Below the pieces are notes generated by a model that worked only from the letters and a program-made list of their open reading frames with translations, made no database searches and was not told where the DNA came from. 64,000 bases of DNA from Strigamia acuminata (lineage: Eukaryota > Arthropoda > Chilopoda > Geophilomorpha > Linotaeniidae). Shown piece by piece: positions 1-64,000 of this stretch (position 1 is the first letter of the stretch; the number at the start of each line of letters is the position of its first letter). The DNA is taken from positions 11,598,186 to 11,662,185 of the forward strand of contig OX442317.1 of assembly GCA_949358305.1 (NCBI GenBank), written 5' to 3'. A program made the translations under genes and the position numbers.

Positions 1-599
1 TAATCACTGCCAATTGTCGTCAAATAAGTATACTTTATTGACTCAAAGTATAGTCAATATGAGAATAGCAGTACAAAATCACCAGGATCCAAAAGTTGTA
101 GACATATTAAATGTTTATTTGGATCAGCTTTATAAAAGTGTTGAAACTAGCTAACGTTTAAAAAAGGAATGATCAAGATAAGAGGAGAAATAGAGGTGGC
201 GCCATGTTTGGTCACCAGAGGGTCATTTTGGTGACCCACAATGTAATGGGAAAGTCTATTTACGTAATTGGGACAGGAAATACATTTAGCATATCCTATT
301 TATGAATAATCACTTTTGGCTAGTTGGATATAACTCACATTTGGCAATCAGCATGGATAAGGTAATTTAATTAAAAATTTAAAGAAAAAAAAACATAAAA
401 AATAATTCAAATTTAAAATTGTCCGCCAAAACATGATAAATATAATCATATTGATTCGTGAATTTGTTTTACCTGGAAGCCATCAACTTGGAATTACGGG
501 AGCTTTTAATAACTACTTCTGCAGAAATGGGTACTTGAGTGAAGCGGTTGCCACGTCTTCAGTCATTCCAAAATGATGGCTTGCTCTATGTAACAGCAC
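1..599. other. No gene recognised
   Basis: AT-rich DNA with no supported reading frame, RNA gene or clear repeat boundary. The only sequence of note is a short GC-richer patch near 190-240. Confidence 0.5.
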
Positions 600-1430
600 A
601 ATCAAATCAAAGCAGATTTATTACATCGCTGCAAAGAGTTGTGTGATACCTGAAGGCAACTGTGAACTATGGACTGTTTTATGTAAGACAAGACGATGAT
701 CTCAAGGCATTTACATATGCAAGCTGAAAAAACTGAATATGCAAAATCTTTCGTGCAAATAGAATATTTAGTAGGTGCATTCAAAAAGTCTAAAACGTAT
801 GCAAAACTCGTTTCGTGTTTGGACGTGGCGTCATTCCCATTGAATAACATATTATTCAATGGGAATGGGAATGACGTCACGTACAAACACGAAACGAGTT
901 TTGCATACGTTTTAGACTTTTTGAATGCATCTAGTGATTAATTGGAGAAGCGAGAAGCAATCCAGATTAGTTTGAGCACGAGTAGTGTGTTTTCACCCCA
1001 GGTAACTTTGCACTTTTATTGCCCTTTTGTATTTGTGACACTGCCTTTGGTCAGCACTCCCTTTTATTAACCCTGTAATAAAATCACTTTACTGATCTTG
1101 TAAAACCACACCAGTTGTCTAGTTATTTAGTGCCTACAAATGAAATCTCAGTGTACAAACAAACCAACGAGTGAAAGTGAAATGGAAGCAGTCAGTAAAA
1201 GCCTAAAAGATTTAGTTCAGACCAAAGAACAATTGGAAGAAATTGGACTGTTTAATGAAATGATGAGAAATTCTAAATTTCTTAGCACAAATACACATTT
1301 TACAGTAGAATTATATGCTCAGCAACTTAAAGAAAATAATAATAATTTTTGTTTTTTCTTGTTTAAGAAAGGAGATGTTATTACCGATAATATGTGTTGT
1401 AGAACAGACTGCTTTGGCGCCATCAAGTGA
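600..1430 (+). mobile_element. Ty1/copia retrotransposon remnant (RT end/RNase H)
   Basis: Broken translation in the + direction matches the end of a copia polyprotein. Around 625-720 it reads like the typical 'KRI..YLKATVNYGLFY' block before RNase H. Around 940-970 it resembles the 'NWRSEKQS' block. The open stretch 1140-1430 starts with an ESEMEAVSKSLKDL..LEEIGL-type segment, the counterpart of the copia 'EAEYMAL..WL..LLEE' motif. Stop codons and a palindromic insertion at 776-929 interrupt it. A related fragment lies in the opposite orientation at about 3870-4660. The 96-residue open frame at 1140 is therefore element debris, not a gene. Family assignment rests on motif resemblance only. 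Confidence 0.6.
776..929. repeat. Foldback palindrome inserted in the copia remnant
   Basis: A nearly perfect inverted repeat: each arm is about 65-70 bases, from TGCATTCAAAAAGTC on the left to its reverse complement on the right, with a short centre near CATATTATTC. It splits copia sequence that is continuous in the opposite-strand copy near 4430-4500, so it is an insertion, probably a foldback-type non-autonomous element. No coding capacity. Confidence 0.8.
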
Positions 1431-1775
1431 TGGAACAAATTCCCAATAATAACGGTGCTACTTACTTTCAACCAAGAAGAATTAACCTCAAAACACGTAA
1501 CATCCAGATTTTTTTTTCAAATTGAACCCATTCGGAATTAACAGAAACTTCAATGACAGCATATACAGAAATCAGAATACAATTTCATGTTGTTGATTTT
1601 TTATTATTGTTGTTATTATAAATATATGTATAATGATGTACTAGAATATTAATTAATCCAACATGATTATGAATAATGATAATCGTTGTATTTTATTTTA
1701 AGTTAAACTACCAATTTGTAATACGTGTACGAGCAAATATTACATCCAATAATTTGTATTATAAAAAAATGTAAA

Positions 1776-3032
1776 ATGAATTCCTGGAATTTATTTGTAA
1801 AAAAATATAAAGATTTGGGGTTTGATAGTAATGTTCTGAGTAAAATTTATAAACACCACCTTGTTAAACAATATTTATTAGAAAACAAAGAATTTCCAAG
1901 TCGTAAGGAAATTAAACGAATAGGTTTGTCTCTGATTAAACAAGTTGATGACAGTGAAACAGACGAGAACATGTTTGACACAAATAGTAAGTTAGTAGAC
2001 AAATGTGGTAGGATTTCAACCGAAAAGGTTTATGCAACAGATAAAATAACAGATCGGTTAACGATTTTACAAAATTCTGTAGATTATTTAATAAATATAA
2101 CTGATAAAAATGTAAACCAAGTGACTGGTCGAGCAATATTTGACAGCAAGGTTAGTTTAACTCCTGGAGATCACGTCTTGTTGCCAACATCGTCTAAATT
2201 AAGCAATTATATTGTTACTTTACAGAGACGATGGACTATATTGGCGTATGAATTAAAAGAAAAATTTACTAATCTGGATGACATCAGTTATTTGGAGAAT
2301 AACATGGCATCGATAATTGTACAGATTTGGAAGTTGATTGATTTTTATTTGTTAAACGAATATTATAAAACAATGACAGAAAAAGAATTAATTAAGCGGT
2401 TTTCGATTACTGATGAGAAGATAATAACAGATGCCAATATCTTAAGCAAAGTACATGAATTACAAAAGCGAGCATTAAACGATCAGACAGTAGAATACAT
2501 CGTTCCTGTAATTTGTGTGGTACGTAAACAAGGCAGAAATGACGGAAATTCAAACGATTTGCAGGACGATATACAAGTACTGAATGAAACATGCGAATAT
2601 TTTTTTTATTTAGTCTTTAATACAGACAGTATCATAAAGGAGTTACAGGCACCATCTTTGCATTCCATACATGCTTTTACACAAAATTCCTTACATTCGG
2701 TGTTTGGTCAACCACCAAATTCAATTCTCGAATTACCATTTGATCCTGAATCCGACGAACATGACTCGTCTACTTTTGAAAGAAATGCAGATATTACACA
2801 CTTAACAAACCAAAATGTCCTGTGGAAGTTAGTACTGATGTGCGTACACGCAATTGCCCATGTCAACACCTTCCTTGATAAAGGTTATAATATGCGTCGT
2901 GGTTGCGAGCACGATGACCTTTTCAATCAGCAGTTAATGTTAATGTTTCCCATGACTTTCATGGACAGTAAATACTTGCCAAACTTTGTAAAACATATTT
3001 TAAACCTAAGCAATATTGCACATCGATATTAA
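1776..3032 (+). CDS. Virus-type protein of unknown function (418 aa)
   Basis: Intronless frame of 418 codons. The frame is open upstream to a GTG at 1725, but the first ATG at 1776 follows an A-rich leader, as at other virus-type genes here, so I chose it. The product is hydrophilic and rich in Lys, Asn, Asp and Leu, has no signal peptide or obvious membrane helix, and has a more hydrophobic C-terminal quarter with His and Cys residues. I recognise no domain. It lies next to the oppositely oriented gene at 3233-3739, and both sit between inverted copia fragments. An uninterrupted frame this long in roughly 65% AT DNA makes it very likely a real gene. Viral origin is inferred from composition, lack of introns and the company it keeps. 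Confidence 0.75.
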   Translation: MNSWNLFVKKYKDLGFDSNVLSKIYKHHLVKQYLLENKEFPSRKEIKRIGLSLIKQVDDSETDENMFDTNSKLVDKCGRISTEKVYATDKITDRLTILQNSVDYLINITDKNVNQVTGRAIFDSKVSLTPGDHVLLPTSSKLSNYIVTLQRRWTILAYELKEKFTNLDDISYLENNMASIIVQIWKLIDFYLLNEYYKTMTEKELIKRFSITDEKIITDANILSKVHELQKRALNDQTVEYIVPVICVVRKQGRNDGNSNDLQDDIQVLNETCEYFFYLVFNTDSIIKELQAPSLHSIHAFTQNSLHSVFGQPPNSILELPFDPESDEHDSSTFERNADITHLTNQNVLWKLVLMCVHAIAHVNTFLDKGYNMRRGCEHDDLFNQQLMLMFPMTFMDSKYLPNFVKHILNLSNIAHRY

Positions 3033-3213
3033 TAAAAAAATATATACTAATAGTGGTGTGATGAACCCCGGTTGTCATCACTAATCTGTCCACAAAGCGG
3101 ATTTCATAGACTGGATAGTGACGGGCCTAATCAGGTTAAGGACCAGCAAAGAGAGTAAATGCATACGGTGGTAGATTTGGAAGTCGACTAGTTTAATAAA
3201 ATAAAACGAACGA

Positions 3214-3241
3214 GGTTGCTAGGCAGCTCAGCCTAGCAACC
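3214..3241. repeat. Short perfect hairpin at a gene 3' end
   Basis: GGTTGCTAGG and its reverse complement flank an 8-base loop. The hairpin covers the stop codon and last codons of the minus-strand gene 3233-3739. It could be a transposon terminus or a transcript-end structure; nothing else decides this. Confidence 0.55.
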
Positions 3242-3739
3242 CATGACATGATACAATGTTTGTATTGTTGTAAGGATGGGGGAAGACACAACAAGTGGCA
3301 AATCTGGTTTCTTTATTACATCTAGAAATTGTATGTAAGATTTTCCTAGTTCGCGTATATTAAATGTATAAGTTGCTATCTCAGTAAAATATTTATTCAA
3401 ATTTTCAATATGTAATTTACATTTATCTTTATATAAATCAAGCACATTTAGGTAAAAGAAATTAATAAAAATAAATTTATCGCCTGTAGTTGCCTTCAAT
3501 GTGACAGTATTAAGGTTTTTTTCTAGTTTATCTGTTTCGATGATTACTTTATTTTTTAAATTATCTATGTGTGTTTTTAACGTTTTTTTATATGTGTCCA
3601 TATAATTTATTTGAAAACTAACGTCAGACATGTAATCTTTTATCCATACAAACATTTGAATTCCTAAAATTTGTTTGTTAAGTTTATCTGTTTTTATGAA
3701 TGTTTTCACGTCTTCCGATGATAAGCCTATGTTTTCCAT
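3233..3739 (-). CDS. Virus-type protein of unknown function (168 aa)
   Basis: Intronless minus-strand frame starting with ATG directly after a TTTAAAAAA leader. The product is rich in Lys, Asn, Thr and Leu; the stretch from residue 50 to 130 looks mostly helical and may form a coiled coil. No Cys cluster or membrane helix is evident and I recognise no family. It converges on the 418-codon gene upstream, 200 bases away. The last residues (ending MGC) lie inside a hairpin at 3214-3241, so the original C-terminus may have been altered by an insertion. A real gene is likely from length and leader; viral origin is inferred from context. Confidence 0.6.
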   Translation of the reverse strand: MENIGLSSEDVKTFIKTDKLNKQILGIQMFVWIKDYMSDVSFQINYMDTYKKTLKTHIDNLKNKVIIETDKLEKNLNTVTLKATTGDKFIFINFFYLNVLDLYKDKCKLHIENLNKYFTEIATYTFNIRELGKSYIQFLDVIKKPDLPLVVSSPILTTIQTLYHVMGC

Positions 3740-3869
3740 TTTTTTAAATTAGAAAAAAACCAAATCAATCTATAGAATAAAACTTAATAAACTTAATAAT
3801 TTTTAACAGCGACATAAGTAGTGCGTCATTTACAATTTGAAATTGAACTCACAGATTGATGACCCTGGC

Positions 3870-4660
3870 CCACTGCTAGAAAATAAGATTTCTATTCTAA
3901 GTTTCAACTTTTAATTTCCAACGTTCAAATCGATGAAATCATCAATATGTGTGGCTGCAAATTGTTCCACTGACAAAGGGTTGCCATTGCGACAATGATA
4001 TTGAATGAAGTTCACATGAGTGAAAGTTTTCACCACTCTGCAAATAAAAACAAACGGATTTTCGCTCATCTTGGATGTTCATACAAACAAAATTTGCTGT
4101 TGCGCTTGTGACAACGTGTGATATGCATGTAGATCGCCATATTATTGTCTTGCATAAAATAACCTGTAGTTCACAGTTCCCTTCAGGTATTCTTCACACA
4201 TCAATTGAAACATTATCTATGGATGATTTATTGAATTAAATAAACTTACAACATTTAAACTATTTTAAACTATTTCAACAATTTCTTATCATTTAATTGA
4301 AAGAAATTGGACTGTTTAGTCCAATTTCTTCCAATAATTCTTCGGCCTGGACTAAATCTTTAGTCATTCACTGGCTGCTTTCCATTACACTTTCACATGT
4401 GCTCAAACTACCTTTGATTGCTTCTTGCTTCTCCAATTAGTCTATGATTGTCCTATTTGCACAATAAATTCTACACAAGATTTTACATCTTCAAATTTTT
4501 TTAGCTTGCATATGTAAATGCAATTAAATCGCAGTCTTGCCTTGCATAAAACAGTCCATTGTTCACAGTTGCTTTCAGGTATCCCACAATTCTCTTTGCA
4601 GCAGTGTAGTAAATCAACCTTTTATTTTTATTAAATTGCGATAAGCGTATGACTTATGTC
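3870..4660 (-). mobile_element. Two copia fragments, inverted relative to the left one
   Basis: Read on the minus strand, 4660-4290 repeats the copia block seen at 600-1260: the 'YLKATVN.GLFYARQD' region, then the 'NWRSKKQS' region, then 'LLEEIGL'. A second diverged copy of the first block starts near 4200. All are broken by stops. They show ancient copia debris in both orientations around the genes at 1776-3739. Confidence 0.55.
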
Positions 4661-4833
4661 TGGTCTGGGTTTGGTATTCAGATACCGAGTTACCAATTAG
4701 TCGTATATATTAGTTGCTATGCTAAAGGTGTATGACCACCGAATAATGCAACCCCACCATCGCAGCAAATAAAACATGTAAATGTGTATGCTATCTGTAT
4801 GATCAGTTACGCCTGTATTGTAAAAGATTTTGT

Positions 4834-6837
4834 TTAACTAAGCGAAATCAACTTTATAAACGTTTTTTTAGCAATCTGACATTTTCCTGAAATTTTATTC
4901 ACGACAATGTCGACATTTGAAAATGCCTCAAACTCTAAAAAGGCCGTAATTAACACTGAAGACGTGTATAAAGTTTCTTTCTGAGGAGGTGTGACTATTT
5001 GATAAAATATTGACGGCTCAGCGTGTTTATCGCCTTTCACAGATATCTCAAATAACGCCATGTCTTGATGAGCATCTGTGTCCCATCTGACTTCAAAGTA
5101 TACATACATTTCGTATGAATCTGTTAAGCATGGTAGTGCAATGTGTTTTTTTAATTGGTCGGAATTATTGTATAATACGCTGCCATCCACATTGGTAAAC
5201 TCAAGATTGCTTTTAAAGAATGAACCAGAATGTATTGCTTTTAGATTCGTTGGTGCGAATAGATCGTCAACAACAGACAATGTATTGTTTTCGCCTAAAA
5301 CTACTAAACAGTCTCTTGCATCCCCAGTAAATTTAAATCCATCTAACAAATAGGATCCGAGTCTGAGTTTGATAAGGTGATCATTTTGATATTGCTGAAT
5401 TTTAGAATTGTAATACATACAGTATTTATTAATAATCATACGCTCGTGTAAAGACAGAAGAGGTATCACTGGTAAATCAACTAGCTCATGTTTGTGAACA
5501 TGCAAATGCCTGTCTCCAACACAACCTAAGGTAAAGGTCTGTGACGCTTCATCTATAAACTTCAGTCCAACTAAACAATTATCATAAAGAGTAGTATAAT
5601 CCAACAGCACATTAGATTGCTGGATTAAATTTTCATCAGCAAAATAAAATAAATTATTTGAATCGGGTATAAAATTATTATTAATAGTTTTCATTTTTAC
5701 ATAGTTGTTTGGAGATCTTACAATTTCATCCGCATGACCGTGATCAATAATCATTAAGATGCAGGACGACTCAAATTTTCCTCCAAGGTTAATTACTAAC
5801 TGTTGGTCTTCATGCGTGTATAGTGTTGAAGAGGGCATTGAATCATCGGAAAAAAATTGCTCGTGATAATCTTTATCGAATATTGATAATTGCTGATTAA
5901 ACTGGTACCCATTGAAAAAAAGAAATGATGATTTCTCAAAGTCAAAATCAAATTCTATCCATTTGCCACTTTTGGACGTTATGTACAAGTACAAGCGGCA
6001 ATCACTTTCATCATTAAAAGCTTCTATAAAGTTCCTAGTAGCTGTAAGAAAAAATGTTTTTGTTGATTCATGAAATATCAAATGTAGTAGTAGACATAGG
6101 TCATTGTGAAATAACTTTTCTAAATCTAGTTTCAATTTCTCGAGAATAGTTAATTCATATTCTTGTTTATACACACCGATTGTTCCATACGAACGAATAA
6201 TATTTTTATCTTCATGTAGAGTTATTATGTTTTGACTAAATATTCCAGTAAAACCTGTTCTAAATAATATTCCATCTAACAGAATATTATTTAAATCATT
6301 AAATCCAAAACCAGATAATGATAACAAATTAGTTTTATTGTCGTTTGTAAATGTAGCTATAGAAAAATATGGAGCGGTATGTGTGTTTGTATTTAAACTC
6401 ATAAATCTATTTTTTTCAAAATAAATTTCACTAAGTGCGGGGTTAAAAAACATAATTGAATCCGTCGTTATATTGTCAACATTTATTTTTAATGTATAGT
6501 CGTTGAATTTTAAAATCTTACATTTTAAAGTAGAATCCTGAATCGAAATGTCTTTACAAACATTAAATCCATCTGAATTTAAAAACAGCAGTCCATTTGG
6601 AATGTCATTAAATTGTAAGTTCACACCATTAAGAATGAAATTGCTACATATTAAAGAATTATTTTTGTATGTTAAATTTGGTGAACTTATCAGTTTATTT
6701 TCCTGTTTGTTATAATACGCAATGCCATTTTGCTGACCGGATGTTTTCCATTCTTTAATGGGCTTTTGAGGGAATAATATCAAAACAATGCACATTATGC
6801 TTAGACTGGCCAATAGGGGAATTATCCATATTCCCAT
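4834..6837 (-). CDS. Membrane-anchored virus-type protein (667 aa)
   Basis: A 667-codon intronless frame with an ATG after an ATATATAAAAA leader. Residues about 3-23 form one strongly hydrophobic helix (GIWIIPLLASLSIMCIVLIL) followed by a lysine-containing stretch, which suggests an N-terminal signal anchor with a large domain outside the cytosol or exposed on a virion. The rest contains few Cys, many Asn, Asp and Phe, and repeated short strands suggestive of a beta-rich fold. No enzymatic motif is recognised. Virion envelope proteins of baculovirus-like viruses often have this N-terminal anchor, but I cannot match it to a named one. An envelope or entry role is only a possibility. Confidence 0.75.
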   Translation of the reverse strand: MGIWIIPLLASLSIMCIVLILFPQKPIKEWKTSGQQNGIAYYNKQENKLISSPNLTYKNNSLICSNFILNGVNLQFNDIPNGLLFLNSDGFNVCKDISIQDSTLKCKILKFNDYTLKINVDNITTDSIMFFNPALSEIYFEKNRFMSLNTNTHTAPYFSIATFTNDNKTNLLSLSGFGFNDLNNILLDGILFRTGFTGIFSQNIITLHEDKNIIRSYGTIGVYKQEYELTILEKLKLDLEKLFHNDLCLLLHLIFHESTKTFFLTATRNFIEAFNDESDCRLYLYITSKSGKWIEFDFDFEKSSFLFFNGYQFNQQLSIFDKDYHEQFFSDDSMPSSTLYTHEDQQLVINLGGKFESSCILMIIDHGHADEIVRSPNNYVKMKTINNNFIPDSNNLFYFADENLIQQSNVLLDYTTLYDNCLVGLKFIDEASQTFTLGCVGDRHLHVHKHELVDLPVIPLLSLHERMIINKYCMYYNSKIQQYQNDHLIKLRLGSYLLDGFKFTGDARDCLVVLGENNTLSVVDDLFAPTNLKAIHSGSFFKSNLEFTNVDGSVLYNNSDQLKKHIALPCLTDSYEMYVYFEVRWDTDAHQDMALFEISVKGDKHAEPSIFYQIVTPPQKETLYTSSVLITAFLEFEAFSNVDIVVNKISGKCQIAKKTFIKLISLS

Positions 6838-6970
6838 TTTTTATATATACACTTATCAAATTTTATAAACTGATTAGATCAAATAGATGTAATTAAAACA
6901 GAGTTGTGTGTCGGTCTGTCATTTATCAAAGTACAGGGCTCAGAATAATTTCATGTTGAAAGCGTCTCAC

Positions 6971-7260
6971 CTCATCTGAGCTGGTTTTGCAACAAATAGT
7001 GTTGAGCCAACACTTTAACGATCAGTGTCTAGTCCATGTGTGTCTAGTTACCTTTTTACAAAAAAAGTGGGCTATTTCTTGATCGCAGTATGCATAAAAC
7101 CCCTCCAGTGCCTACCCCATCTGAGCCGTCCCTATAGCATATCATGCAGAGCCAACACTTAAACTGATCGGTTAAACGTGTCTAGCACCAGTGTCTAGTT
7201 ACTTTTCTACAAGAAAGTGAGCAACTTCCTGATCGCAGTATACATAAAACCCCTCCAGTA
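6971..7260. repeat. Two tandem copies of a ~140-bp repeat
   Basis: The segment ending in CATAAAACCCCTCCAGT at 7110 recurs at about 7117-7260. Both share GAGCCAACACTT, GTGTCTAGTTAC and GATCGCAGTAT blocks. The copies have diverged by substitutions and small gaps. No coding content is seen. Confidence 0.65.
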
Positions 7261-8102
7261 AATTGTCCATAAAACCTACCTAGCAAACTAGGGACTCTCG
7301 TTTACTTGAATCGGGGGGTTTACTGTAGTTCTGGAAATATTCACGACCCGCTATTATATTTTTAATTTTCATGTATTTTGACGTAGAATTTATGAGTTTT
7401 AATGCAATGTTTACTAAAATTTTGTTTCCTAAAAAAAGACTTGAAACTTCTAGCTCTTACAGCAGTATGATGCTAGATTTTTTAGCACATATATACTGAG
7501 AAAATCAATCCAGATGTTGTTCTCAACAACGGATATTTAGATCAAACAACTGTTGTAAGAATCCATTATTCGGAGTTATATCTCTGCGTTTGCACACATT
7601 GCTATTCTCTCACCATGTGCCACACCCTAGTTGAATGATGGACTGTAATTTACATCGTGTATTTGTAAAGTGACGTTGTATCAGTATTTGGCATCAAAGA
7701 CTTGTTTTTTTATTCATTCTGTGGTTGTGTCCGTAAAGTATGGTGGCCCTGATGCATCACCTACAAATTGAAAAACTAAAAATGAAATTCAAATTGAAAA
7801 AATTAAAAATAAAATTCAAATTGAAAAACTAAAAATAAAATTCAAAAATTGAAATTAGAATTGAAATTGATGGTCCTGACCATCAAATGAGAATAGCCTT
7901 GACGGTATGTCTGCAATAACCAATATCTTGTGACATGAATTTGTCATTTCTTTTTATTTGTGTTGTTGTGACAAAATGTTTACAGGGAACATACACATTG
8001 GCAAATCATAATTAGAATAGAGTAAGTTAAATGCAATCCCGAATAGTTTGTGAATTCAACTTTATATGCGCTTAAACATATCTAATTTCTTTGTTGATTT
8101 AA
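7261..8102. other. Gene-free AT-rich stretch with a short tandem repeat
   Basis: No supported gene. At about 7768-7855 a unit of roughly 28 bases (AAATTGAAAAACTAAAAATA) is repeated three times with small changes. The remainder shows nothing I can name. Confidence 0.5.
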
Positions 8103-8957
8103 TTAACACTTGAATGCTCCCTTCTGCATCTCATCAATGATTTGGTAGACTAATTTCAACGCTACACCTGGCAATATCAATTTCACTTGGTGAATTGAGG
8201 TGACATAACTTTTCTCCACTGCTTTCTTCACCTGCTGAAGAAAGAACACTTGATAAGTTTTCTTGACTATAAGTACAATTTTCTCTCCTAATGAGTGGGT
8301 TAAATTAAGGTCAGAAAAGACAATGGTTTCAAACAGTCGCGTTTGGCTGGCCCAATCCACGCTGAAGGGAGTAGCCTGATTCCATGGCAATGAGCAGACA
8401 ATTGTATTATCTGGCACTAGTTCATCAATCAGTGTCAGTGCACACATAGGCTCCTTAATGCGCGGTTCCCTGGTCAGTAATTCACACAATATGGGGTATT
8501 TTTTAGTCGTAATTATGTCTTCTTTATCGAGTCCCTTTAGTGTTGACAAAAATGGTTTGTTGCAAAGGCGCGGATCAATTTTTGCAATTTTTGGCAGTTT
8601 CACCGAGGTCTCAATGGGTGATAATGATGCATCTCTGTTTGATGGGTTTGCCGATTGTTTAGCCAATTCTCGAGCCGATAAAAATAGCTGGTGGTTGAAC
8701 TCATCATTCGGTGAGTCCGTTGATGCCTCATCAGTCAAGGACTCCGTTCCCCATACACCAGTGTCCATTGTGAGCAAGGGGACGTTCCTAGATGAATGTT
8801 TTGTTTTAGAGTCTTCCAGCTTTGGATCGGCTGCTTTGGCATTTTCATTCTGCTTTACAAATTTATCTGGCGCAAACTCTCCTTCCAAAAGAGCTCTGAT
8901 TTCGTCTTCCGTCATGATGAGTTCCCGCGGAGGTTTAAGAGGTGTTGTTTTTCTCAT
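8103..8957 (-). CDS. Hypothetical protein (284 aa), origin unclear
   Basis: Intronless minus-strand frame; the track-level start two codons upstream is TTG, so the first ATG at 8957 is used. The N-terminal 130 residues are polar, rich in Ser, Asp, Glu and Lys, and probably disordered. The C-terminal half is more structured, with hydrophobic stretches around residues 175-280. The coding DNA is visibly GC-richer than the clear virus-type genes, and the start lacks their T-run/A-run leader. It may be a host gene or a more recently acquired gene. No domain is recognised. Confidence 0.55.
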   Translation of the reverse strand: MRKTTPLKPPRELIMTEDEIRALLEGEFAPDKFVKQNENAKAADPKLEDSKTKHSSRNVPLLTMDTGVWGTESLTDEASTDSPNDEFNHQLFLSARELAKQSANPSNRDASLSPIETSVKLPKIAKIDPRLCNKPFLSTLKGLDKEDIITTKKYPILCELLTREPRIKEPMCALTLIDELVPDNTIVCSLPWNQATPFSVDWASQTRLFETIVFSDLNLTHSLGEKIVLIVKKTYQVFFLQQVKKAVEKSYVTSIHQVKLILPGVALKLVYQIIDEMQKGAFKC

Positions 8958-9256
8958 CTTCAATGCGTTTAACTACGATGATGTGTAACGTCCTTTCAAT
9001 TACAGATGTCTGAAATAAATGCCATATTTTGATTAAGTCATTCGCTTATATGAGTTTCATCAAAATATTGGGTCACGTGATTAAACTTTTTGTTATTTGA
9101 AATTTTTTTCAGTTGTTATTAAAAGAAAATGAAATTGTATTTGCATAAACTCTTCCAATGAAGTGATTATTGTAAGACTGTTTCTACAATAATTTTATTA
9201 ATTTACACCTGTTGTATAAAAACAGTGACAGTAATACTGATTTAAATAATTAAGCA

Positions 9257-9832
9257 ATGTATTTTGGTCCATCACCATTTTATTGGCAGTGGGACAGGAA
9301 ATTTGATATTGCACCTACTGCAGGAGATTTTTGTTACGATAAAAAGTTCGAAAAATATTTTGTTTGTTTTTATGTTCAAAATAATACGTTTAAATCAGAT
9401 GTAACATGCTTAATGATGTATTATAATAACACGCAAGTTGTATTTGTACCTTTAGAAAATTTAAGTGATGTCTTGGCTAATGATCAATCACTACTGCCAG
9501 TACTGGGATCACAAATTGCTTGTGCTGTATCTCTTAAAGACAAATTAGAGCAACATATTTTAAAAACTGCGCCTTTTATTTCAACTTCAACTAAAAGTAA
9601 TATTAAGATTTTATCTTGCAATCGAAAGATTTTAAATCTGTGGACTGATGGTAATATACACGAGACAAAGGACAAGATAAGAATATTGTGTTTTTTTCAC
9701 AACGATACTAATCCATCTGCAGAATATAATTTTAAAAGTGGATATTTTAAATGTTACGCCTGTAATAAACGCTGTAAAAGCTTATATTTACATTTAAAAA
9801 AAATTAATCATCAAATATTAAAAAAATTATAA
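9257..9832 (+). CDS. Protein with CHC2-type primase zinc finger (191 aa)
   Basis: The C-terminal part contains Cys145-x2-His148-x17-Cys166-x2-Cys169 with NPS after the His and a YFKC-type approach to the second Cys pair. This is exactly the spacing of the CHC2 zinc finger of DnaG-type primases, also found in some viral primases, where it binds template DNA. The first 140 residues do not resemble a catalytic primase domain and hold no visible acidic catalytic motif. I infer a DNA-binding accessory protein for replication, possibly working with the primase/helicase at 58750-61605, whose own sequence shows no such finger. It starts the compact gene group 9257-12003 and is followed 58 bases later by a small membrane protein gene. 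Confidence 0.7.
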   Translation: MYFGPSPFYWQWDRKFDIAPTAGDFCYDKKFEKYFVCFYVQNNTFKSDVTCLMMYYNNTQVVFVPLENLSDVLANDQSLLPVLGSQIACAVSLKDKLEQHILKTAPFISTSTKSNIKILSCNRKILNLWTDGNIHETKDKIRILCFFHNDTNPSAEYNFKSGYFKCYACNKRCKSLYLHLKKINHQILKKL

Positions 9833-9890
9833 TTGTTATTTTTTGCAATAAAGTATAAATTTAATTTATTAAAAAAAGAAATAAAAAACA

Positions 9891-10133
9891 ATGTCGTCAG
9901 CAATGATATTTTACGCCCTGTGCATATTGATGCTACTTTTAGCTGTTTCTACGCTAATTGTAATTACATGTGTGAAATATAGCGTAGTCACAATTATCGA
10001 AACTAAAGCAGGCGAAAACCCAACATTTACAAAGGTAATGTGGGGAGTAGTGGGTATGCAATCAGCAATATGTATACTTGCAGGACTTACAATTTACATG
10101 ACAAATCAGAATGCACGAAGTTTGGATCGTTAA
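9891..10133 (+). CDS. Small two-helix membrane protein (80 aa)
   Basis: ATG after an AAAAAAAGAAATAAAAAACA leader. Two hydrophobic helices are clear: residues about 5-28 and about 50-70, joined by a short polar loop (ETKAGENPTF). The C-terminus is short and polar. No Cys motif beyond scattered residues. Such small membrane proteins are common among virion envelope components of large DNA viruses, but no family is recognised. It lies in the same direction as the zinc-finger gene before it and the single-helix protein gene after it. Confidence 0.65.
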   Translation: MSSAMIFYALCILMLLLAVSTLIVITCVKYSVVTIIETKAGENPTFTKVMWGVVGMQSAICILAGLTIYMTNQNARSLDR

Positions 10134-10232
10134 AATAACATAATTCAAGTAATTTTAAATAATCAAAAATGAGTGTAATCTGAGCATTATTTTCTAACCG
10201 TTGCAAATTGCTTAAAAAAATTCTTAAAAAAA

Positions 10233-10505
10233 ATGAACGTGCTGAATATTATTCTAGTTATCCTGAGTTCCACCGTTATTTTTCACATAATGTTTTATAA
10301 ATCACGGTTTACCTCCAAACAATATGATTCTATTTTAAGAAATACTCAAGGTTGGTTCGAATCGGATATTTTTAAAGACGCCTATGCTGACCGACTACGA
10401 AAATGTTGGACAAACAAATATAAATACATAGAAGATATATTTGAATTGCAAAATAAAAGCAAACTTTATGAAATATTTAATAGTTGTTTCGAACCGCAAA
10501 CGTAA
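10233..10505 (+). CDS. Small N-terminally anchored protein (90 aa)
   Basis: The ATG follows a TTCTTAAAAAAA leader. Residues about 4-22 are one hydrophobic helix (VLNIILVILSSTVIFHIMF), followed by a basic and aromatic soluble tail with two Cys. The last 29 bases overlap the 3' end of the gene on the other strand (10477-10776), whose product has a C-terminal anchor. No family recognised. Confidence 0.65.
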   Translation: MNVLNIILVILSSTVIFHIMFYKSRFTSKQYDSILRNTQGWFESDIFKDAYADRLRKCWTNKYKYIEDIFELQNKSKLYEIFNSCFEPQT

Positions 10506-10776
10506 ATCCAATCGTTGAAATTAATAAATATACAATATACTGAAAAAATTTGTTTTTGTCGTAGTTTTTTAAATTACTTGGTGGTTCCACTTGCAGATTA
10601 TGTCGCATTTCTGCTAGAACATTGAAATGGTGTTTTATACAGTCCCAATTGTGTATATTGCTTTCCGAACATTTTGCTACAATGTTAGAATATTCACTAA
10701 TATCATTGCTGTATGTTTTATATATATCTCGTGATTGAATCCACTGGCGTTTCGAATTTGATATTTTTTGATCCAT
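10477..10776 (-). CDS. Small C-terminally anchored protein (99 aa)
   Basis: Minus-strand frame with ATG at 10776. The N-terminal 75 residues are soluble and hydrophilic with two Cys; residues about 78-95 (FFQYIVYLLISTIGFTFAV) form one C-terminal hydrophobic helix. It overlaps the gene 10233-10505 tail to tail and is divergent from the paralogue gene at 10834, only 57 bases away. No family recognised; a tail-anchored envelope protein is possible. Confidence 0.6.
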   Translation of the reverse strand: MDQKISNSKRQWIQSRDIYKTYSNDISEYSNIVAKCSESNIHNWDCIKHHFNVLAEMRHNLQVEPPSNLKNYDKNKFFQYIVYLLISTIGFTFAVRNNY

Positions 10777-10833
10777 CTAAACAGTCAATTATAAAAACAA
10801 TATAAGTTATTTTTTTTAAAAAAAAAACTTTTG

Positions 10834-12003
10834 ATGCCAGTATCACGTAATTTCCGTCGAAACAAAAAGTTGCTGGAAACACCAACCAAAACAGAAAAAG
10901 ATAATTTTCTAAAATCTCTTAAACCATTAGTAGAAGTCACTATAGATAATGCACTAAAATTTGGCACAGAAATTTCGAATAAGTGTATGCTAAGCCATAA
11001 GTGGTTATCATTTTCGAGATCTTCAAACGAAATCTTTGAAAAGTATAAATATGAAGCTTCTGTTTTTCCCTCAGTATGCAAAGCATGTCTTGCTATAAAA
11101 TTTGGATTGTTACAGACATTCAAACACACCGTGATTAACTACTGCTCAATAGAGAAATATAGGAGTTTAAACATGAACGAAGGACCGTATCTTCAAGCAT
11201 ATTCGTCATTGTCTCACAAAAAAAAAATAGTTTTCCCTACAACAACAATCATTATACCGTGTGGTTATTTATTATTTGATTTTCTCATGACTGATTCTGC
11301 AAGCTTATTTCTTCACGATCCTGATAAAATTCCGATGTATGAAATAAAAAATGATAAGTACATTTTTAATCCGTTTATTTATGAATACTTTAAAGCATTA
11401 TACCACAAATACAGTTTTCATACAAATATAAATTTATCTTTGATAGAAAAGTTTTTAAATTATAATGTTGGAATCGATGAGCTAGATTTAATGTCTACAT
11501 ATGAAGCTGAAGCGTTGTTAATAGGAGAGCTTGTTCGTCCTAGTACTAATAGTTCAGTGTTTATTCAGAAGGAAGGAAAGGGTGGAAACGACAAACAGTT
11601 TGTAAACAAAGTGTTTAGTTACAACACACATCCAGTTATAAAGGACAAAAATGCCATGATAATTGAAGGATCTGAGCAGCTGTTTTCTTCTGATTTTTGT
11701 ACGTTGATAAGCAACATCGATGAGCTAGAAAAAACTATATACAAACCTTATTTTGAAAATGTTCAAGAAATTACTGGAAAACGTATTATATCTCATTGTA
11801 TACCGAATAAAATATTACAAGACGATGAACCACCCAAAACATTTCGTGAATATAAGTACAATGTGCAATGGGTTTCAAGTGTAGGTTTGGTGGCAACGAA
11901 AGATATATATAATGAAGAAATATTAGTTGGGGATGCTGAAATAAAATTCAAAGACTTCGAACAATTAAATATAAATGCACATAAGAACGCTACCTACTTT
12001 TAA
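10834..12003 (+). CDS. Zinc-binding paralogue family, member 1 (389 aa)
   Basis: The first ATG at 10834 follows a TTTTTTTAAAAAAAAAAC leader. It shares with the genes at 30135, 31774 and 33802 an N-terminal block with a conserved C-x-LSH motif (CMLSH here) and, about 35 residues on, C-x2-C (CKAC) followed by KFGL. It also shares an 'EGPYLxA(Y/F)' block, an 'I(I/L)P(S/C)GxLL' block, a 'YEAEALL' block, and near the C-terminus an 'N-V-x-W..GVGLV.T.DI..E.L' block. It is the most diverged and shortest member: it lacks the first Cys of the others and their C-terminal 'EGR....MC(L/I)YA' tail. Function unknown; a zinc-dependent structural or regulatory role is inferred. Confidence 0.75.
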   Translation: MPVSRNFRRNKKLLETPTKTEKDNFLKSLKPLVEVTIDNALKFGTEISNKCMLSHKWLSFSRSSNEIFEKYKYEASVFPSVCKACLAIKFGLLQTFKHTVINYCSIEKYRSLNMNEGPYLQAYSSLSHKKKIVFPTTTIIIPCGYLLFDFLMTDSASLFLHDPDKIPMYEIKNDKYIFNPFIYEYFKALYHKYSFHTNINLSLIEKFLNYNVGIDELDLMSTYEAEALLIGELVRPSTNSSVFIQKEGKGGNDKQFVNKVFSYNTHPVIKDKNAMIIEGSEQLFSSDFCTLISNIDELEKTIYKPYFENVQEITGKRIISHCIPNKILQDDEPPKTFREYKYNVQWVSSVGLVATKDIYNEEILVGDAEIKFKDFEQLNINAHKNATYF

Positions 12004-12378
12004 TTGCCAGCACTGTTAAATCAGCTGTTATGTTTTTATCTCTATCAGATGTCAGCATTTTTAGTAATTTAATACTCCTCAATTTCCGCCCTTCGAGCTA
12101 CTTCCCTACGCCTTTAAAATTGTCTTTGAGAAAAATGAAGAATTCCATTTTAATTGACTTGTCCAGGTAGTAAATAATTATTTTTAGCACGCACTATCGC
12201 AATTAAATTCACATCTGGTGTTTAGAAAATAAAGTTTGAAGCTGTAATTTGAAGCTGTAAGTAAAAAAAAAACAAATAACAAACGAATTGTATCATTGTA
12301 TTGTGTTTTATTTACTTGCATGAAGCCTTTTAAAAATTAAATTAAAATATAGATAAAGAATAATTAAAATTTAATAAA
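12004..12378. other. AT-rich spacer
   Basis: No gene or element recognised between the paralogue gene and the repeat locus. Confidence 0.4.
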
Positions 12379-13281
12379 ATGAAAAATGAAAAACAATTCT
12401 ACAGAGAAAAGGGCATTCCAGCTTGGACGACCGCACCAAATGGCAATTCTCGTGGCAACGATTGTGACAGTTCTTGTAGTATTCATGATGCCAGTTCTCG
12501 TGGCAGTCTTGGTGCCAGTTTTCGTGGAAGTTATGGTGCCAGTTTTCGTGGGAGTTATGACGCTAGTTCTCGTGGTATTTGCCGGCATGTTGTCAATTCT
12601 CGGGGCAATTATGATGCTAGTTCTCACGGCTTTTACCGGCATGTTGTCAATTCTCGTGGGAGTTACAATGCTAGTTCTTGCGGCATTTACCAGCGTATTT
12701 TCAATTCTCTCGCCCGAGCAGTATTCTATTCGCACGGATTCTCGTGGTCGTATCACGGGTATCTGTATTCAGACTCGAGCTTGGGGAATTCAGTGCCAAT
12801 TCTCGGGGCAGACATGGTGGCAGTTCTCGTAGTTATGGTGCTAGTTCTCATGGCATTCGTGAGAGTTATGGTGCCAGTTTTCGTGGCATTCGTGAGAGTT
12901 ATGGTGCCAGTTTTCGTGAGAGTTATGACGCTAATTCTCGCGGCATTTGCCGGCATGTTGTCAATTCTCAAGGCAATTATGATGCTAGTTGTCACGGCAT
13001 TTACCAGCATGTTGTCAATTCTCTTTCCCGGGCAGTATTCGCACGGATTCTCGTGGTCGTATCAGTATTCAGGCTCGAACTGGAGGAATTCGGTTCCAAT
13101 TCTCGGGGCAGTTATTGTGGCAGTTCTCGTGCTACTCGTAGTTACGCTGCTAGTATTTAGACTCGAGCTGGTCGTAGTCGTGACCGTCGCCGTTTCGGTG
13201 TTCAGTCTCGCGCAGGTCGTGGTCGTCATCGTGTTAGTGATGGCAGTTGTAGTCATGGATTTAATGAAAAAAATTGTTTAA
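12379..13281 (+). pseudogene. Decayed Arg/Ser/Gly-rich repeat protein gene
   Basis: The DNA is built of diverged ~24-base units encoding SRGSYGAS-like repeats, with a larger duplicated block (CRHVVNSRGNYDAS-type) at about 12580-12720 and 12940-13030. The Arg/Ser/Gly reading starts in the frame of the ATG at 12379, moves to another frame near 12725-12800, and to a third from about 12800. It then meets a stop near 13160, beyond which the same frame is strongly basic (RAGRSRDRRRF, then SRAGRGRHRV). This looks like a basic repeat protein broken by indels. The alternative frames are Val-rich or Thr-rich and look like by-products. Small Arg/Ser-rich DNA-condensing proteins occur in baculovirus-like viruses, so a decayed version is possible but unproven. 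The locus is GC-richer than its surroundings. Confidence 0.5.
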
Positions 13282-14498
13282 TAAATAAATGTGTAGTCTT
13301 ATTTGGTTTTGATTTGTTGGGTTTTATTTTCTTTTGAATTCACTTTATTGCAATTGATTGCTCCACAGTAATTCCCATCAGCAGTTTACATTTTCAGCAA
13401 TAAATTATTAAATTCTATTATTCGTGTCGGTAATTCAGTGAATACAGATAGCTAGGTGTGTAAATTATGATGATTTTTAAATAAAAACACAATTTTCAAT
13501 AAACAAAATGCGTTTTGTTCATTGAAATTGTGTTTTTATTTATTTACTTGTGTAAAACATTTAAGACAAAACCAATTCCTCTAAAATTAATAATTAAAGT
13601 AATCAAACACCGTAGCATCATAAACATTAAAAGTTATTAAACAAACCTTTTTTTATTAATAAATTCTCAGATTGTTTTTCTGAGTTTCTAAGCAAAAAGC
13701 AATAATGTAACTGTTGCTTACTATCAAAATGTATTTGATGCACTCAAATGTGTCAGGCGTATGCCATGTCGAGTCCAGCCCTAAAGACAGTGGCGCCATC
13801 ATGCGGAGCAACACCCGAAGTAGGGAGTTTCGCTACTTCCCTTCTACTATTATGGTCAAAGGGTAGAATGGACAAAATGGCGGCCGTTTAAAAACTTTTC
13901 TATTTTTATTCAAAATAGAATTCAACTTACTCGTTAATTTTATGTCATCCTTGTAAGTGGTTGTGGTTGTGGTTGTGGTTTAATAAAAATTAAAAATTAA
14001 TAAATTATTGTACTTTGATTTCTTAAATTTTTGCTGATTTTCTTAATTTCCAAAACATAAAGTTAATCAAACATTTGAAATTACTAAATAGAAAGTTGAT
14101 ACGAATGCTGCTTCAAATTGCGCATGTGCAACAGTTAGATTTTCGAAAATTTCTAGTCGTCATTCAACGTTTAAATATGATTGACTAGATTTCTGATAAT
14201 TAAGGTTTTGAAATCTATTTAAAAATGAATAGTAGCCAAAAGTTCCTCTTTTTTTTTTATTTTTTTAATGGTACATGATTTTTTGAAGTTAACAAATACC
14301 AATGTATTTATATCATTGGCAATCAAGTAGTTATACAATCCGATATAATAATGTTTCTTTGTATGTTGTATACAATACATCTAAAGAAGTTTCACTTAAG
14401 CAATCATCAAACAAAAGTAGGATTTATAATAACTACTACCCTTATACCCAGTTTAATAGTGTATTATAAGTGTATATATAAGTGTATAAGTGTAAGTA
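13282..14498. other. Gene-free stretch with a 60-bp hairpin
   Basis: No supported gene. Contains an inverted repeat at about 13479-13542 and a short GTGGTT run near 13960-13980. At 14455-14500 there is a GTGTATAA-rich low-complexity run leading into the inverted-repeat element at 14499. Confidence 0.5.
13479..13542. repeat. Imperfect palindrome
   Basis: AAATAAAAACACAATTTTCA and its near reverse complement flank a short centre around ATGCGTTTTG; each arm is about 28 bases with one or two mismatches. It may be a transcript-end structure or a small foldback element. Confidence 0.6.
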
Positions 14499-14851
14499 TA
14501 CCGTATATCTTCCATTTGTCCGCGGGTCTCTATTTGCACGCGGACCACGATTAACGAGGTTGAGAAAAAATCGCCGATGCATATAGCGCGCGGACCTCGA
14601 ACAACGCGCGGGACAAAACGTTTTGCATACGTTTCGGCGTAAAGTACCGAAACGTATGGAAACGTTTTATTTGTCACCCTGTTGCGGTTTTTTGTTCATA
14701 TACGTTGAAAAAACTCAGCATCAGCCAATTGGCCAGTGCTGTGTTTTTTGAACGTGTAAATAACCCGCTCCGTCGGTTAGTGCTCGATTAGCGCGCGGAC
14801 AAATTTTTTGGTGCATATAGCTCACGGGGTGCTAATGGAAGATACACGGTG
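14499..14851. mobile_element. MITE with TA-flanked inverted termini
   Basis: The left end TACCGTATATCTTCCATT is matched by the reverse complement of the right end (CACCGTGTATCTTCCATT), and both are bounded by TA dinucleotides at 14497 and 14852. This is typical of Tc1/mariner/pogo-type non-autonomous elements. The interior is CG-rich with repeated GCGCGCGGAC-like blocks and has no transposase. Confidence 0.65.
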
Positions 14852-14871
14852 TATGTGTATATATTCAAGGC

Positions 14872-15055
14872 AGTACCAAAACCCAAAAACCAAAAACCCA
14901 AAACCAAAACCCAAAACCCAAAATCAAAACCAAAACCAAAACCAAACCCAAAACCAAACCCAAACCCCAAACCAAAAACCCAAACCAAAACCAAAAACCC
15001 AAAATCAAAACCAAAACCAAAAACCCCAAACCAAAAACCAAAACCAAAATCTTAA
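14872..15055. repeat. CCAAAA/CCCAAAA low-complexity repeat
   Basis: Irregular run of AAACC, CCAAAA and CCCAAAA units for about 180 bases. It stays open in several frames on both strands, giving Lys/Pro/Asn or Gly/Phe strings that are not genes. The unit is irregular and does not match the common telomere repeats. Confidence 0.8.
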
Positions 15056-15202
15056 TAATAATCCAGAAAAAAAGAAATAATGTTGACAGAATATGGACAG
15101 TGGTCAATCAGTCGTCTCCGTGGTCAATCAGTCGTATATCACTGCTCTCTTTTAGTATCATCTAAAAGATAGATGATAGTAGATGATAGTGTAAATAAAA
15201 AG

Positions 15203-15649
15203 TCAATATAATGATCTGCTTACATTTTTCTGTTTTGGTGGTGGTGACATCGGATCGACGTCTTCGCTAGTGCTCTGACTGCTGTCGCCTGATTCCATTT
15301 CAAATATCATGTCATCTCCTGTCTTCGCCTGAATTTGTCTTGGACGACGTTTGACTTCTATAGTTAGAAGACATTTGCCGATAATATTTGGATCTTGTGG
15401 CTTATTCTTCTTTACTACTCCTTCGGCTTTACAATTATCGCAAAAAATGCAATATTCTCCTTCTGCAGGTGATATCATATACGTATATCCTTTACATACG
15501 TAACAAGGAATTTCCGTATCATCTGGATTCCTTCCAAGTTTTTTGTATGTTTGTGCTATTAAATCCATGGGCTCAATTTCCAGCAAGTCTCTTTCAGCTT
15601 CACCTTCATTTTCAGTTTGTGTATTTTCTAGAATGGATGTAGTGGCCAT
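15203..15649 (-). CDS. Zinc-ribbon-like protein or first exon of a host gene
   Basis: Minus-strand frame from ATG at 15649. Residues about 49-75 contain C-x2-C and, 17 residues on, C-x2-C-x2-C (CYVCKG ... CIFCDNCKAEG), which suggests a zinc ribbon. The N- and C-terminal parts are acidic and Ser-rich. Base composition is higher in GC than the virus-type genes. A good splice donor (AAAAAT|GTAAGC) lies at 15224/15223, 18 bases before the stop, so the apparent C-terminus may be intron read-through and the gene may continue leftward in exons I cannot find. No family recognised. Confidence 0.5.
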   Translation of the reverse strand: MATTSILENTQTENEGEAERDLLEIEPMDLIAQTYKKLGRNPDDTEIPCYVCKGYTYMISPAEGEYCIFCDNCKAEGVVKKNKPQDPNIIGKCLLTIEVKRRPRQIQAKTGDDMIFEMESGDSSQSTSEDVDPMSPPPKQKNVSRSLY

Positions 15650-16085
15650 ATCAAGAATATCTGTGTGAACGCAGATCAGCCAAAGCTTGTGAACTAAAAG
15701 TCAGATCGTCCTATTTATACAATTTGAACCTCTACTTTAATTATTTTATATTTTTAAAAAGAACATTCAAAAATCCATACAAATTGAATGCAAATCTAAA
15801 TGAATTTCTTTTTAAGAAAAAAAAGAAAAAAAATTTGTGAAACTATGATCTCACTTGTCTGTAATTAAAAACATGTTTCAATTTTTATTTTTATTTCATT
15901 TCAAATTTAAAAAGAAAATAATAATTTATTAACATTTGAAATGAAATAAATTAATTATCTGCTAATAAAATTATTACATAACAGATCGCTATATAACTAA
16001 AAGCAACGTTATTTTTTAATCACAAAAATCTTTTATCTACAGTTTTTTTCACTAAATATACCTCGTATAAGTTAAATTTAAAAGT
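15650..16085. promoter_or_regulatory. AT-rich upstream region of the reductase gene
   Basis: Over 75% AT, with poly-A and poly-T runs and no frame. It separates two divergent genes and ends in ATAAGTTAAATTTAAAAGT just before the reductase ATG. It presumably holds the reductase promoter; no specific site can be assigned. Confidence 0.35.
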
Positions 16086-18404
16086 ATGGACGGCAAAGAA
16101 CTAAATGCAAGTATATTAAAAAGGGATGGTCGAAAAGAAGCATTCAGCCTGGCTAAAATATTTAAACGAATAGAAAAACAGTGTAAGAAGTTAGACACTC
16201 CGTTTATTGACGTAAAAAAAATGGTACATTTGATAAGCCATGATGTTTACAACAATCAACCGTCTAGCGATTTAGATGATGCAATGGCAAGAAAATTATC
16301 TTACTTTATCGATGATCATCCAGATTATGACAAGCTCTCTGTGCGAGTCGCAATTACAAAATTACACAAGTATACATCTGAGTCGTTCAGTGACACCATG
16401 CAAGAATTAATAAATGCTAAAATTATCGATGAAACAATGGGTGTCAAGTTGCATGAAATAAATTCGAAGTATGGTGATCTGTCTAAAATTATTGATCACA
16501 GCAGAGATTATGACTTTACGTATTTTGGATTGGAGACAATGAAACAGTTGTATTTATTGAGAATTCAAGGCAAGATAATGGAAAGACCTCAGTACATGTT
16601 TATGAGAGTGGCCCTGTTTCTCCATTACGACAATTATGACGCGTTAATAGAAACTTATGATTCTTTATCAAAAAAAAATTATATACACGGCTCGCCCACT
16701 ATGAGTAATTCAGGAACGATAACCTCACAGCTGTCTAGCTGTTTTCTTTTGAGTATTCCACCTTTTTCTGTAGGTAATTTTATGAAAACCATGACACAAT
16801 GCATAGAAATAAATAGACGAACTGGTGGAATAGGGATAAATTTTAACAATATTCCAAGCGACAAATTTATAAGTTGCGTCAAAATAGCAAACGAGTGTTT
16901 GAATCTTGGAAACTCGTGTACGCGGAAACGTGCAGGTGGTATCGCTATTTATATCGAACCATGGCACGCAAACATAATGGAATTTTTGCAGTTCAAGAGA
17001 CAAACGGGGAAGGACGAATTACGAGCACGTGATATCTTTTACGGATTATGGGTGCCTGATCTTTTTATGAAAAGAGTATTTCATGATGAAATGTGGACAC
17101 TATTTGATCCACGTAACAAACGAGTCATAAAACTCAGTAAATCTTACGGATCACAATTTGAAGAATTATACGAGGCGATGGAAATCAATAATAAATATGT
17201 GTATGAAACAATTAAAGCTCGTGATATTTGGAGATCAATAATAACGTCGCAGATAGAAACTGGTGGGCCATATATGTTGTACAAAGACACATGTAACAAA
17301 TTTAACATGCAAAGTTATTTGGGTGTCATACGAAATTCGAATCTGTGCACGGAAATTATAGAATACTCATCGTTTAATTCCATAGCAATGTGCAATTTGG
17401 CTTCGATATCTTTACCTAGATGTATAATTAATGGGAAATTTGACTATCAGAAGCTTTCTGAAATCACGAAATTAGTCACTAGAAATTTAAACAAAGTAAT
17501 AGATAAAAACAAATATTTATTCAAGGAAGCACACAATTCTAATATGGACAATCGACCTATTGGAATAGGTGTACAGGGTTTGGCTGATGTATTTGCAGAG
17601 CTGGAAATACCATTTGAAAGTGAATTAGCTAAAACATTAAACAAAAATATTTTTGAAACAATGTATTCCTCTGCAATTGCGGAAAGCTGTAAAATTGCCG
17701 GTAAACAATCACCCTTTGTGAACTTCCATCGATCCAAGTATTACGATGGAATCTTACACCATGATCAATGGGAAAACTTAGACAGTATGTTTGACGACGA
17801 TACGTGGTCAGACATAAGGGAGGACATCAAATTACACGGAATAATAAATAGTTTATTAATTACTGTAATGCCAACTGCGACCACATCCCAAGTGCTGGGT
17901 AACAATGAGTCAATAGAACCTTATACTGCCAATTTATACTTGAGAAGAACGCAAGTAGGCGAATTTAAAATTGTGAACCGCCACCTCGTCAAAATGTTAG
18001 CGAATAAAAATTTGTGGAATAAAAACACAGTAAATGATATCCTACAACATGGAGGTTCAATACAAAATATAGAATATATCCCAGAAACAATCAAATCTAT
18101 CTTTAAAACTGTGTGGGAAATTCCACATAAGGTTATCATTGACATGGCTGCAGATAGGGCTTCATACGTAGACCAAAGTCAATCGTTAAATATACATATA
18201 GCTAATCCATCTTCCAATACTTTAACTAATATTCATTTTTATTCCTGGAGCAAGAATTTGAAAACAGGAATGTATTATTTGCGAACAAATCCGGAAGTAA
18301 AATGTACAGCATTCACGCTCCCCACATCATCTGGAGGCCAACATGAAAAAGTTGCAAGTGAAATCATTGTTTCTGATCCGGTTGTGTGTAATTCGTGCTC
18401 ATAA
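16086..18404 (+). CDS. Ribonucleoside-diphosphate reductase large subunit
   Basis: Class I R1 subunit, which reduces ribonucleotides to deoxyribonucleotides together with a small radical-bearing subunit. An ATP-cone-like start is present (KRDGRKEAF near residue 13). The redox pair is Cys219 (LSSCFLL) and Cys436 (MCNLAS); the radical site is Asn419-Leu-Cys421-Thr-Glu423. The phosphate-binding MPTATTSQ block lies near residue 597, the radical-transfer Tyr730-Tyr731 in MYYLRTNP, and the C-terminal redox pair is Cys768-x2-Cys771. Positions closely follow the eukaryotic/viral type, and 772 residues is normal length. One intact intronless exon fits a viral gene. The small subunit gene is not in this window. 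It would supply dNTPs for viral DNA synthesis by the polymerase at 25691. Confidence 0.97.
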   Translation: MDGKELNASILKRDGRKEAFSLAKIFKRIEKQCKKLDTPFIDVKKMVHLISHDVYNNQPSSDLDDAMARKLSYFIDDHPDYDKLSVRVAITKLHKYTSESFSDTMQELINAKIIDETMGVKLHEINSKYGDLSKIIDHSRDYDFTYFGLETMKQLYLLRIQGKIMERPQYMFMRVALFLHYDNYDALIETYDSLSKKNYIHGSPTMSNSGTITSQLSSCFLLSIPPFSVGNFMKTMTQCIEINRRTGGIGINFNNIPSDKFISCVKIANECLNLGNSCTRKRAGGIAIYIEPWHANIMEFLQFKRQTGKDELRARDIFYGLWVPDLFMKRVFHDEMWTLFDPRNKRVIKLSKSYGSQFEELYEAMEINNKYVYETIKARDIWRSIITSQIETGGPYMLYKDTCNKFNMQSYLGVIRNSNLCTEIIEYSSFNSIAMCNLASISLPRCIINGKFDYQKLSEITKLVTRNLNKVIDKNKYLFKEAHNSNMDNRPIGIGVQGLADVFAELEIPFESELAKTLNKNIFETMYSSAIAESCKIAGKQSPFVNFHRSKYYDGILHHDQWENLDSMFDDDTWSDIREDIKLHGIINSLLITVMPTATTSQVLGNNESIEPYTANLYLRRTQVGEFKIVNRHLVKMLANKNLWNKNTVNDILQHGGSIQNIEYIPETIKSIFKTVWEIPHKVIIDMAADRASYVDQSQSLNIHIANPSSNTLTNIHFYSWSKNLKTGMYYLRTNPEVKCTAFTLPTSSGGQHEKVASEIIVSDPVVCNSCS

Positions 18405-19249
18405 ATAAGATCGGTAGATTATAGATACTCTAAAAGCCACACATCACCAAATACGTGAAAATATTTCTCACCACAATCATCATTTACATTGATTTCGAGG
18501 GTATCAAAGATTTTGATTGACTTGGAGTCTCCAACCCTTATCATATAGAATAATTTAAAAAAAAATGTAGACTTTTTGATAATTGTTTTATAAATGTACT
18601 ACATAGTAAGAGTTTGTCAACATTTTCAATATTTATGTATGTTTAAACAATACCAAATTCCTCAGCCTACGTATGTGGGAACCAATATACATTCAGACCA
18701 GACGACCTTTGCTTGTGTTTACCGGAGCTCTGAACTCTGTTTACTTCTTTGAACGATGCTTCAAACTCTTAAGTAAACATCCAACTAGATAAAAACAGAA
18801 TATACGGCATGGATAATGACAATTTTCAAGTTTTCTGTGCTAAAAGCGATGGAATTGAGTTTAATAAAACCGATAAAAATTAATTCGTTTGGAATTAAAT
18901 GTCATTAGCTTTACCTCTTGATGTATTTTCAATGCTGAAAACCGCATCCGATAAGGAAACTTTTAAATTGTCATTATCCATGCTGTACATCCTCTGTTTA
19001 TCTAGTTGGATGTCTAACTTGGTTTTTTGCTGCAGAAAATCGCAGATATTCGTCTCTTTAACTCTTCATACTACATTTGTCAGTATGTTTAAATCAAAAT
19101 GACTTCAAGTTTAACATCAAGTTTATGTTTGTCTACGTACACGCACGTGCAACAAAGGCAAAATTTAAAATGTTTTAATTTTCCAAAAGTAAAATACCGG
19201 TAATGCTGAAAAAAATAAACGCTATGGTATTCTGTATTATCAAGAGCTG

Positions 19250-19263
19250 CCACTAGATGGCGC
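19250..19263 (+). promoter_or_regulatory. CTCF-like core site
   Basis: CCACTAGATGGCGC matches the CTCF core consensus CCASYAGRKGGCRS at every position. Related AGATGGCGC-containing sequences occur on the other strand near 19532, 20417 and 38810 but are imperfect. Whether it is bound is unknown. Confidence 0.4.
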
Positions 19264-21008
19264 AGCATGTACGGTGACACCTGGCGCAGGTGTTTACCTG
19301 TAATGAAATGTTGAATGAATAAAATCACTTTGATGTTGTGGCGAGCATGAACGCAACAAATAGTTGATGGATTGGGGAAAGGACATCGATTCTTGTTGCA
19401 TGATTCGAATTAGAATTTACTAGAAGTTCGCTTCAGAGTTGTCGGTCTTATACACGTGTTTCGGTCGTTAGATTTTAGCAAAGTCCTACTTTTGTAGAGT
19501 CTGAACAGTGAATAAGAGGTTTGAGCGCCTAGCGCCATCTCGTGTTGGGTTCAAGCATCGAGTTTATCTGTACGAATGAAAAATTGGGTTTTTAATATTG
19601 GTTTTCGGTTGGAATTAAATCGCGATAACTTATCTGAATTTGGGTTGGCCTTCAGGTTGAACGTTGCTCGAGTTGTCTTCGGAATAAAGCGAGTTCTTAG
19701 AGCTAAAGGTGAACGCTTAGTAGTTGCTCGGGCGTTAACGTCTGGCTCGACTTGAAGCGTGGACGTTAAATCTTCATGTAAGCCTACCGGAGATGATTAC
19801 TTATTTGCAAACGTGACCGATGTATTGAAGAGTAATTCGAGCTTGATATTTACGTGTATTTTCGAGAGGATTAAGCCGTTTCGTGTTGGAAGCAACCTCG
19901 TTGCTGATCGGCGAGCGGTGACCGGAAACTTGGAGCCGCCATTGCAGGGCGTAGCTGCAACGAGCCTCGTTCTCGTTCAGATGTTAGTTTTGGCATAAAA
20001 GCAGTTTATTCGACTTCGGATTTGCGCATTATTTATTTCGGGACCCGTAGTGGACTTAATTATTTAGATATTCGCGGGTTATACGTTTAGTTCGTACTCA
20101 CTATTTATTATTTCGGTGATCACGTGACTAGAGACATGTTGGTTCCACCGAGTTCTGGTTTTAGTGTGTCCTCGGTTCTTACTTGAAATTATTCAGATTA
20201 AAGCATTTCGAGTTTGCGTCGCTTTAATAAAGTGTTATATGAGTGCATCGGATGATAAAGTTAAGGGACTGATTTATTCGTTAAGAATAATGCATTTATG
20301 TTTAAGAGTTTGAGTCGTTTCGGGGATTTTGAGTTAAGACTTGTTGAAAACGTTACCACTCCACTTGTTCTTCAGATGACGTATTTTTTCATTAGCGCGC
20401 GCGAGTTTTGAAGTAGGCGCCATCTTGTCGTTCTCTTTCCGATTTCTCCCAAGTCTTTTGAGACGTCTTGCGATGAGGTTTCTTGCCAAGAAGCGTCACC
20501 TGAGCCATTTGAGACGGACCGGGCATAACGAGTTACAGGAAGCATCGAGAGAGATGAAATTGCAGATGGCCGAGTATTTTGATCCGACCAAACTCGATCG
20601 CGCAGTGATTGGCACGAGTCTTTATTTTACGTTTTGCTGTAGTCCAAAGACGGTCGCGATCACCTGTTGCTGGAAACAATGTAGTGCATCGCTTGTAAGG
20701 CGTCGTCCTTGATTTACTTAAGCCTGAAAGCTAAACACGACTAACGCTGGCATTTTCAATGTACTAATCTTATTTATTTCAATATTAAATTTAAAAAAAA
20801 GCTGAAAAATAAACTGCAGGCTAATTTAATAATTTATTTATTTGACTTGCATTATAAAACGCTAGAAATAATTAACGCTGGGAAAAGAAAGTTGGTAAAA
20901 AAAAAAAGCTGAAATTAAAAAAATTAAAAAAAAAACAAATATAAATAATACTCCGTATTACAAAAACGATAGAACACCAGCACTTAAAAACGCTGACTAC
21001 TCCTTGGT

Positions 21009-21135
21009 TCAATTGAATATTTAAAATGAGTTGTTGTTTCCTTCTTTTTTTCAATTGAATATTTAAAATGAGTTGTTGTTTCCTTCTTTTTTTCAATTGA
21101 ATATTTAAAATGAGTTGTTGTTTCCTTCTTTTTTT
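21009..21135. repeat. Three copies of a 42-bp tandem repeat
   Basis: CAATTGAATATTTAAAATGA begins at 21009, 21051 and 21093. The copies are identical over most of their length and end in a T-run. Confidence 0.85.
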
Positions 21136-21538
21136 ATAGTGCGTGGAATGACCTTGTTCTGTGTACTTTTAAGTTAAAATAAAATTGTGTTTATTATCAA
21201 TAAAATAATTTATGTAGACTTTATTTTATCTTCATTTAAATAATTAAGAAAAAAATTACGGAGTTTTTATCCTCAATGTTTAATGAAAAAATATATACGA
21301 TGGTTTAAAGCTTTAATTGGTTTTATAGCTTTAATTATCGTATCGTTGTAAGTAATTACAAGGCTAGTAACTGTGAGCTTGAATATATATAGTGTGCTTA
21401 ATTTAAGCACGAATAAGTTGAACTGTTGATTTGGTCACTAGACAGTCCTCTATCGTCTCTTTTCTCTTGGTTATTAACCCCCTTGTTGAGACAAAAATAC
21501 TATTTCCGGTTGTTGATTTGTTTGTGCTCACGTTTACA

Positions 21539-24185
21539 ATGGAATGTAAACAATCTGTACTGCTTGAAGCACAACAATATAAGAAACAACGTAAATCTTA
21601 TCATTTGTGTGTTATACCTTGGTGCCCCATCGATTCTCAAAAAACTGGTGAAAGAATTAGTTTTCATCAATTTCCCACCAACCGGGATCGGCGACATTTA
21701 TGGCTTGTAATAATTCGTAGCGTTTTGGGACAAAAATCACCTATCAACATCCATAGAAAAATATGTTCCAGACACTTTAATACACAAGACTTCAGACAAC
21801 TGGTAAATTCAAAACGGCGCTATTTAAACAAGAATGCAGTCCCAAGCAGATTCGAATGGTATTCAACAGCAAGAGTAAGTCAAGAGAAATGATTATATTT
21901 TTATTTGTATAATAATTTCCTTTATTTATGTAAAAAGGAAGAATATGTTGGTAGTCATCCACACATCTCCAATAATACACACAAGAAACATTATGATGTT
22001 ATAACAAGTTACAGAGAAAAAGTAAGGCAATTTATTTAGTTGTTATTACCTGTGAAAAAAAATTTTTTAAAGGCTTTTATTTAACTTGACTCGAACGTTT
22101 GTGTGGGTGTGTTTCAACTTCTGGTTTGTTTATTTTTTCCCCAAATCAATTAAGAATTGAAAAAAATTAACATTTGGGCTCGTAGCGTCCTAAAACAGGT
22201 CATTCCACACACTAGAAAAAAAAAAACAAAACTCATTTTTAAGCGTTGTGGACTAGAAATACAAATTACAAACAAATTGAATGTTTGCGTGCCCTAATTT
22301 ACGGCGAAATGTAGGCAAATTAGAGCGCCTTTAATGGATGCCCAAATGTTCACCCACCTGTGTCCTAGTGAAAAGAGGTGGGTGAATGCTAAATTGTTCA
22401 TTAGATACAAATTTTAATGTTTTGGGTACTAAAATAAAATGTTAAAATTCTGAAACCATACTCATTTTGACAAGGATACAATTCCACACAAGCCCGTGTA
22501 TTTTTTTGGATTTGATTGAAAAAAGGCACATTTTTGTATGATCGTGAAAAAACCACAAACTTGAAAATTGACCGATTTAAATGTCTGCATACGTGTAATG
22601 CTTCCAGTGTAAAATTTGCCGCTCATTTGAATGGTGCTGATAACTTTTGATCAGAGCTACATTTTTTTTACCGTACTGCCTCGATTTAACGCCGGTCGTA
22701 TCTAAACGCCGGCTCCTGATTAAGCGCCGGGCAAACTGAGGACGAAATGGCAATAAACGCCGGCCTTAAATGAACGCCGGGTTTGTTTAAACGCCGGGTT
22801 GAAACGTTTTTTAAACGTTTTGAGAGGTCTTTTGGTCGAAACATCGAAGAATAGCTAGCAATGAGTGGCTTTCCAATTTTTTTTTTCGGGTAGACGCCCG
22901 GCGCGAATAATCGCCGGGCTTTGAATGAACGCCGGGGGGGTCAACTAGAAAAAATGAATAAACGCCCCGGCGTTAAATCGAGGCAGTACGGTATTTGCTA
23001 AAATAACGATTTGTTATTTGCAAAATTTTTAGTCTGGATTCACATTTCGCAGGAATACAGCATAAAGGCCTTTTTCCAAAAACGTATTTTTTTGTTTGAC
23101 TTGTTTTATCATTTTTTTTTAGACATAGGATTGGAGTTTTTATTTATTTCTACATTAATTTTATTTCTAATATTCTCTGGATTATTTTAAATTAATTATC
23201 TTTATTTGTTTATATGTTATTGTAGTTAAACTCAGATCTCAAAGCAGTAGTCAAGAGTGAAGAACAAATCTGTCGTGGCGAAGAACAAATCTGTCGTGGC
23301 GAAGAACAAATCTGTCGTGGCGAAGAACAAATCTGTCGTGGCGAAGAACAAATCTGTCGTGGCGAAGAAGAACAAATCTGTCGTGGCGAAGAAGAACAAA
23401 TCTGTCGTGGCGAAGAAGAACAAATCTGTCGTGGCGAAGAAGAACAAATCTGTCGTGAAGAAGAAGAACAAATCTGTCGTGGCGAAGAAGAACAAATCTG
23501 TCGTGGCGAAGAAGAACAAATCTGTCGTGGCGAAGAAGAACAAATCTGTCGTGGCGAAGAAGAACAAATCTGTCGTGGCGAAGAAGAACAAATCTGTCGT
23601 GGCGAAGAAGAACAAATCTGTCGTGGCGAAGAAGAACAAATCTGTCGTGGCGAAGAAGAACAAATCTGTCGTGGCGAAGAAGAACAAATCTGTCGTGAAG
23701 AAGAAGAACAAATCTGTCGTGGCGAAGAAGAACAAATCTGTCGTGGCGAAGAAGAACAAATCTGTCGTGGCGAAGAAGAACAAATCTGTCGTGGCGAAGA
23801 AGAACAAATCTGTCGTGGCGAAGAAGAACAAATCTGTCGTGGCGAAGAAGAACAAATCTGTCGTGGCGAAGAAGAACAAATCTGTCGTGGCGAAGAAGAA
23901 CAAATCTGTCGTGGCGAAGAACAAATCTGTCGTGGCGAAGAACAGATTTGCAAGAATGTACAACAAATATGCCAAGAGGATGGAAAAACCATCCCAGAAG
24001 CACCGACGTTTCGTACAACATCGCATCTGTGCACATACGATATGAAACATCGCATCCATCAAGATCCTATGTTTAATCTTACATTGTGTTACTTTGACAA
24101 AGAGTTAGAACGACTGAGACTTGAGAATGAACTTAACAAACAGGAAATTGTATTGCTTAGACAGAAGTTAGAAAGTTTGAAATAA
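21539..24185 (+). CDS. THAP-domain protein with long EEEQICRG repeat (3 exons)
   Basis: Exons 21539-21874, 21938-22021 and 23226-24185 join in phase 0 with GT/AG borders (A|GTAAGT; AAAAAG|GAAGAA; GTAAGG; TTATTGTAG|), giving about 459 residues. Exon 1 encodes a complete THAP DNA-binding domain: Cys24-x4-Cys29, FHQFP at 42-46, Trp55, Cys76-x2-His79-Phe, and the AVPSRF box at 100-105. Exon 3 contains about 29 copies of EEQICRG/EEEQICRG (23259-23945), then a tail ending in a heptad-like coiled coil (ELERLRLENELNKQEIVLL) before TAA. THAP proteins bind DNA as nuclear regulators or derive from P-element-type transposases. The second intron contains an inverted-repeat element. Clearly an animal gene. 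Earlier non-coding exons are not excluded. Confidence 0.8.
22671..22991. mobile_element. MITE in the THAP gene intron
   Basis: Perfect 25-base terminal inverted repeats (CCGTACTGCCTCGATTTAAC..) bounded by TA at 22669 and 22992, which indicates a Tc1/mariner/pogo-type insertion. The interior has many AACGCCGG units and no transposase. Confidence 0.8.
23259..23945. repeat. Coding minisatellite, 21/24-bp units
   Basis: Unit GAAGAACAAATCTGTCGTGG-C, first 21 bases (about five copies), then 24 bases with one more GAA (about 22 copies), then 21 bases again. Two variant units with GTGAAGAAG occur 240 bases apart (near 23455 and 23695), showing that a block of ten units was duplicated. The repeat is open in several frames on both strands; only the frame joined to the THAP exons has sensible flanks. 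Confidence 0.9.
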
Positions 24186-24604
24186 AGTTGTAAATATGAA
24201 AATGAAGAAGAGAAGTAGGATTTGGTTATCCCAAAATTTGAATAGAAATCCTCAACTTTGTCCAATATAGCATCCACTTTCATTATAGATAGTTTGTGAT
24301 TAAAATCTAAGAAACAAATCTAAATCAAGAAAAATGAGTTAACTTGAATTAATCTAGCAGTGAATTAACACCTTTTTTTACATGTGAGTGAACATGGAAA
24401 TTAAAAATACAATAGCTTGAAAACATATGTAATATAAACAGGAAATTGAAACTACCGTAGCAGTACAATAGGTTGAAAATATTTGTAATGTAAACAGGAA
24501 ATTTAATTAAAGATACAAATCTAATTATAAAATTATAAATTCATTAAAAAAAGCACTGTTCCTATCTTAATGCGCGTGATATTATTTGATTACTTCTGCA
24601 ATGT
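24186..24604. repeat. Spacer with a ~40-bp direct repeat
   Basis: The segment at about 24408-24448 (ACAATAGCTTGAAAA..) recurs at 24464-24504 with few changes. Otherwise AT-rich spacer between the THAP gene and the minus-strand PIF-like gene. Confidence 0.55.
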
Positions 24605-25621
24605 TTAAACATTTGTAGGAGGATAAGCAGGCTTATCGTAAAAAGTTAAAGATGCAACACCACAGTTAGTGACGTGTGTGGTAAAATTGATACACGGATA
24701 AAAATCAAATTCGAAATCTATGGTATTGGAAAGGTCATTATAACAATGAGCTGCAAAATTCACTACATTACCATACACTGAACTAGACACTGAACTATTA
24801 CAAGGAGTGCAAGGATAGCGCTTATCATTTTCAATGACATTCTTCTGTCTGGTAAGATTGAAATCGCCGCAATCACACTGGTTTGTTGTATGATTGAAAC
24901 CCTTCACACTACTGAATGGTATATTGCTTTTACATGGATCAATAAAACATTCAAATGGGGCAAAATCTAACTCGATCATTTTATTTCCCATTTCGTCTAA
25001 TCCGCCGCAGCTGCATCTAAACCGAAAAGTTGAAGTATTTGGTAAATATTCGAAGAAATCGTGTTTAACTCTTAAATCTGCCTTCTTGTCAAGTTTGTAA
25101 TCCCATAATAAAGACTTACTCGACTGATAAGCAACCTTACAGGCAATGAAATCTGAGCAATATTCTCCCGAGAAAATAGTGGGAAATTTACATAAACAAT
25201 GCCACTTGTCATCTTCAAATACAGCCGCGGATACGTTAGCCAAACATTTATTTTCGTATTTTTTTGTCATACAATAATACCCGTTGCTTAACAAAGTGTT
25301 GTTATACACGACACTAGAGTCTTCGATTTTAATCAATTCATAATTATCATCCTGACAGATCTTTGCGCATTCGCAATTTGAATCAATACATTTAAATGGA
25401 ATATCAGAACACGAATTAACTATTAAATTGTCATTGTCGCTGATTTTGTTTGTAACTAATAATTCATTACGCAAAGTAAATGGTAATTTAAATTGAAAAT
25501 TTCTTTTTAATTCGTGTTTTTTAACAATTATATTAGCATTATAAAAATAGTTCAGTGTATACAACATGTTTAATAGAAATAACCCGCATAATAAAAATTG
25601 CACTGAATAATTCGTATGCAT
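24605..25621 (-). CDS. PIF-like Cys-rich anchored envelope protein (338 aa)
   Basis: ATG at 25621 follows TTTTTTTTTTAAAAAAAGG. Residues about 8-30 form one hydrophobic N-terminal helix; the rest is an external-looking domain with roughly two dozen Cys in short pairs (CECAKIC, WHCLCKF, FRCSCGG, CDCGDF, PCTPC) and several N-glycosylation sites. An N-terminal anchor, this Cys density and a 'C-x-C..P..FSG..C' segment near residue 145 are features of the per os infectivity factors, envelope proteins of baculoviruses and relatives (PIF-1, -2, -3). Length is nearest to PIF-2, but I cannot assign the exact member. It is divergent from the DNA polymerase gene, 69 bases away, and shares its promoter region. 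Confidence 0.5.
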   Translation of the reverse strand: MHTNYSVQFLLCGLFLLNMLYTLNYFYNANIIVKKHELKRNFQFKLPFTLRNELLVTNKISDNDNLIVNSCSDIPFKCIDSNCECAKICQDDNYELIKIEDSSVVYNNTLLSNGYYCMTKKYENKCLANVSAAVFEDDKWHCLCKFPTIFSGEYCSDFIACKVAYQSSKSLLWDYKLDKKADLRVKHDFFEYLPNTSTFRFRCSCGGLDEMGNKMIELDFAPFECFIDPCKSNIPFSSVKGFNHTTNQCDCGDFNLTRQKNVIENDKRYPCTPCNSSVSSSVYGNVVNFAAHCYNDLSNTIDFEFDFYPCINFTTHVTNCGVASLTFYDKPAYPPTNV

Positions 25622-25690
25622 TTGCCTTTTTTTAAAAAAAAAAGTGACGTTTGTATAAAATAATTACTGCAACGGAAAGTGGCAAATAGA

Positions 25691-28600
25691 ATGGCGGAGA
25701 CAGGTTGTTATGATGTCCAGCGTGAAAACATCTGGATTTACAAGTGGGACAGACACCAGCCAGGTGTTTTTTATGGTATTTTAAATACAGGTGTTACAGT
25801 TAAGGGAGTAATTAACTTGTCATTCGAGACAAATGCTTGCAATTGGCTATTGGTTTTTGTGGAAACTCTAAATCTAAATTTGAAATTTTTTAAATTCATG
25901 GATGTAACAGGCATGGACGTGGATCCGAAAAAGGAATGGTGGTGTGCAAATACCAACTACGACTGCCATGACTTTGTGCAACAGAGACACGTTAATTACG
26001 GCTATTATGTTTATTTCAATTCTTTAGACTTGCACAAGTATGCAAATTTCATATACACCAATCGACACGTGTTTGGTATCCACGATGTTGCATCTCTACA
26101 CCCAGATAGATTTCAACTAATAAACTCGCAATATTTTATACAACAATTGCGCCGCTGTGGTAAAGATTTTTCGAGTATAGGGTTATTCGAAGTTAGGTAC
26201 ACTCGTACAAAAGATGGAATATATATCCAGGACCCGTTTGATCACGTGAAATTCGTGTCTTCGGAATTTAAATACAGACAAAATTTAAGAATTTTATCTT
26301 TTGATCTAGAAGTTGCAATCACTAACGGAAAGGGCGGATTTCCAAATGGATTAAATATTCACGAGAAAATTGTTGGAATTTCGACCACATTTTCTGATCT
26401 AAATGGTATGACCGGTGAAGAGTTACCAATGTCTAGAAACAGAAAAATGTGGTTATTAGTTCCTTCTTGTGTGCAATATGTACCTCCTTTGAGTCAAATT
26501 TCTTTCGTGAACGTTTTCCACAGTGAAAAGGATATGATACTCGATTATTTGGATTTCACATCAAATTTTCATGTTATTATAGGATATAATTGCAACATGT
26601 TTGATAACAACGTATTAATAGCACGTTGTTTGTTTCTTCACATTGATTTGCAATTATTCAGTGCACAGAGAAATGTTAACATATTGGAATGGCTGACAAA
26701 ATATGACTATGAGGAAACGTCCTTTGTGTTACATCATCAGGATAATATAGATCTTCTCCCGTACTTTAAGCGATATTATCAGGGGAAAAGTTTTCCTTCT
26801 TACAAATTAGACGATGTTGCGGAAACTATTCTAGGGCAGAAGAAAACGGCGTTTCAAGTTTTTCAGATTCACAAATTGTATTCTAATTTATATAATGGAT
26901 CTGGTGAAACATCGTTTCTAGATGACCTCTGTGTCTATATGGAAGTCGACTCTCTATTACCGTTGGATTTATTCTATAAACTGAATGTTTTCAATCTTGT
27001 TAATGTGTTATGTACATTAACTTTTTGTAACATTCAAAATATATTTGGACCCATCTCTATTGTATCGATCAATTGCGTACTGTACAGAGTGTTTTATCCG
27101 GAAAAAAAACCATTTTCATACCAACGAAACTTAACAACTGGAATTTCTTTTGTTGAAAGGGAAAAAGGAATCGAAAATGAAACAGGAGTCGCGAATAAAT
27201 CCAAGTATCAAGGTGCTCACATAATCGATCCAAAATGTGGAATTTATAATAATGTTATGGTGTTTGATTACGCTTCGCTTTATCCTAGTGTGATTATTAA
27301 ATATAACATTTCTCCATCTTATTTGTACGCCATAAGCAAGAACGAATACCAGGACCAAAAAGATTTTTATGATGAAAATTTCCACGCTAAAGACATGAAC
27401 ACACATATTAATCTAACCCCTAAATCCTCAAATATGGATGCAACCCCTCTTGCAAGCATAGAAAAAATGTTGATTGAACAGCGGTCAATTTTCAAGAAGA
27501 AAAAAAATGAATCTGCTTATTATTCTGTCATGGAACAAGCTTTGAAATTACTGGCGAACTCGTTGTACGGTTTAACTGGCTCTTCTACTTTTATTGGCGA
27601 TCAAAACGTAGCTGCGACGGTTACAGCATACGGACGACAATTTCTGAACCGTTGTGAAGAATTCTTCGAATTAAATAAATTTTCTGTAATCTACGGAGAC
27701 ACAGATTCTGTATTTGTGTGTGAGAAAAAACATGATGGTATAATTTTGTCAGACATAAAAATCAATGAGGAAATAGGACAGGAACTGGTCATCAAATTTC
27801 ATAAATGGATGAAAAGTGATTTCCCTAAACTGGAAATGGAGGATATTTTCGAAAAACTTATAATATTGTCAAAAAAATGTTACATTGGGCTGAAAACCAG
27901 CAAATCGTACAAAATAGTCGGATTTCAGAAAAAAATACCCGTCTGTATTTCGGATTTCTTTAATGATCTTGTCGATTTTATTTTTAAAATAGACATAAGG
28001 CTCGATGTAAATCAATTTAAAGAATGGTTAAAGCACAAAATTCAACATTTTGTTGATTTAACCAAAGATCCTCAGAAATTTATTCAAATGAAAAAAATTA
28101 AACCTAATCTATATCTTTATTCAAAAAAATGTAATTTACCCCACATTGTATTTGCACGTGATCTATTGGATCGAGGAATTGATTTGTCTAATACAGATGG
28201 ACATGTTTATTACGTACCTGTCATAAAGGATATCGAGAGTAATTGGGTCGGCACCTTTTACGAATTATCTAAAGATTCGATTGAATTAACTATTAATTTA
28301 CATCTCTTTGTATCACCTTACACTGGAAAAATCAATAAGCTTTTAAATATTGTTTACGGGTTAAATATTAAATATTTAGATAATACTTTTAAAGAAGCAA
28401 CTAATAGATTAAAATCAACGCGATTAGTTACGATTCAAAATAAAGTCGATTTTTTGACTTGGGGTTCAAAGAGAAATAATGTATTAGGAAGTGTTCCGGA
28501 TGTTAGGAGTTTTTTTGAGGACTGGTATAACTTTGCGATCAAACACAATGTGTTTCATAAATCAGTCAAAGATTCTAAACTTTCATTAACGAAAAAAATC

Positions 28601-28912
28601 GATTTAAAATGGATACCAAATCAAGGATTTTGTTATCTAGATAATAATCACTTGTCTGAATGGAAATCACTAGTAATATTGGAAAAATGGTTTTTAAACA
28701 AAATTAAAGTAAAACCATGCTTTCGAATAATCGTAGAATCGGATTGGAGATTAAATGAATTCTTATCAGAAATTCTTTGTCTTGTTACTAAAGATCCTGA
28801 TATACAAACACGATTTCACGTTACACGATATGGTGTTTTTGATTCAGAAACATTACAAATAAGTGATTGTCTTGAAAAGATAATTGTTCTTAAAAACCTT
28901 AGCAGCAATTAA
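25691..28912 (+). CDS. Family B DNA polymerase (1073 aa)
   Basis: Replicative polymerase with 3'-5' exonuclease. Exonuclease motifs: Asp205-Leu-Glu207 (FDLEV), Asp305 in YNCNMFDNN, and Asp420 in YMEVD. Polymerase motif A is DYASLYPS from residue 526, motif B is KLLANSLYGLTG from 619, and motif C is YGDTDS from 668. All catalytic acids are kept. The GTG upstream at 25679 is not needed; ATG 25691 gives MAETGCYD. The C-terminal 250 residues are less conserved and may contact accessory factors. Single intronless exon, size typical for large DNA viruses of invertebrates. No terminal-protein or extra domain is seen. Confidence 0.96.
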   Translation: MAETGCYDVQRENIWIYKWDRHQPGVFYGILNTGVTVKGVINLSFETNACNWLLVFVETLNLNLKFFKFMDVTGMDVDPKKEWWCANTNYDCHDFVQQRHVNYGYYVYFNSLDLHKYANFIYTNRHVFGIHDVASLHPDRFQLINSQYFIQQLRRCGKDFSSIGLFEVRYTRTKDGIYIQDPFDHVKFVSSEFKYRQNLRILSFDLEVAITNGKGGFPNGLNIHEKIVGISTTFSDLNGMTGEELPMSRNRKMWLLVPSCVQYVPPLSQISFVNVFHSEKDMILDYLDFTSNFHVIIGYNCNMFDNNVLIARCLFLHIDLQLFSAQRNVNILEWLTKYDYEETSFVLHHQDNIDLLPYFKRYYQGKSFPSYKLDDVAETILGQKKTAFQVFQIHKLYSNLYNGSGETSFLDDLCVYMEVDSLLPLDLFYKLNVFNLVNVLCTLTFCNIQNIFGPISIVSINCVLYRVFYPEKKPFSYQRNLTTGISFVEREKGIENETGVANKSKYQGAHIIDPKCGIYNNVMVFDYASLYPSVIIKYNISPSYLYAISKNEYQDQKDFYDENFHAKDMNTHINLTPKSSNMDATPLASIEKMLIEQRSIFKKKKNESAYYSVMEQALKLLANSLYGLTGSSTFIGDQNVAATVTAYGRQFLNRCEEFFELNKFSVIYGDTDSVFVCEKKHDGIILSDIKINEEIGQELVIKFHKWMKSDFPKLEMEDIFEKLIILSKKCYIGLKTSKSYKIVGFQKKIPVCISDFFNDLVDFIFKIDIRLDVNQFKEWLKHKIQHFVDLTKDPQKFIQMKKIKPNLYLYSKKCNLPHIVFARDLLDRGIDLSNTDGHVYYVPVIKDIESNWVGTFYELSKDSIELTINLHLFVSPYTGKINKLLNIVYGLNIKYLDNTFKEATNRLKSTRLVTIQNKVDFLTWGSKRNNVLGSVPDVRSFFEDWYNFAIKHNVFHKSVKDSKLSLTKKIDLKWIPNQGFCYLDNNHLSEWKSLVILEKWFLNKIKVKPCFRIIVESDWRLNEFLSEILCLVTKDPDIQTRFHVTRYGVFDSETLQISDCLEKIIVLKNLSSN

Positions 28913-30134
28913 TCACAATTACTACAAGAAATTGAGACAATTTTTGTAAAAAAAAAACTGTAAAACAATTATAATTTTAAATAAAGGTTTTCCTCAATTA
29001 TATTTTTTTAAAAAGCTAATAGTTTTCTCTAAAAACGCAGATTAAATATACCTATCTCCTTAAACTATCAAAACAAGAAATGGTGCCCTTGAGAGACTAT
29101 ATTGAACTAGCTACATGCAGTAAAAACTAAACATTAAAAATTTCAGCTAAAGGAAAGGAATTGTATTGTGATTGTAACCTTGAGATAATTTTTTAATAGA
29201 TTGTGGTGAGTGTTTCTAATTAAAAACCACTTGTTTTTAGAGCTGATTTATTCTGCTTTTCTTTACATTTTGAAGACAAAACCAAAACAAAAACTAAGGT
29301 TTGAGTCAAGCCCAAACCTGAACTTTAACCAAACATAAACACAAACAAATCTGAACTGTGGGTACCTAGCGCCGACTATTGGCAAAGGATATAATGATTA
29401 AAACTACAAATATCAAACTAATGACTAATAATACTAATAAAAATAATCTTCAATTCTGCATTCCCTCACAGATTAATTATTGATTTTAATTTTTTTTAAA
29501 CAGATTTTTAATTTTTTTTTAAAGATTTTTAATTTTTTTTTTAAAAGATTTTTAATTTTTTTTTTAAAAGATTTTTAATTTTTTTTAAAACATTTTTAAT
29601 TTTTTTTAAAACATTTTTAATTTTTTTTTAAAAGATTTTTAATTTTTTTTTAAAAGATTTTTAATTTTCTTTTAAATGATTTTTAATATTTTTTTTACAT
29701 TTTATTTTCAACTTGTTGGTATTATATTTTAAGATTTCTTTAAGTCCATTACAATATTTACTGTCCTTGTTTGAACATTAAATTTTATATACATTGTCAA
29801 GAATTGAGTGTTTTCATTTCTATTTGACACCATGCTTATTATCATTCCAACCACTGTCATTGATGGATGGACACACATTAAATGAAGTTATGAGCCGAAC
29901 TTCGTCGTTTCAATGCTTTCGAAGCAAGGCAGCGAAGCATAAAGAAGTAATCCTTTAACGTCAACGAAATTATTATAGTTAACTAATTTTTTACTAAAAA
30001 TGTGATAATTACAGTATAAAAATACATAATTTAAATTCCTGTTGTATTTTCCATGATGCAATCCCTTTAAAAGTAAACTTTTGTACCGGTATACAATGAT
30101 GTACATTAATTATTACCTGCAACAATATCGCATC
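28913..30134. repeat. Gene-free stretch with T-rich tandem repeat
   Basis: At about 29490-29700 a unit of roughly 22-24 bases (AGATTTTTAATTTTTTTTTA) is repeated about ten times with variation. The rest is AT-rich with no supported gene; a 72-residue minus-strand frame at 29888 is not convincing. Confidence 0.6.
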
Positions 30135-31526
30135 CTATGTCTTTGCATATAAACACATTTTGGGCTGCCGAGATTGTCTCCCTTCATAATCGTAGCTTAA
30201 TTTATCGCCACGAACAGCACTGTCGTCTACGTCAGGATCCGAATATTTTATAGTCTGTTCGTAATTACTCATTTTTAATCTGACAAAGTTTGACAGTTCC
30301 ACCGATTGATTAATTATTAACAACTCATCGGCACAAATTGCTTCAGTAGATACCAATCCCACACCTTCAACCCACTCCACGTTTGCTTTGCACATACGAT
30401 GGACAACACCACCATCAACAATCTTGTATGGAAGACAGAAGCTCGCAACGTGAAGAGAAATAGCAGATCGTAGGTTGTACAACGTAGTATTTGCAATAAA
30501 ATAATCTAACAATCCCATCTGTCTATTTACAATAACCTGTCTCATTCCTATTACATACGAAAGCAATAACGAATTTAAATGCTGGAGTTTTTCTGGCGTC
30601 ACGCATTCAATTTTTGTGGTACCGACAGGAACGGCAAGATTGGCTGTTGTAAATGATATTTCTGCATGATCGCTTTTGTCATTATTTGATAATTCGGGTT
30701 TAGTTGGTTTAACTTCTGCTGTAGGAAATTTGTCTAAAATTATGAATTGTTTGTTATCTGTGGGATGTATATTCTCTGCCCCCTTAACATAATGAGATAG
30801 AGATGCAATGGGATTAATTAAATTGCTCATTAGTAATGCATCTATTTCGTACGTAGCATCTAGGCATGCATTATCCACGTTTTTTTCTACATATAAGATA
30901 TCTTCTAAATATTTATATTCACGTTTTGAGGTATTGTTTTTTCGATCTGGTAAAGTTAAAAAATCATGTAAATGTTTGAAGTAAGAGTATATGTAGGGGT
31001 TTAATTCAGTTAAAGCTTCTAGAGGTTTTGGTTCTCTACCGGTAATTATAATCTTTATTTTAGGAATGTCAGTGTTTTTGTTAAATAAAATTTCAGGATT
31101 TGACATTAACAAATCGATTAAAAGTTGTCCCGATGGAAGAATAATAGTGTTTTTGTTAAAAACTACCTCGGACTCTGGTATAATATTTTTCACTGATTTG
31201 AAGGCTCTCAAATATGGGCCCTCTATTCTATCATTAATATCTAGCCCTTGTGTTCGAGTATTTATACAGGACATGTAAGTTACTGTTTCCTTATGCATTG
31301 ATTCATATAATCCATATTTTGAAATGAGACAATTCGAACAAATTCGAGGATAAATATGAGTATTTTTCTCTATTTCTGTGTACTGTTGACCGAAATTTCT
31401 TGCGTCAGACTCTGCTAATCTATGGCTTAATACACATTTTTGTTGTATACATATAGGAGATTTTGCAAAATCCGATAATAAAAAATTATTTATCGAGGTT
31501 ACCGAAGAGGCTGTATTTGTTGTCAT
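30135..31526 (-). CDS. Zinc-binding paralogue family, member 2 (463 aa)
   Basis: The first ATG at 31526 lies directly after GTTTTAAAAAAA; an upstream TTG is ignored. N-terminal zinc-type motif: C-x4-C-x3-H (CIQQKCVLSH) and then C-x2-C in RICSNCLISKYGLYE. It shares with members 3 and 4 the EGP(Y/F)L-A block, the NPY(I/L)-YF-HLHD block, the Y(E/D)-(I/V/Q)-(D/E)A block, the MRQ-IVNR block, the SFCLP then N-V-W-EG-GL--T--IC--(E/D)LLI blocks near the C-terminus, and the final EGR....MCLYA tail. Order and spacing are constant, so these are true paralogues. Function unknown. It is the first of three same-direction copies in the cluster 30135-35163. Confidence 0.8.
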   Translation of the reverse strand: MTTNTASSVTSINNFLLSDFAKSPICIQQKCVLSHRLAESDARNFGQQYTEIEKNTHIYPRICSNCLISKYGLYESMHKETVTYMSCINTRTQGLDINDRIEGPYLRAFKSVKNIIPESEVVFNKNTIILPSGQLLIDLLMSNPEILFNKNTDIPKIKIIITGREPKPLEALTELNPYIYSYFKHLHDFLTLPDRKNNTSKREYKYLEDILYVEKNVDNACLDATYEIDALLMSNLINPIASLSHYVKGAENIHPTDNKQFIILDKFPTAEVKPTKPELSNNDKSDHAEISFTTANLAVPVGTTKIECVTPEKLQHLNSLLLSYVIGMRQVIVNRQMGLLDYFIANTTLYNLRSAISLHVASFCLPYKIVDGGVVHRMCKANVEWVEGVGLVSTEAICADELLIINQSVELSNFVRLKMSNYEQTIKYSDPDVDDSAVRGDKLSYDYEGRQSRQPKMCLYAKT

Positions 31527-31773
31527 TTTTTTTAAAACGAATAAAAACAAATTTTATTATTTATAACGTATCAAACTATTTGGATTGCATGTCGTGTATA
31601 TATTCCCAAAATTTTTATTTGGATGTCTGCTAAGTTAATCAGCTTATTGTGCACATAACAGTCTCACACAGTCACTAAACATAATCGTAATTGTCACAAA
31701 TAATTCTAATTATAGAAGATGAAGCTCAGACCGCAATATTTGAAGCATGTGTATTATACTTCTAAGAGTACTT

Positions 31774-33111
31774 TTAAAAGTTTGCATATAAACACATTTT
31801 ATTCTTTTCAGGATTTCGTCCTTCGTATTTGTAAGTTAGCGGCAATGAATCCGCGGACATCGTTCGCTTGTTATATTTCAAAGACGATTCGTAAGTATTC
31901 ATTTTCAATCTGATGAAATCATTGAGCGAGACTTTCGTGTCTGCAATTAACAATTCATTCTTACATATATCGATAGTTGAGACTAATCCAACACCTTCAA
32001 CAAATGTCACATTAGGTAATAAAGTACGAAAAACTACTTTATTCGAATCTTCTATTACACTGGGGACACAGAATGACAATGTGTGTAAAGCCATCGCTGA
32101 GTACATTCTGGCTCGTGTAGTGTCAAAGAAATTTAGTAATCCCTTCTTTCTATTTACAATTAACTGCCTCATAGATAATCCAGCCAAATGAAGCAGGTTG
32201 TTTAATCCTTTAAGTTTGATAGAAGTCAATATCGCTTCACCGGGTAATGGATTTGTTACATTTAATGTCAAACCATTATGGATTTCTTGCGTCGCTAATT
32301 CAGGCTTTTCTTTAATGAGAGTTTCATTTGCAGGATCTGTAAATGCAGTCGGGATCAATTCCATCGTCAAAGTTTTATCCACGTTTAAATGGAAATTTTT
32401 TCCTTTCTCGACATACGTGGATTTTGCAGCTAATGGATGGATCAAATTGCTCATCATAATTGCCTCTTGCTCATAAACCCCTGCCAAACATCTCGTATTG
32501 TCTTTGTTATCAGAACTCTGATACAACATGTCTTCAAAGTTTTTAATCTTGCTTATATCTAACTGCGTATTTGTAGAAGGAGACGTCTGAATATCGTGAA
32601 TGTGATGAAAGTAACCAAATATGTAAGGATTGATCGAATAAGGTTTGTCGCTAATTTTAACAATGGGTATTTTTGAATCGACGTTGAATAAATTTTCACG
32701 ATCGCACATCAGCAAATCGATTAGCAGTACACCAGAGGGTAGTATTATAGTATCTTTCTTGAATACTATTTGGTCATCATCTAGTAATCCTGGAATGGGT
32801 TTATACGCCTTAAGGAACGGACCTTCTTTGGGGCCATTTTCGTCGTCTGTTTGAGTTTTTTTTGACATGCAGTTTAAACTCCTCACGTTTTCTGAATGAT
32901 AGGCTTCATAAAGGCCGTATTTAACCAAAAGACAGTTGTTACATATACGAAGAAATAAATTTGTAGGATAGCCTGTATTGTTATAATACTTCCCGAAATT
33001 TTTTTTGTCAAAACTGATTAGTTTATGTGACAACAAACAATCTTGATCATTACAGAATGGTGAGAGTGAAAGTAAAGGTACGCGAAAATCTGTCACTGAT
33101 GGTATGTACAT
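31774..33111 (-). CDS. Zinc-binding paralogue family, member 3 (445 aa)
   Basis: Minus-strand frame from ATG 33111. Zinc motif: CNDQDCLLSH and RICNNCLLVKYGLYE. Further family blocks: EGPFLKAYKP, ILPSGVLLIDLLM, NPYIFGYFHHIHD, YEQEAIMMSNLI, MRQLIVNR and, near the end, SFCVP followed by PNVTFVEGVGLVSTIDIC; the tail is EGRNPEKNKMCLYANF. Closest to member 2 by eye. Its start region faces the plus-strand gene at 33157/33268, so the two may share a control region. Function unknown. Confidence 0.8.
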   Translation of the reverse strand: MYIPSVTDFRVPLLSLSPFCNDQDCLLSHKLISFDKKNFGKYYNNTGYPTNLFLRICNNCLLVKYGLYEAYHSENVRSLNCMSKKTQTDDENGPKEGPFLKAYKPIPGLLDDDQIVFKKDTIILPSGVLLIDLLMCDRENLFNVDSKIPIVKISDKPYSINPYIFGYFHHIHDIQTSPSTNTQLDISKIKNFEDMLYQSSDNKDNTRCLAGVYEQEAIMMSNLIHPLAAKSTYVEKGKNFHLNVDKTLTMELIPTAFTDPANETLIKEKPELATQEIHNGLTLNVTNPLPGEAILTSIKLKGLNNLLHLAGLSMRQLIVNRKKGLLNFFDTTRARMYSAMALHTLSFCVPSVIEDSNKVVFRTLLPNVTFVEGVGLVSTIDICKNELLIADTKVSLNDFIRLKMNTYESSLKYNKRTMSADSLPLTYKYEGRNPEKNKMCLYANF

Positions 33112-33267
33112 GCTTATATTCTGATACCAGTCTTGTTATAATATTATTATTATTTTATGATGAATATTTTTTTAAAGAGATTAAAAAAAACTCAAATTTT
33201 AATAAATTGTCATCAATCATCATTCCCTTTAAAATTTGAATACGAAATTCTGATAAGTTACGTTAGT

Positions 33268-33732
33268 ATGACTAATCCGGAAGATAACACTCTTACGACA
33301 TTAAATACAGGTCTAGAGACTCTTTTAAGAGATATAGATAAAACACCCGAAGTTGTTTTACCTCAAATACAACAATTTGCTAAATTCATCGAATCGCAGA
33401 CAATACCCAAAGTTCCGCAACCACCCCCAGATCTTGAAGCATTTGATCTGCGGGTCAGCGAACAAGTACAACAAATCAGCAATCGATTCAAACGACAATT
33501 AGAAAACGAAAGAAAACGGTCTGCTCGCAGTGATGTTATAGAAAAATCAACTTCAAGTATAATAGATAAATTGCCAGAACTATTGGACAATCGAGAAGGT
33601 GAAGCACGATCGGAAGGACTCAATAATGCACTGGGGGACCTTACAAATAGTCTAATTCGTGGAGCACAATTCGGAAACAACGATTTTTATCCACAACCTA
33701 GACAAAGATCTGTAGTAAACATAAATAATTAG
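33268..33732 (+). CDS. Hydrophilic virus-type protein (154 aa, start uncertain)
   Basis: Open from an ATG at 33157, but the 37 residues before the Met at 33268 are basic and unlike the rest, so I prefer 33268. The product is strongly hydrophilic and largely helical: a Pro-rich stretch (VPQPPPDL) near residue 47-57, then a charged probable coiled coil (about residues 55-110, NRFKRQLENERKRSARS), then a polar tail. No Cys and no membrane helix. It is the only plus-strand gene inside the paralogue cluster and its 3' end lies 69 bases from that of member 4. A scaffold or tegument-like role is possible but not shown. Confidence 0.6.
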   Translation: MTNPEDNTLTTLNTGLETLLRDIDKTPEVVLPQIQQFAKFIESQTIPKVPQPPPDLEAFDLRVSEQVQQISNRFKRQLENERKRSARSDVIEKSTSSIIDKLPELLDNREGEARSEGLNNALGDLTNSLIRGAQFGNNDFYPQPRQRSVVNINN

Positions 33733-33801
33733 ATAAATTACTGCGCTTATAAAGCGGTCAATTTAAAAAAAACTAAAATTAACACACGTCGCGAATTTTA
33801 T

Positions 33802-35163
33802 TTACAGAAATTTATAAATACATTCTTTAGTCACACCAGTATTTCGACCCTCCATTAAAATTGGCATTTCCGTTTCATCGTGGTGTGGCAAATGTATCGT
33901 ATTATACGATAAATGATCTTTGTAAACGTTAATTTTCAATTTGACATAATTTCTTATCGTTATTTGCTGGTCTATTATTAACAAGTCGTTTTCGCAAATA
34001 TCTCTCGTCGTTATAAGTCCAATTCCCTCTTCCCATGTGACATTAGGTCTGTGTTCTCTGAACACTTTAGCTTGATCATCCTCTGTTATTATAGAAGGAA
34101 GACAAAACGAAGAAATATGCAATTCAATTGCGCTGTTCGTATTTTCAGATACGCCACTATACAATTCTAGTAGATATTGTTTTCGATTCACTATCAACTG
34201 CTTCATGGATAAAAGATGAGTGAATAACATTTCATTTAGAAGTTGGATTTTTCGACTACCTACTTTATATAGTTTTTCTAATAAGTTCGTAGTGGTTATG
34301 GCATGTAACAGCGATTCATGATCATCATTTTTTTCGTTTCTTAGCTTAATAAAGTCTTTTATTTTGTAATATAATATTTTTTTTGATCCGATTATAGAAG
34401 ATTCTGCTGTTTTAACGTAATTAGATAAGCTGGACATAGGAGAAATGAGATTACCTATCATTAGAGCATCCACATCATACGTTGCTTCCAGCGGGGTATG
34501 CTTAGGATTGAAATTTTCGCACCACAAATAATCATCGATGGTTGAGTACGTTCCCTTGCGTAATGTTTTTGAGTAATTAGATGGATGACTTTTTACATCA
34601 TGTAAGTGTTTAAAATATGCATATAAATATGGATTTAAAGTAAGCACATTATTTGTTGTATTTTTAATTGTAGATGTAACAGTGGGATCGGGCCTGTATT
34701 GTACTTGGGGGATATTAATATTTGCATTATACAATTTAGTGTTCAAACTCATTAGTATTTCCAATAAGATTTGTCCAGAAGGAAATACTAAAGTATTAGC
34801 CTTAAAAACTATCTGCTTCTGAGGGATTAAATTCTGTACAGGTTTACATGCTTTTAAGAATGGCCCTTCTACTGATTTCTCGGTAGACATATTGAGCGTT
34901 TTCATTAGTATACAACTTAATAAAGACAAACTTGTAGCACTTGTTTCGTATATTCCGAATTTGGCCCGCAAACAATTTTGACAGATTCTTGGAAATACAT
35001 TGGTTGGCTCAGAAGGATTCGAATAATGTTTACCGAAATTTTTAGAATCGATTGATGCTAAATTATGACTCAGGGCACAATCGAGATTTAAACAATGCGA
35101 ATTTTGTGCAAGTTCAGTTACAAACGTGTTCTCGTAAGAAGGTACAAATGGTACTGTTGTCAT
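33802..35163 (-). CDS. Zinc-binding paralogue family, member 4 (453 aa)
   Basis: ATG 35163. The upstream region contains a long T-run/A-run junction (35200-35220). Zinc motif: CLNLDCALSH and RICQNCLRAKFGIYE. Family blocks: EGPFLKACKP, VFPSGQILLEILM, NPYLYAYFKHLHD, YDVDALMIGNLI, MKQLIVNR, then SFCLP, PNVTWEEGIGLITTRDIC and the tail EGRNTGVTKECIYKFL. The segment from SFCLP to DLLIID recalls the C-terminal part of SET methyltransferase domains (N-H-S-C-x-P-N ... A-x-R-D-I-x-x-G-E-E-L), but the NHSC motif itself is missing, so this is only a hint. Function unknown. Confidence 0.8.
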   Translation of the reverse strand: MTTVPFVPSYENTFVTELAQNSHCLNLDCALSHNLASIDSKNFGKHYSNPSEPTNVFPRICQNCLRAKFGIYETSATSLSLLSCILMKTLNMSTEKSVEGPFLKACKPVQNLIPQKQIVFKANTLVFPSGQILLEILMSLNTKLYNANINIPQVQYRPDPTVTSTIKNTTNNVLTLNPYLYAYFKHLHDVKSHPSNYSKTLRKGTYSTIDDYLWCENFNPKHTPLEATYDVDALMIGNLISPMSSLSNYVKTAESSIIGSKKILYYKIKDFIKLRNEKNDDHESLLHAITTTNLLEKLYKVGSRKIQLLNEMLFTHLLSMKQLIVNRKQYLLELYSGVSENTNSAIELHISSFCLPSIITEDDQAKVFREHRPNVTWEEGIGLITTRDICENDLLIIDQQITIRNYVKLKINVYKDHLSYNTIHLPHHDETEMPILMEGRNTGVTKECIYKFL

Positions 35164-37067
35164 ATCAAATATTGTTATTTTTTAATATGGGAAGATATTC
35201 TTTTTTTTTTTTTAAAAAACCAATTCACCGTTTGATTCAAATTTGAAAAAGTTTTATAAAAATCAGATCATATATTGTACAACACTCATACAGTTACATG
35301 AGATGATGATGTTTATTTCTTGTACAATCCGCGATTTATGAATAAAACGCTTTTTATGATTTAGTTGAAATTCAGTGACAATATGTTCAGACATTCTACC
35401 ACACCAGCACGTCCAATTTTTCTGGGACACTGCTGAAAAAGGAAGTATTTTGGTGATCCTTATTTTAATCATATATTTGTGACACAAGAACTTTTGTTAA
35501 TAAATGATCACACTATGTGTAGCGATTTGGTTCCACGTTTAAACCTTCTTATAAACTTATCTATATTTTTAATTGGTTATTTGCTCACATATGTCTATCC
35601 ATTTGATAACATCCAAAAAGATTCCATTTTAGGACATTTCGCTGTTCCCGTGTAGCAGCCACGCGCCCAAACCACTTTAATTCTATTGAAAATAGCCCTA
35701 AAACGGGTTTGGTGGTCGTGCAGACGACGCGAGCTGCTCCGGCACGCTCTAAAACCCGATACCGATCAGGCATAGGGAACCCAAGTTCAGAAAACTACTT
35801 TTCCGACCGTTGAGTGGTCAAAAAAAGTACTTCAAGGGGTAAACAAGGGGTGGACAGCACGTTTGAGCACAAACACGAGATCAAACCTGCCAGAATTGGC
35901 GAAACCAGCGGCTGGAACGGCGCACACTCGTCGGGTCGCGATTATACCCGATCGCGACGGAAAACGAACCGAGCAATGGCGACGAAAGTCACATGACCTC
36001 GAATTCAAACCTAAACGGTCCTAAAACGTGCTGAATCTTTAATGGAAAGCTAATATGGGCCTAGGATGCTCAAATTACTTCAAAACAAGTGGAAACAAAA
36101 GCGGAAATCAAAACGAACGAGCCGACGCTTGAAAAGAGACAAAATGGCGGATCGCCAGACACGACAACTGCTCCCGACCACTTCTAACGTCGATTTAGCG
36201 GTTATGGGCCACGAAATCGCCCTTTCTAAGTGGCGGAATCGACAGAAGCGGGTCAAATTGGTCTATGTCGACCAAGAACTCGACCAACTATCCATTTATT
36301 GACGAGAAAATGGATTTGGAGTCGGTTGAAGCGATAACCACCTTGTTCTAGGAATGAGCGCGCGATCAGCGATCAAGGCCAAACGCTCTGAGCAGACGAT
36401 GCGACTAGAAACCAAACGAAAGGACAGGTTTTTGTGATATGTTTCTAGGTAAAATAGTCAATCTGCGGCTATTTATGAAGAAAATATAAAATTATTTTGT
36501 GATCTTGTAATTTTTGAAAGCATATTTTTAATAAAAATAAAATAAAAAATAAATAAATAAATTGTGTTTCTATTAACATGTGACATACAGTAGTCAAAAC
36601 AATTGAAACCTTTTGCAATACATTTAATATTTAAAATTGCGAAAATGATTTGCATCTAATATGGCACATTGTTTTTCATGATTAGAAAAACTATGCCAAA
36701 ACTTTCATTTTTTTCAAAAGATTTTATTTAGAAATGCTGTTAATTAGATTAGACGAGTATTACGTTTGCATTGGAACAGTTTTTTTTATTTCAAATAAAC
36801 GTGTGTAGTAGCAAAGCTCAGGGATAGCAACCATAATCACGAAAATAAAAAATTAAAATTGTACATTTACAAAAAAAAATATTATTAAATTTTATATTTA
36901 TAATTCAACTAAAAAATTAGATTATAATTGTTGGTCTGCGATCCAAATCGGTGAGATTTAATGTCATTTTGTATAAAATCAAAATTACTTTGCGTAGCAT
37001 CGCAGTTAATGTGACATCAGCATTGGACATTCAAACGTGACAATTCGACTATCGTCGGACAGCAGAG
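35164..37067. other. Unassigned region with a GC-richer block
   Basis: No gene supported. From about 35580 to 36430 the sequence is GC-richer and may be a fragment of an unrecognised element; short frames at 35814 and 36066 are not supported by any motif. From 36500 to 37060 it is AT-rich; the last part presumably includes the FEM1 5' region. Confidence 0.4.
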
Positions 37068-38332
37068 ATGCCATCAATCTGTTTTCTATGCGAAACCCCA
37101 CCGCCTTCGACTACCACAACAGCATCGGAATCTCTCGAACAACGCGTTTACACTGCAGCGCGTGAAGGAAATCACTCTGCCTTATCCATTCTCCTGGACG
37201 GTAAACTCGATCACGAAATTGCCCACCTTCTAAGTCACATAACAGAACTAGACGAACAGAAATTCTCACCTCTCCTAATTGCAGCCTTTAAAGGTCACGA
37301 ACATGTCGTGAAACTTTTATTGACGAAATTCAAACCAATCATCCAGCAAGAAGGTGCGATTTTAATCGATGGTCGTATAATCGAAGGTGTCACTCCTCTG
37401 TATTGTGCCGCCTTAGGAGTGGCATTAAAAACTATAAAAACTTTAATTACAAATAATGCCAACATAAACTACTTGACCAAAACGAAATCGTCTCCGCTGC
37501 ACGCTGCCTGTTTAACGGGCAGTTTGGATACCGTACAATACCTAGTTGAAAATAATGCGGACATACACCTAGCGGACACCCACCAAGACACATGCTTGAT
37601 GATAGCAGCCAGGAAAGGCTATTCGCATGTCGTATCTTACCTATTGGAAAGAGGTGCTAATCCTAATACCAAATCGTGCAGCGGCGCGACGGCGTTACAC
37701 TATGCTGCGGAGCACGATCACCTTAAGATCGTGGAAACCCTGATACAAAAAGGTGCTGAAAATCTCCGAGATGAGTACGGAATGACGCCGCTGCTATCCG
37801 CCGCCGCAAAAACCCACACCAAAGTAGTTGAGTTCCTTTTATTGTGGGGCAATGTATCGCGAGAAGAGAAAATCCATGGTTTGGAATTAGTCGGAGCTTC
37901 TATGTCAGCTAAAAGCCACAATGAATATGTCATGAGCACTGCGTTCAAATACTTGCTTCGGGGTATGGAGCTCCGATTTCATGCAGGATTGAAACCAGTG
38001 TTGAAACCCGAGTGTCTCAAATTGATAGTGTACGAGAATCATACGGAGTGTCAAACAATGGATCAGCTTATGCTAATTAAAACGAATTACTACAAGTTAA
38101 AAATGGAGGCTTTGGTGATTTGGGAGAGGATTCTTGGAGCGCACAACCCCAATGTCGCTGATACGGCGATTTTGTGTGGAAGAGAGTTTTTTGCGTCGTT
38201 AAACTACGATCGGTGTATAGAACTATGGGTTTATGCTTTGCGACTACAACAGGACATCCGTACATCTGCCTCCGTAATCTTGAATAAAATTGTAAACGTG
38301 TTTTGTGTTGCAACAACCTACAGAGTTGATAT

Positions 38333-38905
38333 TGTTACGTGGATTCCGGGCCTGATCAGGTTTCCACGCAACTGTGTTTAATTGGGGTTTTAATGAGTGT
38401 GAAAAGGAAGGAATGAGATTCATTTATGCTTTAAATTCAATTCAGATTTATTTGACCGGACAAACAGAGTTTGTTCGATCCCTTTTAAATTCAGTTACAT
38501 TTATTCTCAAACAGGTCAGAATGTTATTTGGATAAACTATCATTTTACATTTATCAAATGTACAACCTTTATTAATTGGGTTATAAAACAACTGTGTGAT
38601 AATCTAAATGTAATGCAATCAAATTGGTTTTATAGTCATCAGCCGCGCTCTTTATTGAGGCGACATCAGACTCTCTAGTTCCTGAAAAGCAAAAGTGATT
38701 AGCGAGCTGTCTTAGTGCGGGCTCCTTATTTATAGCAAATCTGCCATAAACCCCATAATTGAATTGATCGGTCCATCACATGGCGATGACGGAGTCCAAC
38801 CGTCAGCGCCATCTGTGGCCGAAATTTAGCAACATTTAACCTAATAATGATTCGAATTACGTGCTACGAATCGCGCATCAATTGGCACGGTTCGTACACG
38901 TGACA
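38333..38905 (-). repeat. 3' LTR of the gypsy element
   Basis: 573 bases, TG...CA bounded on the element's strand. It appears identical to the other LTR at 45835-46407. A polypurine tract (AAAAAAGGGAG on the minus strand) lies next to its inner end. Confidence 0.95.
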
Positions 38906-39678
38906 ACTCCCTTTTTTGCTGTGTTTTGGACCCCAAAATACAAATTTCGGTACCAGACAGGTGTCTTTTAAATCGGACATTCTTTAAGGAATGTTCGGTT
39001 ACTTTCTTCATACCAAAAGTCATCACTCAGCTGTTTCACAATTATTATTCAAAACTAAATCATATTGGAGTTTAAATTCACTCCCTTTTATCCCAATATT
39101 AATATCTCAATCAACTCATAATGTTATTATTATTACAATGCTTGCTTTTCCACTGTTTATTTTGACATATTTGGAAAAATCCAACCAAAAAAAAAAACAT
39201 AAGTCAAAAGAAAATTTTTGTCAAAATTAAATTATCAAAATCAAAGTTCATATTTTTGCACAACACTCAAAATCATTCACACTACAAACAAGCATTTTCA
39301 TAATAAATTACAACTCTTAACAATTTTCCAAAGTGGGAAAAAAACAAATTCAAAAATATTTTTCCAATTTCTCCAATTTTCTTTAAAATTAACAATACCG
39401 TTAAAACATCAACTTATTCCAATTATTTACAATAATTAACTCTTATTAACATTCAATCAAAATCATACCGTGAAATATTTACATTAAATTTACCAAAAAT
39501 CTCAAAACACTCAAAACACTCAAAACTTCACAATTCATTTCCAAAAACTACTTGAAAGTATTCAATTCATTTGTACAAACCTTTTAAGACACAATTCAAT
39601 ACACAAAATATCAATATATAATCAAAAGAGGATCTTGTTTCCGGGTCACACTATAAGTTCGTGTTCACCGTAGCAAAA

Positions 39679-42600
39679 TCAGTAAAAATGGCGATAGTTT
39701 TTTCGTTTCTGCGGTCTGAGTCTGCGCGACCGGATATCGTCATTCTGTGTACCTACGCCCTCTGGTGGCAGGTTTTTAAGTTGGTTTTCACTTGTTCCTA
39801 TCAAAGGCTGTGGTTCAAATAGTGATTTCAATGAGATCTGTTCTGTGTCATCTATATAACGTTCTTTTGGTTTATTTTTCACTATTTTTACTGGTTTTTC
39901 AATATTTCCAACCATAATTTCACCTTTTTTACTGATTTTCTTCACTTTATCAGCAAATTTCACTTTCTTTTCTGGCATATCCTTCAGAACTTCATCTATT
40001 TCCTCTTCAATTCGCTCCTTATATGGTTTTAACCTTTCTACATTCACTATGTCACTTTTCTTTCTTGTAGAATTGATAATTTCATAGTCATTAGGTGCAG
40101 TTCTTCGCACAATTTCATACGGGCCGGAAAATTGCGGTAAAAGCTTCTCTGATAAGCCAACTTTTCTGTTGATGGTTTTCAGATAAACCAATTCACCTGG
40201 TTCAAACTCTTTGTTGACTCTATCCTCATCAAATCTTTTCTTACTTTTTACAGATTGTTTTTCAAGTCTCTCATTTGCAATTTTCCTGGCTGCTCGAATG
40301 AATTTTGCTGTCCTTAAGGTAAATTCTTTCTGTGGCAGGTCCAAATTAACATCTACTGTCAAATCCACATCATATCCACGAAGTAAATAGTGTGGTGTAT
40401 ATCCTGTTGTTTCATGAACGGCCGTGTTATACGAAAACAGGAGAAATGGAAGAAATTCGTCCCAGTCAGTGTGTTCTTCATTAACATAACTTTGCAACAT
40501 TTTTGCGAATGTCGCATTAAATCTCTCAGTTAATCCATTTGTTCTTGGATGGTATCCTGACGTAGTTTTATGCAAACTTTTAAACATATTTGAGACTTCC
40601 TCAACCATTTTATTCCTGTATTCGGTTCCCCGGTCGCTTAGGATTTCTCTTGGACTGCCTTCTTTCAGAATAACTTCATAAAGCAATGTTTTTGCTGCTT
40701 CTAACGCTGTAGCTGCTGCTGCTGGTCTAGCTATTGCATTTCTAGAAAGGTAATCAGTTACAACAAAAACATGTTTATTTCCAAGACGTGATAATGGAAA
40801 TGGTCCAAGTGTGTCTATTCCAATTCGCTCAAAAGGTTTTGAGACTGTTGACCATGGCTGCATTAATCCTTTAGCTGGCGTTGTCATTGTTTTAGCTTTT
40901 GCGCAATGTTGGCAGGACAAGACGTAATTTCTAACATCTTTGTAGATTCTTGTCCAAAAGAATCGTGTTCTTATCCGTTTCCACGTTTTTGCCAATCCCA
41001 AATGAGCTCCTAGTAATCCATCGTGCATTTCATACAATACATCTTTTTGAAGTTGTTTTGGAACTACTAGTAGTAAATCTTCCATGTTCAGGGAACTGTT
41101 AAGTTTTTTCTTCCTGAACAACGTTTTGTTTTGAAGAACGAACTGCTTTAGTGGTCGTCTTCTTTTTCTTGGAAGTTGCTCTTGGTTTTCTAACGCTGTT
41201 ATGAGGTCCAGAAGTTTGGGATCCTTCCTCTGTTCAACAGGGAGGTCCAAATTTTCTAAGAAAAGCGAAGGTAATTTTTCTATTTCTTCTTCACTTAATT
41301 CTTCCTGGATCCTACTTAAAGCATCGGCATCTGTATGTTTCTTGCCGCTTTTATGAAATATTTCAAAATCATACTCAGCTAGTTGCAGCGCCCACCTGGC
41401 TAGACGTCCATTTGGATTTTGGACTCCTTTCAGCCATTGGAGGGCAGAATGGTCGGTAATAATTTGGAATTTCTGTCCATATAAGTACGGTCTAAACTTT
41501 TCAATAGCAAAAATGATTGCTAACATTTCCCTTTCAGTTGCAGTGTAATTCATTTCTGCTGTGCTCATCATACGACTTGCATAAGCGATGACACGCTCTT
41601 GATTGTTGACTTTTTGCTTCAAAATAGCTCCTAATCCATAGGCACTTGCATCGCATGAAATCATGAAGGGCTGAGTAAAATCTGGATGCGCTAACACCGG
41701 CACTGTTATTAATGCTGTTCGAAGCGTGTGGAATGCTTTTTCATGGGGAGGTCCCCAGTCAAACTTTTCATCCTTTTTGGTTAAATTCACCAGAGGTTTG
41801 GAAATGTCCGCTAAACCTTTAATAAATTTCCGGTAATACGAGCATAATCCTAAAAAACCACGTAGTTGTTTAACGTTCACAGGAATTGGAAACTTAGCTA
41901 CTGAATCCAGATTCCTGGGATCCGGTGAAATACCTTCAGCATCAACCACATGTCCGAGATATCGTATGGTGTGTGTCGCAAACGTACATTTACTCAGTTT
42001 GACTTTGAGGTTCGCTGTTCTAAGCTTTTGGAAAACTGCCTCCAAATCAACGAGGTGCTGGTCGAAAGTCTTTGAAAACACTATCAAATCGTCAAGATAT
42101 GCAATACATACTTTTCCCAGGAGGTTACCAAGTACTTTGTTCATCAATTTTTGAAAGGCGGCCGGGCTGTTACATAATCCCATTCCAAGGACATTAAACT
42201 CATAATGTCCGCTAGACGTGGTAAACGCTGTCTTTTCACGATCTTGTTCGTCTATTTCGACTTGGTGATATCCCTGGATGAGATCCATCATTGAAAAATA
42301 CTTCGCACCCGCTAATTGATCTAGGGTGTCATCAATACGTGGTAAGGGATAAACCATTTTCTTTGTTACCGCGTTTAACCGTCTCCAATCAACACAAAAT
42401 CTCCATTTGCCGTCTCTTTTCTTGATGAGCAATACTGGTGCACTCCACGGGCTCTCGGATTCTCTAATTACTCCTTGCTCAAGTAATTTCTTTGTTTCAG
42501 CATCCTCAATTTCTTTTTCCTTAATTGATCGTCTATAAGGTTGTAAATGGATTGGAGGAGAATCTCCCGTATCAATTCGATGCCTAATCGTATGAGCTCT

Positions 42601-43404
42601 GCCTAAATCATTGTCAGTCTTCGCAAATCTATCCGAATTTTTCTCCAGCAACTGGAACATTAGCCTTTGTTGTGATAGCGTCATGTTGTCATTCGCCATG
42701 GCTGTGCTAAAGTCAAATTGATTAACTCTGTTTTCATCAAGCACGCCCGACTCAATTACATAAAAGGCCTTTGCAATTGCTGAGTTTTTTCCCAAATAGA
42801 TTGTCTTTTTAGTTGGATTTGCAATTCGCAGAACTCCTTCACCTTTTCTGAATTTAGTCAATGTTTTGCAACAAATTACTCCAAAACGATCAATTACTCC
42901 ACTGAGTGGTTCTATGAATAGTTCATCATCTACTTTCTTTGCAATTTTTATTGGAACTACACATTCATGTAATGCTGGAATTGTTATTGGTTTTAAAACT
43001 CGGGCTATGTAATTTACATCAGTATAATTCTTTGACATTGGGAAAACTTCTTGTTGTTCATCTTTTGGGCCTACAAAGATCTTCTGTTGGTCATAGTCGA
43101 GTTTACACTTTGCAGATCTTAAGAAATTATCTCCTAGCAGTAAATGTCGTCCAAATCCATTGACAATCAACACTTCGATGGTATGTTGTTGTCGTCCAAC
43201 ATCAATGGTAATCCTGGTTTTTCCTTCTGGGATTATCAATGAGCCATCCACAACTCTCAATCGAACACCTGGGCAGGGTTGATATTTGAGCTGCAGAGTT
43301 CTCACCAAATCTTCACTGATGATATTACGAAAACCTCCAGAATCCAAGACACCAGTAATTTCCATACCATTTAATACTACTGGAATCTGCAAAAGTTCAT
43401 CCAT
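39679..43404 (-). CDS. pol: Gypsy Pol: protease, RT, RNase H, integrase (1241 aa)
   Basis: Domains in order: retropepsin with active-site DSG (VLDSGGF, residue ~16); reverse transcriptase (FCVDWRRLN, then YLDDLIVF with the catalytic DD); RNase H (SCDASAYGLG, TEREMLA, TDHSALQWL); integrase with the HHCC zinc region (CQHCAKAK) and the D,D-35-E core (IGIDTLGPF, LSDRGTEYRN, NGLTERFNA). The order RT-RNase H-integrase is that of Ty3/gypsy. The ATG at 43404 begins just before the protease, 71 bases after the gag stop and in a different frame; the frame is open a little upstream, so frameshifting or reinitiation is possible. Intact throughout. Confidence 0.95.
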   Translation of the reverse strand: MDELLQIPVVLNGMEITGVLDSGGFRNIISEDLVRTLQLKYQPCPGVRLRVVDGSLIIPEGKTRITIDVGRQQHTIEVLIVNGFGRHLLLGDNFLRSAKCKLDYDQQKIFVGPKDEQQEVFPMSKNYTDVNYIARVLKPITIPALHECVVPIKIAKKVDDELFIEPLSGVIDRFGVICCKTLTKFRKGEGVLRIANPTKKTIYLGKNSAIAKAFYVIESGVLDENRVNQFDFSTAMANDNMTLSQQRLMFQLLEKNSDRFAKTDNDLGRAHTIRHRIDTGDSPPIHLQPYRRSIKEKEIEDAETKKLLEQGVIRESESPWSAPVLLIKKRDGKWRFCVDWRRLNAVTKKMVYPLPRIDDTLDQLAGAKYFSMMDLIQGYHQVEIDEQDREKTAFTTSSGHYEFNVLGMGLCNSPAAFQKLMNKVLGNLLGKVCIAYLDDLIVFSKTFDQHLVDLEAVFQKLRTANLKVKLSKCTFATHTIRYLGHVVDAEGISPDPRNLDSVAKFPIPVNVKQLRGFLGLCSYYRKFIKGLADISKPLVNLTKKDEKFDWGPPHEKAFHTLRTALITVPVLAHPDFTQPFMISCDASAYGLGAILKQKVNNQERVIAYASRMMSTAEMNYTATEREMLAIIFAIEKFRPYLYGQKFQIITDHSALQWLKGVQNPNGRLARWALQLAEYDFEIFHKSGKKHTDADALSRIQEELSEEEIEKLPSLFLENLDLPVEQRKDPKLLDLITALENQEQLPRKRRRPLKQFVLQNKTLFRKKKLNSSLNMEDLLLVVPKQLQKDVLYEMHDGLLGAHLGLAKTWKRIRTRFFWTRIYKDVRNYVLSCQHCAKAKTMTTPAKGLMQPWSTVSKPFERIGIDTLGPFPLSRLGNKHVFVVTDYLSRNAIARPAAAATALEAAKTLLYEVILKEGSPREILSDRGTEYRNKMVEEVSNMFKSLHKTTSGYHPRTNGLTERFNATFAKMLQSYVNEEHTDWDEFLPFLLFSYNTAVHETTGYTPHYLLRGYDVDLTVDVNLDLPQKEFTLRTAKFIRAARKIANERLEKQSVKSKKRFDEDRVNKEFEPGELVYLKTINRKVGLSEKLLPQFSGPYEIVRRTAPNDYEIINSTRKKSDIVNVERLKPYKERIEEEIDEVLKDMPEKKVKFADKVKKISKKGEIMVGNIEKPVKIVKNKPKERYIDDTEQISLKSLFEPQPLIGTSENQLKNLPPEGVGTQNDDIRSRRLRPQKRKNYRHFY

Positions 43405-43475
43405 AGCGTGTAACTCGATAATTTCTAATTTCCTTTTTCTTCTTTTCTTTTTGTTATTTCGTCTTTGTGGCCATT

Positions 43476-44591
43476 CTAGTTTCCCAATGCATTAGGTGGT
43501 CCACCACGTGGGGCTCCTCGATTTCCTCGGCCTCGGTAATTTTCAATAAAATTTTTACCTTTATAATTCGGATTTTGTGGATGGCCTTGGTTATTCGGAT
43601 TCCCCTGTGGTCTTTGTCCTTGTGGTGGATTCCATTGCTGTTGTGGTGGATTCCACTGCTGTTGTGGATTTTGCTGTTGGAATCCTTGACCTGAATCATT
43701 CCACTGATTATTCCAATTACCTCTGTTTTGACCTCTATTGTCACTCCATCCTCTTCCTTGGTTCCTATTATTGCCATTCCACCATCCACGTTGTTGTCCA
43801 GATCGTCCTCTAAAGTTACCTCTATTGTAGAACTGGGCCTGGTTTGGATGTGGTGTATACCATTGATTTTGATAGAAGACTGGAGTAACCTCTGCATATT
43901 GAGCTTCCCCAAACTGCTGCTGTTGTCTTAGCACTTTGACCTCTGCTAACAACTCGTCTTTGGTTTTATTGACGTCGCTCGGTTCAACTAACAAGCTTGG
44001 TTTCACCTCGCCTGTTGTATCAACAGCTTTTTGCAGTAGGGTTAGTAAAACTTCTGCAGGGTCCTCACTGAATGCATGAGCTTCCAATAATCCAAGTTGA
44101 GATGTTAATTGATCCAATGTCTTTGGAAAATTGACTACCAATTTATCTCTAGTCACCTTTTTAAGTCCTTGAAACACATGAAATATCTTTTGTTCTTCAG
44201 TAAATGCTGGTCTCGCAAAAGAACATTCTTTTAATATTTTCTGCATATGTTCCAAAGCTGTCCCATCTTTGTGCTGCATTGCCTGTAATTTCGACAAAAT
44301 TGTTGTTATTTGTCGTCTGAATTTTGCCTTCAACGCATCTTTCCATTGAATCCATGTTCTAGTCGGATGTTGTGGAAGTTGGTCTAGATACCACGATGAT
44401 GCGGAGGATTTCAGCACAATTGATAGATGTTTAATTCTCTCGGTGTCATCGGCTATTGTATCTTCATATCCGATCAGCCATGTGTCAATATTTCCTGTCG
44501 CCGGATCAAAGTCAACTGGATTTCTTCTATTAACCACTAAATTTTGTAATACCGTCTGTATTGCTACAAGTTCTGGTGAAGCATTTGCCAT
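43476..44591 (-). CDS. gag: Gypsy Gag
   Basis: The frame is open from about 44990, but that part has no ATG (its apparent start at 44897 is TTG); the first ATG is at 44591 (MANASPELVA). The middle has a helical capsid-like region (FDPATGNIDTWLIGYEDTI, then WYLDQLP). The C-terminus is rich in Gly, Gln, Asn and Trp with RGN/RG repeats instead of CCHC zinc knuckles, presumably the RNA-binding part. The upstream open stretch may be translated from a non-AUG codon or joined by splicing. Confidence 0.8.
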   Translation of the reverse strand: MANASPELVAIQTVLQNLVVNRRNPVDFDPATGNIDTWLIGYEDTIADDTERIKHLSIVLKSSASSWYLDQLPQHPTRTWIQWKDALKAKFRRQITTILSKLQAMQHKDGTALEHMQKILKECSFARPAFTEEQKIFHVFQGLKKVTRDKLVVNFPKTLDQLTSQLGLLEAHAFSEDPAEVLLTLLQKAVDTTGEVKPSLLVEPSDVNKTKDELLAEVKVLRQQQQFGEAQYAEVTPVFYQNQWYTPHPNQAQFYNRGNFRGRSGQQRGWWNGNNRNQGRGWSDNRGQNRGNWNNQWNDSGQGFQQQNPQQQWNPPQQQWNPPQGQRPQGNPNNQGHPQNPNYKGKNFIENYRGRGNRGAPRGGPPNALGN

Positions 44592-44897
44592 TTTAATTGG
44601 TGATTGTTCTTTATTTATACACAAATATGAAAGTTCTAAATTTGGTTGCTCCTCAACGTCTTGGAAAACGTCCTTCTCGTCTGCGTCGTCCTGATCACCC
44701 TGTTCTCGTATCAATAATTCTCCTAATTGCTCCACCTCGTGTGGGAACAATTCAGCTTGAAGATCAGCACTAACAACTCGTATTCGGTGCTGTTGCGGGG
44801 TTTCACCTTCCCTTTTTTGAGTTTTAAGTCCCTCTTTGGGTTTTGGCCCCCTATTTCGCTCAGTCACCTTGTCACTCAATGCTGTCTCTTCTTCCAA

Positions 44898-45834
44898 CTC
44901 TTCTTCTTTCTTACTACCTGAGAGCAGGTAATCCGTTACGTATTTTGAAAACGCGTAACGTCTAGAGTCCGCAATGATTTATTAATTGTAGAGAAGACAC
45001 AATCCTTTGACTCGAAGCACTTTTAATTCACTTTTCCAGTTATAAATAACACTATAACTTTTTAGCACACAAAACTCTTTTCACTTTCTGAAAAATAATT
45101 CAATAATTAAACACTTCAATTTTTACAGAAATGTTTCAAAACACTAGAACAATTCAATAATTAAACAATTCAATTTTCACGGTCATAATTACAAAAATAT
45201 CCAAAAAAAAAACGATTCATTTTCACGGTCATAATTACTAAATTTCATCAAAACTATTCAAGGAAAAATTTCTTATTAATAACACTTTACAAAAATGCTC
45301 TGGAAAAAAAACAAATTCATTAATAACTATAAACAATATATTCTCTATTATTATCCAATTTTATCTCAACATCACAATTAAATTCCTTATTAACATACAA
45401 TTTCATCAAATTTTATCAAAATTCAATCAATAATACTATATCAATTCAATTCAAAGTCAAATATCACAGTAAATAACACTCAAATGCAAATTTATCCAAT
45501 TTAAACACTCAAAACTTCTATTCTATTCTATTTTATTTTTTAGACTTTGCCAATTTTCAATCTAATTGACCTATTTATTCACTAGCAATGACTCAATCTC
45601 ACTTTCCTATCAGTTTCACAAATGAATCACTCATATTTAAATTAGTTTGGGATTTCTCTAAATTTTATATGATTTTCAAGGCTATTTTTAAGCTAAATTT
45701 GCCAATTTTATGTTATTTTAATTCTAATTTCACTCATTTTGCTCTAAATTTTACGATTTTTGATGATTTAACTCTAATTTTCGGGGTTTTTATTCTAATT
45801 TTGGTCTCGGCGAAAGAACCGCACCTCCACCATT
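44898..45834 (-). other. Gypsy 5' leader
   Basis: AT-rich untranslated leader of the element between the 5' LTR and gag, containing the primer-binding site at its LTR end (about 45816-45832). No gene. Confidence 0.7.
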
Positions 45835-46407
45835 TGTTACGTGGATTCCGGGCCTGATCAGGTTTCCACGCAACTGTGTTTAATTGGGGTTTTAATGAGT
45901 GTGAAAAGGAAGGAATGAGATTCATTTATGCTTTAAATTCAATTCAGATTTATTTGACCGGACAAACAGAGTTTGTTCGATCCCTTTTAAATTCAGTTAC
46001 ATTTATTCTCAAACAGGTCAGAATGTTATTTGGATAAACTATCATTTTACATTTATCAAATGTACAACCTTTATTAATTGGGTTATAAAACAACTGTGTG
46101 ATAATCTAAATGTAATGCAATCAAATTGGTTTTATAGTCATCAGCCGCGCTCTTTATTGAGGCGACATCAGACTCTCTAGTTCCTGAAAAGCAAAAGTGA
46201 TTAGCGAGCTGTCTTAGTGCGGGCTCCTTATTTATAGCAAATCTGCCATAAACCCCATAATTGAATTGATCGGTCCATCACATGGCGATGACGGAGTCCA
46301 ACCGTCAGCGCCATCTGTGGCCGAAATTTAGCAACATTTAACCTAATAATGATTCGAATTACGTGCTACGAATCGCGCATCAATTGGCACGGTTCGTACA
46401 CGTGACA
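45835..46407 (-). repeat. 5' LTR of the gypsy element
   Basis: 573 bases, same sequence as 38333-38905 by eye; the outer end is next to the ATAT duplication at 46408. Confidence 0.95.
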
Positions 46408-47114
46408 ATATATCATTCGAGATATTGAGCCAGGTGCTTAAAAGAGGCATTTTAGAGTTGGAGCACAACCAAGCTTGGCTTAACAGCGGCGAAAATAAAA
46501 TTTATAGATGTGAAATGGACAACAACGTTGTGACGATTGTATATTTACTTATTTTAGTAACAAAAAAAATTGAGAATACATCGAAGGAAGAGAAGGAGCT
46601 CATTTATACATTGGTATCTAAATTGAATTATCTCCGACCAACTACTAGATATAACAGATATTCACTTCTGCATATTGTGGTGCATCCACAAATGGCGAGG
46701 AGTAACTATTTTTATGATTGTATTGCCAACGCAGACGTTGTCAGACTGTTGATTAAGTGTGGTGCTGAAGTGAACATTCGTGACAAGAACGGAAACTCTC
46801 CTTTGCATTTAATTGCCATTTACCAGATACCCAACACTGACTGTTCCGTAAGCCATTCGGTATTAATGGAATTGATAAACAGTAAGGCGCACCTGGATAT
46901 TGTCAACAACAATGGACAGACCCCGTACGACGTTGCAACGAATTGTAACACCAAGAGTACATTACTTACACTAGTTAATTCCAAACTAAATCTCGGATGT
47001 ATTGCAGCTAAAGCAGTGTGCAGATATAAGATTCCATATCATCGCGAACGCGTACCACAAATTTTACACCGTTTTATTGAACTTCATGGATTTATTGATG
47101 TTACTGGACGCTAA

Positions 47115-47561
47115 ACGCTATATTTGAGACACTGAACACTTTGGGAATGTATCCGTTTTAAACCGTGGACGTCCCTTGTGTGTCGAGCTGGACAAGAACA
47201 TCGCCCACCCCATAAGAGATGCGACCGCGACCGCTGGTTTATTCAGCTCTTAGAATATAAGGACAGGGCATTATCAAACGCAAGCTTAATTACGAAAAAA
47301 AAATTTTCTCGGGCAAAACTGTTAATAAAAGACGGTTTCTCATTCAAATCTTTGTTAATCTTTATAGTATAGTCTTTCATCATCCCTGTTATCCAGTGTT
47401 ATAGATGAGGAGAATCCCCAGAATTGAAACCAGAATGAGATAAAGAAAGGATGCAAGCCAATAATAACTACTTTGTAATAGGTGTTTTAACAAACAAAAT
47501 TCAATAAGGACTTATCTACAGAGCTGTTGTTGTAATTCCATCAGCTTTAATCACACCACTA
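47115..47561. other. FEM1 3' flank, no gene
   Basis: Downstream of the FEM1 stop; a 64-residue frame at 47178 has no support. Presumably 3' untranslated and spacer sequence. Confidence 0.45.
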
Positions 47562-47838
47562 CAGTCAGTGCACGGTATCTTGATGCTAAATTCGTACTGC
47601 GCATCCCATTCTGCGCAGACAATTTTCTAATTCCAGTTGTTATTTAGCAGTATTAAGCCTAATATTAGGCCTATCAATGCTAAAATAAAGTAAATAAACA
47701 CAAATATTTTGGTTATACTGTGAGAATTACTTTTAATGATTAGTTTTTTGTTGTTTATTTACTTTATTTTAGCATTATTAGGCCTAATAATGCTAATAAA
47801 TAAATAAATAAATAATAATAAATAAATAATGGGTCACC

Positions 47839-49191
47839 ATGGCCGCTACCAGTCGCTTTTGCATCACGCTCCAGAACCAAACAGACATCTTGCAAAATAT
47901 CGATACATTGACTGATATTTTCTACTCGATGGCAGCTGCTCACCCGACGGCCAAAACTATCATAGATGAGTTTGATTCCTGCTCGAAAAAGATCATTTTC
48001 ATCGCAAGTAATGCTCAACCGTTAGGCCTCGCCGCCACTGACCGCGTGGTCGCCACTCGTAGATCTGGCAGAAAACGCCTTAAACGTACCGAAAATACCT
48101 CAACTGGAGGGAAATGGACCACCACTACTTCACGCCCGTCTTCCAATGCCTTACGCGGCGATTTGGACGAATTTTCCGACATCTCATCTGACGACGCCGT
48201 GAACGAATCCAATGCCGTGAATGACGCCCGTAAAACCGCCGAGTTGACCGCCACTCAACCCAACACACAAACAGTACGTAATGTCGTCCAAATCATTGAC
48301 CCACTGCAACCACCATCACCAACAACACCGAAATTACCCGTCCCGACATCGAATTCACTGCAACTAGACCAAATCCAGGCCTCGATCGCGAAAATTGAAT
48401 CGATAATGGCTGCCGTCAATAATACCCTCGCTACGCACGCATTAGACATTGTCGCGCTACAAAATGGAGCTGCCGTTTCTCCAGGTAATTCAAGTGATGC
48501 TCCATTACTTCGTGTATCGTCCAACTCAGTGCCAAACCTAACGTCATTGCCACTCGCTGCCCCGCCGCCACGGTCGTACGCCAGCGCCGCTGTTTCAAAT
48601 CGCCCACCCGGACACCATGTCACCACAAGTGCCGCAATCTCGAAGCCACACGCGCCTGACAACTTGAACACCACCAACACGGAGTCTTACCCGCCCCGTG
48701 CACCTGCCCGTATCCGCTCTCTCATCCAAAACTCGACCAGTACTGCTGAACTTTCATCGTTTTCTCGCGTTACTGCCCGTGATGATGCTCGTGATGGTGC
48801 CCGCGACAATGTTTCATCCCGCGGTGCCCCCCGCATCCGCTCGAGGATCGGTAATGTGGTTGGAAGTTCCCTCCGTGCTGCCACCGCCCTTGATGACCGT
48901 CCGACTACGCGCATCCTGCTCTCAAATCTGCTCGCCGCCACCACTGCTGAGGAGGTTCGCTCGTACGCCGTTTCCCGCGGCCTAACCGTCCTTCAGTGTG
49001 CAAGATGGACTAAGGAGGACAAATCCATCAGCAAATCGTTTTTCCTGCGCATCGCTACAGATGACCCTGCGTCATTGATCTCCCCGCACATGTGGCCCCG
49101 CAGCATCGGCGTCCGGCCATTCCACGGCAAAAATCCCCATCTCCTACCCACTCACCCCTCTCCCACCACTAATATTCAGCCCTTTTCGTAG
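47839..49191 (+). CDS. LINE ORF1 protein (450 aa)
   Basis: Intact frame ending TAG four bases before ORF2. Ser/Thr/Pro/Ala-rich with a low-complexity middle; the last 80 residues contain a small folded region (ILLSNLLAATTAEEVRSYAV) of the type seen in ORF1 of CR1/jockey-like elements. No CCHC knuckle is visible. It probably binds element RNA. GC content is far above that of its neighbours. Confidence 0.75.
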   Translation: MAATSRFCITLQNQTDILQNIDTLTDIFYSMAAAHPTAKTIIDEFDSCSKKIIFIASNAQPLGLAATDRVVATRRSGRKRLKRTENTSTGGKWTTTTSRPSSNALRGDLDEFSDISSDDAVNESNAVNDARKTAELTATQPNTQTVRNVVQIIDPLQPPSPTTPKLPVPTSNSLQLDQIQASIAKIESIMAAVNNTLATHALDIVALQNGAAVSPGNSSDAPLLRVSSNSVPNLTSLPLAAPPPRSYASAAVSNRPPGHHVTTSAAISKPHAPDNLNTTNTESYPPRAPARIRSLIQNSTSTAELSSFSRVTARDDARDGARDNVSSRGAPRIRSRIGNVVGSSLRAATALDDRPTTRILLSNLLAATTAEEVRSYAVSRGLTVLQCARWTKEDKSISKSFFLRIATDDPASLISPHMWPRSIGVRPFHGKNPHLLPTHPSPTTNIQPFS

Positions 49192-49195
49192 TAGC

Positions 49196-51925
49196 ATGGC
49201 CACCCGGTCATGCAATAACCTTCCTTTTACCATCATGTACCTGAATGCACGCTCTTTATTTTCCAAAATTAATGACATCGTTGGCCTCGCTCAGTCGTCT
49301 GGTCCCGACATCTTGGCTATCACCGAAACCTGGGCCTCTCCTGAGTGCCCAGACGAGTGCTTCAACATTCCCGGCTATTCTCTGGCTCGTACTGACCGTT
49401 CATCCCGTGGGGGCGGAGTTGCATTGTTTTTTAGAGACTTTTACACTTTTACCTCCCAAATTTCATTTGAGTCTGATGGTGCCGAATTTCTGTTCGGTGT
49501 CTTGTCTTCTTCGAGCTTCGTTACCCAGATAATTATACTGTATCGTACTTCTTCTTGGCCGCTTTCTCACATTTTTGACATTTTCACCGAACACTTTTCC
49601 CCAAACCTTTCTACTATCGTTGCTGGTGACTTTAACCACAACTTTCTTGTTAATTTGTCCAATGACGACGTTGTTAGATTCATGGCTAGTGCTGACTTGT
49701 CTCCCACAATCTCCAAACCCACTCGTGTTTGCAACACTACTGCCACTTTAATTGACCAAATTTTTATCTCCAACCATTTAGTCATGACCTCGTGTACCTT
49801 GTTCGATCTTGATATGCTCGACCACAAAGTCGTCCTGCTATCATTGTCCATTCCTAAACCCCCCACCCCTCCCCCACCTCTCCGTACCCCCATGTATGCT
49901 TTTAATAAATGTAACTGGGAGTTAATTCGATCTCAATTGTCTTTAATTGATTGGCAGCCTCTTACCGCTTCGACTGACATTGACTTCAAAGTTTCTTTCT
50001 TTTGCACCCAAATTCGTAAATTGTTATTGAAACACGCATCCCCGTCCTCCCTATCTCGCAAACGCCCTAAACCTTGGTGGACTGCTGAACTTTCTACTCT
50101 TCAAAAAACCAAAACTATGCTCTTCCTCCGTCGTAAGTCTGGTTGCATCACGGATCACAAAATTGCCTGTCGCCACTTCAAGGCTATGGTACGGCGTAAT
50201 AAACGTCAACTAGTCATGGCTTCAAAAAATTTTTGGCGCCTTGTTAAACCTAGGACGTCCACTACATGTCTTCCCGACTCCCCTAATATCTATGAGTTGT
50301 ATGCTAAGTTCCTCGACAACCCTCTCAACACTACCATCCCTAACTTTCCACCTTCCTTTTCTCCAACCCCGTGTTTATTACCGTCATTTAATTCCTTTAA
50401 GTATGTAACTCCAGCTGACATTGCCTTTGCTGCCCTGAATACTAACCTCACATCGAAGTTCTCTGCTGACGGCATTCCTGGTATTGCTATCAAACACCTG
50501 TTGCCATCGATTCTCCTTCCCCTCACCAACATTTTCAATACTATCATTGACTCATCCACCTACCCCACTGCCTGGAAACAGTCCGTCATCACTCCTCTTT
50601 ACAAAGGTGGTGATAAATCCCTCATCTCTAACTTTCGCCCTATTTCTTCTCTCCCTCCCTTATCAAAATTAGCTGATCGTTGTATCCTCCTTCAAATCCG
50701 CCCTACCATCACCAAAAATTCTTCCCCTAATCAGTATGGTTCCCGTCCCGGTTCGAGCGCCCTGAAGCTCATCTTTACTCTTTACTTCGAAATCGTTCGT
50801 GGCTGTGACTCCCATCGTCATGTTCACATCGCGAAAACTGATGTATCCAAGGCTTTTGATACCCCGTCTCACTCCCATACCCTCTCTTCGTTGGAAAAGC
50901 TCTCCATTGGTCCTATCCCGCTGTCACTGTTTTCGTCGTACCTCTCCAACCGGTCATGCCAAATTGCCTCCGACCCCAAAAAGACTGTTTTTCCTTCTAC
51001 CCGTGGTGTGACCCAAGGCTCTGTGCTCGGACCTTTGCTGTACAACATTGTCTCCAATCCTGTTCTGGATCTTCCACTGACTTCCAGCATTCGTTCGTTC
51101 GTTGATGACAATTTTCTATCCCGCACGACTCCATCAAACCTTAATATTGTTTCCTCCGACCTCTTTTCAGCCGACATCTCCATTCTAACTGACTGGTATA
51201 CGTCTCATGATATGTGCCTCAACCCCTCTAAAACCAATATTGTCACTTTCAAACGAGTTCCTAATGCTCGGTCCTCCAACCCCACCGACTCGGTTTCCAT
51301 TCTTGGTCTTACCTTAGACCCCCACTTGACATTTGCCCCACACATATCTCTCCTTACAAAATTCCTCTCCCGGTCAGGCTTCATTGTTAACAAACTTCGT
51401 CGAGTTTTGTCCCAGCCTGAATTGTCAACATATATTAAAACCAAAATTCATCCTAAAATCACGTATGCTTCCCCGATTTGGAATTCGTCCCCTCATAGAT
51501 TTAAAATTCCCCTCATTACTGCATATAACCTCGTGCTTCGTTTCGCCTTTAAAATCCCGAGGTACGACCACATCACACCGCACTGCAGAAAACATAAGAT
51601 ATTGTCATTGGTCAACCTACTGCTCCTCTTTGATTTGTCATCATTGTGTGATGCTCTCCGCGACCCTGCTCATCCCGCGCATTTCATCACCAACCAATAC
51701 CACCCGGAGGCCTTCGTTCGCACCACTCGTAGACACATGTTTGAACCTGCCACGCATATCACTGCATATTTGTCGAAATCGTACCCATTTCGTTGTTTCT
51801 CGTCTTGGAACAATCTCCCCATCGAGCTTCGTTCCTCTGCCCTTGAATGTTCGTCAGCTATGTGTGCGTCTCATTGCCGCCATTTCCATCGGCGCCTACA
51901 TCGTCACTTATTATCGGTTCAATAA
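49196..51925 (+). CDS. LINE ORF2: endonuclease and reverse transcriptase (909 aa)
   Basis: The N-terminal endonuclease/exonuclease/phosphatase domain (YLNARSLFSK, DILAITETW, then AGDFNHNF) makes the target nick. The reverse transcriptase follows, with FRPISSLPPLSKL, TDVSKAFDTPSH, GVTQGSVLGPLLY and catalytic FVDD (SFVDDNFLS) in place of the usual FADD/YADD. The frame is intact. The element ends in AAATAAATAAATAAT tail repeats near 52003. It resembles the CR1/jockey group; the exact clade is not assigned. Confidence 0.9.
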   Translation: MATRSCNNLPFTIMYLNARSLFSKINDIVGLAQSSGPDILAITETWASPECPDECFNIPGYSLARTDRSSRGGGVALFFRDFYTFTSQISFESDGAEFLFGVLSSSSFVTQIIILYRTSSWPLSHIFDIFTEHFSPNLSTIVAGDFNHNFLVNLSNDDVVRFMASADLSPTISKPTRVCNTTATLIDQIFISNHLVMTSCTLFDLDMLDHKVVLLSLSIPKPPTPPPPLRTPMYAFNKCNWELIRSQLSLIDWQPLTASTDIDFKVSFFCTQIRKLLLKHASPSSLSRKRPKPWWTAELSTLQKTKTMLFLRRKSGCITDHKIACRHFKAMVRRNKRQLVMASKNFWRLVKPRTSTTCLPDSPNIYELYAKFLDNPLNTTIPNFPPSFSPTPCLLPSFNSFKYVTPADIAFAALNTNLTSKFSADGIPGIAIKHLLPSILLPLTNIFNTIIDSSTYPTAWKQSVITPLYKGGDKSLISNFRPISSLPPLSKLADRCILLQIRPTITKNSSPNQYGSRPGSSALKLIFTLYFEIVRGCDSHRHVHIAKTDVSKAFDTPSHSHTLSSLEKLSIGPIPLSLFSSYLSNRSCQIASDPKKTVFPSTRGVTQGSVLGPLLYNIVSNPVLDLPLTSSIRSFVDDNFLSRTTPSNLNIVSSDLFSADISILTDWYTSHDMCLNPSKTNIVTFKRVPNARSSNPTDSVSILGLTLDPHLTFAPHISLLTKFLSRSGFIVNKLRRVLSQPELSTYIKTKIHPKITYASPIWNSSPHRFKIPLITAYNLVLRFAFKIPRYDHITPHCRKHKILSLVNLLLLFDLSSLCDALRDPAHPAHFITNQYHPEAFVRTTRRHMFEPATHITAYLSKSYPFRCFSSWNNLPIELRSSALECSSAMCASHCRHFHRRLHRHLLSVQ

Positions 51926-52229
51926 TCATTGTATCATTGTATCATACTTGTGTCTCATTTCTTTTTACTCCTTTGGAGTGCGATCAAATAAATAAATAAT
52001 AGGCTTAATACTGCTAAATAACAACTGGAATTAGAAAATCGTCTGCGCAGAATGGGATGCGCAGTACGAATTTAGCATCAAGATACCGTGTGCTGACTGT
52101 AGGCACCATTTTATTTTCGAGGTAGTTGGACTTTTTACATTTGTATTTATTTTTATTTTTTTACTAATTAATAAAAAAAATAAACACTTGTATAAAGCAA
52201 ACAAATTTTTATTTTCATTATTTTTAACA

Positions 52230-53425
52230 CTACTTTTTACAGCGTTTAGTTGAAGGCAAAATGTCATAAAATATCATTTCATCATTCCAACAGCGGCGCT
52301 GGAAGAAACAATGGTTACAGTTCACATTTCTGTGTACTTGACCAATGGGCAACTTATACCTGCATCTGAAACATGGTCCGAACAACAACATATTTAAAGT
52401 TTCTTTGGTCCGGTAGCTAGAAAAGAAACAACAGTCTTATCATTTGCCAAGCTCAACTGCTCGTGTTATGTGGTCATAAATGAAACCATGCTGTACCAAT
52501 TCTCAGGGTGCTTTTTGTCTACTGTGTCACAACCTGTTTCATCTCTTGTCTCAAAAATTATTTCTTCTTCCGGTTTTGAACCGTCATCAGGCTGTAATTC
52601 TAATAAACAACTAAAAAAAATAAAAATATTTGCTGGTCAGTTTACATTTGATACCATGAACAGTGTAAGCTGTGTAGCTTGGACATAGGACGGGTTCCAC
52701 AAACTTGTCTGATCTAGAAAATGTCTGTTCTATTGGGGGGGTATACGCTCTCTGGTCCGGACAAATGCCACATGTCAAGACTGGAGAGTTAGAGAAAATC
52801 AATTTCCGCTGCATTCAAACAATTCAAAAAAAAATTAATTTTTTAATAAAAAACACGAAAAATTAAATTAAAAATAGTTTATTGCCAAGTTCGTAAGGGC
52901 TTAAAACCGAAATTTGTGCTAATGGGTAGTACAAATGCAAAGTACCACTAAAAATACGTAATGTCTACATTTGTGCACCTGGCGTAACGGTACCTTTAAC
53001 TCTAATTTTCTTTCCAACCCTTGTGAATCTGCAATAAATTAATAGTTTATTTAAATTTTAGTGTCTTTATTTCTTTGCAATTTATTTTATTATAAAATCG
53101 GCATTTTTTTTGTTTTTCCGGTCTACACAGCGATTTTTCCTATACGGGACGCATTGGTTTGTCCGGACTCCGGAAGGGGGGCTGTCCGGACCAAAGAGCA
53201 AATTTTGCATTGGTCTTTACTACCGGTAATTGGGTCCGGGTCCGTGCAAACCTGTCCGGACGATGCTATGTCCATGACACACGGCTTACACAGTATGCGC
53301 ATTTATAACCTGTCACATATTTTTTTTCCATCTTGCAATCTTGGATCATACGAATACCCGCAAATTGTGCATGCCAAGCCATCAATTTCTCCAAAAAATC
53401 TAAACTTAATTGCTGTTTTATCCAT
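52230..53425 (-). CDS. Possible small zinc-binding host protein (3 exons, ~138 aa)
   Basis: Minus-strand exons 53425-53310, 52610-52497 and 52416-52230 join with GT/AG borders (GACAG|GTTATA; TTTTTTTTAG|; TTG|GTACAG; TTTCTTTTCTAG|) and matching phase 2. Exon 1 carries CTICGYSYDP and ends near KKICD; exon 2 starts with a Cys and is acidic; exon 3 has GPCFRCRYK and, further on, CNHCFFQRRCW, before TAG. The Cys pairs suggest one or two zinc sites, perhaps RING-like, but no family is recognised. The large first intron contains an inverted, diverged copy of sequence around exon 1 (near 52650-52700). Needs transcript evidence; this is a prediction from splice signals and phase only. Confidence 0.4.
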
Positions 53426-53480
53426 TTTAATGTTGTCCTTGAAGCGATCGATTGATTCATTCAACACAACTTAAAAAAAA

Positions 53481-54769
53481 ACTGAATATTTGAATCTAAG
53501 TTTTAGTATAAGATTTTCCACATAATAGTATATCGGGGCATTTAAACATAGCCAGCAGCCTTCGAGATCTCAAACACGGCCAAAATGTAGCAATTTTGCC
53601 GTGCCAGGCGAAACATTTAAACATGACTGGCAACAATTCAAACCCTGCAGACATATTGGAAGTTAACGTCAGTCAATGTCACCAGAGGAATGTTTGGCGC
53701 GTGCGTCCGAATACATATGACGGACAAAATTAATAGTACAGCCTATCAGAGTGCATTTGTATAATGCTTTGTTGTATTTAACCATTTGCTTTATAATGAA
53801 TAAAACCACTTGTTATTCCATTAACCTACTGATTGTTTCGTGCCGAAGATTTACAACAAGATATTTTATGCAAAATTCCGCAAGGTGCATCTACAAATCA
53901 TTCCCACAGATTAATTCTTCAGAACTCTGCAGGGGGGGCATTTGCAGAGTTGAAACTGTATAATTACATACTTGTGTAGATTAACCTTGCAGAAATGTGC
54001 CAAATTCTGCATAAAAGCACACCGAATTACCGCTGATGGGTTTGCAGGAATGGCTGCACTGAGTTTCCTTGGTCCTGCAGAATCCTGCATGACAATTATT
54101 TATGAGAAACACCATAAAAAAAATCACAATTATATAAACCTAAATATAAAAACTTAGAATTTATTATTATTTGTGATTTTTTATGGGTTTAATAAACATA
54201 AATACGAAAGAAATCAACTAAATCATTGAAACAAACTATTCAATTCTGTTTGGGTATAGATTTTTGTATATTTTAGACAATTATTAATTAATTTCTTCTT
54301 TTCTTGTTATCCATGTTATATCTACAAATAATCAAGTTATTGCTTTGTATTGATGTTGTTAGTGACCTTAATTTTAATTGGTCACACACTATTAGAATTC
54401 CTTCCTCTCTCCCGTGAGCAATATACAAAACATTTAAACACACAGACAATAACATCAGGTGGTTAATGAGGTCATGACATTTTTGAATGCAGTTAATGTC
54501 TTGATTTTTTTTGAAATTTAAAGTTTTAAATAAAAATAGCTACATTTAAAAAAATCCACTACACTTGGGAAACTGAGTGGAATGAAAATCTAAATACAAA
54601 TGTATACGGTGCTGATTTAATTGACTACCAATTACTGAAAACATTTTGATATACAAGTATGTATATATATTCTGTTCATGGGGCTACTGTCACTTTCATT
54701 TTGTTCAGGAATATTGGAGTATCCCTCGTCTAACAAACATTCTACTAGCGCATGCTTTCCAGTTTAACA
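53481..54769. other. Gene-free region upstream of CPEB
   Basis: No gene supported. At about 53860-54090 there are several TGCAGAATTCTGCA-like inverted segments that suggest a small decayed DNA element. The rest is AT-rich. Confidence 0.4.
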
Positions 54770-56548
54770 ATGCAATCGAAATACTTTTCACCACCAAGTT
54801 TATCGAACGCAATATTGTTTGACAAGACTAGGTAAATATTATCTTTTAACAATGTATGAGATCAACGCCATTCATTCAAATATTTTTTTAAGGAAAAAAA
54901 AAAACAGGTTAGATCAAGATTTACCCATCAGTGACATGATTATGAAGAAGTGTGATGAAGAAAGACCTATTTTCCCAGCAGACATCGATGGCGACAGAAA
55001 AAGAGAAAGTCTTTCAGAACGTATAGTAAGAACAACTTATATCTAAACATTTTAATCAACAAGAATAACTGGATAAAACCTTTTATTTATTCAGAATAGG
55101 ATATTGCTGAGCTCGGGTTGGCAAGCTCTACCACCATCAACTGACACTAATAGTGCTATCAGAGGTAAGATTGAACATGTGAATGTATTCATTAATCTTT
55201 TCATAGATCATTATTTGAAAAACGGAACTTCCATTACGATGTCTGATTCAAACAAACTTGACACAATCGGAAATTCCATTATTATGCCTAATTCAAATAA
55301 CTTTGACCCAACTGGAACTTCCATTCTCATGCCTCATACTGCCAACAATTTTGAAATAACCAGAAAAGGTACAAAATTAATCTACACATTGATAGTCAGA
55401 GTTAAAATTTTATTTCAAAATTGGCTCTTTCAGATTTTCGCGATGACAGCTATATTTGGAATGGCGAGATTCTATGTCAATTAAACGTTAACAAAACTTA
55501 TTCAAAACAAATTTTCATTGGAGGTCTTCCTCTTGATGTCACAGATGGTAACAATTATTAGAGCGTTGAATAAAACATGTTTTATTCTGAGATTAGAGTT
55601 CTGTATGGAATTTTAATTACCTTTTTATACCTTAGATGTGTTAACGATTGCATTCAATCAGTTTAAAATAGATCAAATTAATTGGCCAGGAATAAATGAA
55701 AGTCGCACAAGAGGTAAGACATCAAATTGAAGTTTGGTTTATTTCTTTTAAATTATCATGCAGGTTATACTTATATTGTGTTCAAATCTGCAAAACACGT
55801 CAAAGATCTTTTGGGACAATGTGTTTACTACGACAAAAACTGGTATTATCCAATCTCAAGTCCACAAGCGACAAAGTTTGTATGTATCAAACAGTCCAGA
55901 CATTTTTAAACTACTATACTATAATTTATTACAAACAGGTTCAGATAGTTCCATGGATAAAAGAAAACTGTGTTTATCCTCAATGCACACCTCTAGTGCT
56001 AGATGTAAAGCTAACAGCTTTCATATGTGGAATTCATGGAACATTCACTGCACAAGGAATATATGAAATTATGAATGAGCTTTTTGAATGCGTTTCTTAT
56101 GTTGTGTATAATACAAACAAGGAAGATTATCCAAATGGTTGGTATGAAACATGAAAAGTCCAATTTTTTCTTTATGATGTTTTAAATTGTTAGGAACAGC
56201 GAATGTGGGATTCAGTGACCGGCTATCATTTATGAAAGCAATCACCGCGACCTCTTTTATAATCAAGACAGCTAAGATTATGAAAAAAGTGATTAAATAA
56301 ATAGAAATATGTTTAACAACTTATGTATCGAATAATAATTATTTTTTTAGATACTAGTGTTTCCATATCTGGAAAACTCCTTATGTTCAATGTGCAAAGA
56401 TAAAAATGGACTTTATTTTTGTCGGGACATTTTATGTTTCAACTATTTTTGTAAGTCTTGTTGGAAAAAACATCACGCATCCTGGGCGTTGAACCATCAT
56501 AAGCAGATTATGTTTATTAACAAACGTACAACAGTACGTGACGACTAA
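54770..56548 (+). CDS. CPEB-type RNA-binding protein (10 exons, ~408 aa)
   Basis: Exons: 54770-54831, 54893-55025, 55095-55164, 55207-55368, 55434-55547, 55636-55713, 55764-55879, 55939-56137, 56194-56288 and 56351-56548. All have GT/AG borders and phases match. RRM1 has QIFIGGLPLDV and GYTYIVFK; RRM2 has VQIVPW followed by LTAFICGIHGTF and NGTANVGFSD. The last exon holds the CPEB zinc domain (C-x2-C, C-x4-C and C-x2-C followed by two His). CPEB proteins bind U-rich elements in mRNA 3' ends and control polyadenylation and translation. The N-terminal region is short, with a repeated (G)TSI.MP.S/NN motif in exon 4. Introns are only 42-88 bases. The sequence is divergent from common CPEBs. A clear animal gene; the first exon choice is tentative. 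Confidence 0.85.
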
Positions 56549-56744
56549 AGTGCACGGGTGTCCATTACATTTATAATTTGAACTAGATAATTATGTTAGA
56601 ACTAACTATTTCATAGAAATTTTTCGATGACAAACGAAAATCATTATTTATATATATTTTATATGAACTCTAAGTGGTGGTTTATAATTTTTTTTATGAT
56701 GTTGTTCAAATAAATTAATAAAGTAAAATCTTGTAAATGTTTCT

Positions 56745-57461
56745 TCACATTTCAAAAGACGCTGATGGCATTTTGTTTACAGCTTCCCATTCAAGTGCAG
56801 ATCCTAGTAAAAGTAATTTTGTTAATGAACATTTCGAGAAGTGTACATTTGAACCGTGCTTGCAAGCGAAATCGTGAAGTGGACAAAACATTGTGAATTT
56901 ATTGTGCACGTAAGGGAACGTCATTTGCATCGTATAGGGTTCAAATTGCGTTGTGCGTTCGTGATAGAAAGTCAAATACTTTCCTTTGTTTACAAATTTA
57001 CGCTGAATGGCAATTTCTCCAACGGCGTCAAACCCGTCAAACACTAAGTTAATAAATTGACCGATTATTTCGTCCATATAGCTTATTTCTAGTATGGTAT
57101 CATCTTCATTTGTCCCCACCATTCTAAGAATGAATTGTTCAAATATATTTCTAGATTCAGTTATTAATTCCATCTGGGAAAAAGTTTTCACACTGGGGCG
57201 ATTAGGTGCTGATATTCGCAATCCCACGCGAGCTAAATCTACTCTAGAAATATTTTTAGATCGTAATTTACCATACATTGGTTTCTTGGGAACAATAAGT
57301 ATGTTAGACTCAATTTCCGCGATGCATAATTCAACAAAGTAAATGTATTGGCTTTTTTCTTGATTGATCAACACCGTATCAATATTTGTAGAATCAGGGG
57401 TTGGATTTTCCCATCTGTTTATGTTTTTCCATATGTAAACACCAGTAATTAAACACCGCAT
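56745..57461 (-). CDS. Virus-type protein of unknown function (238 aa)
   Basis: Intronless frame from ATG 57461, mixed alpha/beta composition, no membrane helix apart from a modestly hydrophobic start. A C-x6-C pair (CPLHDFAC) and a third Cys lie near the C-terminus. No family recognised. The stop codon is less than 200 bases from the CPEB stop, so host and virus-type genes are directly adjacent and convergent here. It is divergent from the small gene at 57608. Confidence 0.65.
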   Translation of the reverse strand: MRCLITGVYIWKNINRWENPTPDSTNIDTVLINQEKSQYIYFVELCIAEIESNILIVPKKPMYGKLRSKNISRVDLARVGLRISAPNRPSVKTFSQMELITESRNIFEQFILRMVGTNEDDTILEISYMDEIIGQFINLVFDGFDAVGEIAIQRKFVNKGKYLTFYHERTTQFEPYTMQMTFPYVHNKFTMFCPLHDFACKHGSNVHFSKCSLTKLLLLGSALEWEAVNKMPSASFEM

Positions 57462-57607
57462 CGTTAACTTCAGAGAAAATTAAAAGCAATAAATGTGTCT
57501 TTGTTGTTCCTTTTTTAAATAAAAAAAATTGCAAACCAGCTTTTATATACAAACATGCATTAAAATTAATTAAATAATTTAATATATTTAAAAAATAATA
57601 AAAGCTT

Positions 57608-57904
57608 ATGTCTAATGTAAATATCGGATTGTGCTTGAATCCAATTAAAACACATTTTTTCTACGATTTACCAAAGGAAGGCCTCCACCGTTGCAGCATA
57701 TGTAATTATAAACAAATTATACGTCTTTTTTTAACGAGTGAAGATGTGTGTACTTTTCGTAACTGTACATGTTATAAAAATCAAAGCTTACGTATTTGTT
57801 TAAAAAAAATTAAATTTAAGTTGAAACAACATAGTTTCCCACGGAATTGTTTTTATCTAAACAGAAAAAAATTGAATAAAAAAATTAATTTGTGTTTGAG
57901 ATAA
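57608..57904 (+). CDS. Small Cys-rich basic protein (98 aa)
   Basis: ATG after TTTAAAAAATAATAAAAGCTT. Residues about 28-55 contain CSIC, then C-x5-C-x-C (CTFRNCTC), suggesting one zinc site; the C-terminal 40 residues are very rich in Lys and Arg. A nucleic-acid-binding role is plausible. No family recognised. First of four same-direction genes leading to the primase/helicase. Confidence 0.55.
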   Translation: MSNVNIGLCLNPIKTHFFYDLPKEGLHRCSICNYKQIIRLFLTSEDVCTFRNCTCYKNQSLRICLKKIKFKLKQHSFPRNCFYLNRKKLNKKINLCLR

Positions 57905-57940
57905 AATTTCAAATACATTTATTTAGTTAGATTTCTCATA

Positions 57941-58144
57941 ATGATAACAAATTTAATTTTATTTAGTTTATATAATACATTTCTTTATTATTTACTGATT
58001 ACCTCTATTGATAAAATATTATTATGGAATGGGACTTCTGTATCACTCACAGGTGTTAAAGAAGTCAACAAAAAAGTATACGAGTCATTTCCTTTAGTAT
58101 CAACTATATTAAATGAATGGACCAAACAATTCAATTCAACATAA
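57941..58144 (+). CDS. Small membrane protein (67 aa)
   Basis: ATG 36 bases after the previous stop. Residues about 3-25 are hydrophobic (LILFSLYNTFLYYLLITSI), followed by a polar tail with NGTS and a C-terminal NST. Short, so moderate confidence; position within a tight same-strand gene run supports it. Confidence 0.45.
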   Translation: MITNLILFSLYNTFLYYLLITSIDKILLWNGTSVSLTGVKEVNKKVYESFPLVSTILNEWTKQFNST

Positions 58145-58153
58145 TACATCTAT

Positions 58154-58678
58154 ATGAAACAGCCAGCTGCAAATTCGTATTGTCCTAGCGTCACCTCAGT
58201 AATTAAATTAAATCGAATACGATGTCGCGTACCTGTTTTTACCATCGCAATGGGTAAAACAAAAATATATAAAATTAGAATAAATGATGTAATGACGAAT
58301 TTGCTGTCGACTGACGAATTATTTCGAAAAGAGTTTGTGGCGGATTGTATTTTAAATCAAAATCCTAGTTCCAATAGTACAAGTAAATTAATAGACATTA
58401 AGATCACAAACATTGGTTTTAGCAAACACGCTAATTATGGACGAACTGATGAAACCATAATGGTAGTCACGTTTAATCCTGTTTATCTCAAAGTTAATTC
58501 TTTTGTAACCAGTATCAAATACCTGTACCATCATGGATACATCACTATAAATCGGACATATCTTGTTCCTATTGCAATATGCACCTGCCGTTACCAGACA
58601 AAGCAATTCCATTTCTGCGATATGGTGTTTCATCATAAAAAAATATTAAAAAATCTTGTAAAAAAAAAATCTTCTTAA
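58154..58678 (+). CDS. Virus-type protein of unknown function (174 aa)
   Basis: Begins nine bases after the preceding stop codon. An internal Met 33 residues in (MGKTKIYKIRIND) is a possible alternative start. The product looks beta-rich with scattered Cys (ICTCRYQ, FCDMVFHH) and a Lys-rich C-terminus. No family recognised. It lies 71 bases before the primase/helicase and may belong to the same expression group. Confidence 0.6.
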   Translation: MKQPAANSYCPSVTSVIKLNRIRCRVPVFTIAMGKTKIYKIRINDVMTNLLSTDELFRKEFVADCILNQNPSSNSTSKLIDIKITNIGFSKHANYGRTDETIMVVTFNPVYLKVNSFVTSIKYLYHHGYITINRTYLVPIAICTCRYQTKQFHFCDMVFHHKKILKNLVKKKSS

Positions 58679-58749
58679 TGTTAAACTGTAATATTAAAAT
58701 TAATGGAAATATCTAATTGCATTATGTAATTAAATGATCATAAGTATAC

Positions 58750-61605
58750 ATGTCAACAAAGTACATTTCATTTAATAAAAAAATGGGTGTTGATCAGGTA
58801 CGTATTGTTGATTGTACATTGAATAAAGACGAGTTTAATTTTAATAATTCGAAATATGTCCCATTCGTTGGAACTAAATGTCACAAATCGACAAAAAAGG
58901 AAGAATTTCATTTATTTCCATACCATTTTATGGGTATTCGTGATACATTTCATCACAAGTTTACAGACAACACCGATTTTATAACTTCTTATAACAAAAT
59001 GGTACTAGATTCCTATTTACCGTCCACAACAGTTGTTTTAAGCCTGTACTATGCTAATTATCACGAAATAGTCATCGATGTCGACACAAAGGAGGACCTC
59101 GATGAACAATGCCATCAAGACATCGAAAATACAATAACTTCCTTATTGTTTACATTGTTAAAAAACGTAGAAAGCGTTTCCGTGTATTGTCTGTGTAAAT
59201 ATGGTGGAACATCAAAAGGACGAGGGTTACACATTCATGTCACAGGAATTTATTTATCGAGAATCGATAACTTGGTCTTACTGCAATACTTACTAAAAAA
59301 CACAGTCCGGGATGCGAAATGGACGCTCGACGTCTCAATCAGAAACTGGCCATTACCGTTTTCGTCTAAATCTGGTAACATTAGTGACGTTTATTTTCCA
59401 TATCGCGTGTACTACACTTCGCCTAATAACACCGTTCCCATCACAACGTTTTCGAAAAGCGATTATATAAACACGTTCATTAATGTGGTGGCAACTGACG
59501 TCTCATCCGTGTGGTCTTTCGATACGAAATATTTCTCCCATGACGGCAATTCGACCATGGACGATTGCTACGAACCGATTTTTTATACAAATTGGCCAAA
59601 ACAGTCGATAGGTAAGGTGTGCAGTGCACTCAGACCGTACGATAAACAAAATGAAGAACTGATTTTTGAATTTCGTCAGACACATTACAATTATTGTTTT
59701 CAGCCTAAACCTTTTCTCGAGTACCCTTGGGGTAAACACCCACATCAAGAATCAGAGAAATCTGATGTTATCAAAGACTTCGAGGATCACATTTTACCCA
59801 TTAACACAAACATTTTAAGATATTATGGGAATTTAGCAGTCAACAATAGCTATAAAATCCTCTATGCTTTATTGTCGTATTACGAACTTGATTTGGATAA
59901 AGTGAATGACATCATTTCATACTTGGGAATTCGTGATTTGTTAGATATTTTTGATGCGACTAAACTTTATCACGTATGTAAAAACAAAGCTGCCATTTCA
60001 TCCTTACTCGTTGATGTCTTTAATTACAATAGCAATAAAAGTAAACCTATTGATAAATCATGCAGCTGTATAAAGGTTTACTACGGTCGCGAGTCTCTAA
60101 GTGAGATAGTCATTGATTTCATTAGCGAAAAGAATGTACCCATAGAAGAATTAATTCCATACATTACACCAATAGTAATGAACGGTGAAAAATTGATGTA
60201 TTACATTAAAAGTAAATGGCATTTTTGTGGCAACAGACAATTAGCAAATATTTTACATTTATGCGCATTGAAATTTGTCATTGTCCAAAAATGTCTAGCC
60301 CAACAAAAGAAAAATGAAGATAATACTGTAGTCGATGAGGTTTACGATCTTGATGACACTGATCAACAGAATTACAAAGAAAAGACGCACACCAAAAAAA
60401 CATCCGAAAAAGGAGAAATTCTAAATTTTGTCAATGTTTCAAAATTATTTTGGCAGGATTTCACACCATTAAATTTACATAGCTCCATGTTTGCTTTAAA
60501 CGATCACATAGTTTTCGATTATCAAATAAAAAAAGCAGTAACCGTGTTACCATTGTTTCACGTTAGTACTAAATCAAATCTATCTTATTCAGAAATGAAA
60601 AACGTTCTCGAATTTACCTACGAACAAAAAGATGTGTATTTTAAAGAACATGCCAGAGCCCGGACCGAATGGTGTAATGTCACGGTATTTATTTCAAAAA
60701 TATGTAAACAAAACGATGAGTTTAGCGATTTTTTGATAGATATTCTTTGCGACATAATCATGGGTAAAACGATGAAAATTATTTTATATTTACACGGGGC
60801 ATCTGCTAATAATGGAAAAACTACATTCCTAAAAATATTACAGAACCTTTTTGGTGAAATGTTGTGTTACGTGTCACACAGAACAATGCAAAAAGGTATG
60901 GCAGAAACAAACAACGATTTATTGTTAGCTTCCATGTCTAAAGTCATGGTTGTGGATGAGATCTGTTCCAATTCGAAATTAAATACATCGATGATAAAAA
61001 TGTTAACTGGAAACTCTGCAGCATATGTACGGGGTATTTACGAATCGGGAAATCGTGTTGAATTTAATGGTATGCTAGTGTTGGCAGGTAATGGGCTACC
61101 AAACATGGAATATACAGAAGCTATAATAAAAAGATTGATTATTTTTCCATTCTCTGCGTCTTTTACACCCCACGCCAACGAAGTAAACGAAAAAAAACAC
61201 GTATATAAAGCGGTTGAATTCGGCAATACAGATTATCATTTATTAGCAAAGGAATTGTATAGCTTATGTCATGCAAGAATAATAATTTCTATGCAAGATG
61301 ACATTTTGAGAGAGTTACAAATACCGTCCAAGTTAATAAAATTTAAGAACGATATTGTAAACAGTCTAGACGGTATCGAGGCTAAACTTATGCAAATGCA
61401 TTTAACAGAAAGCGATTGTGAGCAGCATTTTGTTACATACGACTCAATTAAGCGCACAGTGGGTGATTACAATCAATCAAATAAGGTTAAACTAGACGCA
61501 TTTGAATTTCTGGAGAATCTAAAAAGAAGATTTCCTTTTAATGAAGAAAAACAATGCATTTATAAATTAATTAGTGAAAAGAACACTGAGTCCTTCAATT
61601 GGTAA
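58750..61605 (+). CDS. Primase/superfamily 3 helicase (D5-like, 951 aa)
   Basis: The N-terminal half looks like an archaeo-eukaryotic primase: Asp110-x-Asp112 in VIDVDTK and the later H-x-H in GLHIHV (His161, His163) at normal spacing. The C-terminal half is a superfamily 3 ATPase: Walker A GASANNGKTT (Lys690), Walker B MVVDE (Asp736-Glu737), and the following motif with Asn in LAGNGLPNM near residue 780, then a conserved arginine region (IIKRLIIFPF). Primase-helicase fusions of this kind (poxvirus D5 type) unwind DNA and lay primers at viral forks. No zinc finger is obvious in it; the separate CHC2 protein at 9257 could fill that role. Intact, intronless. Confidence 0.9.
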   Translation: MSTKYISFNKKMGVDQVRIVDCTLNKDEFNFNNSKYVPFVGTKCHKSTKKEEFHLFPYHFMGIRDTFHHKFTDNTDFITSYNKMVLDSYLPSTTVVLSLYYANYHEIVIDVDTKEDLDEQCHQDIENTITSLLFTLLKNVESVSVYCLCKYGGTSKGRGLHIHVTGIYLSRIDNLVLLQYLLKNTVRDAKWTLDVSIRNWPLPFSSKSGNISDVYFPYRVYYTSPNNTVPITTFSKSDYINTFINVVATDVSSVWSFDTKYFSHDGNSTMDDCYEPIFYTNWPKQSIGKVCSALRPYDKQNEELIFEFRQTHYNYCFQPKPFLEYPWGKHPHQESEKSDVIKDFEDHILPINTNILRYYGNLAVNNSYKILYALLSYYELDLDKVNDIISYLGIRDLLDIFDATKLYHVCKNKAAISSLLVDVFNYNSNKSKPIDKSCSCIKVYYGRESLSEIVIDFISEKNVPIEELIPYITPIVMNGEKLMYYIKSKWHFCGNRQLANILHLCALKFVIVQKCLAQQKKNEDNTVVDEVYDLDDTDQQNYKEKTHTKKTSEKGEILNFVNVSKLFWQDFTPLNLHSSMFALNDHIVFDYQIKKAVTVLPLFHVSTKSNLSYSEMKNVLEFTYEQKDVYFKEHARARTEWCNVTVFISKICKQNDEFSDFLIDILCDIIMGKTMKIILYLHGASANNGKTTFLKILQNLFGEMLCYVSHRTMQKGMAETNNDLLLASMSKVMVVDEICSNSKLNTSMIKMLTGNSAAYVRGIYESGNRVEFNGMLVLAGNGLPNMEYTEAIIKRLIIFPFSASFTPHANEVNEKKHVYKAVEFGNTDYHLLAKELYSLCHARIIISMQDDILRELQIPSKLIKFKNDIVNSLDGIEAKLMQMHLTESDCEQHFVTYDSIKRTVGDYNQSNKVKLDAFEFLENLKRRFPFNEEKQCIYKLISEKNTESFNW

Positions 61606-61781
61606 TCAAATTGTTTTTATTATACTTGATTTACAGACACATTGTGATTTACAGACATACCATAGCAATGTGTTTGAAGGAAGTTTATGGATTATATAAG
61701 AATGAGATTAACAAGATTAGATACACAAAGGAGATTAACAAGAGATTTAAAGATTTCAAATACGGCTGTCTGCCACATTGG

Positions 61782-62312
61782 TCACTCATATTTGTCGTGT
61801 TTCAAAATTGCAGGTGTCTTAGGATGGTCTTCATCCTCCAGAAATACAGTATATTTAGTTTGGCCATTTTTAGATCCCACTGTTGTCTTGGAATAATCTA
61901 CAGAGTCCACAATTGCATTATTTTCTGATCCATCAAGAGGCATGGTGTCTGTAGGCGGCATTTTGTTTAAAGGGTTGTAGCTCGGTGTTTTGTTGACGGA
62001 ATGCAGCAACGGTCCTGATTGTGACTCATCGAAACAAACTAGGATAGATGGGCTCCAAAAAATGTGATGTATTAGCGGTATAGATGCTATAACCAATACC
62101 ATAAACGAGTAGCGTGCAAGAATCGTTAATATACCAAACGATAGCTCCGTTTCTGTACCAACACTCGATGGCTTCGTTTCTCTACCAACACTCGGGTCTT
62201 TATCTGCATCTGGTAACACATAGTCATCCTTTACTGCCACTGGCTCTATCTTCTTAACTCTATGCTTCAAAGTATCCAAATCATCTTCAAGTTTTGGTTG
62301 TTTTTTTTGCAT
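61782..62312 (-). CDS. Single-pass membrane protein (176 aa), origin unclear
   Basis: ATG at 62312. Residues 1-65 are charged (coiled-coil-like start, then Asp/Lys/Thr-rich), residues about 67-88 are hydrophobic (RYSFMVLVIASIPLIHHIF), and residues 89-176 are polar, Ser/Thr/Pro-rich. The DNA is GC-richer than the virus-type genes beside it and lacks their leader type. It could be a host exon, a gene captured by the virus, or a younger gene. No family recognised. Confidence 0.45.
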   Translation of the reverse strand: MQKKQPKLEDDLDTLKHRVKKIEPVAVKDDYVLPDADKDPSVGRETKPSSVGTETELSFGILTILARYSFMVLVIASIPLIHHIFWSPSILVCFDESQSGPLLHSVNKTPSYNPLNKMPPTDTMPLDGSENNAIVDSVDYSKTTVGSKNGQTKYTVFLEDEDHPKTPAILKHDKYE

Positions 62313-62709
62313 AGTTGCTGAGGCTAATATACCAACTGCAGTATGTCTAATACTGAAGAGATTATAAAACGGTATGTACCGATCGGTCTCTATATACTCC
62401 TTGTTGATGTTTTGATTTAGGAATAATTAATTTAAAAATAAAATAATTATCATTTGAATAAAATTTGGAAATATTTATTACATTATTATTTTACGGTTAT
62501 GACATGATAAACTGCTACTACGGATAGATTAGCTGTTTGAATAGACGTTATTCCGATTAAATCATTTAATGCCAGCTTTTTGAATTTTTAAACAAATTGA
62601 TAAGCGATTCTTATTATTATTATTGAGAATTAAACATTTGATATTACTATTACATTCGTAACTTAATAATAATTCAATTGCCAACAGTCATTCAGAATCA
62701 TCCAGCATT
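62313..62709. other. AT-rich intergenic region
   Basis: Divergent spacer between the minus-strand membrane-protein gene and the gene at 62710; presumably contains both promoters. Nothing specific seen. Confidence 0.35.
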
Positions 62710-63234
62710 ATGAGAAAACACACGTTAATTGCAAATGATTTAATGTCTGATTGCATTCACATATTTCTAAAACAGTTGATTATACTCAAAATTGTTAAAT
62801 TTATCCGTTCCCCAAGCAAGTTCTTAAAAAAATTAAAAAATAAACACCAAGTTTATTTTTTTTACTGTAATAAATTGTATACAAGTTTAGGAAAACCAAT
62901 TATTGATTGTAAAAAACGAAACGAAATTTCGTATAATATAAAACATTTAAAAATCGTTTTAAGAATTTATTTCGAAGTTTGTAAAAAGTTAAATATTTTC
63001 CCCAGTGAAGGATATGCAATTTGCGGATTAGAATACAGAATAAGCAACACGGATAAAATTATAATACATACATCCGCTGATGTGTCGGATTGTTTTTCCG
63101 AAATTCGTCAGTTATGGTTATTGTATAGCCTTTATTCAAATGGAAAATATAATTATTACAGCGATCCAAAAGTAGTGCTGAATAAAATAAAAGAATTGAA
63201 TAAAGGAATTTTAACTACATCTAAAATCAATTAA
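62710..63234 (+). CDS. Virus-type protein of unknown function (174 aa)
   Basis: Intronless, very AT-rich frame with a Lys/Ile/Asn-rich product (helical N-terminal half; CGLEYRI and several Cys in the second half). No signal peptide or membrane helix is certain. No family recognised. Composition and lack of introns match the virus-type genes; last such gene in the window. Confidence 0.6.
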   Translation: MRKHTLIANDLMSDCIHIFLKQLIILKIVKFIRSPSKFLKKLKNKHQVYFFYCNKLYTSLGKPIIDCKKRNEISYNIKHLKIVLRIYFEVCKKLNIFPSEGYAICGLEYRISNTDKIIIHTSADVSDCFSEIRQLWLLYSLYSNGKYNYYSDPKVVLNKIKELNKGILTTSKIN

Positions 63235-63406
63235 TGGAGTATTTGAATATGTTATTTTTATTAAGTTATGATTCGAAATGATATGAAGTTGTTATTTAAG
63301 ACTTGATTTCACTCAAATAATTTTTTTTATTCTGCATATTTCATATTTAGTTTGCATAAAATTGACTCTTGGATGCGAACATTAGAAAAAAGAGGCAAAT
63401 TCGGAC

Positions 63407-64000
63407 ATGAATATGATTCGCGACCAGTTACGCAGAGATGAAAAACAACTTGCCAAGACAAAAAGAGAAAAGAAGCAATTTGGAAAAGAGACAACACACA
63501 GAGAAAACGAAAGTAAAATGCAAAAAAACAAGACCTGCTACAATTGTGGAAAGGTTGGCCACTTGTCGAAATATTGTAGGAGCAAAGTCAAATGCTATAA
63601 TTGCAATGGATCAGGACACATGGCAGCTGATTTCAAAAAGTCGAAAGTTCAATCCAACTCTGGCGGGAGAGGACAAGGTGGAAGAGGACGAAGTGTACAA
63701 CGCGCAAGGGGGCGATCAAAACCAGAAGTAGCATCAACTGTGTGGGAACACGGAAATGAAGGAAAATGTGAGAGGATATGCAGCGAAATCTTGACAGAAA
63801 AATATGAAGAATTTACGATGGTGGCACAGGAAAAGGACGAAATACAAGATGAAGAAAAAGAAAAAATAAAAAATGAAGTAAAAGACGAATTACAACTCGC
63901 AGAAAAAGACAAAATACAAGACGAAGAAAAAGACGAAATAAAAGACGAAGAAAATAAAAAGCGTGTTGCAACAAAAAAAGATGAAATTGCAGGAATTTCA
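63407..64000 (+). CDS. Gag-like zinc-knuckle protein, runs off the window
   Basis: Open from ATG 63407 (in-frame stop upstream) to the last base, at least 198 residues. A basic N-terminus (QLRRDEKQLAKTKREKKQ) is followed by a CCHC knuckle (CYNCGKVGHLSKYC, from residue 44). A second one follows (CYNCNGSGHMAAD) in which the final Cys is replaced by Phe, then a Gly/Arg stretch (GGRGQGGRGRSVQRARGR). A long acidic/basic repeat of DE(I/K)-type units runs to the window edge. Probably the Gag end of a retrotransposon, or a CNBP-like nucleic-acid-binding protein. The low-complexity tail makes the frame less certain there. Confidence 0.5.
   Translation, partial: MNMIRDQLRRDEKQLAKTKREKKQFGKETTHRENESKMQKNKTCYNCGKVGHLSKYCRSKVKCYNCNGSGHMAADFKKSKVQSNSGGRGQGGRGRSVQRARGRSKPEVASTVWEHGNEGKCERICSEILTEKYEEFTMVAQEKDEIQDEEKEKIKNEVKDELQLAEKDKIQDEEKDEIKDEENKKRVATKKDEIAGIS

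Follow-up and report, generated by a model that had tools for sequence, protein, structure and literature searches.

The stretch of DNA analyzed here (C5:11598186–11662185, 64,000 nucleotides, henceforth the window) very probably represents roughly one-fourth of a large endogenous dsDNA virus that belongs to the baculovirus-like class Naldaviricetes and occupies at least four loci in an arthropod genome. Our best reading is that of an integrating naldavirus that behaves as a giant mobile element in the manner of the endogenous nimaviruses, and in which the replicase is D5-like and the FEM1 family expanded. The endogenous virus around the window extends over at least 237 kb, transposon insertions counted, and one such unit encodes PIF-0, PIF-1, PIF-2, PIF-3, a family B DNA polymerase (PolB), an AEP-SF3 primase-helicase, the ribonucleotide reductase proteins R1 and R2, and thymidylate synthase (TS), together with a LEF-9-like RNA polymerase large-subunit protein, a sub-threshold match to LEF-4 and a tyrosine recombinase.

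The class assignment is indicated by the four PIF families taken together with the LEF-9-like and sub-threshold LEF-4 matches, and the claim of the first-pass annotation that this mix of genes fits no nameable lineage is not supported. The PIF families are described as signature genes of Naldaviricetes in the accessible text of a recent review (PMC10271883). In our profile search of the genome, all four exceeded the Pfam cut-offs, and the PIF profile queries found matches in none of 14 control genomes; the window also contains a family B DNA polymerase, as in Naldaviricetes. The LEF-9-like match, an Rpb1-like domain with the motif NGADFDGD (E 6.9e-11), lies in the flanks of the window, as does the LEF-4 match (E 6e-4, 19.3 bits, under the curated cut-off of 20.2), alongside thymidylate synthase (E 4e-115), R2 (E 4e-82), the tyrosine recombinase (L026:8664–9491, E 8.8e-15), and AlkB-like, NIF/DUF705 (38K-like), BRO-N + DUF3627 and XRN_N genes. 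What sits oddly with this assignment is the D5-like primase. Pfam searches of the genome gave zero matches to PIF-5/odv-e56 (PF04639), the p33 sulfhydryl oxidase (PF05214), LEF-8 and the baculovirus-type helicase p143 (PF04735), with no positive control scored for any of these; no major capsid protein was recognized, and neither a double-jelly-roll capsid nor a packaging ATPase had a Pfam match among the scanned ORFs, which cover part of the unit. Single-protein scans of IMG/VR, which reach close relatives only, returned no relative of PolB, PIF-2, the primase or the LEF-9-like protein, and the six loci obtained with R1, at 42% identity, are not informative. PIF-2 and the primase had no match in the PDB, and nothing exceeded the gathering scores in Rfam. 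T4-like phage polymerases, at 22–26% in the 15 of 694 matches listed, are too distant for placing the virus.

The window contains 31 ATG-initiated ORFs of at least 150 aa, compared to a mean of 0.2 such ORFs, the longest of no more than 203 aa, in 30 locally shuffled windows (named genes and other features in Table 1). Most of the first-pass gene identifications stood. PolB carries all three exonuclease motifs (FDLE, YNCNMFD and YKLDDV) and all three polymerase motifs (DYASLYPS, KLLANSLYG and YGDTDS) that had been claimed for it; R1 aligns with human-type R1 over nearly its full length (701 bits); the CHC2 zinc protein also matches a PHROG DNA primase (1e-9); and the PIF-like envelope protein proved to be PIF-2. 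In the case of the primase/SF3 helicase, the profile match and a Walker B-like MVVDE support the earlier call, while the Walker A motif was seen by eye only and missed by a pattern search, and the match to TIGR01613 (E 9.2e-21, 74 bits) is under that model's cut-off of 108.7. An AlphaFold model of PolB alone was unusable (pLDDT 30.5).

Table 1. Features of the window (positions are those of the window; C3, C5 and C13 are the contigs bearing viral copies).
Feature	Position	Strand	Details
Viral ORF, 418 aa	1776..3032	+	no Pfam match; 8 synonymous and 2 nonsynonymous differences from C3 copy
ORF, 168 aa	3233..3739	-	identical in C3 and both C5 copies
ORF, 667 aa	4834..6837	-	N-terminal hydrophobic segment; no Pfam match
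CHC2-type zinc protein (primase-like zinc ribbon)	9257..9832	+	191 aa; Pfam E 4e-4, under cut-off
Paralogue family member	10834..12003	+	frame broken in C13 copy
Ribonucleotide reductase large subunit R1	16086..18404	+	772 aa, intronless; PF02867 E 1.8e-168
THAP-domain stretch	21422..21889	+	E 2.4e-15; identical in other C5 copy
PIF-2	24605..25621	-	338 aa; PF04631 E 1.2e-17
Family B DNA polymerase	25691..28912	+	1073 aa; PF00136 E 9.5e-44
Paralogue family member, 463 aa	30135..31526	-	
Paralogue family member, 445 aa	31774..33111	-	
ORF, 191 aa	33157..33732	+	one nonsynonymous difference from C3 copy
Paralogue family member, 453 aa	33802..35163	-	
FEM1B-like gene, 5' part	37068..38332	+	intronless; cut by gypsy insertion; whole in C3 copy
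Ty3/gypsy element	38332..46133	-	pol 39679-43404, gag 43476-44591; absent from C3 and other C5 copy
FEM1B-like gene, 3' part	46408..47114	+	
RT/endonuclease element	47559..52102	+	retroelement match 47839-51925; 108-nt inverted ends; absent from C3 and other C5 copy
CPEB-like pieces, several frames	55696..56545	+	resemblance by eye only
ORF, 238 aa	56745..57461	-	
ORF, 174 aa	58154..58678	+	
AEP primase + SF3 helicase (D5/P4-like)	58750..61605	+	951 aa; PF19263 over cut-off
ORF, 176 aa	61782..62312	-	
ORF, 174 aa	62710..63234	+	

The description of the viral blocks as interleaved with spliced animal genes is, in turn, largely wrong. The FEM1 gene taken for a spliced one lacks introns and belongs to the viral unit: in the window, a gypsy element with identical 300-bp end repeats (38332–38631 and 45834–46133) has recently inserted into the gene and divides it, and in the C3 copy the gene is a single 655-aa ORF (L027:4102–6069) that matches human FEM1B almost end to end. 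Each C5 unit has five FEM1B-like genes, and the three paralogues compared are 40–48% identical to each other. One virus-borne protein is co-linear with the human FEM1B chain over residues 21–647 (FEM1B 5–630) and a second over residues 20–637 (FEM1B 4–630), such that these near full-length matches take in both the N-terminal ankyrins and the C-terminal part. Two virus-borne proteins score 385 and 490 bits against human FEM1B, compared to 741 bits for a FEM1B gene on contig C4, which is nearer to each of the three paralogues than they are among themselves. This better-conserved C4 gene is probably the host gene, and a host FEM1B was probably captured by the virus and then multiplied, yielding proteins that retain the layout of cellular FEM1B and yet form a family of diverged paralogues. 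FEM1B is an established substrate receptor of CUL2. The viral products would probably act as alternative receptors that deliver substrates to the CUL2 ubiquitin ligase, and so change which proteins are destroyed.

The THAP domain seen in the first pass is genuine, and part of the stretch is found again in the C13 copy (87% over 21157–21778). The CPEB gene, a resemblance by eye, could not be confirmed, with zero Pfam families found for 55696–56151, and the DNA up to 56470 recurs in the C3 copy at 99.8%. We reject the idea that the FEM1, THAP and CPEB stretches are host flanks, since they recur, in whole or in part, in other viral copies. Both retroelements of the window (39679–44591 and 47839–51925) were missed in the first reading.

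PIF-2, PIF-0 and the primase occur together at four loci on three chromosome-scale contigs, two on C5 (17.0 Mb) and one each on C3 (37.8 Mb) and C13 (10.3 Mb). PIF-0/p74 and PIF-2 were each found at four loci and PIF-1 and PIF-3 each at three, the latter two not being found in the C13 copy by the profile search, and the primase is 97–100% identical across its four loci. Divergence among the copies is about 0–5% in coding parts. The two C5 copies lie 456 kb apart, are 99.7–100% identical in long blocks, and are colinear at the places sampled (11080001/11535818 to 11250001/11736205); this pair may be the product of a segmental duplication. The C3 copy, in reverse order to the window and spanning −39,907 to +106,071 in window coordinates, is mostly 97–99.8% identical to it: all three longer C3 pieces (L010, L027 and L028) match over most of their length, and seven of eight short probes in the matched span match at 98–99.7%, the eighth (C3:1905001) giving a retroelement match only. 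The C13 copy is 95–97% identical in its better blocks and is decaying, with R1 and a paralogue each in two ORFs, one stop in the primase, and stops in a FEM1 gene. Nonsynonymous changes between copies are depleted when pooled over genes, with a dN/dS of 0.28 for the window versus C3 (17 synonymous and 17 nonsynonymous changes; Fisher p 2.7e-4) and 0.29 versus C13 (77.4 and 84.6; p 4.8e-14). We note that these values are pooled, with few changes per single gene, and that single genes such as par453 (dN/dS 0.86) and part of ORF667 (0 synonymous, 2 nonsynonymous) show no visible constraint.

The presence of the gene set at four places on three contigs, with transposons in one copy that are absent from another, bears out the earlier suggestion of endogenization, and argues against chance misassembly or a contaminating virus. 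The C5 pair is so nearly identical that unpurged haplotypes could explain it; however, the copies are unequally diverged, and gypsy, copia-like and RT elements lie within or between viral genes, making it extremely improbable that the loci stem from misassembly or from an infecting virus whose DNA was joined to host contigs during assembly. A single ancient insertion spread by host segmental duplication, with some genes kept for the host as in the particle-making domesticated viruses of parasitoid wasps, would account for the near identity of the C5 copies at their distance, and for the many intact and, when pooled, constrained genes; domesticated naldavirus relatives are reported from wasps in the accessible text of PMC10259472. 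However, a 1-kb probe of retroelement DNA on the left side of the unit (C5:11030001) has no match in 6 kb at the paired position, and neither of two 4-kb samples from the interval that separates the C5 copies holds a viral ORF: the first has no ORF of at least 70 aa and shares 399 nt at 85% with the unit piece L020, and the second is copia-like. In addition, the C3 and C13 loci differ by 1–5% in coding parts with a low pooled dN/dS, one locus is decaying, and the polymerase, reported as lost from ichnovirus loci in the available part of PMC7379367, is kept here. The genome, which 54 matches to the RR-cuticle domain mark as that of an arthropod, yielded just one marginal odorant-receptor match among 26 candidates, in a search run with no positive control; this makes a wasp host unlikely and disfavors typical winged insects in general. 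We thus consider this history unlikely. Domestication, as proposed in the first pass, is not supported, since a virus or mobile element better accounts for the multiple copies, the tyrosine recombinase, and the retention of genes for replication and entry.

A hybrid or nucleocytoplasmic-type virus that had merely acquired PIF genes would be in line with the D5-like AEP-SF3 primase-helicase, BRO-N/DUF3627 and R1/R2/TS genes found in the unit, all of which are common to nucleocytoplasmic viruses. Such an origin is nevertheless very unlikely given four separate PIF genes together with LEF-9-like, weak LEF-4 and 38K-like genes. Moreover, the Apis mellifera filamentous virus (AmFV) is also reported to carry nucleotide-metabolism and BRO genes (PMC4517127, in part). 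Returning to the integrating naldavirus, it is possible that the unit represents a lineage of Naldaviricetes not yet described, of family or order rank, temperate and chromosomally inserted, with a D5-like AEP-SF3 primase-helicase perhaps replacing p143/LEF-1/LEF-2, and a host-derived FEM1B receptor multigene family reprogramming host protein turnover.

In the integrating naldavirus that we favor, the tyrosine recombinase may insert or excise the viral genome, the PolB/primase-helicase/RNR/TS set would copy it, LEF-like RNA polymerase subunits would transcribe late genes, and the PIF proteins would carry particles into the gut cells of new hosts, so that the virus could persist like a prophage or as a giant transposon. 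The encoded tyrosine recombinase and the four loci are both traits of mobile elements, and recombinase-driven integration of the unit is predicted from its gene content.

A close parallel in lifestyle is provided by the endogenous nimaviruses (majaniviruses, pemoniviruses and clopoviruses), which, in the portion of PMC10871703 available, are likewise Naldaviricetes with several copies in arthropod genomes, retained PIFs and captured eukaryotic-like genes, and have genomes of about 199–579 kb, many of them AT-rich, with tyrosine recombinases in most lineages. They differ in their estimated 22–477 copies (PMC10871703), compared to at least four loci here, in the FEM1 family of our unit, and in that the unit pieces examined contain no stretch of at least four TTAGG/CCTAA units; LEF-type genes, present here, are reported absent from nimavirids (PMC10271883, in part). 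AmFV shares PIFs, PolB, R1/R2, TS and BRO with the unit, although its polymerase has 1954 aa (PMC4517127, in part) compared to 1073 aa here. The ant labial gland disease viruses, with related endogenous elements in ant genomes, share PIFs, PolB, an integrase, lef4 and lef9 (accessible text of PMC12548425 and PMC10655722). The main texts on AmFV and the ant viruses (PMC4517127, PMC12548425 and PMC10655722), as far as available, do not mention a primase, nor does PMC10655722 mention FEM1, both of which are present here. The ichnovirus IVSPER loci, whose ancestor is given as unknown, resemble the unit, by description only, in being endogenous viral loci that include a gene called "D5 primase-like", but have reportedly lost the viral polymerase, and "per os" goes unmentioned in the accessible text of the same papers (PMC7379367 and PMC11075835). 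Among the matches listed in a literature search mostly outside subscription papers, we recognized none on this element or on virus-borne FEM1.

If the unit does represent an undescribed temperate naldavirus lineage, this lineage would be a candidate relative of the ichnovirus ancestor, a D5 primase-like gene having been kept there. Chromosomal giant-virus mobile elements have been described for crustacean nimaviruses, and another such set, equipped with a D5-like replicase as well as LEF-type genes, would both widen this lifestyle within Naldaviricetes and mean that the class has an exchangeable replication module. The captured and expanded FEM1B family would, in addition, offer a concrete and testable route for host manipulation via the ubiquitin system.

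Among the unassigned ORFs, the paralogue family has four members in the window and two more upstream, in L047; its AlphaFold model was unusable (pLDDT 32). Tandem repeats, missed in the first reading, contain the ORFs at 23210–24055 and 12379–13281. The 667-aa ORF resembles in style, by eye, the ORFs at L011:1048–3153 and in L054 of the same viral unit.

Across the assembly searched (237.5 Mb, 157 contigs), in which the window is C5:11598186-11662185, the viral marker genes recur on three contigs, C5, C3 and C13, with two units on C5 (see table). The genome holds 54 matches to RR-type cuticle domains, which indicate an arthropod host; a search for insect odorant receptors, run without a positive control, gave a single marginal match, making a typical winged insect an unlikely host. 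Where the window is free of transposons, the second C5 copy shares 99.7–100% identity with it across long blocks; identity falls to 99.3% both at the array of 24-bp repeats and at the 5′ part of the FEM1 gene, and the match extends past the window on both sides. In the matching pieces and probes, the C3 copy follows the window copy colinearly but inverted from −39,907 to +106,071 in window coordinates, mostly at 97–99.8% identity with one 589-nt block at 93.5%. Within this span, seven of eight short C3 probes match, with C3:1905001 matching a retroelement only. Three more probes, C3:1885001, 2034001 and 2044001, whose positions lie outside the compared C5 sequence, gave no match. The C13 copy matches in patches, at 79–97%; one 10-kb piece of C13 (L029) is retroelement DNA, the C13 probes L036 and L037 gave no match, and PIF-1 and PIF-3 were not detected in this copy by profile search of the genome. 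Measured from the first to the last FEM1-like gene, transposons included, the window copy spans 268,880 bp, the second C5 copy 237,333 bp and the C3 copy 268,909 bp. Near the FEM1 cluster, one stretch of the C5 pair is about 92% identical, against 99.7–100% elsewhere, and adjoins a repeat coding NLDLQGIFAEE, which suggests gene conversion or repeat turnover.

The ORFs listed in the first-pass annotation are present in the window and lie far beyond chance: we count 32 ATG ORFs of at least 150 aa, whereas 30 locally shuffled versions average 0.2. Some of the listed ORFs fall within tandem repeats, and retroelements account for two stretches. Profile searches bore out PolB, R1, PIF-2, the primase-helicase (PF19263 above its cut-off) and the THAP domain, while the proposed CHC2 protein has a PHROG match and a sub-threshold Pfam match, and the proposed CPEB gene, a likeness seen by eye, found no support in Pfam. 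In the 951-aa primase-helicase, a motif search located VIDVD, GLHIH and LDVSIRNWPLPFSSK in the N-terminal half, a pattern we take to be that of archaeo-eukaryotic primases, with some of these short patterns matching elsewhere in the protein too. The C-terminal half is a P4/D5-type SF3 helicase (TIGR01613 at E 9.2e-21, under the curated cut-off) carrying MVVDE and LVLAGN, with a Walker A-like GASANNGKTT that was seen by eye and missed by the search pattern. Among the flank and window proteins scanned with Pfam, 14 of 30 have no family at the limits applied. An unassigned paralogue family has six members, two of them outside the window; its members share conserved cysteines near the N-terminus and GVGLVST, by eye like SET domains, and the five scanned have no convincing Pfam match.

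Coordinates and copies of viral genes and inserted elements
Feature	Location	Detail
PIF-2	C5:11622922 (window), C5:11166543, C3:1954800, C13:1474486	four loci
Primase		four loci; both C5 copies 100%, C3 99%, C13 97% (one stop)
p74/PIF-0		four loci
PIF-1		three loci
PIF-3		three loci
Thymidylate synthase	window's unit, flank
AlkB-like dioxygenase	window's unit, flank
NIF/DUF705 phosphatase	window's unit, flank	DUF705, the baculovirus 38K family
RNA polymerase large-subunit-like protein	window's unit, flank	659 aa; NGADFDGD
BRO-N + DUF3627	window's unit, flank
RING-like protein	window's unit, flank	sub-threshold
Tyrosine recombinase	window's unit, flank
R2	window's unit, flank
LEF-4	window's unit, flank	sub-threshold
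XRN-like nuclease	window's unit, flank
Six-member paralogue family	window 10834-12003, 30135-35163; L047:4891-9635
Related secreted-looking proteins	L023:5478-8278; L048:6744-7505	pieces of the unit
24-bp repeat array	window 23259-23942	29 units
Ty3/gypsy element	window 38332-46133	300-bp end repeats
RT + endonuclease element	window 47559-52102	108-nt inverted ends
Copia-like stretch	C5:11683812-11699214	about 15 kb
Stretch at about 92% in the C5 pair	C5:11300330-11301000 vs 11785878-11786649	pieces L051/L052

We file the element in or beside Naldaviricetes, for which PIF genes are described as signature genes (PMC10271883). Its order is left undecided, because LEF-8, p33, PIF-5 and the baculovirus helicase had no Pfam match genome-wide in searches where no control matched either. 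Its anatomy is like that of the endogenous nimaviruses, which PMC10871703 describes as giant transposable elements that carry tyrosine recombinases as well as genes taken from their hosts, a number of them intron-bearing. Nimavirids, however, are reported to be without LEF genes (PMC10271883), and the LEF-type genes and the FEM1 family belong to the present element. AmFV shares with it the nucleotide-metabolism genes, BRO and PIFs, as reported in PMC4517127.

The ankyrin ORFs of the window are two halves of one FEM1B-like gene, whose C3 counterpart is a single 655-aa ORF aligning over residues 21–647 with human FEM1B; each C5 unit holds five such genes, the window's own being split. Contig C4 carries another, intronless and 657 aa long, which scores 741 bits against human FEM1B, compared with 490 and 385 for two virus-borne genes, and which is 50–58% identical to each of three virus-borne paralogues that are mutually 40–48% identical. 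On these comparisons, the C4 gene probably belongs to the host, and the viral set was probably captured and then multiplied. One FEM1-like gene of the window's unit resembles a C13 gene (99%) more than its counterpart in the second C5 unit (96%), a pattern suggesting that copies have exchanged sequence. Other intronless FEM1-like genes at C13:7.60–7.71 Mb and C13:1.12–1.74 Mb may mark further virus-derived places, whether copies or fragments.

Most likely, the element is a temperate-like integrating virus. The genes themselves are present, and from what is known of their families, the recombinase would drive insertion, the element's own polymerase, primase-helicase and dNTP enzymes would copy it, LEF-like subunits would serve late transcription, the PIFs oral entry, and FEM1-type receptors host manipulation. 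Domestication by the host is a much less likely possibility. Pooled over ORFs (Nei-Gojobori counts), dN/dS is 0.28 between the window and C3 (17 synonymous and 17 nonsynonymous changes; 8 of 18 listed ORFs, two partial) and 0.29 between the window and C13 (77.4 and 84.6; 4 of 18 ORFs, PolB partial), or 0.19 once one fast paralogue, frame-broken in C13, is left out; the C5 pair is too alike for this test. These low pooled values mean that the copies' lineages were under constraint during divergence; individual genes hold few changes, and in some no constraint is seen. Such values are expected of a replicating virus that inserted more than once, and alone they do not show present activity. In the C13 copy, R1 is split into two ORFs.

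The Ty3/gypsy element that divides the window's FEM1B-like gene has identical end repeats and is missing from the other C5 copy and the C3 copy, and its insertion is therefore probably very young. The RT/endonuclease element, missing from two other copies, is flanked by inverted ends with 96% complementarity, which non-LTR elements do not usually have. The 24-bp array adjoining PIF-2 varies in length among copies and is open in three frames, thus producing false ORFs. Beyond the window, the window's unit holds a stretch with a copia-like polyprotein (by eye) that is missing from the other C5 copy. The unit also encodes two related secreted-looking proteins, which match at 53% over 159 aa; by eye, another one is similar.
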